NCBI RefSeq assembly: GCF_000526155.1
Contig: NZ_JAFN01000001.1
Location: forward strand, 1,244,501-1,308,500
Length of the DNA: 64,000 bases
From: Deferrisoma camini S3R1
GTDB lineage: Bacteria; Desulfobacterota; Deferrisomatia; Deferrisomatales; Deferrisomataceae
Reading direction: 5' to 3'
In this document: piece by piece, positions 1-64,000 of the stretch
Position numbering within the stretch: the stretch's first letter is position 1
How the letters are laid out: the number at the start of each line of letters is the position of its first letter
The notes under the pieces: model-generated
What the model was told of the DNA's origin: nothing
The model's input: only the letters and a program-made list of their open reading frames with translations
Databases searched by the model: none
Position numbers and translations under genes: made by a program

Positions 1-1100
1 TCCAGTTCGCCCGGGAGCCCGGGGACTTCGCCTTCCGGGTCAAGCGGCTCTACCTCAAGGGGGTGTGGGGCAAGTGGTCCCTCAAGGTGGGCCGGGACGC
101 CGAGCGGCTCGGGCCGGGGTACCACGGCGGCCTGCTGCTGGACGACAACGCCCCCACCTACGACTACTGGCGGATCCGCACGGAGGAGCCCCTGTTCCTG
201 CCCGGCCGGTGGGCGAGCCTGGGCGGCTTTCGGTTCCTCGTGTTCAACGCCTATCTCTCGGACGACGACCCACGCCCGGCCGACGGCCGCTACGGCAACG
301 GCGAGGACCCCGTCCACGACCCCCGCCTTCTGGTCATGCGGGCCTCGTACCACCCCAGCTCCTGGCTCGACCTGGGGGTGAGCCGGGCCATCCTGTACGG
401 GGGCAAGGGCCGGGAGGTGTACGACCGGCCGGCCGACTGGTGGGAGCTGTTCACGGCCACCGACGAGAACGTGAAGCCCGGCGGGAGCCACCGCTACGAC
501 AACGACCAGTACGTGGCCCTGGACTTCACGGTGCGGCTCCCGTTCCTGAACGGCTGGGGCCCGCTCAAGGGGGGCAAGGTCTACTGGGAGTACGCCGCCA
601 CCGACATCATCTCGAAGTGGCAGGGGGAGGACACGGGCAACTGGGAGCCGTTCCAGCTCAACCGTGTCGCCAACCTCGGGGGGCTGTACCTCACCACCGC
701 CGTGACGGACTTCCGGTTCGAGTTCGCCGAGACCGACGTCCCTTGGTACCGCAACGGCCAGTACCCCCAGGGGTACACCTACCGGGGTCGGCCCCTGGGC
801 CACCACATGGGGGGGGACGCCCGGAACTGGTACCTGGAGGTGTCCCGCTACCTCGGCCCGGCCTGGCGGGCCACCGTGAGCCTCGACCTGGAGGAGCGGG
901 CCCGCAGCACGGCCACCGAGGAGCGGCGGGCCGAGTGGGGACTGGACGTGGAGGCCCGGCGCATCACCCTGTGGGGGGTCCCCGTGGAGCTCAAGGCCCA
1001 GGGGTTGTGGGCCAAGGTGGCCAACGCCCTCGACGACCCCGCGCGGGAGGACCGCACCGAGGTGGTGGTCGGGCTCCTGCTCACGGCCCGGTCCGACTGA
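1..1100 (+). CDS. Wzi-family capsule assembly outer-membrane protein, 5' truncated
   Basis: The gene is cut by the left edge, so its start and signal peptide are not visible; about 365 codons remain, ending in TGA. The motif around GRDAERLGPGYHGGLLLDDN resembles the conserved R-x-x-x-x-GPG...LLL-DN block of Wzi-type capsule assembly proteins. The rest is rich in aromatic residues and alternating short strands, as in an outer-membrane beta-barrel. Wzi proteins help attach or organise capsular polysaccharide at the cell surface. The next two genes are polysaccharide export proteins in the same orientation, which supports the call. Assignment rests on motif recognition, not a profile search; another barrel porin is the main alternative. 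Confidence 0.75.
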   Translation, partial: QFAREPGDFAFRVKRLYLKGVWGKWSLKVGRDAERLGPGYHGGLLLDDNAPTYDYWRIRTEEPLFLPGRWASLGGFRFLVFNAYLSDDDPRPADGRYGNGEDPVHDPRLLVMRASYHPSSWLDLGVSRAILYGGKGREVYDRPADWWELFTATDENVKPGGSHRYDNDQYVALDFTVRLPFLNGWGPLKGGKVYWEYAATDIISKWQGEDTGNWEPFQLNRVANLGGLYLTTAVTDFRFEFAETDVPWYRNGQYPQGYTYRGRPLGHHMGGDARNWYLEVSRYLGPAWRATVSLDLEERARSTATEERRAEWGLDVEARRITLWGVPVELKAQGLWAKVANALDDPAREDRTEVVVGLLLTARSD

Positions 1101-1161
1101 GCCCGGCCTTCGTGTCCAGACGGCTTCGCGCCCCACCCAACGTCCACGAAAAAGGCAACCG

Positions 1162-4100
1162 ATGAGAATGCGCGTCCGACGAATCGTTCTGGCCATGATC
1201 CTGGCGGTCGCATGGGGGCTCCCCGCGGCCGCCCCCGCCGCGCCGCCCCTCCCCTCTCCGGCCCAACTGGGCAAGGGCCTGCGGGGACTTCCGCCGGGGG
1301 TGGACGTGAACCGGCTGCTCCAGCAGCTCGACAAGGGGGCCGCGCCGGTTCCCGCGCCCAAGGAGGAGGCCGTCCCTCCCAAGGGTGCGGCTCCCGAGAA
1401 GCCGGTGGGTATCGACGCGTTCAAAGCCGAGGCCCGCCGGATCCTCTGGGACGGACGGCTCACCCCGGAGCGGGAGACCAAGCTCACGGCTCGGGCCCAA
1501 GAGTTTGGGGTTCCTTTGGCGCAAGCGCGTCCTTTGTGGCGTCGAATTGCGGCCGGCAGAGCCAAGCTCCTGAAACGGGCCACGGAGGACGTGAAGGCCC
1601 TGCGGCGTGGAGGAAGCCTGTCGGAGACGGACCGGGCGTGGCTCGTGCGCAAGTGGATGGACGCGGGTCAGTCGCAAGATGAGGCCCGGCGGCTTTTGGA
1701 CTACGCCCTGGACCGGTTGCACCGCCTGGATGTTTACCGTTCCCTCTTAGAGGCTTTTCAAGCCGACGGCGTGGTCACGAGCACCGAAGAGGCCATACTA
1801 AAGGAACGCCGGCGACAGCTCGGGCTCACCCAGCAGGACGACGCGGCTGTGCGCAAAGAGCTCCGAGCCCAGGGGCACGAGCCCGTGCAGGACGTGTTTG
1901 AGAAGCTGAGGAAGGAGGCCGCCGCCCGACAGCCTGTAGAGCCCCCGTTGGAGCTCTACGGAAAGAAGGTGTTCGAGGCCCCCCCGGAGGCGTTCGCCCC
2001 GCCCAGCGCCCTGGCCCCGCCGGACGACTACCGGGTGGGCCCGGGGGACCGGTTCCAGGTGACCCTGTGGGGGCGGATCGAGGCCGAGTACGACCTGGTG
2101 GTCGACCCGGAGGGACGGGTCCAGTTCCCGAAGGTGGGCCCGGTATCGCTGGCCGGCCTGACCTACCGGGAGGCCCGGCAGGTGCTGCGGGGCCGGGCCG
2201 AGTCCATCACGGGCGTGAGCGCGGCCGTGACCCTGGCCTCCCCCCGGTCGATCCAGGTGTTCGTGGTGGGTGAGGTCCAGTCCCCCGGATCCGTGACGCT
2301 GTCGCCCCTGTCCCAGGCCGTGCACGCGGTCATGGCCGCCGGCGGCCCCACCGACCTGGGGTCGCTGCGCACCGTGCGGCTCCGCCGGGGGGGGAAGCTG
2401 CTGGCCACCCTCGACTTCTACAAGTTCCTCCGGGACGGCACCACGCCGGGCGACCGCCCGCTGGAGAACGGCGACGTGGTGGTGGTGCCCCGGGCGCGGG
2501 TGCTGGTGGAGGTGACCGGGCTGGTGAAACGGCCCGGGATCTTCGAGCTGCTGCCCGGGGAGGGGCTCCGGGCCGCGCTGGAGTATGCGGGGGGCTTGAG
2601 GCCCGACGCCTACGGGGGCCGGGTGCAGGTGGAACGCACCGAGGGTAACGCCCGAAAGACCGTGCTGGACGTGAACCTCGCCCGCCTGGACAAGGACTTC
2701 GAGCTGCGCGACGGCGACCGGGTCACGGCGTTTCCGGTGCCCCCGGAGCCCGAGAACCGGGTCCGGCTGTTCGGCCACGTGTACCGGCCCGGCACCTACG
2801 CATGGACCCCGGGGATGCGGGTCTCGGCCCTGCTGGGATCCACCGACCGTCTGAAGCCCCGGGTCGACCTCGACTACGCCGTGATCCTCAGGGACACCGG
2901 GCCCGACCGGGTCAAGGAGGTCGTGGCGTTCCGGCCGGGCAAGGCCCTGGACCAGCCCGGCACGGACGAGGACCCCGTTCTCCAGGCCGGGGACGAGGTG
3001 TTCGTGTTCAACCAGGACGCCTTCCGGCCGCCGCTGCGGGCCACGGCCAGCGGAAAGGTGCGAAACCCCGGGCTCTACCGGATCGAGCGGGGCGCCCGGG
3101 TGGCCGACCTGGTCCGGATGGCCGGGGGGCTGGCCCCCGACGCCCTGGTGGGCCGAGCAGAGCTGCTGCGGTACCTGCCGGACCGCCAGCGCCAGACCCT
3201 GTACGTGGACCTGGCCGCCGCCCTCAAGGGCGACCCGGCCCACAACCTGGAGCTGCGGGACGAGGACGAGCTGGTGGTCCACTCGGTGTGGGATCAGGGG
3301 GCCGAGCCCGTGGTGTTCGTGGAGGGCGAGGTCCAGGCCGCCCAGGATCCGGAGAACCTCCGGGGCGCGAGCGCGTGGGACCGGTTCCGGGGACGCGTGC
3401 CGAAAAACAGCGCCGCCCCCGGGTCGGTCCCCATTCCCCTGACGCGCGGCATGACCGTCAAGGACCTGATCTTCAAGGCCGGCGGTCTCACCAAGAGCGC
3501 GTACCTGCCGGTGGCCCATCTCTACCGCACCGACCCCCGGACCAAGGAGGTGACGGTGCGTACGTTCGACCTGGGCCGCGCCCTGGACGGCGACCCGGCC
3601 CACAACCTGGAACTCCAGGACCTGGACCACGTGGTGGTCCACTCGGCCTACGACTTCCGTCCGCTGCAGCCCGTGGAGATCTCGGGCATGGTCACCCGGC
3701 CCGGCCGATACCCCTACGCCACGAACCTCCGGGTGAGGGACCTGGTGCTCGCGGCCGGAGGGCTCAGGGACGAGGCCTACCTGGGCGAGGCCGAGATCGT
3801 GCGCACCGAGGTTCCCGAGGGGTCGGACGAGGCCGAGACCCGTACCATCCGGTTCTCCCTGGAGCGGGCCATGGCCGGGGACCCCGAGCACAACCTCCAG
3901 CTCGCCCCGTACGACAAGGTATTCGTGAAACGGATCCCCGAGTGGCGCGAGACTTGGAAGGTGAAGATCGCGGGCGAGGTGCGGTTTCCCGGCACGTATT
4001 ACATCTCCAAAGGCGAACGCCTCTCGAGCGTGCTACGCCGGGCCGGGGGCTACACCCCCGAGGCCTACCTGCGCGGCGCGGTGTTCACCCGGAACAGCGC

Positions 4101-4728
4101 GCGCCAGCAGCAGCAGCGCCGGCTCGATGAGCTGCGCGACCGGCTGCAGCAGACGATCCTTCGGGTGTCGTCGGCCGAGTTCCAGGCGGCCCTCAGCCCG
4201 GAGGACGTGGCCGCCCAGAAGCAGTACCTGGCATCCCAGGAGCTGCTCCTGAAGAAGCTCCAGGCCGCCCGGGCCACGGGCCGGGTGGTGGTGCGGCTCC
4301 TTCCCCTGGACGAGATGGAGGGCTCGGACTGGGACGTGGCCCTGGAGGACGGTGACACCCTGACCATTCCCAAGCGGCCCCAGACCGTGAACGTGGTGGG
4401 CGCGGTATACAACCCCACCAGCCTCCTGTGGGAGCCCAGCGACCGGACGGTGGACTACTACCTCCAGAAGGTCGGCGGCCCCACCCCGGACGCGGACGAG
4501 GACGAGATCTACGTGGTGCGGGCCGACGGCACCGTGGTGAGCAGCCGGAGCCTGAGCGAGGGGAGCTGGTGGTCCCGGGACATCCAGAGCCTCGAGCTCT
4601 ATCCCGGCGACACCATCCTGGTCCCCGAGAAGGTGCAGAGGGTGAGCTTCATGAAGGAACTCAAGGACACGACCCAGATTCTCTACCAGATCGCGGTCAC
4701 GGCCGGGGTGGCCGTGGCCCTGTTCTAG
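1162..4728 (+). CDS. Giant multi-SLBB polysaccharide export protein (Wza-like)
   Basis: 1188 residues. A signal peptide occupies roughly residues 1-27. Residues about 30-280 are a charged helical region with no family I recognise. A Poly_export domain follows near 288-355 (DDYRVGPGDRFQVTLWG), then about eight SLBB-type repeats starting near residues 363, 446, 533, 626, 716, 838, 933 and 1075, each with a G-x-V-x-x-PG core and an AGGL-like end. A glutamine/arginine-rich insert (RQQQQRRLDELRDRL) lies within the seventh, and a hydrophobic stretch ends the protein. Classical Wza is about 380 residues with two or three SLBB units, so this is an enlarged version, probably spanning the periplasm and outer membrane to export polysaccharide. 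Thirteen bases separate it from the Wzz-like gene, suggesting an operon. ATG at 1162 follows AAAAGG; ATG at 1168 is an alternative. Confidence 0.88.
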   Translation: MRMRVRRIVLAMILAVAWGLPAAAPAAPPLPSPAQLGKGLRGLPPGVDVNRLLQQLDKGAAPVPAPKEEAVPPKGAAPEKPVGIDAFKAEARRILWDGRLTPERETKLTARAQEFGVPLAQARPLWRRIAAGRAKLLKRATEDVKALRRGGSLSETDRAWLVRKWMDAGQSQDEARRLLDYALDRLHRLDVYRSLLEAFQADGVVTSTEEAILKERRRQLGLTQQDDAAVRKELRAQGHEPVQDVFEKLRKEAAARQPVEPPLELYGKKVFEAPPEAFAPPSALAPPDDYRVGPGDRFQVTLWGRIEAEYDLVVDPEGRVQFPKVGPVSLAGLTYREARQVLRGRAESITGVSAAVTLASPRSIQVFVVGEVQSPGSVTLSPLSQAVHAVMAAGGPTDLGSLRTVRLRRGGKLLATLDFYKFLRDGTTPGDRPLENGDVVVVPRARVLVEVTGLVKRPGIFELLPGEGLRAALEYAGGLRPDAYGGRVQVERTEGNARKTVLDVNLARLDKDFELRDGDRVTAFPVPPEPENRVRLFGHVYRPGTYAWTPGMRVSALLGSTDRLKPRVDLDYAVILRDTGPDRVKEVVAFRPGKALDQPGTDEDPVLQAGDEVFVFNQDAFRPPLRATASGKVRNPGLYRIERGARVADLVRMAGGLAPDALVGRAELLRYLPDRQRQTLYVDLAAALKGDPAHNLELRDEDELVVHSVWDQGAEPVVFVEGEVQAAQDPENLRGASAWDRFRGRVPKNSAAPGSVPIPLTRGMTVKDLIFKAGGLTKSAYLPVAHLYRTDPRTKEVTVRTFDLGRALDGDPAHNLELQDLDHVVVHSAYDFRPLQPVEISGMVTRPGRYPYATNLRVRDLVLAAGGLRDEAYLGEAEIVRTEVPEGSDEAETRTIRFSLERAMAGDPEHNLQLAPYDKVFVKRIPEWRETWKVKIAGEVRFPGTYYISKGERLSSVLRRAGGYTPEAYLRGAVFTRNSARQQQQRRLDELRDRLQQTILRVSSAEFQAALSPEDVAAQKQYLASQELLLKKLQAARATGRVVVRLLPLDEMEGSDWDVALEDGDTLTIPKRPQTVNVVGAVYNPTSLLWEPSDRTVDYYLQKVGGPTPDADEDEIYVVRADGTVVSSRSLSEGSWWSRDIQSLELYPGDTILVPEKVQRVSFMKELKDTTQILYQIAVTAGVAVALF

Positions 4729-4741
4729 CGGGGGCCCACCC

Positions 4742-5707
4742 ATGAACGAGCCCCGTCGCCCCGAGCCCCCGCCGACCGGCACGCCCGTGCCCCCGGCCTA
4801 CTTCCCCTACTGGGTGCCGCCGGAGGAGGACGAGATCGACCTGCTGGACCTGGTGGCCGTGCTGCGCCGGCGGTGGCGCCGGATCGCGCTGGTCACGGTG
4901 CTGGGCACCGGCCTGGCCGTGGCCTACGCCCTCCTGGCCACCCCCATGTACCGGGCCGAGGCCGTGATCGCCCCGCCCCAGGAGAAGACCCAGAGCGGCG
5001 TGTCCTCGGCCCTGGCCGCCTTCGGCGGGTTCGGGGCCGAGATCGCCGGGAGCCTCGGCATCTCGCTGGGCACCACCGACGCCAACCGCCTGGAGGCGAT
5101 CCTCAAGAGCCACCGGCTGATCGCACGGGTGGTCGAAAAGCACGACCTCCTCCCGGTGCTGTTCCACGACGACTGGGACCCGACGGCCAACAAGTGGCTC
5201 GTGGACGACCCCGAGGACGTGCCCAACGTGTGGGACGCAGAAGAGCTCCTAGAGGACATTTATCAAGTAAAGAACGACGCCAAGGCCGGGGTGCTGCGGG
5301 TCAGCTTCGAGTGGGAGGACCCGGAGATGGCCGAGCGGATGCTCCGCTACTTCCTGGACGAGCTCGCCGTGGTGGTCCAGGAGGACGAGCTCAAGCGCAT
5401 CGAGGCGAACCGCCGGTTCGCCGAGGAGCAGCTCAAGAAGGCCACCGACCCCGTGATCGTGGCCAAGCTGCAGGCGCTGCTCTCGGAGCAGGTGGAGAAG
5501 GCCATGATGGCCCAGAACGTGGAGCAGTTCGCCTACGAGGCCATCGACCCCCCGGCCGTGTCGGACGAGAAGGTCAAGCCCAAGCGGGCCCTGATCGGGG
5601 CCCTGGGGCTCACGGTGTCGCTGTTCTTCGGGGTGTTCCTGGCGTTCTTCGCCGAGTGGATCGACAACGCCAAGGCCCGGGCCCGGGAGAAGGAGGCGGC
5701 GGGGTAG
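4742..5707 (+). CDS. Wzz/GNVR-type polysaccharide chain-length determinant
   Basis: 321 residues. A proline-rich cytoplasmic N-terminus leads to DLVAVLRRRWRRI and a first membrane helix (about 47-65), followed by the MYRAEAVIAPP motif typical of Wzz proteins. A long periplasmic helical region carries coiled-coil character (about 200-260), and a second membrane helix lies near 280-303 after KVKPKRALI. This is the two-helix topology of polysaccharide co-polymerases that control chain length in capsule or O-antigen export. No tyrosine-kinase domain is attached, unlike Wzc. It follows the SLBB exporter by 13 bases and is probably co-transcribed. Family certain, exact polymer unknown. Confidence 0.9.
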   Translation: MNEPRRPEPPPTGTPVPPAYFPYWVPPEEDEIDLLDLVAVLRRRWRRIALVTVLGTGLAVAYALLATPMYRAEAVIAPPQEKTQSGVSSALAAFGGFGAEIAGSLGISLGTTDANRLEAILKSHRLIARVVEKHDLLPVLFHDDWDPTANKWLVDDPEDVPNVWDAEELLEDIYQVKNDAKAGVLRVSFEWEDPEMAERMLRYFLDELAVVVQEDELKRIEANRRFAEEQLKKATDPVIVAKLQALLSEQVEKAMMAQNVEQFAYEAIDPPAVSDEKVKPKRALIGALGLTVSLFFGVFLAFFAEWIDNAKARAREKEAAG

Positions 5708-5783
5708 CCCGCAGGATCAACCCAACGACGAAATGGGCGCGTTTCTCCGGAGGCGGGGCGGGTGGAGCGCCGGGGGTGGGCGC

Positions 5784-7508
5784 CTACTCCCCCTCGCATC
5801 GGTTACACCGGTCGCCCAGCAGGATCGGCTGGTCCGGCCTGGACCCGTGGCGGTACAGGGTAATGCCCTTCAGCCCCAGGCCGTGGGCCTCGCGGATCAG
5901 CCGGGCCGCCACCTCGGGGCCGGCGTGGGGGGGCAGGTTCACCGTCTTGGACACCGCGTTGTGGGTGTGGGCCTGGAACGCCGCCTGCACTCCCAAGTGG
6001 GCCTCGGGCTCCAGGTCGAGCGCCGTGGCGAACCGGGCCTTCAGGTCCGCGGGCACCCCCGGAACCCGGGCCAGTGAGCCCTCGGCCCGGACCCGCTCCA
6101 GCACCGGTCCTGGATCGATGCCCCGCTCCCGCAAGGCCGGCTCGAGTAGGGGGTGCACCCCGAACGAAACCGTGCGGTCGTGGAGGCGCCGGGCGTAGGC
6201 CAGGCTGAACAACGGCTCGATGGATCCCGACACCCCGGCCAGGATCGAGATCGAGCCCGTGGGCGCCACCGTGGTGACCGTGGCGTTGCGCATGGCGCGG
6301 AACCCCTGGTGCTCCCACCGGCTTCCCGGAAACGCCTCGAAGCTGCCCCGCTCCTCCCCCAACCGCCGCGATGCGGCCACGCCGGCCTGCTCCACCGCGG
6401 CCATGATCTCCCGACCCAGGGCCCGGGCCTCGGGCGAGGCGTACGGGATGCCCAACCGGACCAGCAGGTCCGCGAACCCCATCACCCCCAGCCCGATCTT
6501 GCGGGTACGGCGGTTCGCCCGGCCGATCCGGGCCACCGGCGGCCGCGACACCTCCACGCAGTCGTCCAGGAACCGCACCGCCAGGGCCGCGGCCGCGGCC
6601 AGCCCCTCCCAGTCGAGCCCCCCGCCCCGGACGAACGCCATCAGGTTTAGGGAGCCCAGGGTGCAGGACTCGTACGGCAGCAGGGGCTGCTCCCCGCAGG
6701 GGTTCGTGGCCTCCAGGGGGCCCAGGCGGGGCACCGGGTTCGCCCGGTTCACGGCGTCGAGGAACACCGCGCCGGGGTCCCCCACCCGCCAGGCGCCGTC
6801 CACCAGGGCCTCGAACACCTCCCGGGCCGGGATGCGGCGCCACACCGACCCGTCCCTTGGGTTCACCAGGGGCCAGGGGTCGCCCCGGTCCACGGCCCGG
6901 GCCAGTGCGTCGGGAAACCCCACGCTCAGGTTGAAGTTCCGAAGCCCGCCCCCGGCCTTGGCCCTGCAAAACGCCAGGATGTCGGGGTGCGTGGCGGAGA
7001 GGACCGCCATGTTCGCGCCCCGCCTCCGCCCCCCTTGGCGGATCACCCGGGTGGAGGTGTCGAACAGCTCCAGGAACGACAGGGGCCCCGAGGCCACCCC
7101 TCCGGTGGACCCGACCCGGTCGCCCGCGGGCCGGATCCGGGAGAACGAGAACCCCGTGCCCCCTCCGCTCTTGTGGATCCGGGCCATGTGAGCCAGGGCC
7201 CGGTAGATGGCCCCGATGGAGTCCTCCAGGGGCAGGACGAAGCAGGCGGCGAGCTGGCCCAGGGAGGTTCCGGCGTTCATGAGGGCGGGGGAGTTGGGCA
7301 GGAACCGGAGCCCCCGCATCAGGTCGTGGAACCGCTCCGCCCACGGGGCCGGATCCTCCCCCCACCGCCGCTCCACCCGGGCCACCGCCTGGGCCACCCG
7401 CCAAAACAGCCCCTCCGGGTCCTCGGCCAGGGTCCCGTCGGGCCGGCGCCGGAGGTAGCGCAGCTCCAGCAGGGACACGGCCTGGGGCGTCAGGGGGGGG
7501 TACGCCAT
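5784..7508 (-). CDS. nrdJ: Adenosylcobalamin-dependent (class II) ribonucleotide reductase
   Basis: 574 residues. It reduces ribonucleotides to deoxyribonucleotides using adenosylcobalamin to generate a thiyl radical, so it works with or without oxygen. Visible motifs are PNSPALMNAG near the N-terminus, the first redox cysteine in AACFVLPLEDS, the radical/active-site loop ATNPCGEQPLLPYESC with SCTLGSLNL, and a C-terminal C-x-x-C (RCNRCEGE) that would be re-reduced by thioredoxin. The length fits short class II enzymes without an extra N-terminal regulatory region. ATG at 7508 is preceded by GGGAG. cobO, which makes the cofactor, lies about 440 bases upstream on the same strand. No cobalamin riboswitch was seen. 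Confidence 0.95.
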   Translation of the reverse strand: MAYPPLTPQAVSLLELRYLRRRPDGTLAEDPEGLFWRVAQAVARVERRWGEDPAPWAERFHDLMRGLRFLPNSPALMNAGTSLGQLAACFVLPLEDSIGAIYRALAHMARIHKSGGGTGFSFSRIRPAGDRVGSTGGVASGPLSFLELFDTSTRVIRQGGRRRGANMAVLSATHPDILAFCRAKAGGGLRNFNLSVGFPDALARAVDRGDPWPLVNPRDGSVWRRIPAREVFEALVDGAWRVGDPGAVFLDAVNRANPVPRLGPLEATNPCGEQPLLPYESCTLGSLNLMAFVRGGGLDWEGLAAAAALAVRFLDDCVEVSRPPVARIGRANRRTRKIGLGVMGFADLLVRLGIPYASPEARALGREIMAAVEQAGVAASRRLGEERGSFEAFPGSRWEHQGFRAMRNATVTTVAPTGSISILAGVSGSIEPLFSLAYARRLHDRTVSFGVHPLLEPALRERGIDPGPVLERVRAEGSLARVPGVPADLKARFATALDLEPEAHLGVQAAFQAHTHNAVSKTVNLPPHAGPEVAARLIREAHGLGLKGITLYRHGSRPDQPILLGDRCNRCEGE

Positions 7509-7587
7509 CGGAAAGGCTCCCAGCAGCCCGCACAGACACGACGGGCGTCCCCCTCATCGGCGGACGCCCGTTCGCGCTCGAGTGCCT

Positions 7588-7707
7588 CTATTTCTTTTTC
7601 TTGGCCTTGGCGGCCTGGGCCTTCAGCTCCTTGATCCGAGCCTTCAGCCGCTTCATCCGGCGATGCCGCCGCCGCTTGATCTCCCGCTTTCGCTCGCTGA
7701 TCGGCAT
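7588..7707 (-). CDS. Very basic 39-residue protein, function unknown
   Basis: Reading back from an ATG at 7705-7707 gives 39 codons and TAG. The product starts MPISERKREIKRRRH, contains about 20 Lys/Arg, is otherwise alanine/leucine-rich, and ends in KAKKKK; it would form one long basic helix. A good AAGGAG ribosome-binding site lies about 10 bases upstream, which is the main evidence that it is real. Composition resembles tiny ribosomal or RNA-binding proteins, but I do not recognise a family. It sits 79 bases upstream of nrdJ in the same direction. A longer overlapping reading frame exists but lacks a comparable start signal. Confidence 0.6.
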   Translation of the reverse strand: MPISERKREIKRRRHRRMKRLKARIKELKAQAAKAKKKK

Positions 7708-7732
7708 GGTCTCGTCTCCTTCCTGTAACTTC

Positions 7733-7753
7733 GGTCCACGGTCGTCGGTCGAA
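7733..7753 (+). repeat. Heptamer array, GGTCGTC type (3 units)
   Basis: Units GGTCCAC, GGTCGTC, GGTCGAA in perfect 7-nt register, preceded by TGTAACTTC. The same leader and unit recur at 27603, 50338 and, on the other strand, 60596. Confidence 0.6.
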
Positions 7754-7775
7754 AGCTCGTCTCGACATCGGAGTC

Positions 7776-7863
7776 GGGGGGCATGGGGTCTGCTGGAACG
7801 CCCGCCCGTCTAACGGGCCAAGCTAGCCGGAATTTCTCTAGTTTCTAGTCTCTAGTTTCTAGT
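7776..7863 (+). repeat. 88-bp intergenic repeat ending in a CTAGTTT/CTAGTCT heptamer array
   Basis: It begins with six G and CATGGGG, contains a small hairpin (GCCCG-TCTAA-CGGGC) and ends with four perfect 7-mers, CTAGTTT CTAGTCT CTAGTTT CTAGTCT, at 7836-7863. Nearly the same sequence is at 27979-28058, with fewer heptamers, and its first third is at 27516-27542. It fills the gap between cobO and the small basic gene; no gene is seen in 7708-7943. Confidence 0.85.
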
Positions 7864-7943
7864 CTCTGGCCCGGCCGGAAGCAGGCCCCATGCCCGCCAC
7901 CGCCGGTGCCCAGGGCCCGGGGCGCGGGTTTACGAGGCAGGCA

Positions 7944-8471
7944 CTAGAACTCGATCCCCTTCTGGGCCTTGATCCCGGCCCGGAAGGGGTGCTTCACCTC
8001 CCGCATCTCGGTCACCAGGTCCGCCGCCTCCACCACCTCGGGCCGCGCGTTTCGGCCCGTGAGCACGAGGTGCACCGGCTCCGGCTTGTCCCGGATCAGT
8101 CGGAGCACCTCCTCCACGGGCACCAGCCCGTAGTCCACGGCGTAGTTGATCTCGTCGAGGATGACCAGGTCGTACCGACCGGACAACACCTTCTCCCGGG
8201 CCGCCTCCAGGGTCTGCCGGGCCAGGGCCACGTCCTCGGGGTCCGGGGTCGGGGCCCCCAGGTTCACGAACCCCCGCCCCATGGGCTGGATCTCGAACCC
8301 CGGTAAGAACTCGGGCGCCTTGAGCTCGCCGTACTTCCAGCTGCCCTTGATGAACTGGACCATGGCGACCCGCATCCCCTGCCCCACCGCCCGAAGGGCC
8401 AGGCCCAGGGCGGCGGTGGTCTTCCCCTTGCCGGGGCCCGTGTGCACGATCACCAGTCCCTTGCGCGCCAT
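7944..8471 (-). CDS. cobO: Cob(I)yrinic acid a,c-diamide adenosyltransferase
   Basis: 175 residues. It transfers the adenosyl group of ATP to cob(I)alamin or its precursors, making the adenosylcobalamin used by NrdJ. The N-terminal P-loop HTGPGKGKTTAALGLALRA near residues 10-28 is diagnostic of the CobO/BtuR family, followed by VQFIKGSWKYGE, the Walker-B-like LVILDEINYA and LVLTGRNA. Size matches the family. It begins 10 bases after ybaB and appears to be the last gene of the tadA-to-cobO block. Confidence 0.95.
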   Translation of the reverse strand: MARKGLVIVHTGPGKGKTTAALGLALRAVGQGMRVAMVQFIKGSWKYGELKAPEFLPGFEIQPMGRGFVNLGAPTPDPEDVALARQTLEAAREKVLSGRYDLVILDEINYAVDYGLVPVEEVLRLIRDKPEPVHLVLTGRNARPEVVEAADLVTEMREVKHPFRAGIKAQKGIEF

Positions 8472-8481
8472 GGCGGCCCCC

Positions 8482-8802
8482 CTAGAACAGCCCGGGAAGG
8501 TTGAGCCCCAGCCCGCCGGCCACCTTCCCCATCTCCTCGGCCACCATCTCCTGGGACCGTTTGATCGCCTCGTTCACCGCGGCCAGGACCAGGTCCTGGA
8601 GCATCTCCACGTCGTCCGGGTCCACCACCTCCGGCTCGATGGTCAGGGAGACGACCTCCTGCTTGCCGTTGACCACGCACCGCACCATGCCGCCCCCGGC
8701 CGCGGCCTCCACGGTGCGCTGCGCCACCTCCTCCTGCACCTTCGCCATGCGCCGTTGCATCTCCTGGGCCTGGCGCATCAGATTCCCGAGCCCTTTTGCC
8801 AT
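8482..8802 (-). CDS. ybaB: YbaB/EbfC nucleoid-associated protein
   Basis: 106 residues, typical size for YbaB/EbfC, a small dimeric DNA-binding protein. MKGLGNLMRQAQ-like start (MAKGLGNLMRQAQEMQRR), an amphipathic N-terminal helix, then the central G-G-G-M-V-R...V-N-G strand region and a C-terminal helix (AVNEAIKRSQEMVAEEM) match the family. It lies 13 bases downstream of dnaX, the classical conserved order; recR, which usually follows, is replaced here by cobO. Confidence 0.93.
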   Translation of the reverse strand: MAKGLGNLMRQAQEMQRRMAKVQEEVAQRTVEAAAGGGMVRCVVNGKQEVVSLTIEPEVVDPDDVEMLQDLVLAAVNEAIKRSQEMVAEEMGKVAGGLGLNLPGLF

Positions 8803-8815
8803 CGGTCTCTCCTTG

Positions 8816-10507
8816 TTACGGCTTCAACACCTTCACATCTTCCACGGTTCCGTCGAAGATTTCCAGGGCCCCGCGCACGAGGGGATGCTCCAGGGCCTCC
8901 TTCCGGAGGTTCCGGGCCCGGTCCGAGGCGGACCGGGGGCGCTGCGCGTCCGAGCCGGACGAGACCACGAACTCCACCCCGGCCCCGGTCCCCCACACCC
9001 GGCCGGCGGCCTCCCGGAGGACTTGGGCCTTGGCCCGGAAGAAGAAGAGCTGCTCCCGGTCCGTCTCCACCACGAGCCGCTTCCCCTCCGGATCCCAGCT
9101 GGAGAACCTCGCGTGCTCCCGGAGCACGTTCCACACCACCCGGTTGCGCTCCCGAAGGCTCTCGAGGAACCGATCCCACCCCTGCCCCGGGTCTGCAGGG
9201 GCCACCGGCGCCTCGGGGGCGGGCGGGGGCTCCGGTTCGCGGGGCTCCGCCGTCGGCGGCGGGGCCGCGGGTGTCGCCTTCGGGGGCTCGGGCCTTCGCG
9301 AGCCGGCCCCGGCGGCGGGCACGCGTTCGGGCGGCCTGGGCCGGGCCTCGCCAGGGGGCCGTGGCCCCCCTCCCCCCGGGGAACCGCCCCCCTGCCCGAT
9401 CTCGGCCAGCGAGATCAGGGGCGGCAGCAGGGCCATCTTGACCAGGGTCATCTCCAACACGGCCCACGGCTCCGGTGCCCTCCGAACGAGCTCCAGCCCC
9501 CGCGCCAGCATGTCGAACCGGGCGTGCACGTCCGCCCACTCCACCCCCTGGACCAGGCCCTCGGCCTCTGCGAGCTCGTCGGCGGGCAGGTCCACCAGCC
9601 CGGCCGGGTCCGGGACCACCCGGAGCACCGACAGGTCGCGGAACAGCTCCAGCAGGTCCTGGACCAAGCGGCCCACGTCCACTCCGAACCGGCGGGCGTG
9701 GTCCAGGGCCTCGAGCACCGCCCGGGCGTCCCGCGACAGCAGGTGCCCGGCCAAGCCGAGCAGGAGATCCCGGTCCACCACGCCGAGCACGTCCCGCACG
9801 GCCTCTTGGGTCACGCGATCCCCTGCGTAGGCGATGACCTGATCGAGCAGGCTCTGGGCGTCGCGCACGCTGCCCTCGGCCTCGCGGGCGATGGCGGCCA
9901 GGGCGGCCTCGTCCGCCTCGATCCCCTCGGCCCGGACCACGTCCCCCAGCAGGGCCACCAGCTCCCGGCGGTCCAGACGGCGGAAGTCGAACTGCTGGCA
10001 CCGGCTCAGGATGGTGGCCGGCACCTTGTGGGGGTCGGTGGTGGCGAACACGAACACCACGTGGGGGGGCGGCTCCTCCAGCGTCTTCAACAGGGCGTTG
10101 AAGGCCGCGGTGGAGAGCATGTGGACCTCGTCGATGATGTACACCCGGTAGGGCCCCACCTGGGGGGGATAGCGCACCGCCTCCCGCAGCCGGCGCACGT
10201 CGTCGACCCCGGTGTTGGAGGCGCCGTCGATCTCCAGCACGTCGGGGCTGCGGCCCTGGGTGATCTCTCGGCACGAGGAGCAGGCGTTGCAGGGGTCGGG
10301 GGTGGGGCCCTCCCGGCAGTTGAGGGCCTTCGCGAGGATCCGGGCGGCGGAGGTCTTGCCCACCCCCCGGATGCCGGTGAACAGGTAGGCGTGGGCGATC
10401 CGCCCCGAGCGCAAGGCGTTCGTCAGGGCCCGCACGATGTGGGCCTGGCCCCGAAGCTCGGCAAAGCGCTGGGGCCGCCACTTTCTCGCCAGAACCTGGT
10501 AGGCCAT
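8816..10507 (-). CDS. dnaX: DNA polymerase III tau/gamma subunit
   Basis: 563 residues from MAYQVLARKWRPQRF. It is the ATPase of the replicative clamp loader. The Walker A GIRGVGKTS lies near residues 45-53, zinc-binding cysteines in CNACSSC follow, then DGASNTGVDD, the DEVHML Walker B (about 130) and the SRCQ sensor. Domain III and a proline/glycine-rich linker (about 385-440) precede a tau-like C-terminus. An in-frame extension 40 codons upstream exists but would read towards the SRP RNA; the family N-terminus fixes the start at 10507. I saw no obvious slippery sequence for making gamma. Confidence 0.95.
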   Translation of the reverse strand: MAYQVLARKWRPQRFAELRGQAHIVRALTNALRSGRIAHAYLFTGIRGVGKTSAARILAKALNCREGPTPDPCNACSSCREITQGRSPDVLEIDGASNTGVDDVRRLREAVRYPPQVGPYRVYIIDEVHMLSTAAFNALLKTLEEPPPHVVFVFATTDPHKVPATILSRCQQFDFRRLDRRELVALLGDVVRAEGIEADEAALAAIAREAEGSVRDAQSLLDQVIAYAGDRVTQEAVRDVLGVVDRDLLLGLAGHLLSRDARAVLEALDHARRFGVDVGRLVQDLLELFRDLSVLRVVPDPAGLVDLPADELAEAEGLVQGVEWADVHARFDMLARGLELVRRAPEPWAVLEMTLVKMALLPPLISLAEIGQGGGSPGGGGPRPPGEARPRPPERVPAAGAGSRRPEPPKATPAAPPPTAEPREPEPPPAPEAPVAPADPGQGWDRFLESLRERNRVVWNVLREHARFSSWDPEGKRLVVETDREQLFFFRAKAQVLREAAGRVWGTGAGVEFVVSSGSDAQRPRSASDRARNLRKEALEHPLVRGALEIFDGTVEDVKVLKP

Positions 10508-10599
10508 CCGAGACGTTCCGTGGGGATGGGAAAGGATTGGGGCGCGCGGCCCGGCGCAGCCGGACTTCGCGACCCCCAAAAACACGACCGGCGCGGACA

Positions 10600-10711
<112 letters not shown>

Positions 10712-10762
10712 TGCCCGCGCCGGCTCCGCCCTCGCCTGCCGGGCGGTTCGGGATCGAAAAAA

Positions 10763-10852
10763 TGGCGGAGAGGGAGGGATTCGAACCCCCGGTACCCGAA
10801 AGGGTACAGTTGATTTCGAGTCAACCGCCTTCGACCACTCGGCCACCTCTCC
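10763..10852 (-). tRNA. tRNA-Ser(CGA)
   Basis: 90 nt including encoded CCA. The acceptor stem GGAGAGG pairs with CCTCTCC; the anticodon loop is CTCGAAA (anticodon CGA, reading UCG); a long variable arm (GTACCC-TTTC-GGGTAC) confirms serine class; the T-loop is TTCGAAT. It lies downstream of tadA and upstream of the SRP RNA on the same strand. Confidence 0.97.
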
Positions 10853-10910
10853 GCTCGTCGGCAGCTGATCGGGCTCGGTTCCGCTAGAGGGCCCGGACCT
10901 CCGGGGTCCG

Positions 10911-11426
10911 TCAGCCGTCCGGGTGTCCCCGCCGGCCGCGGAAGAACTCCTGCAACACCTCTGCGGCCTCGACCTGCCGAACCCCCCGAACCACCCGGAT
11001 CCGGTGGTTCAGACGGGGATCGTCGCTCAGGTCGTACAGGGTGCCGGCCGCGCCGGCGCGGGGGTCGGGGGCCCCGTACACCAGCACCGGCACCCGCGCC
11101 TGGATCATCGCGCCCATGCACATGGGGCACGGCTCCAGGGTCACCACCAGCACGGCCCGGTCGAGCCTCCACCGGCCCACCCTCCGGGCCGCCTCCCGGA
11201 GCACCACGCACTCGGCGTGCGCCAGGGGATCCCCGTAGGTCTCCCGCTGGTTGTGGCCCCGGGCCAACACCCGGCCCTCCCACAGGAGCACGGCTCCCAC
11301 GGGGACCTCACCCCTGCCCGCGGCGGCCCTGGCTTCCTCCAGGGCGAGCCCCATGGCCTCGTCCAGGCAAGGAGCGGGAGGATACCACGCCCCCTGCGGC
11401 GTTGCAACGAACCCTTCGGCTTCCAT
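10911..11426 (-). CDS. tadA: tRNA adenosine(34) deaminase
   Basis: 171 residues from MEAEGFVATP. It converts A34 to inosine in tRNA-Arg(ACG). Zinc site motifs are visible: H-A-E in DPLAHAECVVL (His and catalytic Glu) and P-C-P-M-C-M, after VPVGAVLLWEGRVLARGHNQ. ATG at 11426 gives a normal length; longer upstream frames have no support. It heads the block tadA, tRNA-Ser, SRP RNA, dnaX, ybaB, cobO. Confidence 0.93.
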   Translation of the reverse strand: MEAEGFVATPQGAWYPPAPCLDEAMGLALEEARAAAGRGEVPVGAVLLWEGRVLARGHNQRETYGDPLAHAECVVLREAARRVGRWRLDRAVLVVTLEPCPMCMGAMIQARVPVLVYGAPDPRAGAAGTLYDLSDDPRLNHRIRVVRGVRQVEAAEVLQEFFRGRRGHPDG

Positions 11427-11456
11427 GGCCTCACTGTACCATGGGGCCCCCGCCCC

Positions 11457-11489
11457 CACAACGGCACGCGTTGTGCATTCCTGCACAAC
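11457..11489. promoter_or_regulatory. Three-armed inverted repeat CACAAC / GTTGTG / CACAAC
   Basis: CACAAC at 11457-11462 can pair with GTTGTG at 11470-11475, which can instead pair with CACAAC at 11484-11489; the second pairing extends to 8 bp (GTTGTGCA-TTCC-TGCACAAC). It lies in the divergent gap between tadA and the gene at 11528. It could be an operator with three half-sites or mutually exclusive hairpins in the leader of the plus-strand gene. Confidence 0.5.
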
Positions 11490-11527
11490 CGAAACCGTTC
11501 CCCACTTCCGGTCGAGGAGGTGTTGCC

Positions 11528-11920
11528 ATGGCTTCCAACGATGCCCACGATCTCCTGCGAGCGTTCCTTCCGGACGCCCCTCTGGACCGGGTGTTCTCCC
11601 CGGAGGTGCTGGAACGGACCCGGGCGTACTACCGGCGGCTCGAACAGCTCGGGTTCCGCCTGGAGCCCGGCCGGGCCCTGTTACGAATCCGGAACGACGA
11701 GGCCGACTTCGCATTCGTCGCGCACCTCTCCCACCCCGACGACCTGGGGGAGCGCCGGGCCCTGTTCCGGGCCCTGCGCTCCCGGTTCGGAACCCGCCGG
11801 GAGCGCTGGTTCCCCTGGCTGTTCGCCGCCGGGCCGCGGGTGTGCGAAGCCTACGAGGCGCTCCGGTACCTGATCGAGCGCTGCCAGGAGGCGCGGAACC
11901 GGGAGCCCCGGGCCGCCTGA
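11528..11920 (+). CDS. Conserved-looking small protein, unknown function
   Basis: 130 residues from MASNDAHDLLRAF, chosen because a strong GAGGAGG lies 8 bases upstream; the longer in-frame start would run into the tadA control region. The product is mostly helical, rich in Arg, Leu and aromatic residues (RTRAYYRRLEQLGF, RRERWFPWLF), with no signal peptide or membrane segment. I do not recognise a family. It is followed 117 bases later by a sensor kinase in the same direction, but nothing links them functionally. GC content and codon use look like the neighbours. Confidence 0.6.
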   Translation: MASNDAHDLLRAFLPDAPLDRVFSPEVLERTRAYYRRLEQLGFRLEPGRALLRIRNDEADFAFVAHLSHPDDLGERRALFRALRSRFGTRRERWFPWLFAAGPRVCEAYEALRYLIERCQEARNREPRAA

Positions 11921-12037
11921 GGCCCGGCGCGCCCGGCCGGGGGCCCAAGGTCCTCGGCACCGGGAACCGGGGTTCCCAACCGGGGCCGGTGGCGGTACAG
12001 TAGGCGCCACGTCCGAACCCCGGCCCGGAACTCCAAC

Positions 12038-14404
12038 GTGCGGCTGCGAACCGAACGCCGACTGATCCTCGCCCTGCTCCTGTGCTCCCTTCTACCGCTC
12101 GCCGTGCTCGGCGGGCTGGGGGCGGTGGGGTTTACCCGGCTGGGAGCCGAGCTGCGGAGCGCCCAGCAGGGGCTGCGCCGCGCCGAGGCGCGCGAAACCG
12201 CGGTGGCAGCCGCGTTCCGAGCGACCGACCGGGCCTCGGCCCTGCTCCAGCGGGCGCTGGCGGACGTGCGCAGCCTCGCGGCCCTGCCCCCCTCGCCGCG
12301 GGCGTACGAGGAGTTCTGCCGCACCCACCTGGCCCCGGTCCGCACCGCCTCCGGCCGGGACGCCCCCGTGGTCTGGCCCCCCTTGTACCGCCGGGCCGGG
12401 TACGCCCCCTTGGCGCCGAGGGCCGGCTTCGTCTCCGCCCCGTTCGCGCTCCCCACCCCCGTGCCCCCCGAACCGCCGGGCCCTGGCGACGATCTGCCGG
12501 CAGGGGGCCGGATCCGGGTCGTGGCGGGCCGAGCCCCTGAGGGGCGGCTCCCCCGGGTCGAGCGGCTGGTCGCCGAGGTGTGGCGGTTCGATCTCCCCGA
12601 TCCCGGCCGGGTGTGGGCGGAGCTCGACCTCCGGCACCTGGAGCACGCCCTCGGCGCCTCCCGGGGCCGAATCGGTCTCGTGCTGTTCGACGCCGCCGGG
12701 AATCCGTGCTGGTTGGGCTCGCTGGAGCCCCCCGCGGAGGTGGTGACCCGGCTGACCGGCCCGGCCGCCTCCGGCCCCGAGTCCATGCGGGCGGGGGCCG
12801 TGGAGTGGGTGCAGGCGGGCGGTCAGGGGCTCGCCCTGGCCGCGTTCAACCCCTTCCCCGGCACCGCCCAGGCCAAACCCGCCGGGTTCGTGCTGGCCGC
12901 ACCCGCCTCGGTGCCGCCCCCGGCCTCGGACCGGGCCCTGGAGGACCTGGCCCGCCGTTACGCCGGGTACGCGGGCCTGCTGACCCTGGCGACCGGCTTG
13001 GTGATCGCGGTGGTGGCCGTGCTGGTGGGCCGGCGGGCCGTCCGGCCCTGGGTCCGGCTCAGGGAGCGGCTGTCGGCGTTCGCACCGGAGCGGGTCGAGG
13101 AGACCGACGAGGTGTCGGCCATCGCCGACACCGTGGATCACCTGGCCCAGGAGATGCGGCGCAGTGCCGGCCGGCTGCGGGAGACCGAGAGCCGGCTCGG
13201 GGAGTTCCTGGAGATGACACCGGACGGCATCGGGGTGTTCGAATCCACGGGCCGTGTCCTCCACGCCAACCGGGCCCTGTGCCAGATGCTCCGGCGCCCC
13301 CCCCGGCAGATGCAGGACCTGAGCGTCTCGGAGGTCCTGGAGGAACCCCGGGCCTGGCCCGCCCTGTTGGCCCGCCTGCGCCAGAGCAACCGGCTGCGCA
13401 ACTACGAGCTGCCCCTCCGCCGGGCCGACGGCACCCGGATCGACGCCCTGTGGAGCGCCCGGCTGGCCCTTGTAGAGGGCCGGGAGCAGATCGAGGCGGT
13501 CATCCGGGACGTGTCGGAGATCAAGGAGGCCCAGGAGCGCGACCGCGAGAAGACCGAGACCCTGTTCCGGGTGTACGGGGAGCTCCACCGGGCGCGGGAG
13601 GCCCTGCGGCAGGCGTACCAGAAGGCCGAGGAGACGGTCCACGCCCGCACCAAGGAGCTGGAGGCCTCGTACCAGACCCTCCAGGCCACCGAACGGGTCC
13701 GCACCGAGTTCCTCATGCAGATGAGCCACGAGCTGCGCACCCCCTTGAACTGCATCATCGGCTACTCCGAGGCCATGATCCAGGGGCTCGACGGCCCCCT
13801 GACCCCGGACCAGGCCCAGAGCCTGGCGCGCATCGCGGACAGCGGACGCCGGCTGCTTCGCCTGATCGAGAACATCCTGGACCTCTCGCGGATCGAGGCC
13901 GGCCGGCTGGAGATCGCGCCGTGCCCCGTGCGGGTGGAGACCGTGGCCGAGGCCGTGCTCCACCAGGCCCGGACCCTGGTGGGGGATCGGCCGGTGGCCC
14001 TGGAGTTCCGTACCCATCCCCACACGCCCCAGGCCTGGGCCGACCCGGACCGGCTCACCCAGGTCCTGTTCAACCTGGTGGGCAACGCCATCAAGTTCAC
14101 CTCCCAGGGCCGGGTGTGGGTGGAGATCCGGCCGGCCGGGGCCGGGCGGGTCGAGGTGGGGGTCGGGGACACCGGGCCCGGCATCGCCCCGGACGACCGG
14201 GAGCGAATCTTCCAGAAGTTCGTGCGGGGGGCCGCCGCGGGGGCCGACGGCGCCGGCCTGGGGCTGGCGATCTGCCGGGAGTTGGTGGAGCGCATGGGCG
14301 GCACCATCTGGGTGGAGAGCGAGCCGGGCCGGGGCAGCACGTTCCGGTTCGTGTTGCCGGCGGCCGACGCCCCGATTGACGCCGACGGCCGCGCATCCGT
14401 ATGA
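12038..14404 (+). CDS. Membrane PAS sensor histidine kinase
   Basis: 788 residues. Membrane helix 1 (about 8-30) and helix 2 (about 308-330) enclose a periplasmic sensor region without a recognised family. A HAMP-like linker (330-380), a PAS domain (from about 387, [22 protein letters not shown]), a coiled coil (about 500-545), a HisKA domain with His564 in [10 protein letters not shown], and a HATPase domain (about 640-785; N box [11 protein letters not shown], then DTGPGI and [10 protein letters not shown]) follow. No receiver domain or adjacent response regulator is present, so its partner must be elsewhere. It sits just before two nucleotide-sugar genes and might regulate surface polysaccharide, but that is only positional inference. 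The start is a GTG. Confidence 0.9.
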
Positions 14405-14432
14405 TCGCCGACCTCTTCTCGGAGCCGACACC

Positions 14433-15452
14433 ATGCAGATCGATCCCAACCGCTTCATCTACAACCCGGCGCTGCGCACCGACCGCAGGGTGCTCGTGAC
14501 CGGCGGGGCCGGGTTCCTGGGCTCGCACCTGTGCGAGGCCCTGCTGGCACGGGGCAAGGAGGTCCTGTGCCTCGACAACTACTTCACGGGCCGCAAGCAG
14601 AACATCGCCCACCTCACGGCCCATCCCGGTTTCGAGCTGCTGCGCCACGACATCACCCACCCCCTGTTCGTGGAGGTGGACCAGATCTACAACCTGGCGT
14701 GCCCGGCCTCACCGGTGCACTACCAGTACAACCCGGTGAAGACGATCAAGACGAGCATCCTGGGTGCGATCCACACCCTGGGGCTCGCCAAGCGGGTCAA
14801 GGCCCGGATCCTCCAGGCCTCGACCAGCGAGGTGTACGGCAACCCCACGGTGCACCCCCAGCCGGAGACCTACTGGGGCCACGTGAACCCGATCGGGGTC
14901 CGCAGCTGCTACGACGAGGGCAAGAGGGCCGCCGAGTGCCTGTTCATGGACTACCACCGCCAGAACGGCGTGGACGTGCGGATCGCCAGGATCTTCAACA
15001 CCTACGGCCCCCGCATGCTCCCCGACGACGGACGGGTGGTGTCGAACTTCGTGGTGCAGGCCCTGCGGGGGCAGCCCCTCACGGTGTACGGGGACGGCTC
15101 TCAGACCCGCAGCTTCTGCTACGTGGACGACCTCGTGGACGGTCTGATCCGGCTCATGGGGCAGGACGGCTTCGTAGGCCCCGTGAACCTGGGCAACCCC
15201 GAGGAGTTCACGATTCTGGAGCTGGCCGAGCTGGTGCGGGAGATGACCGGGTCCCGGGCCGAGATCCGGTTCCTGCCCCTGCCGGCCGACGACCCGGTGC
15301 AGCGTCGGCCCGACATCGCCCTGGCCCGGGAGAGGCTGGGCTGGGAGCCCAAGGTGCCCCTGCGGGAGGGGCTTCGGCGCACCATCGACTACTTCGACGA
15401 CTGGCTGCGGGAGAACCCCTTGGACGGGCCGCGAACGCCGCCCGAGGCATAG
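14433..15452 (+). CDS. UDP-glucuronate decarboxylase-like NAD-dependent SDR (UXS family)
   Basis: 339 residues from [16 protein letters not shown] lies 8 bases upstream, preferred over an in-frame ATG at 14376 that would overlap the kinase gene. An NAD-binding GGAGFLGSH motif, [34 protein letters not shown], the catalytic Y-x-x-x-K variant [11 protein letters not shown], and IFNTYGPRM match UDP-xylose synthase, which converts UDP-glucuronate to UDP-xylose. dTDP-glucose dehydratase-like enzymes are the alternative, but S-C-Y-D-E-G-K-R is characteristic of UXS. With galE 45 bases downstream it likely supplies activated sugars for the polysaccharide exported by the 1-5.7 kb genes. Confidence 0.88.
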
Positions 15453-15497
15453 GGGGAGAGTTTCCCAGCGGGCCCAAGGCCCAAAAGGACGATAGCC

Positions 15498-16481
15498 ATG
15501 GCAGAATCCGTGCTGGTAGCCGGAGGGGCCGGGTACATCGGCTCCCATGCGGCGAAGCTCCTGGCCCAGCGGGGCTTTCACCCGGTGGTGGTGGACAATC
15601 TGGAGCGGGGCCACCGTTGGGCGGCCCGGTGGGGGACGTTCGTGGAGGCCGACCTGGCCGACCGCGAGGCGGTGCGGGCGGTTCTGCTGGAGCACCGGAT
15701 CCGGGCGGTGATGCACTTCGCGGCCTACGCCTACGTGGCCGAGTCGGTCCGGGACCCGGGCCCCTATTACCGCAACAACGTGGCCACCACCCTGGCCCTG
15801 CTGGAGACCATGAAGGAGGTGGAGAGCGAGTTCTTCATCTTCTCGTCGACCTGTGCCACCTACGGCGAGCCGGAGCGGGTCCCGATCCCGGAGGACCACC
15901 CCCAGCGGCCCATCAACCCCTACGGCCGCACCAAGCTCGTGGTGGAGCAGATGCTCGCCGACTTCGAGGCCGCCTATGGCCTTCGCCACGTGAACCTGCG
16001 GTACTTCAACGCGGCCGGCGCCGACCCGGACGGCGAGATCGGCGAGGCCCACGACCCCGAGACCCACCTGATTCCGCTGGTGCTGGAGGTGGCCCTGGGC
16101 ACCCGACCCCACATCGCGGTGTTCGGCACCGACTACCCCACCCCCGACGGCACGTGCGTGCGCGACTACATCCACGTGACCGACCTGGCCGAGGCCCACG
16201 TGCTGGCCCTGGAGCACCTGCTCTCCGGCGGACAGAGCCGGGCCTACAACCTGGGGAACGGCACCGGATACTCGGTGCGGCAGGTGATCGACGAGGCCCG
16301 GAAGGTCACCGGCCGGGAGATCCCGGTTCTGGAGGCCCGCCGCCGGTGGGGCGACCCGGCCGTGCTGGTGGGATCGAGCGACCGGATCCGCTCGGAGCTC
16401 GGGTGGACGCCCCGATACCCCGGGCTCGACACGATCCTGGAGACGGCCTGGAACTGGCACCGCAACGGCCCGCCCGGGTGA
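15498..16481 (+). CDS. galE: UDP-glucose 4-epimerase
   Basis: 327 residues. The NAD-binding GGAGYIGSH motif at the N-terminus, VMHFAAYAYVAESV, the SSTCATYGEP loop, the catalytic Tyr-x-x-x-Lys in NPYGRTKLVVEQ, NLRYFNAAGADP and CVRDYIHVTDLA are all classic GalE. It interconverts UDP-glucose and UDP-galactose. It follows the UXS-like gene by 45 bases on the same strand. Confidence 0.95.
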   Translation: MAESVLVAGGAGYIGSHAAKLLAQRGFHPVVVDNLERGHRWAARWGTFVEADLADREAVRAVLLEHRIRAVMHFAAYAYVAESVRDPGPYYRNNVATTLALLETMKEVESEFFIFSSTCATYGEPERVPIPEDHPQRPINPYGRTKLVVEQMLADFEAAYGLRHVNLRYFNAAGADPDGEIGEAHDPETHLIPLVLEVALGTRPHIAVFGTDYPTPDGTCVRDYIHVTDLAEAHVLALEHLLSGGQSRAYNLGNGTGYSVRQVIDEARKVTGREIPVLEARRRWGDPAVLVGSSDRIRSELGWTPRYPGLDTILETAWNWHRNGPPG

Positions 16482-16499
16482 CGACGGGGCCGCCCCGGC

Positions 16500-20160
<3,661 letters not shown>

Positions 20161-20182
20161 GGGCGGCGGCAGCCGCAAAAAA

Positions 20183-20229
20183 ACCGGCGGCCCGGGAATT
20201 CGCCGTTCCCGGGCCGCCGGTCGCTTTTT
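20183..20229. terminator. Strong bidirectional intrinsic terminator
   Basis: A 16-bp perfect stem (ACCGGCGGCCCGGGAA with its complement, 7-nt loop) is preceded by seven A and followed by CGCTTTTT, so it works for metY on the plus strand and for the cyclodeaminase gene on the minus strand. Confidence 0.92.
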
Positions 20230-20252
20230 GGGGGGAGGGGGCGCAGACCCTG

Positions 20253-20879
20253 CTACAGGCGACGCTTCACGTCGGCCAGGGCCTGGAGCTTGTACTCCTC
20301 GGCCTCCACGAACAGCCGGGCCCGCTCCCGCACCAGCATCTCCTTGAACGACTCGGTCTTGATCGAGGGCAGGTTGATGTCCACGCTCAGCATGGCGGCC
20401 CGCAGGGCGGCCTCGGCCACGTAGGCGCCCACCCCCACGTCCGAGATCGCCCCCTTGTTCCCCACGGGCGCGAGCCTGGCGGCCATCTTCAGGATCTCGA
20501 GGCACACCTTGCAGATCTCCAGGGGAACCTGGGAGGCGTTCTGGGCCGCCTTCTCCATGGCCTCGTCCTTGGCCCGGTGCTGCTCCTCGGTGTCGGTGGG
20601 CATGCGCCAGGCCTTCATGAAGATCTCGAACGCCTCCATGTCCCGGGCCGTCAGGGCCTTGAGGTCCTCGATGGCCTTGGCGCATCCGTCGGCCACCTCC
20701 TGGGCCAGGTCCTGCACGTCCTCGTACCCCTTCTTTCCGAGGGTCAGGTTCGCCACCATGCTCACCATGGCCGCGGCGTTGGCCGCGACCACGGCGCTCA
20801 CGCTCCCTCCGCCGGGGGTGGGGCTCTTGGAAGCGGCCTCGGCCAGGTACTCGTTCAGGCTCTTCGCATAGATCGACAT
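20253..20879 (-). CDS. Formimino-/methenyl-tetrahydrofolate cyclodeaminase family protein
   Basis: 208 residues from MSIYAKSLNEYL. The S-P-T-P-G-G-G-S-V-S-A motif near residues 18-28 and the all-helical body with AAMVSMVANLT are diagnostic of the FTCD_C/FchA family. Members act either as formimidoyltetrahydrofolate cyclodeaminase (histidine breakdown) or methenyl-THF cyclohydrolase. It lies 17 bases after folD on the same strand, which points to one-carbon folate metabolism; no histidine-degradation gene is nearby, so the precise reaction is open. The start at 20879 has GGGAGGGGAG upstream. Confidence 0.88.
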   Translation of the reverse strand: MSIYAKSLNEYLAEAASKSPTPGGGSVSAVVAANAAAMVSMVANLTLGKKGYEDVQDLAQEVADGCAKAIEDLKALTARDMEAFEIFMKAWRMPTDTEEQHRAKDEAMEKAAQNASQVPLEICKVCLEILKMAARLAPVGNKGAISDVGVGAYVAEAALRAAMLSVDINLPSIKTESFKEMLVRERARLFVEAEEYKLQALADVKRRL

Positions 20880-20896
20880 GGCTCCCCTCCCTCGCC

Positions 20897-21772
20897 TCAG
20901 GCGAGTCCCTTCTGCAGTTTCAGGGCCTTGACCGTGTTGCCCATGATGATCGTGGTGGTCAGGCTGCCCACCCCGCCCGGAACCGGGGTGATGGCGCCGG
21001 CCACCTCCTTGGCGGCCTCGAAGTCCACGTCGCCGGTGATGGAGCCGTCGGGCTTCTCGTTGATGGCCGCGTCGATCACCACGGCGCCCGGGGAGATCAT
21101 GTCGGCCTTGATCAGGTGGTCGGCCCCGGCCCCGGCGGCCGCCACCAGGATCTCGGCCCACCGGCAGGCCCCGGCCAGGTCCTGGGTGCGGCTGTGGCAC
21201 ACGGTGACCGTGGCGTCGCGGCCCTTCTGGAGCAGCAGCATGGCCAGGGGCCGCCCCACGGTGTCGCCCCGGCCCACCACCGTGACGCGCTTGCCCTTGA
21301 TCTCCACGCCGGAGCGCTGGATCAGCTCGATGCACGAAAGCGGGGTGGCCGGCACCAGGGCCAGGTCCTCCTGGCCGCCGAGCACGTACCCCCGGTTCAC
21401 GGCGGTGACCCCGTCCACGTCCTTGGCCGGGGCGATCGCGTTCATGACCCTGGCCTTGTCGATGTGGGCCGGCAGCGGCAGCTCCACCAGGATGCCGTGC
21501 ACGTCCGGATCGGCGTTGAGCTTCTCCACCAGGCCCACCACCTCGACCTCGGGGGTGTCGGCGGCGAGCTCGTGCACCTCGACCACCACGCCCACCTTCT
21601 CACCCGTCTTCACCTTGTTGCGGGCGTACCACACGCTGCCCGGGTCGTCGCCCACCAGGACCACCGAGAGCTTGGGCACGATCCCCTTGGCCTTCAGGCT
21701 CTCCACCTCCTGAGCCAGCTCGGCCCGGATCTCCTCGGCGATGGGTCCTCCCTTGATGATCTTCGCGGCCAT
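20897..21772 (-). CDS. folD: Methylenetetrahydrofolate dehydrogenase/cyclohydrolase
   Basis: 291 residues from MAAKIIKGGPIAEEI; GGGAGG precedes this ATG, preferred over one six codons upstream. It interconverts methylene-, methenyl- and formyl-THF with NADP. The catalytic Tyr/Lys lie in SVWYARNKVKTGEKVG, the substrate loop is GILVELPLP, then AIAPAKDVDGVTAVN, the nucleotide motif VVGRGDTVGRPLA and C-terminal TPVPGGVGSLTTTIIMGNTV. Likely in an operon with the cyclodeaminase. Confidence 0.96.
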   Translation of the reverse strand: MAAKIIKGGPIAEEIRAELAQEVESLKAKGIVPKLSVVLVGDDPGSVWYARNKVKTGEKVGVVVEVHELAADTPEVEVVGLVEKLNADPDVHGILVELPLPAHIDKARVMNAIAPAKDVDGVTAVNRGYVLGGQEDLALVPATPLSCIELIQRSGVEIKGKRVTVVGRGDTVGRPLAMLLLQKGRDATVTVCHSRTQDLAGACRWAEILVAAAGAGADHLIKADMISPGAVVIDAAINEKPDGSITGDVDFEAAKEVAGAITPVPGGVGSLTTTIIMGNTVKALKLQKGLA

Positions 21773-21832
21773 GGCTTCCTCCCTTCGCAATCCTCATGGA
21801 AAAACGCCCCGCCAGGGGCCCGAATCCGCCGT

Positions 21833-21861
21833 AAGAAAACACACCCCCACCCCGGTGTCAA
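21833..21861 (-). promoter_or_regulatory. folD: Possible promoter for folD (perfect -35, weak -10)
   Basis: Reading leftwards, a perfect TTGACA (21856-21861) is followed after about 17 bases by a T-rich TTTCTTA segment. Only the -35 is convincing. Confidence 0.4.
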
Positions 21862-21884
21862 GCGCCGCCGAAACGCCTTTTGGG

Positions 21885-21913
21885 TTGGCTCCTTCCCGGC
21901 GATCTCCTACACT
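21885..21913 (+). promoter_or_regulatory. larC: Sigma-70-like promoter for larC
   Basis: TTGGCT, 17-base spacer, TACACT, ending 34 bases before the larC start. It diverges from the folD promoter region. Confidence 0.5.
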
Positions 21914-21947
21914 TTTCGCTCCCCGATTCTCCGGACGGAGGCTTCCC

Positions 21948-23159
21948 ATGACCGTTCACCTGCACATCGACCCCTGGAACGGCGCGGCCGGAGACATGCT
22001 CCTGGCCGCCCTGGTGGACGCCGGAGCCGGCGTGGAGGCGGTGATGTCGGCCGTGACCGCGGTGCGGGTGCCCGGCGTGGACCGGGTGGAGCTCTCCTTT
22101 CCCGCCGTGGAGTCCCACGGCCTGGCGGGCCGGGCCCTGCGGGTGTCGGTGCACCCCGAGGCCCAGCCCCCCCACCGGTCGGCGTCGGAGCTACGCCAGG
22201 CCGTCGAGGAGGCGCCGCTGCCCGAGCCGGTGCGGGCCCGGGCCCTGTCCGGCCTGGACCTGCTCGCCCGGGCCGAGGCGACGGTCCACGGGGTGGAGCC
22301 CGAGCAGGTGCACTTCCACGAGATCGGGGGCGTGGACACGGTGATCGATCTGGTGGGGGTGGCGGCCGCGCTCGAACACCTGGGCGTGGGCAGCGCCACC
22401 TGCGGCGAGCTGCCCCTGGGGGGCGGGTCGATCCGCTGCAGCCACGGCACCCTTCCCTCCCCGGCCCCGGCCACCCTCCAGATCCTCCGGGGCGCCCGGG
22501 TCCGGGGGGTGGACCTCGCCATGGAGACCGTGACCCCCACCGGGGCCGCCCTGATCCGCACCACGGCCGACGCCTTCGGCCCCGCACCGGCCATGGACCT
22601 CGTGGCGGTCGGCACGGGGTTCGGCACGCTTCGGGTGCCCGACCGCCCCAATTGCCTTCGGGTCTGGCTCGGGCGGCCCCCCAGGGACGAGGCCCCCGAG
22701 GAGGTGATCCTCCTGGAGGCGAACCTCGACGACCTGACGGGGGAACTCCTTGGCCCCCTGATCCCCCAACTGCTCGAGGCGGGCGCGCTGGACGCGTGGA
22801 TCACCCCGACCCTGATGAAGAAGGGCCGTCCGGGCCACGTGGTGTCGGCCCTGTGCGCCCCCGACCGGGTCGGGGCCGTGGAGGAGGTGTTTTGGCGCGA
22901 GACCTCCACCCTGGGCGTGCGCCGGGCCCGGTGGGAGCGCACCTGCCTCGAACGCTCATGGGAGGCCGTGGCCACCCCGTGGGGCCGGGTGCGGGTCAAG
23001 GTCGGGTACCGGGATGGCGTGGTGGTCCAGCGGGCCCCGGAGTTCGAGGACTGCCTCGCCGCGGCCCGGGAGGCCGGCGTGCCGCTCAAGGAGGTGTACG
23101 CCGCCGTATGGAGGTGCATGGGTGACGGATTGACAACGGGCGCAAGGCCGGTATCCTGA
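21948..23159 (+). CDS. larC: Nickel-pincer cofactor biosynthesis protein (nickel insertion)
   Basis: 403 residues from MTVHLHIDPWNGAAGDMLLA, the diagnostic DUF111/LarC N-terminus. HFHEIGGVDTVIDLVG, SHGTLPSPAPATLQIL and ETVTPTGAALI are further family motifs, and LEANLDDLTGE starts the C-terminal domain. LarC inserts nickel to complete the cofactor of lactate racemase and related enzymes. In some bacteria it is made by programmed frameshifting; here one frame spans both domains. larA, larB and larE are not in the window. A larger in-frame start at 21741 overlaps folD and is unlikely. Confidence 0.9.
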   Translation: MTVHLHIDPWNGAAGDMLLAALVDAGAGVEAVMSAVTAVRVPGVDRVELSFPAVESHGLAGRALRVSVHPEAQPPHRSASELRQAVEEAPLPEPVRARALSGLDLLARAEATVHGVEPEQVHFHEIGGVDTVIDLVGVAAALEHLGVGSATCGELPLGGGSIRCSHGTLPSPAPATLQILRGARVRGVDLAMETVTPTGAALIRTTADAFGPAPAMDLVAVGTGFGTLRVPDRPNCLRVWLGRPPRDEAPEEVILLEANLDDLTGELLGPLIPQLLEAGALDAWITPTLMKKGRPGHVVSALCAPDRVGAVEEVFWRETSTLGVRRARWERTCLERSWEAVATPWGRVRVKVGYRDGVVVQRAPEFEDCLAAAREAGVPLKEVYAAVWRCMGDGLTTGARPVS

Positions 23160-23282
23160 CCAAAACATCGTTTCTGCCCCTCCCAGCCACCAGCAACTCC
23201 ACCATGCCCCAAAAGGCTTGGCGGCAGCCCGGGAGCCGCCCCAACCGCCGACCGTAGACCGCTGTCGTGAAGGAGGCCGACC

Positions 23283-25076
23283 GTGCGCATCCTGTTCGTG
23301 GAACCGTGCCCCCCCCGCCCCCACGTGTTCAGCCGAATCCGCCTGCCCCGCCTCGGCCCGGTGCTCCTGGCCACGATCCTCCGCGATCGGGGGCACGAGA
23401 CCCGGGTGGTGGTGGAGGAGGTCCGCCCCCTGCGCGATGAGGACCTGGAGTGGGCCGACGTGGTGGGGATCTCGTCCCTGACCACGACGGCCGCCCGGGC
23501 CTACCACTGGGCCGACCGGGCCCGAAGCCGCGGCAAGTTCGTGTTCATGGGCGGCCCCCACCCCACGTTCCTGCCGGACGAGGCCCTGGACCATGCGGAC
23601 GCGGTAGTCCGCGGGGAGGGGGACGTGACCGTGCCGGAGCTTGTGGCGGCCCTGGAGGAGGGCCGCGGGTTCGGGGAGATCGCCGGGGTTTCGTTCCGTG
23701 CGGACGGCGTGACCGTGCACACGCCGGACCGGCCCCTGATCGAGGACCTGGACGGGCTGCCCACCCCGGACTTCTCCCTGGTGGAGAACTGGAGCGGCCG
23801 GCGGGTGACCCCGGTGTCCACCAGCCGGGGCTGCCCGTTCCGGTGCCGGTTCTGCTCGGTGATCCCCATGTTCGGGGCCCGGTATCGGTTCCAGTCGGCC
23901 CGCAGGGTGCTCGAGGACCTCGAGGCGTACTCGCGCACCACGGACCACGTGTTCTTCTGCGACGACAACTTCGCCGCGAACCGCCGCCGCACCCGCGAGA
24001 TCTGCGAGGGCATCCTCGAGCGTGGATTCCCGCTGGAGTGGTCGGCCCAGGTCCGGGTGGACCTGGCCCGGGACCGGGACCTGGTCCGCCTCATGGCCCG
24101 GGCCGGCTGCTGGTGCGTGTTCGTGGGCCTCGAGTCGGTGAACCCTCGCACCCTGGAGGCCTACGACAAGCGGCAGACCGTGGACGACATCCGCAAGGCG
24201 GTGGCCACGTTCCGGCAGGCCGGGATCTGGGTCCACGGCATGTTCGTGCTGGGGGCCGACACGGACGACCCGGACACGGTGCGCCAGACGGTGCGATTTG
24301 CCCGGGAGGCGGGCATCGAGACCGTGCAGTTCCTGGCCCTCACCCCCACCCCGGGCACGGGCCTGTACGACGACATGGTGGCCCAGGGCCGGATCCTGAC
24401 CCGGCGCTGGGACCTGTACGACGGCCACCACGTGGTGTTCGAGCCGGCCCAGTTCACCGCCCCGGAGCTCCAGCGGGAGATCACGCGGGCCACCGTGCGC
24501 TTCTATAGCCTTCGCCGGGTCACCCAGGCGGCCCTGAGGGCCCGGTGGCTCGAGGCCGCGGTGGCGCTGCACGCCTGGCACCACGCCCGACAGTTCCGGC
24601 GCAGGGAGCGGCCCTTCGCCCGGGACCTGCGGCTGCACCTGGTGCACCACCGGGCGGGCCTGCGCGAGATCCTCGGCAGCCGCCGGGTGCGGCGGCTGGC
24701 CCTGCCGACCCTGGGGGTCCCGCCCGAGCAGCTCCGTCTGCTGCGTCGCATCGCCGAGGGGCTTCGCCTGCAGATCGTGGAGATGGCCGAGTCTCCCGAG
24801 GCCCTGCTGCGGCGCCTGGCGACCCCCCCGGCCCCGGCCGACGTGGTGGTGGTGCCCGCCCGGCCCGACCTGCTGCCCGCCGGCAGCCGCACGGGCGACC
24901 TGTGGACCACCCGGATCGGTCACGTGCCGGTACTCGGGCTCCCCTCGGACCCGGCCGCGTTTCGAAGGGCGTGCCGGAACCTGGCCCTGGGGCTGGCGCG
25001 GAGCGCCCGGCGAGGGCTCCGGGCCTACCGCAGGGCGGTGGCAGCCCCTCGCACCGGCCGGGGCCGGGGCGTTTGA
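23283..25076 (+). CDS. B12-binding radical SAM protein
   Basis: 597 residues, GTG start. The N-terminal third (about 1-150) is a cobalamin-binding-type Rossmann domain (MRILFVEPCPPR, VVGISSLTTTAARAYHWAD, FMGGPHPTFLPDEAL). The radical SAM domain has the iron-sulfur cysteines Cys184, Cys188 and Cys191 in STSRGCPFRCRFCSV, followed by FFCDDNFAANRR and GLESVN. About 200 C-terminal residues (Arg-rich helical, then VVVVPARPDLLPAG) are not part of a family I recognise. Such BchE-like enzymes do varied methylations or rearrangements; the substrate cannot be read. AAGGAGG lies 6 bases upstream of the start. Confidence 0.87.
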   Translation: MRILFVEPCPPRPHVFSRIRLPRLGPVLLATILRDRGHETRVVVEEVRPLRDEDLEWADVVGISSLTTTAARAYHWADRARSRGKFVFMGGPHPTFLPDEALDHADAVVRGEGDVTVPELVAALEEGRGFGEIAGVSFRADGVTVHTPDRPLIEDLDGLPTPDFSLVENWSGRRVTPVSTSRGCPFRCRFCSVIPMFGARYRFQSARRVLEDLEAYSRTTDHVFFCDDNFAANRRRTREICEGILERGFPLEWSAQVRVDLARDRDLVRLMARAGCWCVFVGLESVNPRTLEAYDKRQTVDDIRKAVATFRQAGIWVHGMFVLGADTDDPDTVRQTVRFAREAGIETVQFLALTPTPGTGLYDDMVAQGRILTRRWDLYDGHHVVFEPAQFTAPELQREITRATVRFYSLRRVTQAALRARWLEAAVALHAWHHARQFRRRERPFARDLRLHLVHHRAGLREILGSRRVRRLALPTLGVPPEQLRLLRRIAEGLRLQIVEMAESPEALLRRLATPPAPADVVVVPARPDLLPAGSRTGDLWTTRIGHVPVLGLPSDPAAFRRACRNLALGLARSARRGLRAYRRAVAAPRTGRGRGV

Positions 25077-25102
25077 CACGGTTTCCGCAGCCCTCCTAGA
25101 AT
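25073..25102 (+). promoter_or_regulatory. radC: Promoter for radC overlapping the upstream stop codon
   Basis: Perfect TTGACA (25073-25078), 18-base spacer, TAGAAT (25097-25102). The -35 overlaps the TGA of the radical SAM gene. Confidence 0.65.
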
Positions 25103-25148
25103 CCCGTAACCTTTGCGCCGCGGGGCCCATCCAACGGGGGAGCGCGCC

Positions 25149-25841
25149 ATGGGATCGGGCATCCGAAACTGGCCGGCCCAGGACCGGCCCCGGGAGAAGC
25201 TGCTCGGCCGGGGCGCCGAGGCCCTGACCGACCCGGAACTCCTGGCGATTCTCCTGCGTACCGGCACCGGGGGAGAGAGCGCGGTGGATCTGGCCCGCCG
25301 CCTGTGGGCCGACTACGGGGGCGCGTGGCACCGGCTCGCCGCGGCCGCGCCGGGGGAGTTGGCGGCCCGGCCGGGACTGGGGCCGGCCAAGGCCTCTGCC
25401 GTGCTCGCGGCCCTCGAGATCGGTCGCCGCATGGCCGGGCGGCCCCTGACCCTGCGGGAGCCGTTCCGGGCGAGCCGCCAGGTGTACGACCACTTCGCCC
25501 CCCGGCTGCGCGGGCTTCCCAAGGAGCGGTTCTACTGCCTGCTGCTCGACGCGCGCAACCGGCTGCTGCGGGAGGAGCGGGTGAGCGAGGGCACCCTGAC
25601 CCAGAGCCTGGTCCATCCCCGGGAGGCGTTTCGGGCGGCGGTGCGCGAGGCCGCGTCTGCCGTGATCTTTGCCCACAACCACCCGAGCGGCGACCCCAGC
25701 CCGAGCGGGGACGACCGGGAGCTGACCCGGCGGCTGTGGGAGGCGGGGCGGGTGCTCGGCATCCGGGTGCTCGACCACGTGATCGTTGGGGAGGGGCGTT
25801 TCTACAGCTTCGCCGACGAGGGGGAGTTCCCCCCCGTCTGA
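25149..25841 (+). CDS. radC: RadC/JAB-domain protein
   Basis: 230 residues from MGSGIRNWPAQDRPREKLL with GGGGGAG upstream. The N-terminal UPF0758/HhH part (LTDPELLAILLRTG, PGLGPAKASAVLAALE) leads to a JAB metalloprotease-like domain with the zinc motif H-N-H-P-S-G-D-P-x-P-S-x-x-D near residue 176 and the catalytic Glu in REERVSEGTL. RadC proteins were named for DNA repair, but the biochemical role is still unsettled. It has its own promoter. Confidence 0.94.
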   Translation: MGSGIRNWPAQDRPREKLLGRGAEALTDPELLAILLRTGTGGESAVDLARRLWADYGGAWHRLAAAAPGELAARPGLGPAKASAVLAALEIGRRMAGRPLTLREPFRASRQVYDHFAPRLRGLPKERFYCLLLDARNRLLREERVSEGTLTQSLVHPREAFRAAVREAASAVIFAHNHPSGDPSPSGDDRELTRRLWEAGRVLGIRVLDHVIVGEGRFYSFADEGEFPPV

Positions 25842-25903
25842 ACGAGCCGCCCCCACGGACGGTTCTCCCCCATCCTCCTGAGAGAAAGGACGGTCCAGGG
25901 TCC

Positions 25904-27418
25904 ATGCTTCGTTTCCGCATCCGGTGGCTCGCCATCGTTCTGCTGCTGGTTCCCGGGTGGGCCGGGGCCGGGGACACCCGGGTCGTGGTCCTCCCCTTCG
26001 AGGTGTACAACGCGCCGGACCTGGAGCCCCTGAGGCCGGGCCTGGAGGCCATGCTGGCCGGCAGGCTGGACGGGCCGGGCTACTCGGTCGTCCAGGGGGC
26101 CGAACCCCGACCGTCGGACTGGACCGTGCGGACCACCATCACCCGCCTCGGGTCCACCTACAGCGTGGACGGAGCGCTGGTCCCGTCGGCCGAGAGCCCG
26201 GCCGAGGGGGCTCGCTCGTACCGCACGGTGGGGGCTCCGGACGAGATCCTGCCGGCCCTGGAGGCCCTGGCCCAGGAACTCAGGGCCCATCTCACCCGAA
26301 ACCTCCCCGCGCCGGCCCCGGCCGCCCCGACCCCGGCTCGGGTCCCCCGTGAGCCCCCCCCTGCCGCGGCACCGGCCCCCCCGACCACCCAGCCGGCTGC
26401 CGCGCCCCCGACGTCGGGGATCCAGGCCGCCGTGGCCTCGCCCCGGGTGGGCCCCCTGGTCGACGGCAACGCCCTGGGGCTCGCGGCGGCCGACCTGGAC
26501 AGCGACGGAACCACGGAGATCGTGGTCCTGGGCGACCAGGTCCTGACCGGATACCGGGACACGGGGACCCGGTTCGAGCGACTCTGGGAGGTGCCGGTGC
26601 CCCCGGGCATCACCCCCGCGTGCATCTCGGCCGCGGACCTGGACGGCAACGGCCGGCCGGAGCTGTTCGTGGCGGGCATGAACGGCACCCAGCCCACCAG
26701 CCAGGCCCTGGAGTGGTTCGGGTCGGCCCTGGCCTCCAAGGGCGAACGGATCCCCGGCTTCGCCCGGGCGGCCGACCCCTCGGCCCCGGTGGTGCTCGTG
26801 GCGCCGCGCGGCACGGGCAAGGACCTGTTCTCCGGGCGGATCCGCACGCTTCGGTGGGGTGGGGCCGGATACGTGGCCGGAGACCCGCTCCCCCTCCCGG
26901 CCGCCGCGCTGCCGGCCAACGCCGACCGGGTGCGCCTGGCCCCCACGACGCTTGGGTGGGCGGTCACCACCCAGGGGGACCGGCTGCGGCTGTACGACGA
27001 CCAGGGGAACCAGATCTTCGAGAGCGCCGACGCGGTGAAGGGGAGCCGGGTGGCCCTGCAGGGCGAGGAACGGATCCGGGACTACCAGGACCAGGACTTC
27101 TACCGGGTGCACGGCCGCACCCTCTCGCGCCTCTCCCCGGGGAACGCACCGGAGTTCGTGCTGTTCAAGAACTACGGGAGCCTCTCCCGGGTGTTCCGGC
27201 GCATCGCCTCGTACTCCCACGCCCAGCTCCTGGTGTGGCGGTGGGACGGGCTCACCATGGTGCCGGTGGCCGAGGGCCCCAAGGTGCCGGGAGCCCTGGT
27301 GGACCTGGACTGGGACCCCGCCTCCCCCGGCCAGCGGGTGTACGCCCTGCTGGTCCAGAGCGAGGGAACCCTGTTCCGGAAGGACCGCCACCGGATCCTG
27401 GTGTACGAGTTCCGTTAG
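25904..27418 (+). CDS. Exported FG-GAP/VCBS-repeat protein with lipoprotein-assembly-like N-domain
   Basis: 504 residues. A signal peptide (1-22, ending WAGAGD) is followed by a domain of about 120 residues beginning VVVLPFEVYNAPDLEPLRPGLEAMLAGRL, which resembles the CsgG/TolB-N type fold that opens many exported proteins, then a Pro/Ala linker (about 130-170). The C-terminal half contains FG-GAP-like calcium-binding repeats, clearest at AADLDSDGTTEIVV and AADLDGNGRPELFVAG, forming a probable beta-propeller. Function is unknown; probably periplasmic or surface. It follows radC by 62 bases. Confidence 0.8.
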   Translation: MLRFRIRWLAIVLLLVPGWAGAGDTRVVVLPFEVYNAPDLEPLRPGLEAMLAGRLDGPGYSVVQGAEPRPSDWTVRTTITRLGSTYSVDGALVPSAESPAEGARSYRTVGAPDEILPALEALAQELRAHLTRNLPAPAPAAPTPARVPREPPPAAAPAPPTTQPAAAPPTSGIQAAVASPRVGPLVDGNALGLAAADLDSDGTTEIVVLGDQVLTGYRDTGTRFERLWEVPVPPGITPACISAADLDGNGRPELFVAGMNGTQPTSQALEWFGSALASKGERIPGFARAADPSAPVVLVAPRGTGKDLFSGRIRTLRWGGAGYVAGDPLPLPAAALPANADRVRLAPTTLGWAVTTQGDRLRLYDDQGNQIFESADAVKGSRVALQGEERIRDYQDQDFYRVHGRTLSRLSPGNAPEFVLFKNYGSLSRVFRRIASYSHAQLLVWRWDGLTMVPVAEGPKVPGALVDLDWDPASPGQRVYALLVQSEGTLFRKDRHRILVYEFR

Positions 27419-27542
27419 GAGGCCAGGAGGCTGGGACGCCAGAAGGCTTGAAAACCGATCTGACTCCCAAGCGCTCTAAACATCACTGCGCCTCTTTGAC
27501 GCCACCTCACGGCGCGGGGGGCATGGGGCCTGTTGGAGCGCC
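27418..27542 (+). repeat. Degenerate composite repeat, copy left of tRNA-Met
   Basis: Starts with octamers GGAGGCCA GGAGGCTG GGACGCCA GAAGGCTT, then GAAAACC, CTCTAAACATCACTGCGCCT and six G plus CATGGGGCCTG. The same order occurs right of the tRNA from 27883. This and the heptamer array at 27603 fill 27419-27692; no gene is seen. Confidence 0.7.
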
Positions 27543-27602
27543 GGGCGTGGCTCCTACCGTCGCTGCATCCGCAGGGGCCTGAAGGGGCTTCCCAGTAATT
27601 TC

Positions 27603-27620
27603 GGTCGTCGGTCGGTGGTC
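27603..27620 (+). repeat. Heptamer array, GGTCGTC type (2.5 units)
   Basis: GGTCGTC GGTCGGT GGTC preceded by AGTAATTTC, nearly the same leader as the arrays at 7733 and 50338. Confidence 0.6.
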
Positions 27621-27692
27621 AAGAAGCCGCAAGCCCTTGGGCATACGCCGGAACCTCGGGGGGAACTGCCCTGGGGTGCGGGCACCACGGAC

Positions 27693-27720
27693 TTGACAGG
27701 GGCCTTCCGGCCCGTATAAT
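27693..27720 (+). promoter_or_regulatory. Consensus sigma-70 promoter for tRNA-Met
   Basis: Perfect TTGACA and perfect TATAAT with a 16-base spacer, ending 12 bases before the tRNA; a GC-rich discriminator follows, as in stringently controlled stable-RNA promoters. Confidence 0.93.
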
Positions 27721-27732
27721 AGCGGCCCTTCT

Positions 27733-27809
27733 GGCGGTGTAGCTCAGCTGGTCAGAGCAGGCGGCTCATATCCGCCGAGTCCGGGGTTCAAGTCCCTGCA
27801 CCGCCACCA
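27733..27809 (+). tRNA. tRNA-Met(CAT), elongator type
   Basis: 77 nt with encoded CCA. Acceptor GGCGGTG/CACCGCC, D arm GCTC/GAGC, anticodon stem GGCGG/CCGCC with loop CTCATAT (anticodon CAT), T-loop TTCAAGT. The G1-C72 pair excludes the initiator. A CAT tRNA modified to read AUA (tRNA-Ile2) is the alternative and cannot be fully excluded by eye. Confidence 0.9.
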
Positions 27810-27820
27810 CGGAATGAAGG

Positions 27821-27856
27821 CGCCCCAGCGGCCACGGCCGCCGGGGCGTTTCTCTT
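27821..27856 (+). terminator. Intrinsic terminator of tRNA-Met
   Basis: Stem CGCCCCAGCGGC / GCCGCCGGGGCG with one A-C mismatch and a CACG loop, followed by TTTCTCTT, 11 bases after the tRNA. Confidence 0.85.
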
Positions 27857-27882
27857 CGCCCCCTTCCATGTAACTTCCGCTA

Positions 27883-28058
27883 GGACGCTGGGAGGCTTGA
27901 AAACCTACCGGATTCCCACACGTTCTAAGCATCACCATGCCTCTTCGCCTCCACCCCTTCGCCTCCACCCCATGATCCGGGGGGCGTGGGGCCTGCTGGA
28001 GAGCCCGCCCGTCTAACGGGCCGAGCTAGCCGGAATTTCTCTAGTTTCTAGTCTCTAG
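27883..28058 (+). repeat. Degenerate composite repeat, copy right of tRNA-Met
   Basis: GGACGCTG GGAGGCTT GAAAACC, then TTCTAAGCATCACCATGCCT, a CTTCGCCTCCACC duplication, and from 27979 the 80-bp repeat shared with 7776-7863, ending in CTAGTTT CTAGTCT heptamers at 28041-28054. It fills most of 27810-28128 after the terminator; no gene is seen there. Confidence 0.75.
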
Positions 28059-28128
28059 CTCGCCCCGGACCAACGCACGTTACCCTTCTCCGTTGTAGGG
28101 CCACGCAGCGGCCGATGGGGGCTTCCCC

Positions 28129-30330
28129 CTACGCGTCGTCCCCGAGCACCCGTCGGACCTCGGCGGCGAGCTGGCTCGGCGAGACCGGTTTCGGCACCAC
28201 CACGGCCACCCCTGCCTCGGCGAGGGCCCGAGGGGTCACCGCAGCCGAGTACCCCGTGCACAGGACGACCGGCAGGTCCGGCCGGACCCCGTGGGCCCAA
28301 CGGGCCAGCGCCAGGCCGGTGCACTCCGGCATGGTCTGGTCGGTGAGGAGCAGGTCGTACCCCCTGGCGTTCCTCTCCAGCCGCGACCGAGCCTCGGCAG
28401 GAGAGACCACCGCCTCCACCTCGTACCCCAAGGCCTCGAGGGTCTGGGAGAGGAAGTCGGCCACCTCGAGCTCGTCGTCCACCACCAGGATCCTCTCCCC
28501 CTGTCCCCGGGGGGGCACCTGCCGCCGGGGTTCCTTCTTCCTCGACGGCGACGCGGGCTCCGGCCCCTCCTTCGCCGGCAGATACACCCGAAACGTGGTG
28601 CCCTCGCCCGGCCGGGACTCCACCCGGACCGTGCCGCCGTGGGCCTGCACGATCCCATGCACCGCCGCCAGCCCGAGGCCCGTGCCCTTGCCCACCTCCT
28701 TCGTGGTGAAGAACGGCTCGAAGATCCGGTCGAGCACCTCGGCCGGCATGCCGCATCCCTCGTCGGTCACCCGGATCCGCAGGTAACGGCCGGTCGGGAG
28801 CTCCGGATCCCCGGCGGACACCCAGTGTTCCTCCAGGACCATCTCAAGGGTCCCGCCGTCCGGCTCCATGGCGTGCCAGGCGTTGGTCGCCAGGTTCATC
28901 AGCACCTGCTGGAGCTGGGTCGCGTCGCCCACCACCCAGTCGGACGAGGTCTCGGAGCGCACCTCGAGCCGCACGTGTTTGGGAATGCTGGCCCGCAGTA
29001 GCCCCTCGGTCTCCTCCAGCAGGGTCCCGAGCCGCAAGGGGGTGCGCCCCTCCTCCCCCTGGCGGCTGAAGGCCAGGATCTGCTGCACGATCCCGCGGGC
29101 CCGCTCGGCCGCCCGCACCACCCGCCGCAGGTTCTTCTCCAGGTGGCTCCCGGGCTCGACCTCCTGCAGGGCCATGTCGGCGTACCCCAGGATCGGGGTC
29201 AGGATGTTGTTGAAGTCGTGGGCCACCCCCCCGGCCAGGGTGCCCAAGGCCTCCAGGCGCTGGTTCTGGGCCAGCCGGTTCTCGAACTCCACCTCCCGGG
29301 TCACGTCGCGCTTCACCACCACCAGGTTGCGGACCTCGCCCCGCTCGCCCATCACCGGCGACAGCGCGCACTCCTCGTAGTACGCGCTTCCGTCCGCCCT
29401 CCGTGCCCGGATCCTTCCGCTCCAGACCTGGCCCCGCTCCGCGGCCTCCCGCAGCTCCTGCACCCTGGGTTCGTCCGCAGGGTACAGCTCGAACAGGCTC
29501 ACCCCCTCCACCGGCTCGTCCACCCCGCACAGCCTCCGGAACGCCCGGTTGCCGTACAGGACCCGGCCCTCCGGGTCGGTCACCGCGATGCCTTCAACGG
29601 CCTGGTCCACGGCCGCGGCCAGCCGCGCCAGCTTCTCGTCGCGCTCTGCGATCTGGGCCAGCATCCGGTTGAAGCCCCGGATCAGGGTTCCCACCTCGTC
29701 CCGGCCGCCCCCGGGGATGCGCACCGAGTAGTCCCCGGACGAGGCGACCCGGTCCATGGCGGCGGCCAGCGCCTGGATGGGGCCCGAGATGCGTCTGCGC
29801 AGGGGGATCGAGACCAACCACGCCACCAGCACGGCCACCCCCATGACCGCGCCCGCCACCCCCAGCCCCCACCACAGCCGGGCGTGGAGCTCGGCCGTGT
29901 CCACCTGGATCACGATGCGCCCCAGGGGCTCTCCCTCGAACGAGACCGTCCGGCCCACCGCCAGGGACCGCTCCGCCCACCACACCCCGTCCCCGTTGGC
30001 GCCCCGTGGGGGAGGACGCTCGGCCCGGCCGTACCGGGCGAACACCTCCCCGTGCCGGTCCAGGAGCCAGGCCGCCCGGACCTGGGGTTGGGAGGACAGC
30101 GACGCCAGGGTCCGGGCGGCGGCGTCCGGGTCGTCGAACAGCAGGGGAGCCGCGCAGTTGGCCGCCAGCACCTCGGCCAGGGTGCGCAGCCGATCCGAGG
30201 CGTGGTCGCGGTACGACCGCACCTCGCGCCAGGCAAACAACCCCACGGCCAGGGCCAGCGAGATCGTGCTCGCGGCCACCACCGCGAGCCCCACCTTCCG
30301 CCCCAACGGGAGGTCACGGAAGCGAACCAC
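28129..30330 (-). CDS. Hybrid sensor histidine kinase (CHASE-type sensor, HAMP, PAS, kinase, receiver)
   Basis: 733 residues. Helix 1 (about 12-32) and helix 2 (about 150-172) flank a periplasmic domain with LRTLAEVLAANCAAPLLFDDPDA, typical of CHASE8-like sensors. HAMP (about 172-230), PAS (about 238-350), HisKA with His371 in GVAHDFNNILTPILGY, HATPase (about 480-590) and a C-terminal receiver with Asp664 in LLLTDQTMPE follow. Its start overlaps the YfiR-like gene by 17 bases, and the TonB receptor lies just upstream, so the three probably form one signalling cassette. No output regulator is adjacent. Confidence 0.92.
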   Translation of the reverse strand: MVRFRDLPLGRKVGLAVVAASTISLALAVGLFAWREVRSYRDHASDRLRTLAEVLAANCAAPLLFDDPDAAARTLASLSSQPQVRAAWLLDRHGEVFARYGRAERPPPRGANGDGVWWAERSLAVGRTVSFEGEPLGRIVIQVDTAELHARLWWGLGVAGAVMGVAVLVAWLVSIPLRRRISGPIQALAAAMDRVASSGDYSVRIPGGGRDEVGTLIRGFNRMLAQIAERDEKLARLAAAVDQAVEGIAVTDPEGRVLYGNRAFRRLCGVDEPVEGVSLFELYPADEPRVQELREAAERGQVWSGRIRARRADGSAYYEECALSPVMGERGEVRNLVVVKRDVTREVEFENRLAQNQRLEALGTLAGGVAHDFNNILTPILGYADMALQEVEPGSHLEKNLRRVVRAAERARGIVQQILAFSRQGEEGRTPLRLGTLLEETEGLLRASIPKHVRLEVRSETSSDWVVGDATQLQQVLMNLATNAWHAMEPDGGTLEMVLEEHWVSAGDPELPTGRYLRIRVTDEGCGMPAEVLDRIFEPFFTTKEVGKGTGLGLAAVHGIVQAHGGTVRVESRPGEGTTFRVYLPAKEGPEPASPSRKKEPRRQVPPRGQGERILVVDDELEVADFLSQTLEALGYEVEAVVSPAEARSRLERNARGYDLLLTDQTMPECTGLALARWAHGVRPDLPVVLCTGYSAAVTPRALAEAGVAVVVPKPVSPSQLAAEVRRVLGDDA

Positions 30331-30889
30331 GACCCGCTCCTTCCTGCCCGACCACCCTCAGCGCCAACCGCAACACCTCGGCGCTGATCCGAAGACCCGC
30401 CGCCCTCACCCGGCCCAGGTTCACCTCGAACCGGATCTTCTCCCCCCGCCGCACGAACCCCACCATGCCCCCGCGGTCCACGAACCCGGGCTGGTCGCTC
30501 ACCGTGAGCACCGGCCACCCGTCGAGCGCCTCCAGCATCCGTCCCACCGCCGGCACCGTGGCACCCGCCAGGAACACCACCCGGCAGGCCCGGGCGTCCC
30601 GGGCCGTCCGAACCCGCACCACCTCCACCGGCCGGCCGTGCACGACGCGGCCGATCAACTCGTTCCACAGCGGCCCGAACGGGTCGTCCCCCCAGATGCC
30701 GAACCGGAACGTCCCCGCCGTCGGCGGGTCGTCCCGGGGCCACCGCGCGAACCGCGCCAGATTGTACAGGTAGGCCAGCTTGACCTCCTGCTCCCGGCCG
30801 GTGCGCGCCCCCCCCGCAGGGGCGGCCGGCCGGCTCCAGCCTCCCACGAGGGCCGCGACGGCCCAACTCAGAAACCGGCGGCGGCTCAT
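30314..30889 (-). CDS. YfiR-family (DUF4154) exported protein
   Basis: 191 residues from MSRRRFLSWAVAALVGG, a signal with an S-R-R-R-F-L twin-arginine-like motif. The mature part begins EQEVKLAYLYNLARFARWP and contains IWGDDPFGP, VFLAG, LTVSDQPGF and VGFVRRGEKIRFEVNL, the YfiR/DUF4154 pattern. In Pseudomonas, YfiR is a periplasmic inhibitor of a membrane diguanylate cyclase; here the partner is a kinase, so it probably conveys a periplasmic signal to the hybrid kinase it overlaps. It is 40 bases downstream of the TonB receptor. Confidence 0.88.
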   Translation of the reverse strand: MSRRRFLSWAVAALVGGWSRPAAPAGGARTGREQEVKLAYLYNLARFARWPRDDPPTAGTFRFGIWGDDPFGPLWNELIGRVVHGRPVEVVRVRTARDARACRVVFLAGATVPAVGRMLEALDGWPVLTVSDQPGFVDRGGMVGFVRRGEKIRFEVNLGRVRAAGLRISAEVLRLALRVVGQEGAGRGSLP

Positions 30890-30929
30890 CGGCGCCCCCG
30901 GAAACGTGGCCCGAGCCCCCCCGGCGGGG

Positions 30930-32966
30930 CTACGGCGTCTGCCAGGTGATCCGCACATACGCACCCCGCTCCACCTCGGTGGGGATCGTCTGGATCGCCT
31001 TTCCGGGGATGAACTCCAGGTGGGACGGCTCGAGCAGGTTCTGCCCCACCAGGTCCACGCGCCAACCCCGGCCCAGGCGCCGGCCCACCCGGACATCCAG
31101 CTCCGTGTACGCGTCCACGCCGTCCTGCTCCAGACCGCCCACGTAACGGCCCCAGAGGTCCAGCTCCCAGCCGCGCCCCAGATCCATCGAGGAGCGCACC
31201 GACACCCGGTGCCGAGGGCTCCTGCCCTCCTCGTTCTCGGTGAACACGTCCCTGCTCCCGCCCTTCAGCTGGAGGTCCAGCACCATCCAGGTGTACGCCG
31301 CGTAGATGCGCCACCAGTCGGTGGCGAACCAGTCCACCGAGGCCTCGAACCCCACGGAGCGGCCCCGGGCCCGGTTGTCGGTGTTCAGCACCACGGTGCC
31401 GTCGGAGGCGACCCGGGGCTCGAACGTGCGCAGGTCCTCGTAGCGGTGCCAGAACCCGGCCAGGTCCACCGAGAGTCTCCGCCCCCACAGGAACCGGATC
31501 CCCCCCTCGTGGGCCCACAAGACCTCCCGGTCGAAGTCGTCGGTGCCCTCCAACACCATGCGCACCGGGGTCGGGTTCGGTGCCCCCCCGAACCCGGCCG
31601 CCGCGCCTGGCGGCACGAACCCCGACAGGATCCGGCCGTCCGCCTCGGCCCGGCTCGGGGTCCGCACGGCCCGGGACCACGCCGCCCAGACCGCCGCTCC
31701 GGACCCCAGCCGGCCGATGGCCCGGGCGGTGGGCTGGAACTCGAGGCCCGTGTACTCGTTGCGTTCCACCTTCGCCCCCAGCAGGAGCCGGATCCGGTCC
31801 CCGGCCAGGGACAGCTCGTCCTGGGCGAACCCGCTCCACAGCCGGTCGGTCTCCCGGCTGGACCCGAAGGAGATCACGTCCGACTCGTCGATCCGGTCCC
31901 CGGTCCAGCGAAAGCCGACCCCCCACTGGACGTCGTGGAGGTTTCCGAACGAGAACCGGTACTTCAGATCCAGGTCCCAGGTGTCCCGGGTCTCCGTGAG
32001 CTGGGGCTCGACGCGCACGGTACGGTCCAGGTACGTGCGCACCGTCAGCTCCGACAGGCCCGGGGAGACGTGGGTCCAGGTCCCGAGCACCCACCCCCCC
32101 CGGGTCCTCACCCGATCCCGCACCACCGGCAGCCCCAGCACGTCCTCCGCCCCCAGCACCCTCCGGGTGGCGTCGGCATATGCGATCTCGGCGCCACCGC
32201 GGTACACCTCGGTCTGCACCGACCACTTCTGGGCCGTTCCCACCTCGCCGTCGGCCCGGACCCCTCCCCGCAGGCCCTCCCATTCGTCGTCCGCCTCCAC
32301 CCCCAGGGCGTCGCTTCCGCTGTCGCGCGCGGCGTAGCGCACGTATCCGCGGGCCCACGCCGCCGGCCCGATGGGGCCCCCGTACCGTACGAACCCCTGG
32401 CCCCGCTCCTCGGTGCCCCCGAGGCCCTCCACGGTCCACCCCTGGGTCTCGGCGGCCGACTTGGTGATCACGTTGATCACCCCGTTCACCGCGTTGGCCC
32501 CCCACGAGGACGCGCCCGGCCCCCGGATCACCTCGATGCGCTCCACGTTCTGCAGGGGCAGATCCTGGGAGTCCCAGTACACCCCGGAGAACAGGGGCGT
32601 GTACACCGTGCGGCCGTCCACCATCACCAGGAGCTTGTTGCTGAACCGGTCGTTCCCCCCCCGGATCGTGACCGCCCAGGTGCTCGCGTTGATCCGCGCC
32701 ACCTCCACCCCGGGCGCCAGGCGCAGGGCCTCGGCCAGGGTGGTGGCCCCGGAGCGTCGGATCTCGTCGCCGGTGATCACGTACACCGCGGCAGGGGTTT
32801 CCGAGAGCTTCTGGGGTTTTCGGGAGACCGAGGTGACCTCGACCTCGGAGAGGGCCCGAAGGTCCAAGTCCAGCAGGGACCGGTCCCCGGCCGCGGCGGC
32901 CGCGGCCACGCTCAACAGCACGACCCCCACGCCGATCGCCCCCCACCGGACGATGGCAAACCTCAC
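30930..32966 (-). CDS. TonB-dependent outer-membrane receptor
   Basis: 678 residues, GTG start with AAAGGAGG 7 bases upstream. Signal peptide about 1-26; a plug domain (about 50-165) with PAAVYVITGDEIRRSGATT, RGGNDRFSNKLLVMVDGR, VERIEVIRGPGASSWGANAV and NGVINVIT; then a beta-barrel to the C-terminus. Ligand unknown: no siderophore, vitamin or carbohydrate gene accompanies it. The arrangement receptor, YfiR, CHASE kinase suggests the receptor may sense rather than merely import. The last residue is Pro rather than the usual aromatic. Confidence 0.92.
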   Translation of the reverse strand: MRFAIVRWGAIGVGVVLLSVAAAAAAGDRSLLDLDLRALSEVEVTSVSRKPQKLSETPAAVYVITGDEIRRSGATTLAEALRLAPGVEVARINASTWAVTIRGGNDRFSNKLLVMVDGRTVYTPLFSGVYWDSQDLPLQNVERIEVIRGPGASSWGANAVNGVINVITKSAAETQGWTVEGLGGTEERGQGFVRYGGPIGPAAWARGYVRYAARDSGSDALGVEADDEWEGLRGGVRADGEVGTAQKWSVQTEVYRGGAEIAYADATRRVLGAEDVLGLPVVRDRVRTRGGWVLGTWTHVSPGLSELTVRTYLDRTVRVEPQLTETRDTWDLDLKYRFSFGNLHDVQWGVGFRWTGDRIDESDVISFGSSRETDRLWSGFAQDELSLAGDRIRLLLGAKVERNEYTGLEFQPTARAIGRLGSGAAVWAAWSRAVRTPSRAEADGRILSGFVPPGAAAGFGGAPNPTPVRMVLEGTDDFDREVLWAHEGGIRFLWGRRLSVDLAGFWHRYEDLRTFEPRVASDGTVVLNTDNRARGRSVGFEASVDWFATDWWRIYAAYTWMVLDLQLKGGSRDVFTENEEGRSPRHRVSVRSSMDLGRGWELDLWGRYVGGLEQDGVDAYTELDVRVGRRLGRGWRVDLVGQNLLEPSHLEFIPGKAIQTIPTEVERGAYVRITWQTP

Positions 32967-33180
32967 AAGACACCTCCTTTTCCGGGGAGCTCGACAACCG
33001 GCCGTTCCGACTCGTCCCCTTCGTATCGGCAGCCGGCGTCTCGGCCTGAACCCCCGGCCGGGGTTCCCGCGAAGGCCCCCGGCTCAAGGTCCGCGGCCCT
33101 TCGGTCGATCCTAGCCAGTAACGTTCTCCTCGGCGCGCCGGCCCCCTGCCCGGCCCTGACCCCGGATCCCGGAGGGATGC
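32967..33180. other. Divergent control region between TonB receptor and fapA-like gene
   Basis: 214 bases without a gene. The receptor-side leader contains a GAACCCC-GGCCG-GGGGTTC hairpin and further self-complementary segments (GCCG...CGGC). No B12 box or other riboswitch signature was recognised. Confidence 0.4.
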
Positions 33181-35094
33181 GTGACGCTTCGTGTCGAACT
33201 CAGAAAAGGGGGACTGGAGGCGGTTGCCTTTCTGGACGAAGGCCCCTTCGACCTGGAGGCGGCGACCCAGACGGCCCTCGCCCGGTTGCGGGAGCTGGGC
33301 GTCCAGCCCGTGCCGGCGGCGGACCGGGTCCGGATGGCCATGTCCGTGTTCGAAGGGGGCCAGCCGGTGGAGGAAGGCGTGGTGCTGGCCCGGGGCGAGC
33401 CGCCCCAGCCGGGGCTGCCGGCCCAGATCCTGCCGTTCTTCCCGGTCCACGACACCCCCCTCGACGAGGGGGACGACCCGTTCGACCGGTACCCACAGAA
33501 CGTGGTGTACCCCGGAGACCCCCTGCTGCAGAAGACCCCGGCCTCGCCCGGCATCCCCGGCCGCAGCCTGCTGGGAACGCCCATTCCGGCCCAGGACGGC
33601 CGCGACGTGCCGGTGGTGCCGGGCGACGGGGTGTCCGAGGCCGGCAACGACAACACGTTCCACGCCCAAACCTACGGGATCGTGCTGTACGACCGGGGCC
33701 GGCTGTGGGTCGTCCCCGGTCTGCACGTGTCGGACGACCGAATGGAGGCCCGGCTCACGGTGGTCCCCGACCCCAAGGTGGACGAGGAGACCCAGGTCGA
33801 AAAGCTCGTGGAGGCCCTGGCCCAGCTCGGCGTGCGCGCCGGCGTGGACCGGGACGCGCTCGTGCACGCCGTCCGCCAGGCCCGGGGCGCCGGGGCCCCG
33901 GTCCCGGACGTGGTGGTGGCCAGGGGCAAGGAGCCCGTGCACGGGCGGGAGGCGGGGTACCGGCTCCTGTTCGACCCGGAGAAGAAGGTCGGGAAGGTCC
34001 TGGACGGCGGCCGCATCGACTTCCGGGAGGCCGAGGCGGTGCAGAACGTCCGGCACGGCAACCCCCTGGCCGAGGTGGTCCCGGCCGTGGACCCGGTGGA
34101 CGGCTACCGGGTCGACGGCACCCGTCTGCGGGCCCGCCTGGAGCGGTTCCAAGGCCTCCGGCCCGGCGACAACACCGAGCCCGACGAGGCCGGCACCCGC
34201 ATCGTCGCGGCGGCCGACGGGATGATCGTGCTGAAGGGGGGTAAGTTCCACGTGGTGGACGAGTACCTGGTCTCCGACGACGTGGACTACCGCACCGGCA
34301 ACATCCGGGCCTCGGGGGCCGTGCGGATCCGGGGCGGGGTAAAGCCCGGGTTCCAGGTGGAGGCGGGCAAGGACGTGGAGATCCTCGGCGACGTCGAGAC
34401 CGCCACGATCCGGGCCGGCGGCCTCGTGATCATCCGGGGGGGGATCGCCGCCGAGGCCACCGTGGTCGGCCGCAAGGGGGTCCGGGCCAAGTACGTGTTG
34501 AGCTCGCGCATCGAGAGCGACGGGGACGTAGAGGTGGCGAACTCCATCACCAACTCCCACGTGTACACCCGCGGCAGGGTCCGGGCCCTGTCCGGCCAGG
34601 GCGCCCTGTTGGGGGGAGAGATCAACGCCGCCCTGGGCATCGAGGCCCGCACCGTAGGGAGCCGGTCCGCCCAGACCCACGTGGCCGTGGGCGTGGACCT
34701 CAGGATGGCCCGGGAGATGGAGGCCATCGACCGGGAGCTCTCGGGCCTGATGGAACAGATCAAGATCCTCCAGTCCAACCTGGGCCGGGACTTCCTGAAG
34801 GACCCCCGCACCGCCCTGGCCCGCATCCCGCCGGCCCTGCGAAGGGGCAAGATCGACCTGCTCCAGAAGATGCAGACCCTCTACCGGCGCCACAAGGAGC
34901 TCACGGCCCGACGCGACGAGCTCGCCGCCCTGCAGAGGGAGCAGCGGGCCGCCCAGATCTCGGTGGTGGGCGAGATCCACGCAGGCACCCGGGTCACCTG
35001 CGCGGTGGCCTCGGTGGTGCTGACCGAGACCCTGCGGCACGTGGTGCTCTCGTACAATGCCGAGACCAACACGGTGGCCTGGCGCAGGATGTGA
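33181..35094 (+). CDS. FapA/DUF342-family protein
   Basis: 637 residues, GTG start with GGAGG 5 bases upstream. The central part (about 250-500) has the glycine-rich right-handed beta-helix of DUF342/FapA: IVAAADGMIVLKGGKFHV, GNIRASGAVRIRGGVKPGFQVEAGKDVEILGDVE, GGLVIIRGGIA and a run of IESDGDVEVANSI repeats. A coiled-coil segment (about 525-600) and a short C-terminal strand domain follow. Family members are surface-targeting or polymer-like cytoplasmic proteins of poorly known role, common in this kind of organism. It ends at a hairpin terminator facing hyaC. No flagellar gene is nearby. Confidence 0.88.
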   Translation: MTLRVELRKGGLEAVAFLDEGPFDLEAATQTALARLRELGVQPVPAADRVRMAMSVFEGGQPVEEGVVLARGEPPQPGLPAQILPFFPVHDTPLDEGDDPFDRYPQNVVYPGDPLLQKTPASPGIPGRSLLGTPIPAQDGRDVPVVPGDGVSEAGNDNTFHAQTYGIVLYDRGRLWVVPGLHVSDDRMEARLTVVPDPKVDEETQVEKLVEALAQLGVRAGVDRDALVHAVRQARGAGAPVPDVVVARGKEPVHGREAGYRLLFDPEKKVGKVLDGGRIDFREAEAVQNVRHGNPLAEVVPAVDPVDGYRVDGTRLRARLERFQGLRPGDNTEPDEAGTRIVAAADGMIVLKGGKFHVVDEYLVSDDVDYRTGNIRASGAVRIRGGVKPGFQVEAGKDVEILGDVETATIRAGGLVIIRGGIAAEATVVGRKGVRAKYVLSSRIESDGDVEVANSITNSHVYTRGRVRALSGQGALLGGEINAALGIEARTVGSRSAQTHVAVGVDLRMAREMEAIDRELSGLMEQIKILQSNLGRDFLKDPRTALARIPPALRRGKIDLLQKMQTLYRRHKELTARRDELAALQREQRAAQISVVGEIHAGTRVTCAVASVVLTETLRHVVLSYNAETNTVAWRRM

Positions 35095-35116
35095 CGGCCC
35101 CGGCGCGCGCCGCAAC

Positions 35117-35146
35117 ACGGCGGCCCCCATCGGGGGGCCGCCGTTT
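35117..35146. terminator. Terminator-like hairpin between fapA-like gene and hyaC
   Basis: Perfect 12-bp stem ACGGCGGCCCCC with complement, ATCG loop, followed by TT then TCCTCC. The T tract is short, so termination strength is uncertain. It lies between converging genes. Confidence 0.7.
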
Positions 35147-35150
35147 CCTC

Positions 35151-35834
35151 CTACTCCTCCTCCACGTACTTGTACCCGCTGAACACCACCGAGATGTGCC
35201 CCTCGGTCCAGAAGATGTCACGCCAGATCTGCAGGTAGACGTGGATCGCGGCCAGGGCCACGATGGCGAACCCGGCCAGGTGGTGCACCTGCCGCACGGC
35301 CACCAGGCTGCCGAACACCGCTACCGACACCCGCTCCGACAGCCCGAGGATCCACGGCCAGATCGGCACGAGCGAGTTGGCCTGGCTGAAGCTGGGCCGC
35401 ATCAGGGCGAACCCCGTGACCATCTGCACGAACACCAGGAAGTGGATGACCAGGAACCCGTAGGCGTTGAGGGGATCGATTCCCGGCTCCCGAGTGGGGG
35501 GCTTGTTGCGCAGGGTGAAGTAATGGCGGAGCATGGCGCAGGCCTCGCCGAGGCGTTTGCGAAACGGCACCAGGCTGCGCACCAGCGGCTCGTCCAGGGA
35601 GAAGAAGAACAGGTAGCACCAGCTCAGGAACGCCACGTCCACGAGCATGGCGGCCACGAAGTGCACGAACCGCACGTTGCCCATCACCAGCACGTCGGCC
35701 GGCCCGGGCGCGGGCCGGAACCAGAACGGCTTGGCGATGTACAGGCCGGTCACGAAGCACGCGGCCACCGACAGCGCCAGCACCCAGTGCATGATCCGCA
35801 TCATCACGGTCATGCGGCGGACTCTTCGGATCAT
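35151..35834 (-). CDS. hyaC: NiFe hydrogenase b-type cytochrome subunit
   Basis: 227 residues with four membrane helices and histidines in HWVLALSVAACFVTGLYIAKPF, MLVDVAFLSW and VRQVHHLAGFAIVALAAIHVYLQIWRD, the usual haem-ligand positions. It anchors the hydrogenase and passes electrons from hydrogen to the quinone pool. It lies 12 bases after hyaB, closing a small-large-cytochrome operon. Maturation genes are not in the window. Confidence 0.93.
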   Translation of the reverse strand: MIRRVRRMTVMMRIMHWVLALSVAACFVTGLYIAKPFWFRPAPGPADVLVMGNVRFVHFVAAMLVDVAFLSWCYLFFFSLDEPLVRSLVPFRKRLGEACAMLRHYFTLRNKPPTREPGIDPLNAYGFLVIHFLVFVQMVTGFALMRPSFSQANSLVPIWPWILGLSERVSVAVFGSLVAVRQVHHLAGFAIVALAAIHVYLQIWRDIFWTEGHISVVFSGYKYVEEE

Positions 35835-35846
35835 GGCCCACCTCCC

Positions 35847-37523
35847 CTAGAGCACCCGGACCGTTCGGGACGGCCCGTCGTGGCGCAGCAGGTGCACCGC
35901 GCACGCGATGCACGGGTCGAAGGAGTGGATGGTCCGCAGGATCTCCAGGGGCTGGTCCGGGTCGGCCAGCTCGATGCCCACCAGGCTCTGCTCGTACGGC
36001 CCCCGCACCCCCTTGGCGTCCCGGGGCCCGGCGTTCCAGGTGGTGGGCACCACGCACTGGTAGTTGGCGATCCGCCCGCCCCGCACCTCCACCCAGTGGC
36101 CCAGGGCGCCCCGGGGCGCCTCGGTGAGCCCGAACCCCACGGCCTCGTCGGGCAGGGTGTAGGGGGCGAAGGTGCGGCCGTCCACCTTCATGACCCGCAC
36201 CAGCTCCTCCACCCACCCGGGCAGGGCATCGGCCACCCACCGGGTCTCCAGGGCCCGGGCCGCGGTCCGGCCCAGGGTGGAAAACAGCACCGTGGCCGGC
36301 GCGCCCAGGCGTTTGAGGGTGCCGTCCACCAGGGCCCGCACCTCGGGCACACCCCGGGCGTAGGCCACCAGCACCCGGGCCAGGGGGCCCACCTCCATGG
36401 GCCGGCCGTCGTACCGGGGCGCCTTGAGCCACGAGTACTTGCCGTCGGCCCGCACGTGCCCGTCCGGCCCCAGGTCGGTGTAGTTCACCTGGGTGACCCC
36501 CTTGGAGGGGTGGATCCCCTGGGACTCGTCGCCGTAGGTGTACCAGGAGTGGGTCACGTACTCCGAGACCTTGGCCGGGTCGAAGTCGTAGACCCGAGTC
36601 AGGTCCTTGCCCAGGATCACCCCCTGGGGCATGAGCAGCTTCCCCCGGTCCAGGTCGTCGGAGAGGGGGTAGGCGCCGTAGGCCAGGTAGTTGCCGTGGC
36701 CCGCGCCGATGCCCTGGAGCCCCTCCCCGGCGTATACGCTGCCGGCCAGGAGCACGTCGGGGATGTACGCCCGCCGGACGAACTCGCCGAGCTTGCGGAT
36801 CCGAAACAGCACGTCGCCGATCCGCTTGGGGTTCAGCAGGTCCTCCACGCAGGTCACCCCGCCCACCACCAGGGTCTGGGTGTGGGGCTCTTTGCCGCCC
36901 AGGACCGCCAGCACCTGACCGCCCAGACGCTGGACGTCCAGGGCGTCCAGGTAGTGGGACGCGATCAGGAGGTTCGCCTCGGGCGGCAGCTTGTACGAGG
37001 GGTTCCCCCAGTACCCGTTGGCAAAGGGGCCCAGCTGCCCGCTCTTGGCGAACGCGGCCAGCCGGTTCTTCACGGCCTCCAGGTGCTTGGCGTCGGCGTT
37101 CCACGGGTCGTCCGCGAACTGGTGGGCCAGGTCCTGGGCCTTCTTGGGGTCGGCGCCCAGAGCCGAGACGATGTCCACCCAGTCGAGGCCGTGGAGGTGG
37201 TAGAAGTGGATGATGTGGTCCTGGACCAGCTGGGTGCCCAGGATCAGGTTGCGCACGATGCGGGCGGCCGGCGGCGGGGTGATGCCGAACGCGTTCTCCA
37301 CGGCCCAGATCGAGGCGTCGTAGTGCACGTGGGTGCACACCCCGCAGATCCGCTGGGTCATCAACGGGGCGTCGCGGGGATCGCGGTTTCGGAGGATGGT
37401 CTCGATGCCCCGGAACATCATGCCCGAGCTCCAGGCGTCCACCACGCGGTTCCCGTCGAGCTCCACCTCGATACGCAGGTGCCCCTCGATGCGGGTGATC
37501 GGGTCGATGATCTTACGCGCCAT
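35847..37523 (-). CDS. hyaB: NiFe hydrogenase large subunit
   Basis: 558 residues. Nickel-binding Cys60 and Cys63 lie in QRICGVCTH and Cys538 and Cys541 in DPCIACAVH. After His544 a 14-residue tail remains, consistent with the extension removed by a maturation protease. RIEGHLRIEVELDGNRV at the N-terminus is diagnostic. All four ligands are Cys, so this is not a selenocysteine hydrogenase. It overlaps hyaA by 11 bases. With a cytochrome b partner and Tat-exported small subunit it is a membrane-bound, probably uptake (group 1) hydrogenase. Confidence 0.97.
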   Translation of the reverse strand: MARKIIDPITRIEGHLRIEVELDGNRVVDAWSSGMMFRGIETILRNRDPRDAPLMTQRICGVCTHVHYDASIWAVENAFGITPPPAARIVRNLILGTQLVQDHIIHFYHLHGLDWVDIVSALGADPKKAQDLAHQFADDPWNADAKHLEAVKNRLAAFAKSGQLGPFANGYWGNPSYKLPPEANLLIASHYLDALDVQRLGGQVLAVLGGKEPHTQTLVVGGVTCVEDLLNPKRIGDVLFRIRKLGEFVRRAYIPDVLLAGSVYAGEGLQGIGAGHGNYLAYGAYPLSDDLDRGKLLMPQGVILGKDLTRVYDFDPAKVSEYVTHSWYTYGDESQGIHPSKGVTQVNYTDLGPDGHVRADGKYSWLKAPRYDGRPMEVGPLARVLVAYARGVPEVRALVDGTLKRLGAPATVLFSTLGRTAARALETRWVADALPGWVEELVRVMKVDGRTFAPYTLPDEAVGFGLTEAPRGALGHWVEVRGGRIANYQCVVPTTWNAGPRDAKGVRGPYEQSLVGIELADPDQPLEILRTIHSFDPCIACAVHLLRHDGPSRTVRVL

Positions 37524-38709
37524 GGTGCCCCTCCTCTCCGTCGTGGCCGGGCTTGGACTTCTTCTTCGCCGCGCTGTACGCCGCGTGCCCCGCGATGCCC
37601 ACGGCCGTGGCCCCGATCAAGGTCCAGCCCACCGTGTCCACGGAGCCCTCGACCCCCTTGAGGAACGGGATCGCCACCGCGCCGTCGGCCAGGGGTTTCT
37701 CGAGGGGAGCCATGTCGTCCCAGAACGCGTCCTCGCTGCACCCGATGCACCCGTGTCCGGCCCGGATCGGGAAGCTCGCCGCCTGGTTCCACTGCATCTC
37801 GTTGCAATTGTTCCAGGTGTAGGGGCCTTTGCAGCCCACCTTGTACAGGCAGAACCCCTTTCTCGCACCCTCGTCGCCCCACTGCTCCACGAACTCGCCG
37901 GCGTCGAAGTGGGCCCGGCGCGGGCAGGTGTCGTGGATGCGCTTGGAGTAGGCCCAGGCCGGCCGGCCGTCCACCAGGGCCGGCACCTCGCCGGTCAGGA
38001 GCAGGTACAGGATGGTGCCCACCAGGTTCACCGCGTTGTAGGGGCACCCCGGGATCCGGATGGTCTGGATACCCAGGGCCTCGTGCACCGGCTTGGCCCC
38101 GGTGGGGTTGGGCGCAGCGGCCTGGGGCCCGCCGTAGGACGCGCAGTGGCCGATGGCGATCACGGCCTTGGCCCCGGCCGCCACCCGGCGGGCCAGGTCG
38201 AGCCCGGTCTCGCCCTTGGGGCCCAGCCGGAGGAACTTCCCGTCCATGGCCGTGGGGATCGACCCCTCCATCACGCACAGGTACGCACCCCTGTGGCTCT
38301 CGAGGGTGTCCTCCAGGCTCTTCTCGGCCGCCTCACCGGCCGGGGCCATGATCGTCTCGTGGTAGTCGAACGAGAGGTACTCGAGGATCAGCTCGGAGAT
38401 GCCGGGGTAGGCCGTGCGCAGCGCGCTCTCGGTGCACCCCGTGCACTCCTGCAGGTGCAGCCACACCACCGGCACCCGGGTGGCCACGGCCGCCGCCCGG
38501 GCCACCGAGCGTTCAAACGCCGGCGGAAGCCACAGGGCGGCCGTCATCATGGAGGTCCACTTCAGGAAGCTGCGCCGGGAGATGCCCCGGGAGGCGAGCA
38601 GGTCCTCCAGGGCCCGACCCCGACCCTGGAAGCGGCTCTCCAAGGCGTCGAGGCGTCGCTCCGCCTCGCGTTGGGAGGGCAGACGGCGGGGATGGGGACA
38701 CTTCGGCAT
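37513..38709 (-). CDS. hyaA: NiFe hydrogenase small subunit, Tat-exported
   Basis: 398 residues from MPKCPHPRRL with AGGAGG 8 bases upstream. A Tat signal has its S-R-R-S-F-L-K motif near residue 44 after an unusually long charged n-region. The mature part begins VPVVWLHLQECTGCTESALR (proximal cluster), with GHCASYGGP, IPGCPYNAVN, DTCPRRAHFD and GCKGPYTWNNC for the other clusters. A C-terminal membrane helix (VDTVGWTLIGATAVGIAGHAAY) precedes a Lys/His-rich tail. First gene of hyaABC. Confidence 0.96.
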   Translation of the reverse strand: MPKCPHPRRLPSQREAERRLDALESRFQGRGRALEDLLASRGISRRSFLKWTSMMTAALWLPPAFERSVARAAAVATRVPVVWLHLQECTGCTESALRTAYPGISELILEYLSFDYHETIMAPAGEAAEKSLEDTLESHRGAYLCVMEGSIPTAMDGKFLRLGPKGETGLDLARRVAAGAKAVIAIGHCASYGGPQAAAPNPTGAKPVHEALGIQTIRIPGCPYNAVNLVGTILYLLLTGEVPALVDGRPAWAYSKRIHDTCPRRAHFDAGEFVEQWGDEGARKGFCLYKVGCKGPYTWNNCNEMQWNQAASFPIRAGHGCIGCSEDAFWDDMAPLEKPLADGAVAIPFLKGVEGSVDTVGWTLIGATAVGIAGHAAYSAAKKKSKPGHDGEEGHHGA

Positions 38710-38796
38710 GAGAGAACCTCCTTTCCGGACCAAGGGTCCAAGGGAAACGGAACTCCTCCCGATGCCGAACCGCAACGGAGAACGAAAGCGGGTGAG

Positions 38797-38825
38797 GTAT
38801 TAGCGGACGAATGGGCTCCCGTCAA
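38797..38825 (-). promoter_or_regulatory. hyaA: Sigma-70-like promoter for hyaABC
   Basis: On the minus strand TTGACG (38820-38825), exactly 17 bases, TAATAC (38797-38802), 88 bases before hyaA. No sigma-54 (GG-N10-GC) site was spotted in this gap even though an NtrC-type regulator is encoded just upstream. Confidence 0.7.
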
Positions 38826-38874
38826 GGGTGGCGGACACGGTTTTCCCACGATCTTTCCGCAGGCGCGCCCCTCT

Positions 38875-40293
<1,419 letters not shown>

Positions 40294-40331
40294 GGCTCGT
40301 GTTCCGTTTCGCAAAAGCATATGCGGATTGC

Positions 40332-40495
40332 GGCGGTGGGGCTGGGGGCTCCGACGAAGCGCGACGGCCGAGCAGCCCGGGCCGCCCGGCGCCAGGGGAG
40401 CGGCCGCGGCGCGTGCCCTCACGCGCCGTAGCGGACCGCGCCGAGGCGGCCCCTGCGAGGCCGTTCAGCGAAGGAAAGCCCCCAGCCCCACCGCC
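40332..40495 (+). repeat. 165-bp structured intergenic element, copy 1
   Basis: Perfect 19-bp terminal complement, GGCGGTGGGGCTGGGGGCT with its reverse complement, and a central hairpin CGGCGCGTG-CCCT-CACGCGCCG at 40407-40428. The interior is about 90% identical to copy 2 (55307-55469) and clearly related to copy 3 (57908-58072, opposite strand). Confidence 0.88.
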
Positions 40496-40534
40496 TTGGA
40501 TGCCACGAAATTTCGGAAACGCTCCATTCGTTTC

Positions 40535-40566
40535 GGCTGGAAGGCTGGAAAGCTGGGAGGCTGGGG
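40535..40566 (+). repeat. Octamer array, GGCTGGAA type (4 units)
   Basis: GGCTGGAA GGCTGGAA AGCTGGGA GGCTGGGG in 8-nt register, 40 bases after element copy 1. Confidence 0.8.
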
Positions 40567-40763
40567 AACTCCAGCCCTTCGGAAGCGATACGATAGCAGA
40601 AAAGTGGCCGAGCCGCCCCCTCAGGCCAAGTTTCCGTCAGATTGATACCGAGTTGCGTTCAAACCGAGAGTTCTCGTGGGGCGGGGCAAGGGACCTGCGC
40701 TTCAGGAACCAGGGATCAGCGCACAGAAGCCAGGGTCAAACCGCACACCCGGGCTTCCTGTCG

Positions 40764-40791
40764 GCTGAATTCTGAACTCTGAACTCTGTCC
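40764..40791 (+). repeat. Heptamer array, TCTGAAC type (4 units)
   Basis: GCTGAAT TCTGAAC TCTGAAC TCTGTCC in 7-nt register; the reverse complement matches the array at 55200. Confidence 0.8.
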
Positions 40792-40872
40792 ACCGAGACG
40801 GCCGCGCACGGCCAGAACCAGGCCCCTTGGCCCGCCGGTTCGAGGGTCGGTAGCTTTGAACGCAAGTTGGAA

Positions 40873-41577
40873 TCACACCCCCAGGTAGGCCTTTCGCACC
40901 TCCTCGTCGTCGAGGAGCTCGCTTCCGGTGCCCTCGCGCACGATCCGGCCGGTCTCGAGCACGTAGGCCCGGTCGGCCACGGCAAGGGTCTGGCGCACGT
41001 TCTGCTCCACGATCAGCACCGTGACCCCGTCGCGCCGGATGTCGTTGACCACGTTGAACACCTCCTCCACCAGCAGCGGGGCCAACCCCAGGCTCGGCTC
41101 GTCGAACAGGATCATCCGGGGCAGGCTCATCAGGCCCCGGCCGATCGCGAGCATCTGCTGCTCGCCCCCCGACAGGGTGCCGGCCAGCTGCCGACGGCGC
41201 TCCTTGAGCCGGGGGAACCGGGCGTACACCCTCTCGAGGCTCTCGGCCCGGCGGGCCTTGGCCGCGGGCTTCAGGGCCCCCATCTCCAGGTTTTCCTCCA
41301 CGGTCATCTCGGGGAACAGCCGCCGGGCCTCGGGAACGTGGGCCAGGCCCAGCTCGATGATGCGGTACGGCGGGATCTGGTCCAGGCGTTCGCCCAGGAA
41401 CTCCACCGTGCCCTTGCGGGGTCGCAGTAGCCCCGAGATGGTCCGCAGGGTGGTGGACTTGCCGGCGCCGTTGGTCCCGATCAGGGCCACCACCTCGCCC
41501 TCGCCCACGTGGAACGAGACGTCCCACAGCACCTGCACGTCGCCGTAGAACACGTCGATGCCGTTCACCTTAAGCAT
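40873..41577 (-). CDS. livF: Branched-chain amino acid ABC transporter ATPase
   Basis: 234 residues. Walker A IGTNGAGKSTT, Q-loop, signature LSGGEQQMLAIGRGLM, Walker B ILFDEPSLGLAP and the LivF-type C-terminus. With LivG it energises import of leucine/isoleucine/valine or related amides. It overlaps livG by 8 bases and is the last gene of livKHMGF. Confidence 0.95.
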   Translation of the reverse strand: MLKVNGIDVFYGDVQVLWDVSFHVGEGEVVALIGTNGAGKSTTLRTISGLLRPRKGTVEFLGERLDQIPPYRIIELGLAHVPEARRLFPEMTVEENLEMGALKPAAKARRAESLERVYARFPRLKERRRQLAGTLSGGEQQMLAIGRGLMSLPRMILFDEPSLGLAPLLVEEVFNVVNDIRRDGVTVLIVEQNVRQTLAVADRAYVLETGRIVREGTGSELLDDEEVRKAYLGV

Positions 41578-42295
41578 GGGCGGCCTCTCCTCCCAGGTAG
41601 GCCTGGATCACCGCCGGGTTCCGGGCCACCTCCTCCGGGGTGCCCTCGGCGATCTTCTCGCCGTAGTTCAGCACCACGATGTGGTCGCTGATGGACATGA
41701 TGACCTTCATGTGATGCTCGATGATCAACACCGTGGTGCCGGTCTCCCGGATCTTGCGGATGATCCGGATGCTCTCGTCGAGCTCCGTGGGGTTCAGGCC
41801 CGCGCACGCCTCGTCCAGCAGGATCAGGGCGGGCCGGGTGGCCAGGGCCCGCGCGATCTCCAGGCGTTTGCGAAGCCCCAGGGGCAGGCCCTTGCTCACC
41901 GTGTTGGCGACCGGGGTCAGCCCCGTGAACTCCAGCACCTCCCAGGCGTTGCGCTCGGCCTCGGCGCGGGCCGGAAACCGAAGGAACGAAGAGGCCAGCA
42001 CGTTGTCCAGCACCGTCATGCGCTGGAGGGGCTTCACCACCTGGAAGGTCCGGGCCAGCCCCATGCGGCACACCTTGTGGGGCTTGAGCCCGTCGATCCG
42101 CTCCCCCCGGAACCGGATCTGGCCCGCGGTGGGCTTGAGAAACCCGTTGATCATGTTGAACAGGGTGGTCTTGCCGGCGCCGTTGGGCCCGATCAGCCCG
42201 ACGATCTGCCCCTCGGCCACGGCGAAGCTCACGTTGCTCACGGCCGTGAGCCCGCCGAACTGCTTCGTCACCCCTTCGAGTTCGAGAAGCGCCAT
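41570..42295 (-). CDS. livG: Branched-chain amino acid ABC transporter ATPase
   Basis: 241 residues. Walker A IGPNGAGKTTLFNMI, the LivG-type signature region LPLGLRKRLEIARALATRP and Walker B LILLDEACAGLNPTE, then HHMKVIMSISDHIVVLNYGEKIAEG. It starts 1 base after the livM stop, indicating translational coupling. Confidence 0.95.
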   Translation of the reverse strand: MALLELEGVTKQFGGLTAVSNVSFAVAEGQIVGLIGPNGAGKTTLFNMINGFLKPTAGQIRFRGERIDGLKPHKVCRMGLARTFQVVKPLQRMTVLDNVLASSFLRFPARAEAERNAWEVLEFTGLTPVANTVSKGLPLGLRKRLEIARALATRPALILLDEACAGLNPTELDESIRIIRKIRETGTTVLIIEHHMKVIMSISDHIVVLNYGEKIAEGTPEEVARNPAVIQAYLGGEAAHA

Positions 42296-42296
42296 G

Positions 42297-43283
42297 TCAC
42301 ACGCCTCCGGCCCCGGCCGGCTTCGACCGGCCTAGGAAGAATCGCATCATCTTGCGAAAGTCACCCACCACCCCGTTGGGCAGGAAGATGATGATCACGA
42401 TCAACAGGATGCCGAACAGGGTCTGGTGGGCCCGGCCGATGTAGGGCAGGGTCCGCACCACCTCGCTCAGGAGGATCATGATCACCGCGCCCACCAAGGG
42501 GCCCCACCGGGTGGCCACCCCGCCCACCATCACCACCATGATGGCCACGATGGACACGTCGTGCAGGGCGAACACGATCTCGGGGTCGATGTAGCCCATG
42601 TAGCAGGTGTAGAACGCGCCGGCCACGCCGGTCAGCACGGCGCTCACCACCAGGGCGATGTTCTTGTACAGGGTGGTGTCGATGCCCAGGGACTCGGCCG
42701 CGTCCTGATCCTCGCGGATCGCCACGAAGTAGTACCCCCACTTCGACCGCACCATGACCTCGAGCACGACGAACGAGGCCACGGCGATGGCCAGGATCAC
42801 GTAGTAGAACGGCTCCTTGGCCACCCAGGTGCGGGTCTCGAGCATGATGCCCCGGGTGCCTTCGGTGAGCCACTCCAGGTTCTCGGCCGTCACCCGCAGC
42901 ACCTCGCCCATGGCCAGGGTGCCCAGGGCGAAGTACGGCCCCCGGAGCCGCAGGCAGATGTACCCCACGCCCAGGGCGCCCAGGGCCACCACCACCATGC
43001 CCACGGGCAGCCCCCACCAGGCCGACCAGCCCAGGTGGTAGTACAGGATGCCCCCCGTGTACGCCCCGAGGCCGAAAAACGCCGCGTGGCCGAAGGACAC
43101 CTGGCCGCAGTAGCCGCCGAGCAGATTCCACGCCATGCCGATCACGCTCCACATGAGCATCAGGATGAACATGTGGAGCACGTAGCTCGAGTTCAGGCCG
43201 GGCACCAGCGGGATCACCGCCAGGCCCACCACCACCGCGGCGGCGGTGCGGTACCGGCCCAGGGTCTGTGCTGCGCTCGCCAT
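42297..43283 (-). CDS. livM: Branched-chain amino acid ABC transporter permease
   Basis: 328 residues with eight or nine membrane helices and the permease loop GYCGQVSFGHAAFFGLGAY plus YFVAIREDQDAAESLGID, both typical of LivM. It forms the membrane channel with LivH, whose gene ends 13 bases upstream of this start. Confidence 0.94.
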   Translation of the reverse strand: MASAAQTLGRYRTAAAVVVGLAVIPLVPGLNSSYVLHMFILMLMWSVIGMAWNLLGGYCGQVSFGHAAFFGLGAYTGGILYYHLGWSAWWGLPVGMVVVALGALGVGYICLRLRGPYFALGTLAMGEVLRVTAENLEWLTEGTRGIMLETRTWVAKEPFYYVILAIAVASFVVLEVMVRSKWGYYFVAIREDQDAAESLGIDTTLYKNIALVVSAVLTGVAGAFYTCYMGYIDPEIVFALHDVSIVAIMVVMVGGVATRWGPLVGAVIMILLSEVVRTLPYIGRAHQTLFGILLIVIIIFLPNGVVGDFRKMMRFFLGRSKPAGAGGV

Positions 43284-43296
43284 GGTCGTCTCCTCC

Positions 43297-44208
43297 CTAT
43301 CGGCGCCGCATCAGCCCGGCCACGCCCCCGGGCAGGAAGATCAGGCACGCCACGAACACCAGGAACCGGCCCACCGGGGCCCACCCCATGCCCACGTAGG
43401 TGGCGGTCATCGACTCGAACACCCCCAGGATCAGCCCCCCGATGATCGCCCCCTGGGTCGAACCCAGGCCGCCCAGGATCGTGATCACGAACGCGATCAG
43501 GGTGAACCGCCCCCCCAGGGCGGGGTAGAGGTAGTACATGGGGATGAACAGGCTGCCGGCCGCACCCACCAGGGCCGCGCCCAGGCCGAACGTGACCACG
43601 GTCATGCGCTCCACGTTCACGCCCATCAGGATCGCGGCGTCCTTGTCCTGGGCCGTGGCCCGGATGGCCTTGCCCGCGTCGGTCCGCTGCAGGAACCACC
43701 ACAGCGCCGCCGTGATCGCCACCGCGAACCCGAACGACACCACCCACGGCACCGAGAACGACAGCTCGATCGGCGACGAGCGCCACCAGTCGCTCAGGTA
43801 CCAAGCGTCCGACGCGTAGTCCACGGGGGTGGACCGGTAATCTGACGTGAAGAACAGGGTGGCCAGGTTCTGGAGCACCATGCCGATGCCCACGGTCAGG
43901 ATCACCTGGTTCTCCGGCAGGATCGAGTCCACCTTGAGCACCGGCGAGATCAGGGTCTTCTGGATGAACACCCCTAGCACGAACAGCGCCGGCACCGTGA
44001 CCAGCAGGGTCACGTAGGGGTCCATGCCCAGCAGGTGGAACAGCCAGAAGGCGATGTACATCGCCACCATCATCAGTTCCCCGTGGGCCAGGTTGATGAT
44101 CTTCATCACCCCCATGATCAGGGTCATGCCGAGCCCGATCAGGGCGTAGAGCCCCCCGAGCAGCAGCCCCGACACCAGGGTTTGGAGGAACACCTCGAGC
44201 TGTACCAT
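43297..44208 (-). CDS. livH: Branched-chain amino acid ABC transporter permease
   Basis: 303 residues, hydrophobic throughout, with GLLLGGLYALIGLGMTLIMGV, NLAHGELMMVAMYIAFWL and GKAIRATAQDKDAAILMGVN as in LivH. It is preceded by an unusually strong hairpin that separates it from livK. Confidence 0.94.
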   Translation of the reverse strand: MVQLEVFLQTLVSGLLLGGLYALIGLGMTLIMGVMKIINLAHGELMMVAMYIAFWLFHLLGMDPYVTLLVTVPALFVLGVFIQKTLISPVLKVDSILPENQVILTVGIGMVLQNLATLFFTSDYRSTPVDYASDAWYLSDWWRSSPIELSFSVPWVVSFGFAVAITAALWWFLQRTDAGKAIRATAQDKDAAILMGVNVERMTVVTFGLGAALVGAAGSLFIPMYYLYPALGGRFTLIAFVITILGGLGSTQGAIIGGLILGVFESMTATYVGMGWAPVGRFLVFVACLIFLPGGVAGLMRRR

Positions 44209-44235
44209 GGCAGCCGCCTCTTTGCGTGGTCACAC

Positions 44236-44272
44236 GAACGGGGCCCCCGGGCCCGGCCCGGGGGCCCCGTTC
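44236..44272. terminator. 17-bp GC hairpin between livK and livH
   Basis: GAACGGGGCCCCCGGGC, loop CCG, then the perfect complement. No T tract follows on either side, so it is more likely an attenuator or 3' mRNA-stabilising structure that keeps livK expression above the membrane genes than a simple terminator. Confidence 0.75.
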
Positions 44273-44291
44273 CGGCCGGGATCCCCTCGGC

Positions 44292-45485
44292 TCACCGCCG
44301 CCGATCGCGCCACCGAGGGATGGGGAACACGTAGTCGGCCGTGGCGAACTTCTTGGGCCAGATCACCTCGTGCTTGCCGTTGATCACCTGGAGCACCAGG
44401 GTGTCCATGAAGTTCTGGTTCTTGTACTTGCCCTTGGACTCGAACTTCACCGGGCCGAACGCGGTCACCAGGTCGGTGGCGGCCAGGGCCTTCTTGATCG
44501 CCTCCGAGTCCATGCTGCCGGCCCGCTCCAGGGCGTCTTTGAGCACGTACAGCGCGGAGTACGCCTCGGCCCCGTGGTACGAGGGGTACTTGCCGGCGCG
44601 CTTCTTGTACTTCTCGGCGAACTCCCGGGCGCCCTTGTACGGGGCGAACGGGCTCCAAAGGGTGGCCGTGACCACGTACTCGGCCGCGTCCTTGGCGTTC
44701 TCCACGAACTCGGGGATGGCGAACCCGGCCGCCCCGCCCGCGAACAGCTTGGCGTCGATGCGCAGCTCCTTGATCTGGCGCATCAGGAGCGCGGCGTCCA
44801 TCACGTACGACACCATGTAGATCACGTCGGGCCGCTTGGCCTTCACCTGGGAGAGGATCGGCTTGAAGTCCACCGCGCCGGACTCGTACTTCTCGTTGAG
44901 CACGACCTCGATGCCGAGCCTCTTGGCCTCCTTCACCATGGACTTGGAGCCGCTGGTGCCGAAGTCGGTGGCCTCGTACAGGATGGCGATGGTCTTGGGT
45001 TTGACCACCTCCCGCAGGAAGCCCCGGAACCCGCTGGTGTAGTACTCCACCGAGGGGTTCATCCGGAACACGTAGTCATACCCCTTCTGGGTGATGTCGT
45101 TGGCCGCACCCGTGACCACCAGGTAGGGGACCTTGCGCTCCTCGGCCAGGGCCGCGATCGCCTTGGAGCACGACGAGGAGTACGCGCCGATCAGGAACGG
45201 CTGCTTGGCCACGTCCACCAGCTTCTCGGCGATGGCCCGGGCGATCTCGGGCTTGCCCTGGCTGTCCTGGATGTCGAGCTCGATCTGCATGCCGTTGATG
45301 CCGCCGGCCGCGTTGATCTCCTCGGCCGCGATCTCGTAGGAGCGCTTCTCGATCTCGCCGAACTTGGCCTTGGACCCGGTGAGCGGCAGGGGGATGCCGA
45401 TCTTCAGGGTCTTCGCCAGGGCCGGCGACGCGGCCAACGCCGCTCCGACCACCGCCACGCCCAACACTCTGCCGAGCTTGCCCAT
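44292..45485 (-). CDS. livK: Branched-chain amino acid ABC transporter substrate-binding protein
   Basis: 397 residues from MGKLGRVLGVAVVGAALAASPALA (signal peptide) with AAGGAGG 9 bases upstream; an in-frame start 25 codons earlier lacks support. The periplasmic binding fold starts TLKIGIPLPLTGSKAKFGE, with AAEEINAAGGINGMQIEL and YEATDFGTSGSKSMV. Ligand class is inferred from the LivHMGF genes; amides, short peptides or aromatic acids are also transported by this family. Confidence 0.92.
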   Translation of the reverse strand: MGKLGRVLGVAVVGAALAASPALAKTLKIGIPLPLTGSKAKFGEIEKRSYEIAAEEINAAGGINGMQIELDIQDSQGKPEIARAIAEKLVDVAKQPFLIGAYSSSCSKAIAALAEERKVPYLVVTGAANDITQKGYDYVFRMNPSVEYYTSGFRGFLREVVKPKTIAILYEATDFGTSGSKSMVKEAKRLGIEVVLNEKYESGAVDFKPILSQVKAKRPDVIYMVSYVMDAALLMRQIKELRIDAKLFAGGAAGFAIPEFVENAKDAAEYVVTATLWSPFAPYKGAREFAEKYKKRAGKYPSYHGAEAYSALYVLKDALERAGSMDSEAIKKALAATDLVTAFGPVKFESKGKYKNQNFMDTLVLQVINGKHEVIWPKKFATADYVFPIPRWRDRRR

Positions 45486-45615
45486 CTCCAACCTCCTTTT
45501 CGCGAGAAAGAGACCCAACCCACACGGGGCGTCCCGGCACCAATGCACGCACCGTGCCACACCCCTCCTCGGTCAGGAGCCACGGAAAACCAACGAGGTT
45601 TGGAGAAGAGGAGGG

Positions 45616-45637
45616 AAAAAACCGGCCGGATCCGGCC
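45616..45637 (-). terminator. Probable intrinsic terminator after the sensor kinase gene
   Basis: On the minus strand GGCCG-GATC-CGGCC followed by GG and TTTTTT, 10 bases after the kinase stop codon. It suggests livK has its own promoter in the next 130 bases. Confidence 0.65.
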
Positions 45638-45647
45638 ACCCGTCCGG

Positions 45648-48600
45648 TCAGATCCCGACAACGCGGGGTTGAGAGCCGGCCCGGGGCAGCACCAGCCGGA
45701 ACACGCTGCCCTCGCCCGGCGTGGAGCGCACCTCCACCGTGCCGCCGTGGTCCTCGACGATGGTGTGGGTGATGGACAGCCCCAGGCCGGACCCACCCGG
45801 CCGCAGGCTGAAGAACGGCTCGAAGACCCGCTCCTGGTCGCCCGGCGGAATCCCGACGCCGGTGTCGGCCACCTCGACCGCCACCCGGTCCCCCTCGGCA
45901 TCCACCGTGACCCGCAGCTCGCCACCGTCGGGCATGGCCTGGACCGCGTTAAGGAGGAGGTTCAGCACGGCCTGCTTGAGCTTCTCGGGGGCGGCGAGCA
46001 CCCGGGCGTCGCCCGCCGCCTCCCCCCGGAGCACTCGGATTCCCTGGCGGCGGGCGGTCTTCTCCACCAGGAACAGGCTCCCTTCCACGATCTCGCCGAT
46101 CCGGCACTCCCGCTTGGGGGCCGTGTCCACCCGGGCGTACTCCAGCAGCTCCTGCACGATCCCCTCGAGCCGCTCGATCTCGCCCAGGGCCTGGCGCAGG
46201 GCCTGGCGGTCGGCCGGGTCCGGGAGCCGGTCGTGCAGGTCGTCGAGCAGCAGCGCCACCCCGGTCAGGGGGTTTCGAACCTCGTGGGCCACCCCGGCGG
46301 CCAGCCGGCCCAACGAGGCCAGCCGGTCCATCCGCTCCAGGGTCCGGCGCACCATGCGCTCCTCGGTCACGTCCCGGAACTGGAGGATCAGGCCCCGCTG
46401 CCCTCCCTCCTGCCCGAACCGGCTCGGCACCCACACGAACTCCCGGCGGGCCTCCCCCCGGCCCAGGGTGAACTCCCGGGGCTCGAGGGCGGCCCCATGG
46501 GCCAGCGCCCGGGCCCAGGCCTCCACCTCGGTGCCGGCGCCCAGCGTCTCGAACGGGCGCCCCCGCACGGCCTCCGGGTCGCACCCGAAGGCCTGGGCCG
46601 CGTAGGTGTTCACCGACAGCAACCGCCCGTCCCCGTCCAGGGTCACCACCCCGCTGGCCAGGCTGTCGAGCACCCGCTCCACGAACCGCCGGGCCTGCTC
46701 GGCCTCCTCGAACAGCCGGGCCCGCTCCACCGCCCGGGCCGCCTGGCCGGCCACGATCTGAAGGGGCCCCAGGAGGTGCTGGGGAATCGCCCGGCCCGAC
46801 CGGGCGTTGTCCGCGGCCAGCACCCCCACCACCCGGTCGCGGATCTTCATGGGCACGTACACGAACGAGGTGGTGCCGGCCCCCTGGGCGATGCGACGGT
46901 CCAGCGCCGTCAGCTCGGGGTCGTCCAGGTCCCGGACGAACCGGGCCCGGCCCGTGCGCACCACCCGGGTGGCCACGCAGTCGTGCACGCCGATCACGAG
47001 CGGCCGCTGCCGGATGCGAACCTCCTCCGTGGGATCGAAGCCGGCCAGGGCCACCGCTTGCAAGGTGTCCTTCCGCGGGCCGTGGACCAGATGGAGCACG
47101 GCGCGGTCGAACCCCAGCCCCTGCACGCAGGTGTCGAGGATGACCTTGAGGGCGGCCTCCCGGTCGAAGGTGGTGCCCAGGAACTCGCTGATGGACTGGA
47201 TGTGGTTCAGGATGCGTAGCTGCTCGGCCAGCCGATCCGCGCTGGTGCGGGCCTCGTCGCGGGAGCTGCGCAGGTCCTCGAGGCTCCGGCGCAGGGTCTG
47301 GTCCTTCTCGCCCAGCAGCCGGGCCATGCGGTTCAGGTCGTCGGCCAGGTCGGCCAGCTCGTCGTGGGTGGTCACCCGCACCCGGGCCGTCAGGTCGCCG
47401 CCCGCGATCCGACGAGCCATGTGGGCCATGATGCGCACGGGGTGGGAGATGGCCCGGGACAGCACGGCCGATGCCGCCACGACCAGGATGCCCAGGCACC
47501 AGGCCAGCACGAAACCGGTGCGCAGGGTGTGGCGCGAGGCCGACGCGATGGCCGCGGCCGTGGCGGCCGCGGCCCGATGGAACGCTTCGGTTCGGGCCCC
47601 GATCGTGACCCCGCCGAACACCCCGTACCGCCGGTACGGGCCGTACCCGAACCGTACCGGCGCGTAGGCCATGACCTTGTCCACGCCGGCCACGTTGTAG
47701 GTGCGGGTGACCCCGGCGCGGCCCGCGCGCACCTCCCGGGCCACCAGGGGGTAGTTGGGGTGGACGAACCCGGCGAAGTCCAGGTTGAAGGGGATTCGGC
47801 CCGCCTCGATCTCGTCCGGGGTGGAGGCCTCGGTGTACGGCGGCACCCAGCGGCCGTCCGGGCCCAGGCCCCGGATGTCCCAGAACTTGGGGTGGGCGAT
47901 GATCCAGCCCTCGTCGTCGAACAGGAAGGCGTAGTTGCCGGAGAGGTACGAGGGGAACACCACCTCGTCCCGGCTCAGCGGGAGCACGTGCTGGGTGAAC
48001 TCCATGAGGTGGCGGTGGTCCAGGGCCAGGGCCACCACCCCCTCCAGGGCGCCGTCGGGCCCCCACACGGCCAGGGCGAACCGGAGGATGCCCCGGTACT
48101 CGGCGCCGCCCACCGCCTCCTCCACGGTGCGGGCGCCCGCAAGCTGCTCGGCCCGGCCCACGTGCCGCCCCACCACGTGCCCCACCCAGGGCTCGCCGGG
48201 CGGGAGCTCCTGGCACGCGGTGAAGTAGGACTCGACTCCGAAGGTGGTGCCCTCGGGCCGGGACACGTCCCGGAGCCCGCTGGGGGGCACGGGCCGGCCG
48301 TGGTCCCATCGGAACCGCTCCCGGCCGTCCGGCCCCACCCAGGCCACCTCGGCGTACAGGGGCACCCGATCGCGCGCCTCCTTCACCCGGCCGTCCGGGC
48401 CCCGGCGGCGGCGCCACAGGATCCCCGTGCGGCCCCGGGCCAGCGCCCCGAACGTTCGCGGATCCTTCGGCGCCGCGGCCAGCATCCGGGCGTCCTGGAC
48501 CCGCTCCTCCAGGAACGCCGCGATCCGGTCGGCCAGGGTCTTGGCCTGGAGCTCCAGGGTCTGCCGGGACCGCTCGTCCAGGGCCTCGGTCGAGCGCTCC

Positions 48601-48725
48601 ACGGCCTGGCGGCCCACCTGGGCCACCCGGCGCGACGCATCCAGGCCGAACCAGACCAACGGCGGCAGGCTCAGGGCCAGGAACCAGGCGAGCAGCTTCC
48701 AGACCAGGGGGATGCGTCGTCTCAT
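45648..48725 (-). CDS. Large sensor histidine kinase (Cache-like, HAMP, GAF, PAS)
   Basis: 1025 residues. Helix 1 (8-28) and helix 2 (about 402-425) enclose a periplasmic region of about 370 residues resembling a double Cache sensor (YLSGNYAFLFDDEGWIIAHPKF). HAMP (about 425-480), a coiled coil, GAF (about 520-670), PAS (about 690-800), HisKA with His814 in GVAHEVRNPLTG, and HATPase (about 905-1015: LLNAVQAM, DTGVGIPPGD, GSGLGLSI). The kinase is in the NtrB-like class that pairs with NtrC regulators. It lies directly upstream of livK, so it may sense a periplasmic solute related to the transporter. Confidence 0.93.
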   Translation of the reverse strand: MRRRIPLVWKLLAWFLALSLPPLVWFGLDASRRVAQVGRQAVERSTEALDERSRQTLELQAKTLADRIAAFLEERVQDARMLAAAPKDPRTFGALARGRTGILWRRRRGPDGRVKEARDRVPLYAEVAWVGPDGRERFRWDHGRPVPPSGLRDVSRPEGTTFGVESYFTACQELPPGEPWVGHVVGRHVGRAEQLAGARTVEEAVGGAEYRGILRFALAVWGPDGALEGVVALALDHRHLMEFTQHVLPLSRDEVVFPSYLSGNYAFLFDDEGWIIAHPKFWDIRGLGPDGRWVPPYTEASTPDEIEAGRIPFNLDFAGFVHPNYPLVAREVRAGRAGVTRTYNVAGVDKVMAYAPVRFGYGPYRRYGVFGGVTIGARTEAFHRAAAATAAAIASASRHTLRTGFVLAWCLGILVVAASAVLSRAISHPVRIMAHMARRIAGGDLTARVRVTTHDELADLADDLNRMARLLGEKDQTLRRSLEDLRSSRDEARTSADRLAEQLRILNHIQSISEFLGTTFDREAALKVILDTCVQGLGFDRAVLHLVHGPRKDTLQAVALAGFDPTEEVRIRQRPLVIGVHDCVATRVVRTGRARFVRDLDDPELTALDRRIAQGAGTTSFVYVPMKIRDRVVGVLAADNARSGRAIPQHLLGPLQIVAGQAARAVERARLFEEAEQARRFVERVLDSLASGVVTLDGDGRLLSVNTYAAQAFGCDPEAVRGRPFETLGAGTEVEAWARALAHGAALEPREFTLGRGEARREFVWVPSRFGQEGGQRGLILQFRDVTEERMVRRTLERMDRLASLGRLAAGVAHEVRNPLTGVALLLDDLHDRLPDPADRQALRQALGEIERLEGIVQELLEYARVDTAPKRECRIGEIVEGSLFLVEKTARRQGIRVLRGEAAGDARVLAAPEKLKQAVLNLLLNAVQAMPDGGELRVTVDAEGDRVAVEVADTGVGIPPGDQERVFEPFFSLRPGGSGLGLSITHTIVEDHGGTVEVRSTPGEGSVFRLVLPRAGSQPRVVGI

Positions 48726-48775
48726 GACACCGGCGAAGCGGGCGGGGAACGGACCGATAGGCTATCAGGCTCGGG

Positions 48776-48815
48776 GGTTGGGAGGCTAGGAGGCTGGGAA
48801 GCTGGGAGGCTGGAA
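48776..48815 (+). repeat. Octamer array, GGCTGGGA type (5 units)
   Basis: GGTTGGGA GGCTAGGA GGCTGGGA AGCTGGGA GGCTGGAA in 8-nt register, in the 168-base gap upstream of the kinase gene. Confidence 0.8.
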
Positions 48816-48893
48816 GCGAGGATCCGCGTCTTTGGTCCCCTTCGTCCCCTATGTCCCTCGGGCCCTTGCGCCCGGCAGGCCAGAGGCCCGAAC

Positions 48894-49271
48894 TCAGTCG
48901 GCCGGCCGGCCCTGGGGCGACAGGCGGCGGTCCAACTCCGCCAGGCCGGTGCGGTCCGGATCGAACCGGGGGTGGTCCCACTCGTGGTCCAGGGCCTTCT
49001 CGACGGCCCGCAGCACGGCGCGCAGGTCCAGGCCGGCGTACTCCGGCCCCAACGCTCCCCAGTGGGACCGGGCCCGCTGGAAGCACCGGCCGGCCCCGGT
49101 CCGGTTGCCCCGGTCCCTGTGGAACAGGGCCGCGGCCAGCAGGGCCCAGCCCTGGAAGAACTCCCGCTCGGCCCCCTCGGCCTCGTGGCGCAGGCTCTCG
49201 AAGATGCCCTGGGCGTCCAGGTACCGTCCCTGCTCGAACCGTCGGATCGCTTCCCGAAACCGGCTGTCCAT
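48894..49271 (-). CDS. DUF309-family helical protein
   Basis: 125 residues from MDSRFREAIRRFEQG. The pattern RYLDAQGIFESLRHEAEGAEREFFQGWALLAAALFHRDRGN is that of DUF309, a small all-helical family with TPR-like character and unknown function. A longer in-frame extension to 49343 lacks a ribosome-binding site. It is followed by the octamer array and the kinase gene. Confidence 0.75.
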   Translation of the reverse strand: MDSRFREAIRRFEQGRYLDAQGIFESLRHEAEGAEREFFQGWALLAAALFHRDRGNRTGAGRCFQRARSHWGALGPEYAGLDLRAVLRAVEKALDHEWDHPRFDPDRTGLAELDRRLSPQGRPAD

Positions 49272-49440
49272 GGTCCACCTCGAAGCGTCCCCGCCGGGCC
49301 GGGGGTCCCACGTTCCCGGGAGATGGGAACGAAAGACTACCACGCCGCTGGGAATCCGCCAGCCCGGTTCGCCGACACGAAAGGGAGACCCGAAGGCCTC
49401 CCTTTCCCCATTGCCGACGTGGGACGAAACGCCCGTCCGA

Positions 49441-49839
49441 TCAGGTCTCCACCGGGATCTTCCGGGGCTTGGCCTCCTCGGCCTTGGGCAGCTCGAGCCG
49501 CAGCACCCCGTTCCTGAGGCTGGCCCGGATCTTCTCGGCGTCGATCGCCTCGGTGATCCGGAACTGCCGGAAGAACGGGGTCAGGGTAAACTCCCGGGCC
49601 AGCACCCGGCCGGGCGTGTCCCGCTGGACCCTGCCGTCGATCGTGAGGATGCCCTGCTCCACCTGGATCGTGAGCCCATCCTTCTTAACACCCGGCAGGT
49701 CCGCGAGCACCACCAGCTTGTCGTCTTCCTCGTAGATGTCCACCAAGGGCACCGCGTACCGCTCGGCCTGGCGGGTCACCTCCTCGGTGGCCGCCTTGGC
49801 CGGAGTCGTCTCGGGAACCGTCTTCTCCACCGCGTTCAT
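49441..49839 (-). CDS. Small heat-shock protein (Hsp20), shorter copy
   Basis: 132 residues. The alpha-crystallin domain runs from about 28 (VPLVDIYEEDDKLVVLADLPGVKKDGLTI) through the G-x-L motif NGVLRLELPKAEEAKPRKI. The N-terminal arm is short and Ala/Glu-rich. It holds unfolding proteins in a refoldable state. It lies 22 bases after a second Hsp20 gene with which it shares the C-terminal LPKAEEAKPRKI. Confidence 0.94.
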   Translation of the reverse strand: MNAVEKTVPETTPAKAATEEVTRQAERYAVPLVDIYEEDDKLVVLADLPGVKKDGLTIQVEQGILTIDGRVQRDTPGRVLAREFTLTPFFRQFRITEAIDAEKIRASLRNGVLRLELPKAEEAKPRKIPVET

Positions 49840-49861
49840 GGCTCACCTCCTCCCCTTGCGG

Positions 49862-50311
49862 TCAACCCACCTCGATCGCGATCTTCCGCGGCTTGGCCTC
49901 CTCCGCCTTGGGCAGCACCACCTGTAGGATGCCGTCCGCGTACACCGCCTTCACGTTGCCCGCATCCACCTCGGCCGGCAGCTCCACGGTGCGCACGAAC
50001 CGGCCCGCGGAGCGCTCATTGCGGTGGAACGCGTCGGGCTTCACCCCCTCGGGCGCCTTCTTCTCGCCCGACAGGGTCACCAGGTTGTCCTTCACGGTCA
50101 CGTCGAGGGTCTCCGGATCCACCCCGGGGGCCAGGGCCTCCACGATGAACTGGTCGTCCTGCTCGGCCACGTTCACCCGAGGGTACCGCCGGGCCGACAC
50201 CCCGGGCATGAACTCCAGGGCCCATCCCCGGGACGGGAGCACCCCCTCGAAGATCCGGTCCATCTCCTGACGCAGCCTCTCCAGCTCTCGGAAAGGATCC
50301 CACACCGCCAT
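49862..50311 (-). CDS. Small heat-shock protein (Hsp20), longer copy
   Basis: 149 residues from MAVWDPFRELERLRQEMDRIF, the classic class-A bacterial Hsp20 N-terminus, with AAGGAGG 7 bases upstream. The alpha-crystallin domain (VNVAEQDDQFIVEALAPGVDPETLDV to ADGILQVVLPKAEEAKPRKI) is complete. Together the two genes encode a likely hetero-oligomeric pair of unequal copies; no CIRCE or other heat-shock operator was recognised upstream. Confidence 0.95.
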   Translation of the reverse strand: MAVWDPFRELERLRQEMDRIFEGVLPSRGWALEFMPGVSARRYPRVNVAEQDDQFIVEALAPGVDPETLDVTVKDNLVTLSGEKKAPEGVKPDAFHRNERSAGRFVRTVELPAEVDAGNVKAVYADGILQVVLPKAEEAKPRKIAIEVG

Positions 50312-50337
50312 CTCGCACCTCCTTTGGCAGTAACTTC

Positions 50338-50372
50338 GGTCGTTGGTCGTCGGTCGTTGGTCGTTGGTCGGG
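50338..50372 (+). repeat. Heptamer array, GGTCGTT type (5 units)
   Basis: GGTCGTT GGTCGTC GGTCGTT GGTCGTT GGTCGGG, preceded by GTAACTTC. It lies between the Hsp20 and RNase D genes. Confidence 0.85.
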
Positions 50373-50514
50373 GGCCTTCGGCCCGCTAGTGCGAAGAGCT
50401 CCTCGCCTCCCGCGTGCGGCGGGAACCTAAGTCCGGTGCCCGCGGTTGGCAAGCCCCCCTGCGGATGAGAGAATGGGGCCCCTTTGTTCCCCCTGTCCGA
50501 GAAAGGTGTGCGTT

Positions 50515-51648
50515 TTGTCCCCTGCCGTACCCTACCAGTACGTGAACGACTCCCGGCGCGCCGGGCCGGCCCTGGAGGCCCTGGCCGCGGCCGACCGGAT
50601 CGCCTTCGACCTGGAGGCCGACAGCCTCCACAGCTACCGGGAGAAGGTCTGCCTCGTGCAGGCCTCCACCGCCGACCGGAACTGGATCCTGGACCCCCTG
50701 ACCGACGACGCCTGGTTCCCCGGGTTCGCGGCCGTCCTAGAGGACCCGACCGTGGAGAAGGTGGCCCACGGCGCGGACTACGACATCCGGCTGCTCAAGA
50801 AGGACCGAGGGGTCGGCGTGCGCAATGTGTTCGACACCATGATCGCGGCCCAGTTCACCGGCCGCACCCGGTTCGGGCTGGCGGCCCTGCTCGAGGAGTT
50901 CTTCGGGGTGCGCCTCGAAAAGCGCCACCAGAGGGCCGACTGGTCCCACCGCCCCCTGTCGCCGGATCTGCTGGCCTACGCAGCCCTGGACACGGCATAC
51001 CTGTTGCCCCTGCGGCAGCGTCTGGCGCGGGAGCTGGAGACCCTCGGCCGAACCGAATGGGTGGCCGAGGAGTGCCGTCTGTTGGAAGGCGCGCAGCCCG
51101 CTCCGGACAACGGGCCGTCCGTGTGGAAGGTCAAGGGTGCGACGCGGCTCGCGCCCCGGGAACTGGCGGTGTTGGACCGGCTCCTGACCCTGAGGGATCG
51201 GTACGCCCGGGAGTGGAACCGGCCGGCGTTCAAGGTGCTGTCCACCCAGACCCTGATCGGCTGGGCCCAGGAGCCCCCCCGATCCCGGGCCGCCGTGCTC
51301 CGCACCGCCGGGGCCGGCAAGGCCCTGCTCGCCCGGATGGCCGACGAGGTGGTATCGGCCGTGGACGACGCCCTGTCCGCCCCCCCCGACACCTGGCCCC
51401 GGAGGGAACCCCACCCCTTCGTGCCGTTGACCGAGGAGCAGGAAGGCCGGCTGAAACGGCTGCGCCGCATGCGCTCCCGCCTGGCCCGGGAGCTCCGACT
51501 GGATCCGGGCCTCCTGATCAACTCGGCCACCCTCGAGCGGCTCGCCCGGGTCGACCCGGCCGATTGCGAAGACTGGCTCGGCGCCCATCTGAAGGCGTGG
51601 CAGCAGGAGGTCCTCGCCGACGAGATCCGGGCCGCCCTAAAAGCCTAG
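50515..51648 (+). CDS. rnd: Ribonuclease D
   Basis: 377 residues, with start taken as TTG at 50515 because AAAGG lies 8 bases upstream; ATG at 50473 is an alternative. DEDDy exonuclease motifs are visible: FDLEADSLHSY (Asp, Glu), VAHGADYDIRLL (Asp) and YAALDTAYLLPL (Tyr, Asp). A C-terminal HRDC region (about 205-290) follows. It trims 3' ends of tRNA and other stable RNAs. Confidence 0.9.
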   Translation: MSPAVPYQYVNDSRRAGPALEALAAADRIAFDLEADSLHSYREKVCLVQASTADRNWILDPLTDDAWFPGFAAVLEDPTVEKVAHGADYDIRLLKKDRGVGVRNVFDTMIAAQFTGRTRFGLAALLEEFFGVRLEKRHQRADWSHRPLSPDLLAYAALDTAYLLPLRQRLARELETLGRTEWVAEECRLLEGAQPAPDNGPSVWKVKGATRLAPRELAVLDRLLTLRDRYAREWNRPAFKVLSTQTLIGWAQEPPRSRAAVLRTAGAGKALLARMADEVVSAVDDALSAPPDTWPRREPHPFVPLTEEQEGRLKRLRRMRSRLARELRLDPGLLINSATLERLARVDPADCEDWLGAHLKAWQQEVLADEIRAALKA

Positions 51649-51694
51649 CCAGCAAGCGCGAGGTGGTGGCGCGGCGCCAGGAACAGTAGAGGCC

Positions 51695-51730
51695 TTAGCC
51701 TCCTAGCCCCCTAGCGTCCTGGCCTCCCAG
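51695..51730 (+). repeat. Octamer array, CTAGCCTC type (4.5 units)
   Basis: TTAGCCTC CTAGCCCC CTAGCGTC CTGGCCTC CCAG; reverse-complement orientation of the GGCTGGAG arrays at 40535 and 48776. Located between rnd and the ABM gene. Confidence 0.75.
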
Positions 51731-51741
51731 CGGAGAAGGGA

Positions 51742-51769
51742 TTGACACGTCCCGCGGCCGCGGTAGCGT
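51742..51769 (+). promoter_or_regulatory. Possible promoter for the ABM gene
   Basis: Perfect TTGACA (51742-51747), 16-base spacer, weak TAGCGT. Confidence 0.4.
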
Positions 51770-51817
51770 CAGTGGAACGGACGGCACGGTTTTTCCCACC
51801 GACGAAAGGAGGCGGCG

Positions 51818-52102
51818 ATGATCCGGGTGCTGATCGAACGCAGGGTGGCCGACGGGATGCTCGAGTCCTACCAGCTGGCGCTGCGGACCATGCGGGCCCA
51901 AGCGGTGCAGCACGAGGGATACATCTCGGGGGAGACGCTTCGGGACACCACGGATCCGGAGCACTTCCTGGTGATCTCCACCTGGACCGACCGGGCGGCC
52001 TGGGAGCGCTGGACCGCGTCCGAGGCCCGGCATCGGATCATGGCCAAGATCGCTCCCATGCTGGAGGCGCCCGAGCGGATTACGGTGTGGGAGCCGGTGT
52101 AA
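51818..52102 (+). CDS. ABM-domain protein (antibiotic biosynthesis monooxygenase fold)
   Basis: 94 residues. MIRVLIERRVADGMLESYQLALRTMRAQAVQHEGYISGETL and the FLVISTWTDRAAWERW segment are typical of the dimeric ABM ferredoxin-like barrel. Members include haem-degrading and quinone-modifying enzymes and many of unknown role. AAGGAGG precedes the start. It converges on the selenoprotein gene, the two stops lying 4 bases apart. Confidence 0.88.
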   Translation: MIRVLIERRVADGMLESYQLALRTMRAQAVQHEGYISGETLRDTTDPEHFLVISTWTDRAAWERWTASEARHRIMAKIAPMLEAPERITVWEPV

Positions 52103-52106
52103 TTCC

Positions 52107-52925
52107 TCACCTCCCGAACCGCCACGCGTCCCAGTCCGGATCTGGGTAGCGCTCGCGCCGCCACCGCAGGCCCGCGTCCTCGATGGTGCCGGGCTCCCGG
52201 GCCGAGAACAGCACCGTGAACACCCTTCGGAGCACCTCGAGGTGCTGGGCCCGGTTCCCGGGCTCGCCCAGGGCGTGTCCGAACGGGAACCGCACGAACA
52301 GCGCCCGGGGCGGCGGGGTCTTCTCCGTGATCTCCCGCACCACCGACAGGGCCACCGTGGCCACCCCTGCCGCCTCCACCGCCCTCGCCGCCAGTCCCAC
52401 GGACCGGTTGCAGATGCCTCAGGCCGGCACGAGCAGGGCGTAGTCCACACCGGCGCCGGCGAGCCGCCGGGCCACCTCCGGGGCCGACTCCCGCCGCAGG
52501 GTGTCGACGTGGGCCCCGTCGATGTGCCCCATGAACGAGTACCCCACGGCGTGCAGCCGTCCCACCGCCCCTGCGGCCACGGCCTCGCGCAGGCGCTCGG
52601 CCGGAAACACCAGGTTCAGGTCCCTCTCGGCGTCGGTGTGATCGTAGTAGTCGTGGGTGATGGTCAGGTCCCCGGGGTCCGCGTCCAGCGGGATCTCCCG
52701 GAACGACGGGTCCCCGTCCGGATCCGCCATGTCGAACGGGGGCTGGGTGCGCAGATGGAGCCCGCCGGTGGTCACCAGGGCGAGGGTGGCCTCGGCCAGG
52801 GGCTTGGTGACGGGGGTCCAGGGGATCCGCTCCGTGTCGGCCGTGAGCCCCCGAGCCCACCGGGCCGCGAGCCCCGGGACCCGGCTGAACACCTTGGCCA
52901 GCATCCGGTCCTTCCAACCGCCCAT
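52107..52925 (-). CDS. GrdB-family selenoprotein with in-frame UGA (Sec169)
   Basis: The frame from ATG 52925 (AAGGAG upstream) runs to a TGA at 52419-52421 and continues without break for another 104 codons to a TGA at 52107. Read through, it gives 272 residues with selenocysteine at 169 in a U-G-I-C motif: DYALLVPA-U-GICNRSVGLAARAVE. This position and context match the glycine/betaine/sarcosine reductase selenoprotein B family (PF07355), where Sec or Cys sits in the same U/C-x-x-C. The N-terminal part (MADPDGDPSFREIP, ITHDYYDHTDAERDLNLVFP) fits short stand-alone members. No GrdA/GrdC genes are nearby, so it is probably an oxidoreductase of unknown substrate. A SECIS-like hairpin follows the UGA. 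Annotating it as two fragments would be wrong. Confidence 0.88.
52391..52407 (-). promoter_or_regulatory. SECIS-like hairpin downstream of the UGA
   Basis: Starting 11 bases after the UGA: stem CCGGTCC / GGACTGG (one G-U) with loop GTG, or a 5-nt CGTGG loop if the top pair opens. Position agrees with bacterial SelB-binding hairpins, which lie immediately after the UGA within the coding sequence. Confidence 0.55.
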
Positions 52926-52967
52926 GGGACGACTCCTTCTGAGGTCGGTGACGGGTGGGAAGAGCCG

Positions 52968-52988
52968 TGACAGGTGACGAGTGACGAG
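52968..52988 (+). repeat. Heptamer array, TGACGAG type (3 units)
   Basis: TGACAGG TGACGAG TGACGAG in 7-nt register. Confidence 0.7.
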
Positions 52989-53016
52989 GAGAGAGCCAAC
53001 CGACTTGCCGCCCTGC

Positions 53017-53037
53017 CACGATTCACGATTCACGATT
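53017..53037 (+). repeat. Heptamer array, CACGATT (3 perfect units)
   Basis: CACGATT three times without mismatch, followed by TACC. Confidence 0.85.
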
Positions 53038-53053
53038 TACCGCAGCTTATCGG

Positions 53054-53074
53054 TGACGAGTGATGGGTGACGGA
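53054..53074 (+). repeat. Heptamer array, TGACGAG type (3 units)
   Basis: TGACGAG TGATGGG TGACGGA; same family as the array at 52968, with the CACGATT array between. Confidence 0.65.
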
Positions 53075-53303
53075 TCGTTGGGGTGAGATGCCGGAGCGAT
53101 CGATTCCGTCGCAAGTCTAGCGGCCTCCGCGCGGAGCGCCAGGGGGGACCCTTCGGGCCGGGTTCCTTCCACCGAACCGGGCGTCCTGGAGGTCACCGAT
53201 GCCGAGAAGGATAGGTGTGCCCATATTCACCCGGCCGCCAAACGGGTATCCCTCCGCAGCTCCCCCCCGCCCGACCATTCCCCCGTTCGCGCAGAAGTTC
53301 TCC

Positions 53304-53359
53304 ATCTTCACTGAAGATATTTTCTCGACATAAACGCTTGCATTCTTGAGCTGTATAAT
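53304..53359 (+). promoter_or_regulatory. Palindromic operator candidate and -10 box of the cys operon
   Basis: ATCTTC-ACT-GAAGAT at 53304-53318 lies 35 bases upstream of a perfect TATAAT (53354-53359); no good -35 is visible at 17 bases, so an activator bound at the palindrome could be needed. The DUF2061 start is 48 bases further on. Confidence 0.5.
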
Positions 53360-53407
53360 ATACATTCCAAGCATCATCCACCCTGTTTCCACACACACGG
53401 TGCATCA

Positions 53408-53632
53408 ATGGACAGTCCCCGACGAAGTCTGGCCAAAGCCCTGTCGTGGCGCCTGGTGGCCACGGTGGTCACCACGGCCATCGTGTACGCCGCCACCGGC
53501 GAGGCCGAGTTCGCCGCGACCATCGGAATCGCCGACACCGTGGTGAAGTTCGGAGCCTACTTCCTGCACGAACGCCTGTGGAACCGCGTCGCGTACGGCC
53601 GGGTTCGCCACGAGCCCGAGTACTACATCTGA
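53408..53632 (+). CDS. DUF2061 membrane protein
   Basis: 74 residues with two short hydrophobic helices (RLVATVVTTAIVYAATG and FAATIGIADTVVKFGAYFLHERLW). KALSWR and HERLWNR are the DUF2061 hallmarks. The family recurs beside assimilatory sulfate reduction genes, as here (22 bases before cysH), and may be an accessory membrane factor; its function is not established. Confidence 0.88.
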   Translation: MDSPRRSLAKALSWRLVATVVTTAIVYAATGEAEFAATIGIADTVVKFGAYFLHERLWNRVAYGRVRHEPEYYI

Positions 53633-53654
53633 CCGAACGATCAGGAGGCCGACC

Positions 53655-54377
53655 ATGAGCCCACGCCCACCCGCCCTGCCCCCCGGCACCCCGGCCGGGG
53701 AGATCCTGCGCGCCGGCCTGGAAGGAGCCGGAGGCCCCGTGGCCCTGGCCTGCTCCTTCAGCCTGGAGGACGTGGTGGTGCTCCACATGCTCACCACCCT
53801 CGCGGCCGCCCCCCGGGTGTTCGCCCTGGACACCGGCCGACTGCCCGAGGAGACCTACGAGATCGCCGAGACCGTCCGGGCCCGATACGGGGTGGAGGTC
53901 CGCTGGTACTTTCCGGAGCGCGAGGCCGTGGAACGGCTCGAGACCGACAAGGGCCTGTTCAGCTTCCGCGACAGCGTGGAGGACCGGCGCGAGTGCTGCC
54001 GCATCCGCAAGGTGGAGCCCCTGGGCCGGGCCCTGGCCGGGCTGGCCGGCTGGATCACCGGCCTACGGCGGGAGCAGAGCGTCACCCGCACGGCCGTGGA
54101 GCCGATCGAGGTGGACCTCGCCCACGGCGGCATCTGGAAGATCAACCCCCTGGCGGAGTGGACCTGGGACGAGGTGGAGGCCTACGCGAAGCAGCACGGG
54201 GTGCCCGTGCACAAGCTTCACCGGGCCGGGTACCCATCGATCGGATGCGCGCCGTGTACCCGGGCGGTCCGGCCCGGCGAGCATCCCCGGGCCGGCCGAT
54301 GGTGGTGGGAGGACCCCCAGCACAAGGAGTGCGGCCTGCACGTGGCCGCCGAACCGGCCCGGCCCGGCCGGAACTGA
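53655..54377 (+). CDS. cysH: Assimilatory APS reductase (iron-sulfur type)
   Basis: 240 residues. It reduces adenylyl sulfate to sulfite. The SGG-like PP-loop region is ACSFSLEDVVVLHML. The iron-sulfur ligands are the Cys114-Cys115 pair (RRECCRIRKVEPL) and Cys198-x-x-Cys201 (IGCAPCTRAV); the catalytic Cys226 is in KECGLH. Presence of these cysteines marks APS rather than PAPS specificity, consistent with absence of an APS kinase. Electron donor is likely thioredoxin. Followed 15 bases later by cysD. Confidence 0.94.
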   Translation: MSPRPPALPPGTPAGEILRAGLEGAGGPVALACSFSLEDVVVLHMLTTLAAAPRVFALDTGRLPEETYEIAETVRARYGVEVRWYFPEREAVERLETDKGLFSFRDSVEDRRECCRIRKVEPLGRALAGLAGWITGLRREQSVTRTAVEPIEVDLAHGGIWKINPLAEWTWDEVEAYAKQHGVPVHKLHRAGYPSIGCAPCTRAVRPGEHPRAGRWWWEDPQHKECGLHVAAEPARPGRN

Positions 54378-54392
54378 CCTAACGAGGCGACC

Positions 54393-55196
54393 ATGAGAGA
54401 TCCCCTGACCGAACTGGAGAACCAGAGCATCTACATCTTCCGGGAGGCATACCGGAAGTTCGACAGCCTGGCCATGCTCTACTCCGTGGGCAAGGACTCC
54501 ACGGTGATGGCCCACCTGGCCCGAAAGGCGTTCTTCGGCCGCATCCCGTTTCCCCTGGTGCACATCGACACCACCTTCAAGTACCCCGAGATGATCGAGT
54601 TCCGGGACCGGATGGTGAAGGAGTGGGGGGCCGAGCTGATCGTGGGCAAGAACGAGGCGGCCCTGGCCGAAGGCATGAGCCCCGAGCGGGGCCGGCTGGT
54701 GTGCTGCGAGGCTCTCAAGACCCAGGCCCTGTCCCAAACCATCGCGGCCCACGGGTTCCAGGGGCTGTTCCTGGGCATCCGGCGCGACGAGGAGGGCAGC
54801 CGGGCCAAGGAGCGGGTGTTCTCGCCCCGGGACGAGAACTTCGAGTGGGCCTACAAGGACCAGCCCCCCGAGCTGTGGGATCAGTTCAACACCGACTTCG
54901 ACCCGGGCACCCACGTGCGGATCCACCCCCTGCTGGGGTGGACCGAGATCGACATCTGGCGCTACATCGAGCGCGAGGGGGTGGAGATCTGTCCCTTGTA
55001 CTTCGCCCGGGACGGCAAGCGGTTTCGGTCGCTGGGGTGCATGCCCTGCACCGGGGCGTTCCCCTCGAACGCCTCCACCGTGGCCGAGATCATCGAGGAG
55101 CTCCAGGCCACCAAGACCCCCGAGCGGGCCGGCCGTGCCCAGGACCAGGAGAACGCCTACGCCATGCAAAAGCTCCGGGCCCGGGGTTACATGTGA
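54393..55196 (+). CDS. cysD: Sulfate adenylyltransferase subunit 2
   Basis: 267 residues. PP-loop ATP pyrophosphatase motif [14 protein letters not shown], then [37 protein letters not shown] and [18 protein letters not shown], all CysD. With the GTPase CysN it activates sulfate to APS. A 338-base repeat-filled gap separates it from cysN, unusual for this pair. Confidence 0.96.
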
Positions 55197-55199
55197 GAC

Positions 55200-55234
55200 A
55201 GAGTTCAGAGTTCAGTGGACAGAAATCAGGGAGA
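55200..55234 (+). repeat. Heptamer array, AGAGTTC type (5 units, decaying)
   Basis: AGAGTTC AGAGTTC AGTGGAC AGAAATC AGGGAGA, starting 3 bases after the cysD stop. Confidence 0.7.
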
Positions 55235-55245
55235 GCGGGGAGCCG

Positions 55246-55277
55246 CCAGCCTTTCAGCTTTCCAGCTTTCTAGTGTT
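55246..55277 (+). repeat. Octamer array, CCAGCTTT type (4 units)
   Basis: CCAGCCTT TCAGCTTT CCAGCTTT CTAGTGTT; mirror orientation of the octamers beside element copy 1. Confidence 0.75.
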
Positions 55278-55306
55278 CTGTTACGCAAAAAAGCATATCC
55301 ATTCTG

Positions 55307-55469
55307 GTGGTGGGGCTGGGGGCTCCGACAAAGCGCGACGGCCGAGCAACTCGGGCCGCCCGGCGCCAGGGGAGCGGCCGCGGCGCGTGCCCTCACGCGC
55401 CGCAGCGGACCGCGCCGAGGCGGCCCCTGCGAGGCCGTTCAGCGGAGGAGGGGCCCCCAGCCCCACCAC
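55307..55469 (+). repeat. 165-bp structured intergenic element, copy 2
   Basis: 17-bp perfect terminal complement (GGTGGTGGGGCTGGGGG... with its complement) and central hairpin GCGGCGCGTG-CCCT-CACGCGCCGC at 55380-55403. Relative to copy 1 a C-G end pair is replaced by T-A on both arms. Upstream flank CGCAAAA-AGCATAT is shared with copy 1. Confidence 0.88.
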
Positions 55470-55534
55470 ATCGGGGAATACACGAACTCGCGAACCATGA
55501 CACTAGCTTTCCAGCGCCCCAGAGGGGATTCCCG

Positions 55535-57097
55535 ATGACCCGAACTGACACCCTTCGCATCGTGATCGTGGGCCACGTGGACCACGGCAAGTCCACACTG
55601 ATCGGCCGGTTGTTCTACGACACCGGATCGATCCCCGAGGTCCGGTACCGAGAGATCGAGGAGACCTGCCGGCGGCAGGGCCGCCCCTTCGAGTTCGCGT
55701 ACCTCATGGACGCCCTGGAGGAGGAGCGGGAGCAGAACGTCACCATCGACACGGCCCAGACCTTCTTCCGGTGGGAGGGCAGGTCCTACGTCATCATCGA
55801 CGCCCCGGGCCACAAGGAGTTCTTGAAGAACATGATCACCGGCGCGGCCAGCGCGGACGCGGCGGTGCTGCTGGTGGACGGGGTGGAGGGGGTGCGCGAG
55901 CAAACCCGCCGCCACGCCTACATCCTGTCGCTTCTGGGGATCCGCCATGTGCTGGTGGCCGTGAACAAGCTCGACAAGGCCGGCTATGACCGTCGGGCGT
56001 TCTTGGCCGCGGACAACGCGGTGCGGTCGCTGCTCCACTCCCTGGGCATCTCCCCGGAGCACGTGATCCCCATCTCGGCCCGGGAGGGCGAGAACATCGC
56101 CCGAAGGCTCGGGCACACCCCCTGGTACGACGGGCCCACGGTTCTCGAGGCCCTCCACACCCTGGGCGGATCCGGATCCGAGGAGACCCTGCCCCTGCGG
56201 TTCCCGGTGCAGGACGTGTACAAGTGGGACAACCGCCGCCTGTACGCCGGGCGGGTCGAGACGGGGCGGGTGCGGGTGGGCGACGAGGTCCGGTTCTTCC
56301 CGTCGGGCCGCACGGTGCGGGTCCGGACCATCGAGCGGTGGGGAGAGCCCCCGCTCGAGGAGGCCCGGGCCGGGGACTGCGTGGGGTTCACGTTCGACGA
56401 GGAGCTGTTCGTGGAGCGCGGCGAGGTGATGGCCCACCCGGACCACGGCCCGGCCGTGGCCCGGGAGGTCCGGGCCAGCCTGTTCTGGCTCGGCCGCACC
56501 CCCCTGGAGAAGGGCAAGACCTACCTGCTCAAGACGGCCACCACCGAACTGGAGGCCGAGTGCGTGGACATCGAGGACCGGATCGACGCCTCCACCCTGG
56601 AGGTGCGCGAGCGCCACGCGAACGTGCTCGAGAGCCCCGAGGTGGGCAACGTGCTGCTGCGGCTCAAGCGCCCCGCCGCCGTGGACGTGTTCCAGGACAA
56701 CCCGCGCCTGGGCCGGTTCGTGCTCCAGGACGGCCGGTTCATCGCCGGAGGCGGCATCGTGCGGGAGACCCGGGTGGCCGGCGGCGCCCGGGCCGCCCAG
56801 GTGATCCACCTGGACCGCCAGTTTGCCACCGAGCCCGACGGGTACGTGGTGGACCTCACCCGGGAGCGGGGCGAGGTGGAATTCGAGGTGACCCCCCACT
56901 TCCTCGATACCCTTTCGGCCGGAAACCGGGTACTCTTCCGGCTCCGGGGCCCCGAGCAGGTCACGCCGGTGGCCCTGCTGGCCTACGAGCACGACATGGA
57001 GTTCACGTTCCGGCGCACCGACGACGGAGTGGCCCTGGTGTTGTGGCGGCACCCCGGGCCGAGCGCCTCGGTTCCCCTGGAGGGACTCGGACTGTAG
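55535..57097 (+). CDS. cysN: Sulfate adenylyltransferase subunit 1 (GTPase)
   Basis: 520 residues from [22 protein letters not shown]1 [10 protein letters not shown]2 region [16 protein letters not shown]3 DAPGHKEF and G4 NKLDKAGYD are all present, followed by EF-Tu-like domains 2 and 3 and a C-terminal extension ([15 protein letters not shown]). It powers APS formation with CysD. No APS kinase is fused, and the G1 loop is elongation-factor-like (DHGKST) rather than D-D-G-K-S-T, placing it in a divergent subgroup. Confidence 0.92.
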
Positions 57098-57102
57098 CCC
57101 GG

Positions 57103-57873
57103 ATGATCCCCTACCCTTCCATCGATCCGGTTGCGTTCCGGATCGGGCCCCTGGCGGTCCGGTGGTACGGCATCGCCTACCTGCTGGGGTTCCTGTCGGC
57201 CGCCCACATTCTTCGGCGGCTCGCCCGTAGCGGGCGGGCCGTCCTGGCCGAGGCCGAGGTGGGCGATCTGGTGGGGTGGCTCGCGCTCGGCGTGATCCTG
57301 GGGGGCCGGTTGGGGTACGTGGTGTTCTACAACCTCCCCTATTTCGCGGCCCAGCCGTGGAAGATCGTCGCGGTGTGGGAGGGGGGCATGAGCTTCCACG
57401 GCGGCCTGGCCGGGGTGGGGCTGGCCGCCTGGGCCTACGCCCGCCGGAGGGACCTGTCCCTGCTCGGTCTGGCCGACGCCCTGGCCGTGGCCACCCCGCC
57501 CGGGGTGTTCTTCGGCCGGCTGGCCAACTTCGTGAACGGCGAGCTTTACGGCCGGGTGACGGACGTCCCGTGGGCCATGGTGTTTCCCGCCGGCGGTCCC
57601 CTGCCCCGTCACCCGAGCCAGCTCTACGAGGCGATGCTGGAGGGCCCCCTCCTGGGGCTCGCGCTGTGGTGGTTCTGGAAACGCTTCCCCCAACGAGGGG
57701 CCGCCACGTCGGCGTTCCTCGTCGGATACGGCATCCTGCGGTTCGCGGTGGAGTTCACCCGGCAGCCCGACCCCCAGCTGGGGTTCGTGGCCGGTCCGTT
57801 CACCATGGGCCAACTGCTGAGCCTCGCGATGATCGCGGCCGGGGCGTGGATCTGGGCTGCGCGGAAGCGGTGA
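57103..57873 (+). CDS. lgt: Prolipoprotein diacylglyceryl transferase
   Basis: 256 residues with seven hydrophobic helices. The signature GRLANFVNGELYGR and the motif RHPSQLYEAMLEG (essential Arg, catalytic-region His) are clear, as is VRWYGIAYLLGF. It attaches diacylglycerol to the lipobox cysteine of prelipoproteins. Starts 5 bases after the cysN stop. Confidence 0.96.
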   Translation: MIPYPSIDPVAFRIGPLAVRWYGIAYLLGFLSAAHILRRLARSGRAVLAEAEVGDLVGWLALGVILGGRLGYVVFYNLPYFAAQPWKIVAVWEGGMSFHGGLAGVGLAAWAYARRRDLSLLGLADALAVATPPGVFFGRLANFVNGELYGRVTDVPWAMVFPAGGPLPRHPSQLYEAMLEGPLLGLALWWFWKRFPQRGAATSAFLVGYGILRFAVEFTRQPDPQLGFVAGPFTMGQLLSLAMIAAGAWIWAARKR

Positions 57874-57907
57874 TACCGATTTGCGATCAAGCTGAGCGCA
57901 TAGAGGG

Positions 57908-58072
57908 GCGGTTTGGGGGCCGTCGGCCCTCCGCCGGAAAAGACGGCCTCGCCGAAGCCGCTACGGCTCGGTCTGCTGCGGCGCGTGAGAGCACGCGCCG
58001 CGGGCGCTCCCCTGCGCCGAGCGGCTGGAACGGCTCGGCCGTAGCGCTCCGGGCCAACGGCCCCCAAATCGC
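57908..58072 (-). repeat. 165-bp structured intergenic element, copy 3 (diverged ends)
   Basis: 22-bp terminal complement starting GCGGTTTGGGGGCC, with one wobble and one mismatch, quite different in sequence from copies 1 and 2. Central hairpin GCGGCGCGTG-AGAG-CACGCGCCGC at 57978-58001. Read on the minus strand the interior aligns with copies 1 and 2 (for example ACGGCCGAGC and CAGGGGAGCG). It fills the 272-base gap between lgt and the PLP pair. Confidence 0.85.
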
Positions 58073-58145
58073 TGGCTTCGAATGCGACTGGGTATGAGGG
58101 GGCCTTGGTCGTTCCGAACCCTGGCTCCTGAAAAACGGAGGCTCC

Positions 58146-59291
58146 ATGCGCATCGACACCCGCCTGGTCCGGGCCGGCCTCGGCACGGACCCCCGTACCG
58201 GAGCGGTGAGCACACCGATCCATCCCTCGGCCACCTTCGCCCATCCCGGGCTCGGCCAGAGCACCGGGTTCGACTACTCCCGCACCGCCAACCCCACCCG
58301 CCGGGTCCTGGAGCAGGCCCTGGCCGAGGTGGAAGGGGGCGCCCGGGCGTTCGCGTTCCCCTCGGGCATGGCGGCCCTGACCACCCTGTGTCTCCTGTTC
58401 CGTCCCGGAGACCACCTGGTGGCCTCCGACGATCTGTACGGCGGCACCTATCGGCTGTTCGAACGGGTGTTCCGGGAGTACGGCCTCGAGGTCACCTACA
58501 CCGACACCACGGCCCCGGAGTCGGTGGGGGCCGCCCTGCGGCCCAACACCCGGGCCCTTCTGGTGGAGAACCCTACGAACCCCCTGCTCAAGGTGGCCGA
58601 CCTGGAGGCCCTGGGTCGGCTGGCCCGGGACCGGGGCCTGGTGTTCGTGGTGGACAGCACCTTCCTCACCCCCTATCTCCAGCGGCCCCTGGAGCTCGGA
58701 GCCGACATCGTGGTCCACAGCGCCACCAAGTTCCTCGGCGGCCACAACGACCTGCTCGCCGGGGTCCTGGTGGCCCGGGAGCCCGAGTGGGCCGAGCGGA
58801 TCGAGTTCCTCCACAACACCACCGGCGCCGTGCTCGACCCGTTCTCCTCGTGGCTGCTCGTGCGCAGCCTCAAGACCCTGGCCGTGCGGGTGGAGCGCCA
58901 GTGCCGCACGGCCGAGGCGGTGGCCCGGTTCCTGCTGGGCCACCCCGAGGTGACCCGGGTATACTACCCCGGCCTGCCCGACCACCCCGGCCGCGAGATC
59001 CTCGAGCGCCAGGCCCGGGGGTTCGGGGCCGTGGTGAGCTTTCGGCTCCGGAGCGCCGACCAGGTGTCGGGGTTCCTCGAATCGCTGCGGCTCGCGACCT
59101 TTGCCGAGAGCCTGGGCGGTGCCGAGACCCTGGTGACGGTGCCGAGCCGCCAGACCCACTGCGACATGCCGCCCGAGGTGCGCGAGCGCCTGGGCGTGAC
59201 CGACGATCTGGTGCGTCTGTCGGTAGGCCTGGAGAACCCCGAGGACCTGATCGCGGACCTGGACCGCGCCCTGCAAGGAGAGAGCGGATGA
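58146..59291 (+). CDS. Cystathionine synthase/lyase-family PLP enzyme (first of pair)
   Basis: 381 residues. YSRTANPTRRVLEQALAEVEGG, FPSGMAALT, ENPTNPLLKVADL, VDSTFLTPYLQRPLELGAD and the PLP lysine in HSATKFLGGHNDLLAG place it in the transsulfuration family. It may be cystathionine gamma-synthase (MetB), with the next gene as the beta-lyase, or a methionine/homocysteine lyase; sequence by eye does not settle which. It overlaps the next gene by 4 bases (ATGA). Confidence 0.88.
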   Translation: MRIDTRLVRAGLGTDPRTGAVSTPIHPSATFAHPGLGQSTGFDYSRTANPTRRVLEQALAEVEGGARAFAFPSGMAALTTLCLLFRPGDHLVASDDLYGGTYRLFERVFREYGLEVTYTDTTAPESVGAALRPNTRALLVENPTNPLLKVADLEALGRLARDRGLVFVVDSTFLTPYLQRPLELGADIVVHSATKFLGGHNDLLAGVLVAREPEWAERIEFLHNTTGAVLDPFSSWLLVRSLKTLAVRVERQCRTAEAVARFLLGHPEVTRVYYPGLPDHPGREILERQARGFGAVVSFRLRSADQVSGFLESLRLATFAESLGGAETLVTVPSRQTHCDMPPEVRERLGVTDDLVRLSVGLENPEDLIADLDRALQGESG

Positions 59292-60439
59292 ACCGCAGAC
59301 GACCGTCCCCGGCCACCCGCTGCGTGGGGGGCCGCGCCGAGGTGGACCCGGCCACGGGGGCCCTGGGAACCCCCATCGTGATGGCGAGCACGTTCCACCA
59401 GGACGACCCCGGCCGGCCCGGCCCCTGGGAGTACACCCGATCGGGCAACCCCACCCGGCACGCCGTCGAGACCCTTCTGGCCGAGCTGGAGGGGGGCACG
59501 GCCGGGTTCGCCTTTGCCTCGGGCATGGCCGCCACCACGGCGGTGCTGTCGCTCCTGAACCAGGGCGACCACGTGGTGGCCGCCCGCGACCTGTACGGCG
59601 GCACGTTCCGGGCCCTGACGGCCGTGTTCTCCCGGTTCGGGATCGAGGCCACCTTTGCCGACGCCACCGACCCGGACGCCCTGGGCCGGGCGTTCCGGTC
59701 GAACACCCGGATGGTGTGGCTCGAGACCCCTTCGAACCCCCTCTTGCACGTCACGGACCTGCGCGCGTGCGCATCGTTCGCCCGGCAGAGGGGCGCGCTG
59801 ACCGTGGTGGACAACACCTTCATGACCCCGCTGCGGCAGCGCCCCCTGGAGCTCGGGGTGGACGTCGTGGTCCACAGCGCCACCAAGTTCCTGGGCGGCC
59901 ACAGCGATCTGGTGGCCGGAGCCGTGGTGGTGTCGGACCCGGACCTGGCCCAGCAGGTGGGCTACCTGCAGAACGCCCTGGGAGGCATCCTCTCGCCCCA
60001 CGACTCGTGGCTCCTGGCCCGGGGCATCAAGACCCTCAAGGCCCGGTACGACGCCGAAGAGGCCACCGCCCAGGAACTGGCCCGTCGCCTGGCCGATCAT
60101 CCGGCCGTGGAACGGGTATACTACCCGGGCCTGCCCGACCACCCCGGCGCGGAGGTCCATGCGGCCCAGGCCTCGGGCCCGGGCGCCGTGCTGAGCTTCG
60201 ACCTGGGCTCGGAGGAGGCCGCCCTGGGGGTGCTGCGGGCCGTGGAGGTCCCGGCCGTGGCCGTGAGCCTGGGGGGGGTGGAGTCGATCCTGTCCTACCC
60301 CTGGACCATGTCCCATGCGGCCATGCCGCCCGCCCACCGCCGGGCCCTGGGCATCGGCCCCGGCCTGCTGCGGCTGTCGGTCGGCCTGGAGGACGTGGAG
60401 GACCTGTGGGCCGACCTGGAGCGGGCGCTCGGGGGGTGA
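59288..60439 (+). CDS. Cystathionine synthase/lyase-family PLP enzyme (second of pair)
   Basis: 383 residues from MNRRRPSPATRCVGG. Same fold and motifs as its neighbour (YTRSGNPTRHAVETLLAELEGG, ASGMAATTAVL, ETPSNPLLHVTDL, HSATKFLGGHSDLVAG), so the two arose by duplication but have diverged. Likely the lyase partner completing a transsulfuration route in a region of sulfur assimilation genes. Confidence 0.87.
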   Translation: MNRRRPSPATRCVGGRAEVDPATGALGTPIVMASTFHQDDPGRPGPWEYTRSGNPTRHAVETLLAELEGGTAGFAFASGMAATTAVLSLLNQGDHVVAARDLYGGTFRALTAVFSRFGIEATFADATDPDALGRAFRSNTRMVWLETPSNPLLHVTDLRACASFARQRGALTVVDNTFMTPLRQRPLELGVDVVVHSATKFLGGHSDLVAGAVVVSDPDLAQQVGYLQNALGGILSPHDSWLLARGIKTLKARYDAEEATAQELARRLADHPAVERVYYPGLPDHPGAEVHAAQASGPGAVLSFDLGSEEAALGVLRAVEVPAVAVSLGGVESILSYPWTMSHAAMPPAHRRALGIGPGLLRLSVGLEDVEDLWADLERALGG

Positions 60440-60544
60440 GAAGCCCTATGCGGCGCACCACCGGCCCCCATGCTCCCCGAGATCGTGAAGTGGAAGCGAA
60501 GAAGTATGGTGATGCCTAGAACGCGAGGGAATCCGCGGGGTTTT

Positions 60545-60576
60545 CTAGCCTTCTAGCCTCCTAGCTTTCCAGCCTT
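60545..60576 (+). repeat. Octamer array, CTAGCCTT type (4 units)
   Basis: CTAGCCTT CTAGCCTC CTAGCTTT CCAGCCTT in 8-nt register; 19 bases before a heptamer array. Confidence 0.85.
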
Positions 60577-60595
60577 CAAGCGGGCCGAGGGCCCA

Positions 60596-60630
60596 GACCG
60601 ACGACCAACGACCGACGACCTACGACCGAA
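60596..60630 (-). repeat. Heptamer array, GGTCGTT type in reverse (5 units)
   Basis: GACCGAC GACCAAC GACCGAC GACCTAC GACCGAA, followed by GCTAC; on the minus strand this reads GTAGCTTC then GGTCG units, the same leader as the arrays at 7733, 27603 and 50338. Confidence 0.85.
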
Positions 60631-60635
60631 GCTAC

Positions 60636-62492
60636 ATGGGAGACACGTCGGCAATCCTGGAGCCCCTGGAAACCGAGGGCCTCATCGGGCCTTTGGACGT
60701 GGAGTTCGCCCGGCTCGTGGCCCGGCTCTCGGGTGACGCCCGGGCCGAGCTCCTGCTGGCCGCGGCCCTGACCAGCCGGGCCGTGACCCTGGGCCACGTG
60801 TGTCTGCCCCTGGCCGCGCCGGCCCGGGCCGTGGGTCGGGAGGACCTTCCGGCCCTCCCCTCCCCGGGGCGTTGGGCCGAGGCCCTGGCCCGGAGCCCCG
60901 CGGTGGGATCGCCGGGCCAGCACCGCCCCCTGGTGCTCGACCGCGGAGACCGGCTCTACCTCCACCGGTACTGGGCCTACGAGGACGGCCTGGCCCGCTG
61001 GATCCGAGCCCGGGCCGAGGCGCCCGACCTGCCCCATGACCCCCGGGCCGCCCGGGCCGTGCTGGACCGGTTGTTCCCCCGCCGGGACGCAAGACCCGAC
61101 TTTCAGCGCCTGGCCGCGGCCACGGCCCTGCTGCGGCCCCTCACGATCCTCTCGGGCGGGCCGGGAACCGGTAAGACCCACACCGTCGTACGGATCCTGG
61201 CCCTGCTCCTCTCCCAGTGCGAGGACGGGAACCTGCGGGTGGCCCTGGCCGCGCCCACCGGCAAGGCGGCGGCCCGGGCGCAGGAGGCCGTGCGCCAGGC
61301 CCGGGACGACCCGTCCGCATTGCCCCTGCCCGACGAGGTTCGGGACCGTCTGCCGGCCGAGGCCGTGACCCTGCACCGGCTTCTGGGGGTGGTGCCCGGC
61401 CGGGCCCGGCCCCGGTACGGCCCCGACCGGCCGTTGCCCCACGACGTGGTGGTGGTGGACGAGGTGTCCATGGTGGACCTGGCCCTGATGGCCAAGCTCA
61501 CGGCCGCGGTCCGGCCCGGGACCCGGCTCGTGCTGGTGGGTGACCGGGATCAGCTGGCCTCGGTGGAGGCCGGATCCGTGCTGGGCGACCTATGCGACAC
61601 CGGCCGGGAGCACCGGCTCTGCCGGGAGATGGCCCCGGCCCTCGGCCCCTTGGCCGGTTTTCCCCTGGACGGCCTGGTCGGGGACGAGCCCCCCCCCGCC
61701 CGGGGCCTGGTGGTGCTCCGCGACAACTTCCGGTTCCGGGCCGAAAGCGGCATCGGCCGGGTGACCCGGGCCGTGAACGCCGGCCGGGCCGACGAGGCCC
61801 TGGAGCTCCTGCGGCAGGGGTCCGGCGGCGAGGTCTCGTGGAAAGACCTGCCGGCCCGCTCCCGCCTGCCCGAGGCGCTGGCGCCGGCGGTGCTCGAGGG
61901 GTACGCGCCCGTGTTCCGGGCCGTGGCCCGGGGCGAGGCGGAGGAGGCGTACGATCTGCTGGGTCGGTTCCGGGTGCTGTGCGCCCTGCGGGTCGGACCG
62001 TTCGGGGTGGAGGCCGTGAACCGGGCCGTCGAGGCGGTGCTGGCCCGGGAGGGGTGGGTGCCCACCTCGTCGGGCTGGTACCCGGGGCGGCCGGTGCTGG
62101 TGACCCGGAACGATCCGGCCCTGCGCCTGTACAACGGCGACGTGGGCCTCGTGGTGCCGGACGCCCACGCCAGCGGCGCGGTGCAGGTGCTGTTCCCCAC
62201 CCCCGACGGAGGGTGGCGCCGGATCCCGCCGGTGAGGCTACCGCCCCACGAGACCGTGTACGCCATGACCGTGCACAAGTCCCAAGGATCCGAGTTCGAC
62301 CGGGTGCTCCTGGTGCTCGGCGACCGGCCCAACCCGGTGCTGACCCGCGAGCTGGTGTACACCGGCCTCACCCGGGCCCGGAACCGGGCCGAGGTGTGGG
62401 GCTCGGCCGGGGTGTTCACCGCGGCCGTGCGCGCCAGGGCCCAGCGCACCTCGGGCCTGCGCGACCGGGTGTGGGAAGGGCGAGCGGATTGA
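60636..62492 (+). CDS. recD: RecD-like exonuclease V alpha-subunit helicase
   Basis: 618 residues. Walker A LSGGPGTGKTHTVVRIL near residue 174, AAPTGKAAARAQEAVR, VVVDEVSMVDLALMAKL (Walker B), VGDRDQLASVEAGSVLGDL, FRFRAESGIGR and the C-terminal TVHKSQGSEFDRVLLVL with YTGLTRAR are canonical RecD1. A 5'-3' helicase subunit of RecBCD; recB and recC are not adjacent in this window, so it is either separated from them or an orphan. Start ATG at 60636 lies 6 bases after a heptamer array, with no clear ribosome-binding site. Confidence 0.9.
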   Translation: MGDTSAILEPLETEGLIGPLDVEFARLVARLSGDARAELLLAAALTSRAVTLGHVCLPLAAPARAVGREDLPALPSPGRWAEALARSPAVGSPGQHRPLVLDRGDRLYLHRYWAYEDGLARWIRARAEAPDLPHDPRAARAVLDRLFPRRDARPDFQRLAAATALLRPLTILSGGPGTGKTHTVVRILALLLSQCEDGNLRVALAAPTGKAAARAQEAVRQARDDPSALPLPDEVRDRLPAEAVTLHRLLGVVPGRARPRYGPDRPLPHDVVVVDEVSMVDLALMAKLTAAVRPGTRLVLVGDRDQLASVEAGSVLGDLCDTGREHRLCREMAPALGPLAGFPLDGLVGDEPPPARGLVVLRDNFRFRAESGIGRVTRAVNAGRADEALELLRQGSGGEVSWKDLPARSRLPEALAPAVLEGYAPVFRAVARGEAEEAYDLLGRFRVLCALRVGPFGVEAVNRAVEAVLAREGWVPTSSGWYPGRPVLVTRNDPALRLYNGDVGLVVPDAHASGAVQVLFPTPDGGWRRIPPVRLPPHETVYAMTVHKSQGSEFDRVLLVLGDRPNPVLTRELVYTGLTRARNRAEVWGSAGVFTAAVRARAQRTSGLRDRVWEGRAD

Positions 62493-62507
62493 ACAAGGGG
62501 CGGCGCC

Positions 62508-62535
62508 TTGACTCGCCCGCAGCCTCGGATACCTT
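62508..62535 (+). promoter_or_regulatory. Promoter for rubrerythrin
   Basis: TTGACT, 16-base spacer, TACCTT, ending 52 bases before the start codon. Confidence 0.5.
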
Positions 62536-62587
62536 TTCCCGGCGATGTGGTCGATATGAACCGGGAAAAAGCTAAGGAGGAGACCGG

Positions 62588-63139
62588 ATGAACGCGATGA
62601 CCGAGGCGAACCTGAAAAGTGCGTTCGGCGGCGAGTCCATGGCCCACATGCGCTACCTCCACTGGGCCGAACTGGCGGAGAAGGAGGGTTTCCCCGGGGT
62701 GGCCCGGCTGTTCCGGGCCGTGGCCCGGGCCGAGTGGATCCATGCCGGCAACCACTTGCGGGTGCTCAAAGACCGGGTGGGCGACGCGGCGGTCACGGCC
62801 GGCGGCGGGTTCGGGTACCAGTCCACGAGCCAGGCCTTGCAGGGGGGAATCGACGGCGAGACCTTCGAGATCGAGCAGATGTACCCGGTGTACAAGCAGG
62901 TGGCCGAGTTCCAAGGCGAGACCGCCGCGGTGCGCAGCTTCCACTATGCCCTGGAGACCGAGAAGGTCCACCGGGCCCTGTACGAGGAGGCCAAGGCCGC
63001 GGTGGACCAGGGCAAGGACATCTCGTTCGGCACCCTCCACGTCTGCCCGGTCTGCGGGTACACGGTGAAGGGCGACGCGCCCGAGCACTGCCCCGTGTGC
63101 GGCGCCGGAGCCGACCGGTTCGAGGCCCATCAGGTGTGA
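62588..63139 (+). CDS. rbr: Rubrerythrin
   Basis: 183 residues, AAGGAGGAG 7 bases before the ATG. The four-helix di-iron domain has E-x-x-H motifs (AEWIHAGNH; ALETEKVHRALYEEA), and the C-terminal rubredoxin domain has C-P-V-C-G-Y and C-P-V-C-G-A iron ligands. It reduces hydrogen peroxide in anaerobes. It converges with the thioredoxin reductase gene (4-base gap). Confidence 0.96.
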   Translation: MNAMTEANLKSAFGGESMAHMRYLHWAELAEKEGFPGVARLFRAVARAEWIHAGNHLRVLKDRVGDAAVTAGGGFGYQSTSQALQGGIDGETFEIEQMYPVYKQVAEFQGETAAVRSFHYALETEKVHRALYEEAKAAVDQGKDISFGTLHVCPVCGYTVKGDAPEHCPVCGAGADRFEAHQV

Positions 63140-63143
63140 CCGA

Positions 63144-64000
63144 TTAGCCCCCCCGCCCCCTGCGCTCGAGCCATTCGCCCACCATGAACGCGGCCACCGT
63201 GCCCTCGCCCACGGCGGCCGTGATCTGCTTCCGGCTCCCGGCGCGCACGTCGCCGGCCGCGAACACCCCGGGCACCGAGGTGGCCAGGGTAGCGGGGTCG
63301 GCCTTCACGAACCCCGCATCGTCCAGCTCCAGGGTGCCCCGCAGGAAGCCGGCGTTGGGCTCGAGCCCGATGAACACGAACACCCCGTCGCAGGCGATCC
63401 GTTCCGTCCGGCCGGTGGCCGCGTCCTCCACCTCCACCCCCTCGACCGCCTCGGTCCCCAGCACCCGCCGAACCCGGTGGCCCAACCGGATCTCCACCCC
63501 GGGCAGGGCCCGCACCCGGTCCTGCAGCACCTGGCTGGCCGTGAGGCGATCGAGGTTTTGCACCAGGGTGATCCGATCGGCGAACCCGGCCAGGTGCACG
63601 GTCTCCTGGAGGGCCGAGTTTCCCCCACCCACCACCACCACGTGCTTCCCCCGGAAGAACGGCGCGTCGCAGGTGGCGCAGAAGCTCACCCCCCGGCCCA
63701 CCAGCTCCTCCTCGCCCGGAACCCCCATCCTCCGGTACACCGACCCCGTGGCCACCACCACGGCGCAGGCCCGGACTTCCCCCTGGGCCGTGCGGATCCG
63801 GAACATCCGCCCCTCGGGCTCCAGGCCCTCGGCCCCTTCGAAGGTTCGGACCTCGGCCCCGAACTTGAGGGCCTGGCGGTAGATCCGCTCCATGAGCTCG
63901 GCCCCGTTCACGGGGTCCGGGAACCCCGGGTAGTTCTCGATCCGGTCGGTCAGGGCAGCCTGGCCGCCCGGCATGCCCTTGTCCAGCACCAGGGTGCGCA
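63144..64000 (-). CDS. trxB: Thioredoxin reductase, N-terminus cut by window end
   Basis: About 285 codons are visible; the FAD-binding N-terminus lies beyond the right edge. The redox C-x-x-C is in FCATCDAPFFRGKHVVVVGGG(N), the NADPH-binding GGGNSALQE follows, and IGLEPNAGFL, GVFAAGDVRAGSRKQI and AVGEGTVAAF are the C-terminal FAD motifs. It would reduce thioredoxin for APS reductase, NrdJ and others. Confidence 0.94.
   Translation of the reverse strand, partial: RTLVLDKGMPGGQAALTDRIENYPGFPDPVNGAELMERIYRQALKFGAEVRTFEGAEGLEPEGRMFRIRTAQGEVRACAVVVATGSVYRRMGVPGEEELVGRGVSFCATCDAPFFRGKHVVVVGGGNSALQETVHLAGFADRITLVQNLDRLTASQVLQDRVRALPGVEIRLGHRVRRVLGTEAVEGVEVEDAATGRTERIACDGVFVFIGLEPNAGFLRGTLELDDAGFVKADPATLATSVPGVFAAGDVRAGSRKQITAAVGEGTVAAFMVGEWLERRGRGG

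Follow-up and report, generated by a model that had tools for sequence, protein, structure and literature searches.

Bacterial MITEs such as QMITE2 of Coxiella and RUP and BOX of pneumococci are intergenic elements of 50 to 500 bp with terminal inverted repeats (TIRs), target duplications and a strong fold, and QMITE2 is drawn as a core with TIRs that folds over its full length (PMC10969869, PMC3049150). In Yersinia, YPAL (RU-2) is an intergenic palindrome of about 168 bp that is not AT-rich, has target duplications and was studied by comparing empty and filled sites; how ERIC affects upstream mRNA depends on its orientation (PMC2229807). ERIC is a small intergenic repeat of 127 bp.

The repeat analyzed here occurs three times in a 64,000-nucleotide window of the Deferrisoma camini S3R1 genome. 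The elements are very probably MITEs, that is, short, non-autonomous DNA transposons; presumably non-coding, they fold into one long hairpin and have two end classes and one core. They differ from the bacterial MITEs above in that the two end classes are unrelated, in being palindromic almost throughout and not AT-rich, and in that the searches reported below found no parent insertion sequence (IS). YPAL is likewise palindromic, intergenic, flanked by target duplications and not AT-rich; its inverted repeats are described as internal, whereas the present elements have flanking TIRs of two kinds.

Boundaries of the three copies and size of the family

The preliminary description reported three hairpin units, and all three were present at the positions that it gave. 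Each 163- to 165-bp unit folded as one long hairpin, with z scores against shuffled sequences of -8.3 (copy 1), -8.1 (copy 2) and -7.1 (copy 3); 0 of 200 shuffles were as good in each case. The complementary ends previously taken to delimit the units exist, but they are not the termini: a further 22 to 34 bp on each side leads to TIRs and flanking direct repeats (Table 1).

Table 1. Positions of the three elements and their parts in the window
Feature	Position	Strand	Remarks
Copy 1, left target duplication	40296..40299		CTCG; one CTCG and no element in G001 and G002
Copy 1, complete element	40300..40526	+	227-bp MITE of class 1 with type A ends
Copy 1, hairpin unit	40332..40495	+	as in the preliminary description
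Copy 1, core	40353..40471	+	covariance model R1, 110.5 bits
Copy 1, right target duplication	40527..40530		now TTCG
Copy 2, left target duplication	55270..55273		CTAG; one CTAG at the site in G001
Copy 2, complete element	55274..55502	+	229-bp MITE of class 1 with type B ends (TGTTCTG...CATGACA)
Copy 2, core	55327..55445	+	covariance model R1, 107.8 bits
Copy 2, right target duplication	55503..55506		CTAG
Copy 3, left target duplication	57871..57873		TGA (TCA on the element's strand)
Copy 3, complete element	57874..58094	-	class-2 MITE, ends TACCCAGTCGC... / ...GATCGCAAATCGGTA, 221 bp
Copy 3, core	57936..58053	-	covariance model R1, 128 bits
Copy 3, right target duplication	58095..58097		TGA

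The elements, of about 220 to 230 bp, are self-complementary nearly throughout and too short to encode a transposase, and the three complete copies (227, 229 and 221 bp) fall within the 50- to 500-bp size range of MITEs. Their GC content, calculated on slices at most 2 bp per side off the final boundaries, was 70-73%, and that of the window 69-73%. The elements are not AT-rich; this property appears in many descriptions of bacterial MITEs but is not required.

With at most 1 mismatch allowed, a search of the 4.24-Mb genome gave 62 places for the hairpin and 0 for the reversed control pattern. A blastn search with copy 1 returned at least 40 copies with 90-100% identity (40 of the 222 candidates scored). 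Among 395 genomes sampled in the phylum, 3 carried the hairpin, namely this genome and the two others examined in its genus. The repeat family is much larger than the three copies noted at first, and a lack of further copies in the genome, which the preliminary description had named as a refutation, did not occur. In the window alone, the 20-mer by itself was found 3 times with at most 3 mismatches against 3.3 expected, which is the level of chance; the case is carried by the genome-wide count and the folds. No match appeared in phages, plasmids or viral contigs when copy 2 and one exact pattern were used as queries.

Ends, target duplications and empty sites

Copies 1 and 2 form class 1, with ends of the form TGT...ACA (TGTTCCGTTTCGC...) and flanking 4-bp duplications, mostly CTAG (STAS sites). 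Copy 3 belongs to class 2, with ends of the form TACC...GGTA (TACCRAGTTGCGTTC...) and a flanking 3-bp TNA duplication. Comparison of filled and empty allelic sites, which had been proposed at the outset, yielded exact empty sites for copies 1 and 2, both of which have target duplications. The site of copy 1 in both G001 and G002 reads GATGCCATGG-CTCG-TTTCGGCTGG with a single CTCG, and the site of copy 2 in G001 has a single CTAG.

In three genomes, 30 of the 58 class-1 copies had identical 4-bp flanks (permuted mean, 22.8; 0 of 2000 permutations reached 30), consisting of CTAG/CTAG in 27, GTAG/GTAG in 2 and CTAC/CTAC in 1. Among the 21 class-1 copies with a non-palindromic left flank, the repeat was direct in 3 and inverted in 0. 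The unequal 4-bp flanks of the other 28 may reflect decay, end exchange or misplaced ends. Identical 3-bp flanks were found in 13 of 16 class-2 copies and inverted ones in 1 (permuted mean, 6.6; 0 of 2000). When orthologous duplicates were removed, identical flanks remained in 27 of 46 class-1 copies (mean, 19.1; 0 of 2000) and in 8 of 11 class-2 copies (mean, 4.0; 8 of 2000). The left and right ends were alike beyond shuffled sequences for A_L with A_R and B_L with B_R (0 of 1000 each) and for C_L with C_R (p 0.003), while the resemblance of class-1 to class-2 ends stayed within the shuffled range (8 comparisons, p 0.057-0.44).

Because exact empty sites and direct flanking repeats mark insertions, we take the elements to be MITEs. 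The DNA-level, MITE-like reading of the preliminary description is borne out by these sites, the target duplications and the TIRs, but its REP-like option is not. Under that option the elements would be REP/BIME/REPIN-type repeats mobilised by a RAYT (Y1) transposase. They are indeed intergenic, palindromic and multi-copy, and the CTAG found on either side of many class-1 copies is reminiscent of the GTAG tag that REPs have; however, the unit is about 225 bp instead of 20 to 40 bp, and the 4- and 3-bp target duplications together with single-target empty sites refute such an origin for these copies. Y1 transposases are not known to make target duplications. A REP-type origin is therefore extremely unlikely.

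A core shared by two end classes

Copy 3 had been set apart from copies 1 and 2, and it does represent a separate subfamily that has only the core in common with them. It matched class-1 copies at 79-86%, mostly over about 110 positions, and this palindromic core of about 110 bp is common to both classes despite their unrelated ends and different duplication lengths. The central hairpin is shared, as was noted before, but the loop read as AGAG in copy 3 is CTCT on the other strand, 1 base from CCCT.

In the core, 97.8% of cells were paired, and 8 of 34 pairs showed changes on both sides, between families. The covariation score was 0.177, compared with 0.097 in shuffled and at most 0.059 in slid controls. 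Of the five measures set against shuffles, the number of further pair types (24, with 23.3 in its control) showed no excess; since most measures did, the prospect of covariation at chance level only, raised in the preliminary description, did not materialize. The compensatory change between the end pairs of copies 1 and 2 is real, but across the 57 copies with a recognisable arm it is a tendency and not a rule, the first pair outside the arm being complementary in 22 of them against a permuted mean of 15. Among 27 non-orthologous type-A copies, substitutions were found at 73 of 4019 core positions (1.8%), compared with 79 of 969 (8.2%) and 134 of 911 (14.7%) in the ends.

The explanation given for most MITEs is that they are reduced versions of a single IS. 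In the present family, one interior occurs with two end classes and different target-duplication lengths. Since the core is shared across unrelated ends and duplication lengths, it was probably spread by two transposases or more.

Alternative explanations for the shared core

The core could be a structured RNA, either a cis element or a small RNA, that was spread by transposons and then retained for a function in the host. Compensatory changes above controls, an internal loop whose two strands below the apical stem are both conserved and the non-random orientation relative to genes (see below) agree with this idea. Two early counts did so as well. When all 15 listed pairs were pooled before exclusions, the core appeared to evolve more slowly (3.7%) than the ends (9.0 and 8.0%) and flanks (8.9 and 7.7%); and a crude count of G-U against A-C gave 49 to 18 in class 1 and 35 to 11 in class 2, although it took in misaligned rows and 14 of the 35 class-2 cases came from a single pair, which almost every copy has as G-U. 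Neither signal persisted. In the 12 orthologous G000/G001 pairs kept (3 were dropped because one flank or neither was well shared, and 2 outlier flanks were left out), divergence was 65 of 1787 (3.6%) in the core, 31 of 979 (3.2%) in the ends and 192 of 6118 (3.1%) in the flanks, and a cleaner alignment gave 18 G-U against 12 A-C (p 0.36), which does not point clearly to an RNA read from one strand. Copies 1 and 2 are also absent from a sister genome, and the copies gave no match at the gathering score of any Rfam family, with only chance-level matches elsewhere in three copy loci. The covariation does not make the core an RNA: divergence in orthologous copies keeps pace with that of the flanks, and G-U is not clearly in excess of A-C. 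We regard a host RNA as very unlikely. Resident copies look neutral, as the core diverges between species at the flank rate. The family shows that compensatory changes among repeats are, on their own, no proof of a functional RNA.

Another explanation is that a single mobile family is involved and that elements of the copy-3 type go back to one recombination event, which brought a class-1 core into a class-2 MITE, so that the sharing says nothing about the role of the core. G000 has 147 occurrences of ends of the class-2 type (at most 2 mismatches), and those that were read enclose at least two other interiors (about 270 and 290 bp) as well as shorter forms, which are probably deletions; the pickup of a foreign core is thus plausible, and some class-1 copies show exchanged or flipped ends. 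However, class-1 cores are far more alike than class-1 ends, which calls for an extra cause such as selection or conversion. We give a single transfer slightly less than an even chance. Rather doubtful is the view of the core itself as a selfish cis-acting cassette, which would promote its own amplification (for example, by extrusion as a cruciform or as a hairpin of one strand) and, packaged by different ends, exploit at least two transposase systems; its sequence would stay constant among active sources while the ends drift, and mainly antisense insertions would persist in transcription units.

Under the MITE interpretation, two different DDE transposases encoded elsewhere would probably have spread the shared core in trans by cut and paste. 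The core may be kept by selection or by sequence exchange among active copies, with no host function, and its complementarity may be restored by hairpin template switching or by selection for a foldable core. An interior that is better conserved than the ends, yet shows no visible constraint once inserted, separates conservation among active copies from conservation for the host.

Search for a mobilising transposase

Searches with end patterns and with three transposase families (IS481, DDE_Tnp_1 and IS701) found no transposase or autonomous element with class-1 or class-2 ends. Among 44 class-1 end hits in G000, 6 lay outside the copies whose flanks were analysed, and all 6 were the same MITE and no parent (whole in L118 and L121, with the hairpin centre deleted in L116 and L120, and truncated in L117 and L119). 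In G001 to G003, 30 of 144 end-hit loci were checked; 4 were reported without an arm and none was a parent, L283 and L286 being deleted copies, L290 cut by a contig end and L279 (G003) a chance match. A second G003 hit, L276, passed the arm filter by chance and contains no element. Three class-2 end pairs about 1 kb apart (L197, L198 and L199) contained no recognised transposase among their ORFs, read by eye, and the multi-copy ISs of G000 that were examined have ends different from those of the elements. ISs of the IS701 family (NF033540) resemble class 1 with its STAS sites in that 4 of 5 G000 copies have identical 4-bp NTAN flanks (CTAG, CTAT, GTAA and TTAG); in the remaining G000 copy and in the one of G001, the two flanks differ. 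The IS701-family ends, TTCTRCTTTGTCAGATT, showed no clear match to those of class 1 (8 comparisons, lowest p 0.02).

Orientation relative to genes

At tandem intergenic sites, the element was antisense in 42 cases and sense in 10 (refined gene caller, 72 non-redundant copies). The strictest caller setting gave 30 antisense and 8 sense, and G000 alone gave 17 against 7 (p 0.064). With a first, cruder gene caller, the counts were 19 antisense and 6 sense for class 1 and 3 and 3 for class 2, and 8 of 61 copies lay inside an ORF, whereas the refined caller gave no overlap of more than 100 bp among 67 copies.

Replication direction seems not to drive the orientation, the rough hand tally against GC skew being about 36 to 26. 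The fold energy of the strands was also rejected as a cause, as the copies disagree on the stronger strand (sense in copy 1, antisense in copies 2 and 3). Sense-oriented copies may be removed or rarely inserted, and the bias provides a setting in which selection on the placement of a palindrome in a transcription unit can be tested. ERIC, too, has a strong fold. Its orientation matters for how it affects mRNA, whereas the antisense bias seen here is one of distribution only. A plain neutral MITE would not predict a 42:10 antisense bias.

Copies and host range

All three copies reported in the preliminary description were there and matched it: copy 1 at 40332-40495, copy 2 at 55307-55469 and copy 3 at 57908-58072. 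Each formed one long imperfect hairpin, and the fold beat 200 of 200 shuffles. That description had made its case depend on further copies in the genome, and a search for the hairpin GGCGCGTGN4CACGCGCC that allowed up to one mismatch found it at 62 places in the single 4,236,551-base contig of D. camini S3R1, while the reversed control pattern was found at none. When copy 1 was used as a blastn query, at least 40 copies were at 90-100% identity in the same genome.

A covariance model of the core was also run on a sample of 395 genomes of the phylum, 9 candidates per genome being scored under strict filters. Among the candidates scored, matches occurred only in D. camini S3R1 and the two other genomes of the genus (G001 and G002). 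An exact longer pattern, searched across a set in which each named species has a single genome and which possibly excluded the window's own genome records, gave 47 stretches, all within the metagenome-assembled genomes JALUTY01 (bacterium isolate 128-326_maxbin2_scaf2bin.054) and JAADGT01 (Deltaproteobacteria bacterium isolate M_MetaBat.128). The element was not found in viral contigs using one exact pattern, or in phages and plasmids using blastn with copy 2 as the query.

Boundaries and insertion sites

The preliminary description had taken the complementary ends as the limits of the unit. Alignment of the copies with their flanks showed that the repeat extends further.

Complete elements in the window
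Element	Positions
Copy 1	40300-40526
Copy 2	55274-55502
Copy 3	57874-58094

Class 1 (copies 1 and 2) starts with TGTTCCGTTTCGCAAAAACGTATGCGG in type A or TGTTCTGTTACGCAAAAAAGTATATCC in type B and finishes with ...ACA, and class 2 (copy 3, type C) starts with TACCAAGTCGCATTCGAAGC and finishes with ...GATCGCAAATYGGTA. Among 93 distinct copies of the three genomes, with orthologues counted in, 35 had A/A ends, 18 B/B, 16 C/C, and 24 mixed, inverted or unrecognised ends. At two D. camini loci (L033 and L052), the core was inverted relative to the ends or two right-type ends were present, pointing to recombination via the palindromic arms. In the G002 draft, many class-1 end matches lay less than about 200 bp from a contig start (e.g., contigs C4, C16, C30 and C127); the repeat therefore probably breaks the assembly, and the G002 copy number is probably underestimated.

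The copy 1 site in G001 and G002 reads ...GATGCCATGG CTCG TTTCGGCTGG... with the element absent, and in D. camini CTCG is on the left side and TTCG on the right. The copy 2 site in G001 reads ...CAGCTTT CTAG CTTTCCA..., and in D. camini CTAG-element-CTAG; an unrelated insert of about 378 bp (L126 353-731) adjoins this empty site. Copy 3 is present in G001 minus about 69 bp of the hairpin centre, and its site in G002 is occupied by other sequence and hence uninformative on insertion. The hairpin centre was missing at L116 and L120 in D. camini, at L127 in G001, and at L283 and L286, as expected if the host deletes long palindromes.

Both ends could be recognised in 58 class-1 copies, of which 30 had identical 4-bp flanks, 27 of them CTAG; the non-palindromic ones were 3 direct and 0 inverted. 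In class 2, 13 of 16 copies had identical 3-bp flanks (TCA, TGA or TAA; permuted mean, 6.6), and 1 was inverted. With orthologous duplicates removed, the counts were 27 of 46 for class 1 (permuted mean, 19.1; 0 of 2,000 as high) and 8 of 11 for class 2 (permuted mean, 4.0; 8 of 2,000 as high). By the usual behaviour of DDE elements, the differing duplication lengths suggest that two transposases were involved. Size, ends, duplications, fold and empty sites make the element a bacterial MITE, bearing out the MITE-like reading proposed earlier; YPAL/RU-2 and ERIC are the nearest known elements in look.

Short repeat arrays occur in the window at 7835-7867, 48759-48813, 50338-50370, 60543-60581 and 60596-60629, with units that are CTAG-rich (TCTCTAGTTTCTAG, TTCTAGCC), AGGCTAG, GGTCGTT or GACCGAC. 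Similar CTAG-rich tracts border a number of class-1 insertions.

One core with two kinds of ends

Copy 3 was 79-86% identical to class-1 copies, mostly over the roughly 110 core positions. Class-1 and class-2 ends had no clear likeness (p 0.057-0.44 against shuffled sequence, 8 comparisons), whereas the left and right class-2 ends were alike (p 0.003). In a third group, D (e.g., L136, L157, L166 and L178), the core is the same apart from a C-G/G-C swap in its lower stem.

There were 147 class-2 type ends in D. camini (at most 2 mismatches), and 15 of 16 stretches read around such ends contained an end pair, spaced 80-291 bp apart. The pairs enclosed at least two interiors (about 270 and 290 bp) unlike this core, plus shorter forms that are probably deletion products. 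The class-1 end matches examined enclosed this core, whole or with a deletion, with three exceptions: one was truncated where its contig stops, and two were chance matches in a genome of another genus (G003). Thus, class-2 ends accompany several interiors, and the examined class-1 ends accompany this core. In the literature consulted, which held few subscription papers and included PMC10969869, PMC2229807 and PMC3049150, we found no description of a bacterial MITE whose interior is common to two end classes.

Just downstream of copy 1, at 40643-40875, lies a MITE with class-2 type ends TGATACCGAGTTGCGTTC ... GAACGCAAGTTGGAATCA and a different interior. Other D. camini MITEs of about 80 to 291 bp (L200-L212) have TNA-TACCRAGTTGCGTTC type ends and different interiors, and at L234 a class-2 type MITE has an IS4-family IS, one of 7 copies, lodged between its two ends.

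No element pairing MITE-like ends with a transposase was found among the end matches and ISs examined. An IS701-family IS (NF033540, 353.7 bits) has five D. camini copies, four with identical 4-bp NTAN flanks (CTAG, CTAT, GTAA and TTAG); flanks were unequal at the fifth and at the G001 copy. It makes the same kind of 4-bp duplication as class 1, but its ends, TTCTRCTTTGTCAGATT, do not clearly match those of the MITE (best p 0.02, 8 comparisons), so that an IS701-type enzyme is only a lead as the mover of class 1.

Pairing and constraint

Pairing was assessed in 29 selected copies from groups A, D and C, where 97.8% of cells at 34 pairs were paired. Both-side changes occurred in 8 of the 34 pairs (shuffled mean, 5.5; 6 of 500 shuffles as high), and the covariation score was 0.177, compared with 0.097 in shuffles and 0.025-0.059 when structures were slid. 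These controls are imperfect, given that the copies share ancestry and themselves supplied the structure. The covariation claimed earlier held in these two measures but not in further pair types (24 versus 23.3 in shuffles).

Selection for an RNA of one strand predicts more G-U than A-C on that strand. Among 51 distinct D. camini cores, we found no clear excess (18 to 12, p 0.36; 13 to 10 by pair and type), although a cruder count tilted to G-U. The first base pair outside the arm was complementary in 22 of 57 copies (permutation expectation, 15), suggesting a renewal of complementarity itself; at the DNA level, hairpin template switching could do this.

Across 35 type-A copies, with gaps included, deviation from the consensus in 15-base windows was 0.8-5.3% between positions -67 and +82 relative to the hairpin and 7-13% at the ends. 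Counting substitutions only, in 27 non-orthologous type-A copies, gave 73/4019 (1.8%) for the core, 79/969 (8.2%) for the left end and 134/911 (14.7%) for the right end. At 12 orthologous sites of D. camini and G001 (three listed pairs removed as non-orthologous, two outlier flanks omitted), differences were 65/1787 (3.6%) in the core, 31/979 (3.2%) in the ends and 192/6118 (3.1%) in the flanks (core versus flank, p 0.29). Since it diverges like its flanks, the inserted core is not visibly protected. Its conservation relative to the ends would thus arise among active source copies, by selection for multiplication or by sequence exchange between them.

Genomic setting and orientation

With a purpose-built GC-frame gene caller, 0 of 67 non-redundant copies shared over 100 bp with a called gene; a cruder caller placed 8 of 61 inside ORFs. 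Among 72 copies, 42 were antisense and 10 sense between same-direction genes (p 9e-6), the rest being 10 convergent, 7 divergent and 3 of undetermined setting. Antisense outnumbered sense 29 to 9 in D. camini and 13 to 1 in its relatives. At the strictest thresholds the counts were 30 to 8 for all genomes together and 17 to 7 for D. camini (p 0.064). ERIC reportedly destabilises upstream transcripts in one orientation (PMC2229807 and PMC3049150); by this analogy, selective removal of sense copies is our leading guess for the bias. Some target sites resemble stop codons at a gene end (CTAG includes TAG; TGA and TAA are among the TNA triplets), which would explain tolerance but not orientation.

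Follow-up and report, generated by a model that had tools for sequence, protein, structure and literature searches.

A gene on the minus strand of the analyzed window (64,000 nucleotides of the Deferrisoma camini S3R1 genome), at positions 52925..52107, almost certainly encodes a selenoprotein of 272 amino acids, judging from the conservation of an in-frame UGA codon, purifying selection on the sequence downstream of it, covariation in a putative SECIS hairpin, and the selenocysteine (Sec) machinery present in the genome. The gene belongs to an already known, catalogued selenoprotein family (GrdB/PrdB; Pfam PF07355), for which TIGR04483 (PrdB) is the closest NCBIfam model. Translation of the ATG frame with its single in-frame UGA read as U places U169 (52421..52419, minus strand) within LLVPA-U-G-I-C-NRS, and Cys172 (52412..52410, minus strand) forms the second residue of the UxxC motif. 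Two observations support the start at 52925: a Shine-Dalgarno-like AGAAGGAG, read from the sequence approximately 8 nt 5' of the ATG, and close homologues that align from residue 1. Downstream of UGA 169 are 103 sense codons and a stop (terminal TGA, 52109..52107). The initial annotation had located the gene correctly, leaving its minus-strand orientation unstated, and its description of an in-frame UGA in U-G-I-C with an open frame beyond is borne out by this translation. It had also anticipated mis-annotation as two genes. Indeed, translation table 11 breaks the frame into a 204-aa ORF that ends at the UGA (52419..53033, GTG start) and a 97-aa ORF (52107..52400, GTG at 52400), so a standard caller would produce two genes, and the gene will be split in annotations unless the UGA is recoded.

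That standard ORF calling splits the frame favors a reading of the UGA as a real stop, either in a decayed pseudogene or between two separate genes, but comparative evidence makes this extremely improbable. Among 38 homologous loci from species genomes (39–92% identity; Deferrisomatales, Geobacteraceae/Desulfuromonas-type bins, Nitrospirota, Chloroflexota including Chloroflexus, Nitrospinota, and one Verrucomicrobia bin), the codon 169 column contained TGA in 37 and GGA in one (L031), i.e., the same-site UGA recurs in dozens of divergent genomes. A homologue was detected in 69 of 297 genomes of the phylum at E ≤ 1e-15. Matches of at least 100 bits numbered 79 in these 297 genomes; 77 span the site, all 77 with an in-frame TGA, and the remaining two are fragments outside it (our own tally from the search table). 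Checked for genuine ends at this position, the homologues continue past the UGA. Cys occupied the Sec position in none of the 38 loci. Hence, of the initial expectation of Sec or Cys at residue 169, the Sec half holds, being nearly universal in the stand-alone clade, and the Cys half does not. Cys172 was invariant in 27 aligned proteins, including the single protein with Gly in place of Sec.

Judged from substitution patterns, purifying selection acts alike before and after the UGA. Compared with the five nearest relatives, dN/dS was 0.23–0.36 before the UGA and 0.05–0.32 after it, and third-position changes predominated, indicating that the tail has not decayed. On the basis of UGA conservation and selection on both sides, the two-gene or pseudogene reading was rejected. 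The sole orthologue lacking the TGA (L031:6001-6801) has GGA (Gly) at the Sec codon and retains Cys172, which is either an error in the sequencing or a sign that the protein functions in a Sec-less form. Separately, UVTC, UITC, UAIC, or UATC replace UGxC in orthologues L020, L036, L072, L074, and L079, indicating that the glycine following Sec is not essential.

A hairpin had been described 11 bases downstream of the TGA, and the candidate SECIS element found there (52407..52391, minus strand) has a 7-bp stem and a 3-nt loop and begins 11 nt after the UGA. The single-sequence fold of this hairpin is unexceptional (z = -0.95), and support for it hence rests on covariation. In 33 aligned orthologues, the stem was paired in 96.5% of alignment cells, 16 cells had both sides changed, and compensatory changes occurred at three of the seven pairs (U-A to C-G, G-C to A-U, and U-A to A-U). 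The covariation score was 0.329, compared to 0.187 in shuffled alignments (0 of 500 shuffles reached 0.329), and it dropped sharply when the stem partner was slid. The selABCD check that accompanied the initial annotation gave a positive result: tRNA-Sec (72.6 bits; ARAGORN tRNA-SeC, anticodon tca), selA (592 bits), selB (340 bits), and selD (354 bits) all scored over curated cut-offs in the same 4.24 Mb genome. Together with the covarying stem, this full set of Sec machinery argues further against a real stop. SelB carrying Sec-tRNA(Sec) would bind the hairpin after the UGA and Sec would be inserted at residue 169, as predicted from homology, SECIS covariation, and the machinery itself. The selD gene (G000:C1:2674710-2675627; L052/L056) has an in-frame TGA of its own, and thus it probably also encodes a selenoprotein that standard annotation would split.

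By profile scores, the predicted protein is closer to PrdB, of D-proline reductase, than to GrdB, and falls short of both equivalog cut-offs. TIGR04483 was the best model (161.8 bits over residues 35–246, compared to an equivalog cut-off of 300), whereas GrdB-type models scored 33–50 bits, with 41–47 bits for the GrdB, GrdF, and GrdH models. The GrdB equivalog itself gave 46.6 bits, far under its cut-off of 602, and PF07355 (GRDB) gave 33.2 bits over residues 30–166 only, exceeding the gathering cut-off of 22. The initial label "GrdB-like" is accordingly sound with respect to PF07355, whereas the closest characterized subunit is PrdB. The likeness to PrdB extends to size (the model is 238 aa), the UxxC motif, and Sec in both, although the genome lacks a PrdA-type partner and the gene neighborhood differs. 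With GrdB (PF07355, TIGR01917/TIGR01918), the protein shares UxxC and is homologous to the C-terminal half, but the GrdB model is 431 aa long compared to 272 aa here, and the genome has neither a GrdE-type (PF09338) gene nor a GrdA match. The product may hence be described as resembling the Sec subunit of GrdB/PrdB reductases, without assigning it to either PrdB or GrdB. A second PF07355-type homologue (37% identity at genome positions 2624009-2624707) is located elsewhere in the genome, within G000:C1:2624006-2624716 (L054, about 6007-6717, minus strand). It has a longer N-terminus and an in-frame TGA in U-P-V-C, with a Crp/Fnr-type regulator and an RND efflux permease encoded nearby.

Proline or glycine reduction is unlikely, as the genome lacks the amino-acid-binding pyruvoyl-type partner (PrdA/GrdE). 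A profile search of the Deferrisoma genome with PF09338 (PrdA/GrdE-type), which presumably covers PrdA as well as GrdE, returned no match. The same profile matched 12 of the 297 phylum genomes, and is thus not blind. PF09338 genes adjoined none of the 79 homologues of at least 100 bits in these genomes, and most of them neighbored true GrdB-type homologues, whose scores against our alignment did not exceed 87 bits, which indicates that the stand-alone clade is separate from the partnered complexes. GrdA (PF04723) was matched neither in the Deferrisoma genome nor in any control genome, so this search had no positive control. Overall, we consider it very likely that the protein is not an amino-acid reductase. 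A true PrdB of D-proline reductase, its PrdA proprotein being encoded at another site or so divergent that it escapes detection, would fit the top score of TIGR04483, and published surveys class proteins of this type as proline reductase PrdB (PMC2398784, PMC1794560). Nonetheless, this is improbable given the score of little more than half the equivalog cut-off, the missing PF09338 gene, and the pairing of PF09338 with lower-scoring GrdB-like homologues instead.

The family has been catalogued since 2005–2008 (PMC1088965, PMC2398784). PrdB with UxxC was among the most abundant selenoproteins in the Sargasso Sea and GOS surveys (42 and 235 sequences, respectively; PMC1088965, PMC2398784), and a proline reductase selenoprotein was recorded for Anaeromyxobacter dehalogenans and a Geobacter species (PMC1794560). 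The survey "proline reductase PrdB" resembles the protein studied here in its UxxC motif, its assignment to pfam07355, and its mostly Sec-containing members, but differs in having been given a D-proline reductase function by homology (PMC1088965, PMC2398784, PMC1794560). Likened by description rather than by sequence, the survey PrdB of marine metagenomes and Deltaproteobacteria is very probably of the same stand-alone kind. In the sections available, the three surveys contain no discussion of partners or neighbors that we could find. The D-proline reductase label, which was retained in a 2026 review (PMC13188914), is probably wrong for the stand-alone members. A literature search for "GrdB-like" or "PrdB-like" selenoproteins and for Deferrisoma selenoproteins found nothing on function. 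The initial description of such proteins as poorly understood is hence fair as regards function, although the selenoprotein family itself has long been catalogued (PMC1088965, PMC2398784). If most of the survey "PrdB" lack PrdA, then one of the commonest selenoproteins of the sea and of Deltaproteobacteria carries an incorrect functional assignment or none.

The genes flanking the selenoprotein gene in the window are shared with close relatives. A gene for an antibiotic biosynthesis monooxygenase (ABM) domain protein (PF03992; 51818..52102, plus strand) is convergent with it, an arrangement found only in the nearest relatives (L009, L010, and L071; at 23 bp in the genus), and the ABM protein is not evidently part of the system. 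Divergent from the selenoprotein gene are DUF2061, cysH, cysD, and cysN (sulfate assimilation; 53408..57094, plus strand). These are common to the genus only, and cysHDN was rejected as a functional clue for that reason.

Other neighbors recurred in more distant loci. An exported tandem rhodanese is encoded upstream on the same strand at 30–63 bp in seven loci, plus L077; a small c-type cytochrome gene lies directly upstream on the same strand at 5–158 bp in six loci; and a YHS/HMA heavy-metal P-type ATPase is encoded upstream on the same strand at 14–406 bp in eight loci and nearby in two more. The cytochrome gene is situated between the ATPase and selenoprotein genes in two of the eight ATPase loci, and both rhodanese and ATPase genes flank the orthologue in L073. 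These counts are not independent, as some loci belong to closely related genomes and a single assembly contributed both L021 and L023. To gauge chance proximity, we used background densities of approximately 115 rhodanese domains and 58 ATPases in about 79 Mb (length summed by us) across 25 orthologue-carrying genomes. For the 25 genes, a same-strand rhodanese at 500 bp or less upstream was seen three times (G151, G178, and G285), compared to about 0.01 expected by chance, and an ATPase within 3 kb was likewise seen three times (G119, G178, and G265), compared to about 0.1. As the genomes are related, this excess is suggestive rather than proof.

The recurrence of rhodanese, cytochrome c, and ATPase neighbors points away from amino-acid reduction and toward thiol/selenol redox chemistry in sulfur, chalcogen, or metal stress. 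A role in sulfur, chalcogen, or metal chemistry is a tentative assignment, held with low confidence. The more specific proposal, that stand-alone PrdB-like proteins are never amino-acid reductases but separate, PrdA-independent selenol reductases that take part, with exported tandem rhodaneses, cytochromes c, and heavy-metal exporters, in a route for detoxifying sulfur, chalcogens, or metals, is more doubtful. No neighbor is universal across the loci, and the genus itself has only the ABM protein and cysHDN as flanks, with no rhodanese or metal genes. The lack of a conserved neighbor at most loci, and of rhodanese, cytochrome, and ATPase partners in the window's genus, would fit a Sec-dependent protein of thiol redox or repair whose role is broadly antioxidant and for which these neighbors are incidental; the UxxC motif is also as in thioredoxin-like selenoproteins. 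Such a role is a real possibility, if short of probable; against it, rhodanese, cytochrome c, and ATPase genes repeatedly pair with the orthologue in several lineages, spaced as in operons. For the sulfur/chalcogen/metal account as a whole, comprising Sec decoding, a stand-alone UxxC oxidoreductase, and, read loosely, the sulfur/chalcogen/metal role, we regard the chances as evenly balanced.

The AlphaFold model (mean pLDDT 89) has an alpha/beta fold, with Sec169 and Cys172 placed between a strand (residues 162–166) and the start of a helix (residues 172–185). A search of solved structures by sequence yielded nothing relevant, and a Foldseek search of solved structures gave no fold match at E ≤ 0.001. 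The best VIA-align hit was microcystinase C (Z = 8.4, 14% identity), which was not clear of background. The absence of a fold match does not indicate a new fold. As no solved structure is clearly similar, the chemistry proposed here is extrapolated. The product would be a stand-alone PrdB-type UxxC oxidoreductase in which, based on the motif, the PrdB/GrdB family, and the AlphaFold model, the Sec169 selenolate acts as the nucleophile that attacks or reduces the substrate. Cys172 would then serve as the resolving thiol, converting a selenenyl intermediate to an Se-S bond, and going by motif and family, this bond would be re-reduced by a cellular thiol reductant. The most likely substrate, tentatively, may be a sulfane-sulfur, chalcogen, or thiol-bound metal or oxidant species, and in some relatives the partner might be the exported rhodanese, the cytochrome c, or the heavy-metal exporter. 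The rhodanese, cytochrome, and ATPase operons offer concrete places in which the function of stand-alone PrdB could be tested.

A short (182 aa) cysteine-desulfurase-like ORF, which looks truncated, lies directly upstream of one orthologue (L012:5326-5871). Many short rhodanese-domain proteins in the 25 genomes have an in-frame TGA, and Sec-containing rhodaneses hence look common in the group.
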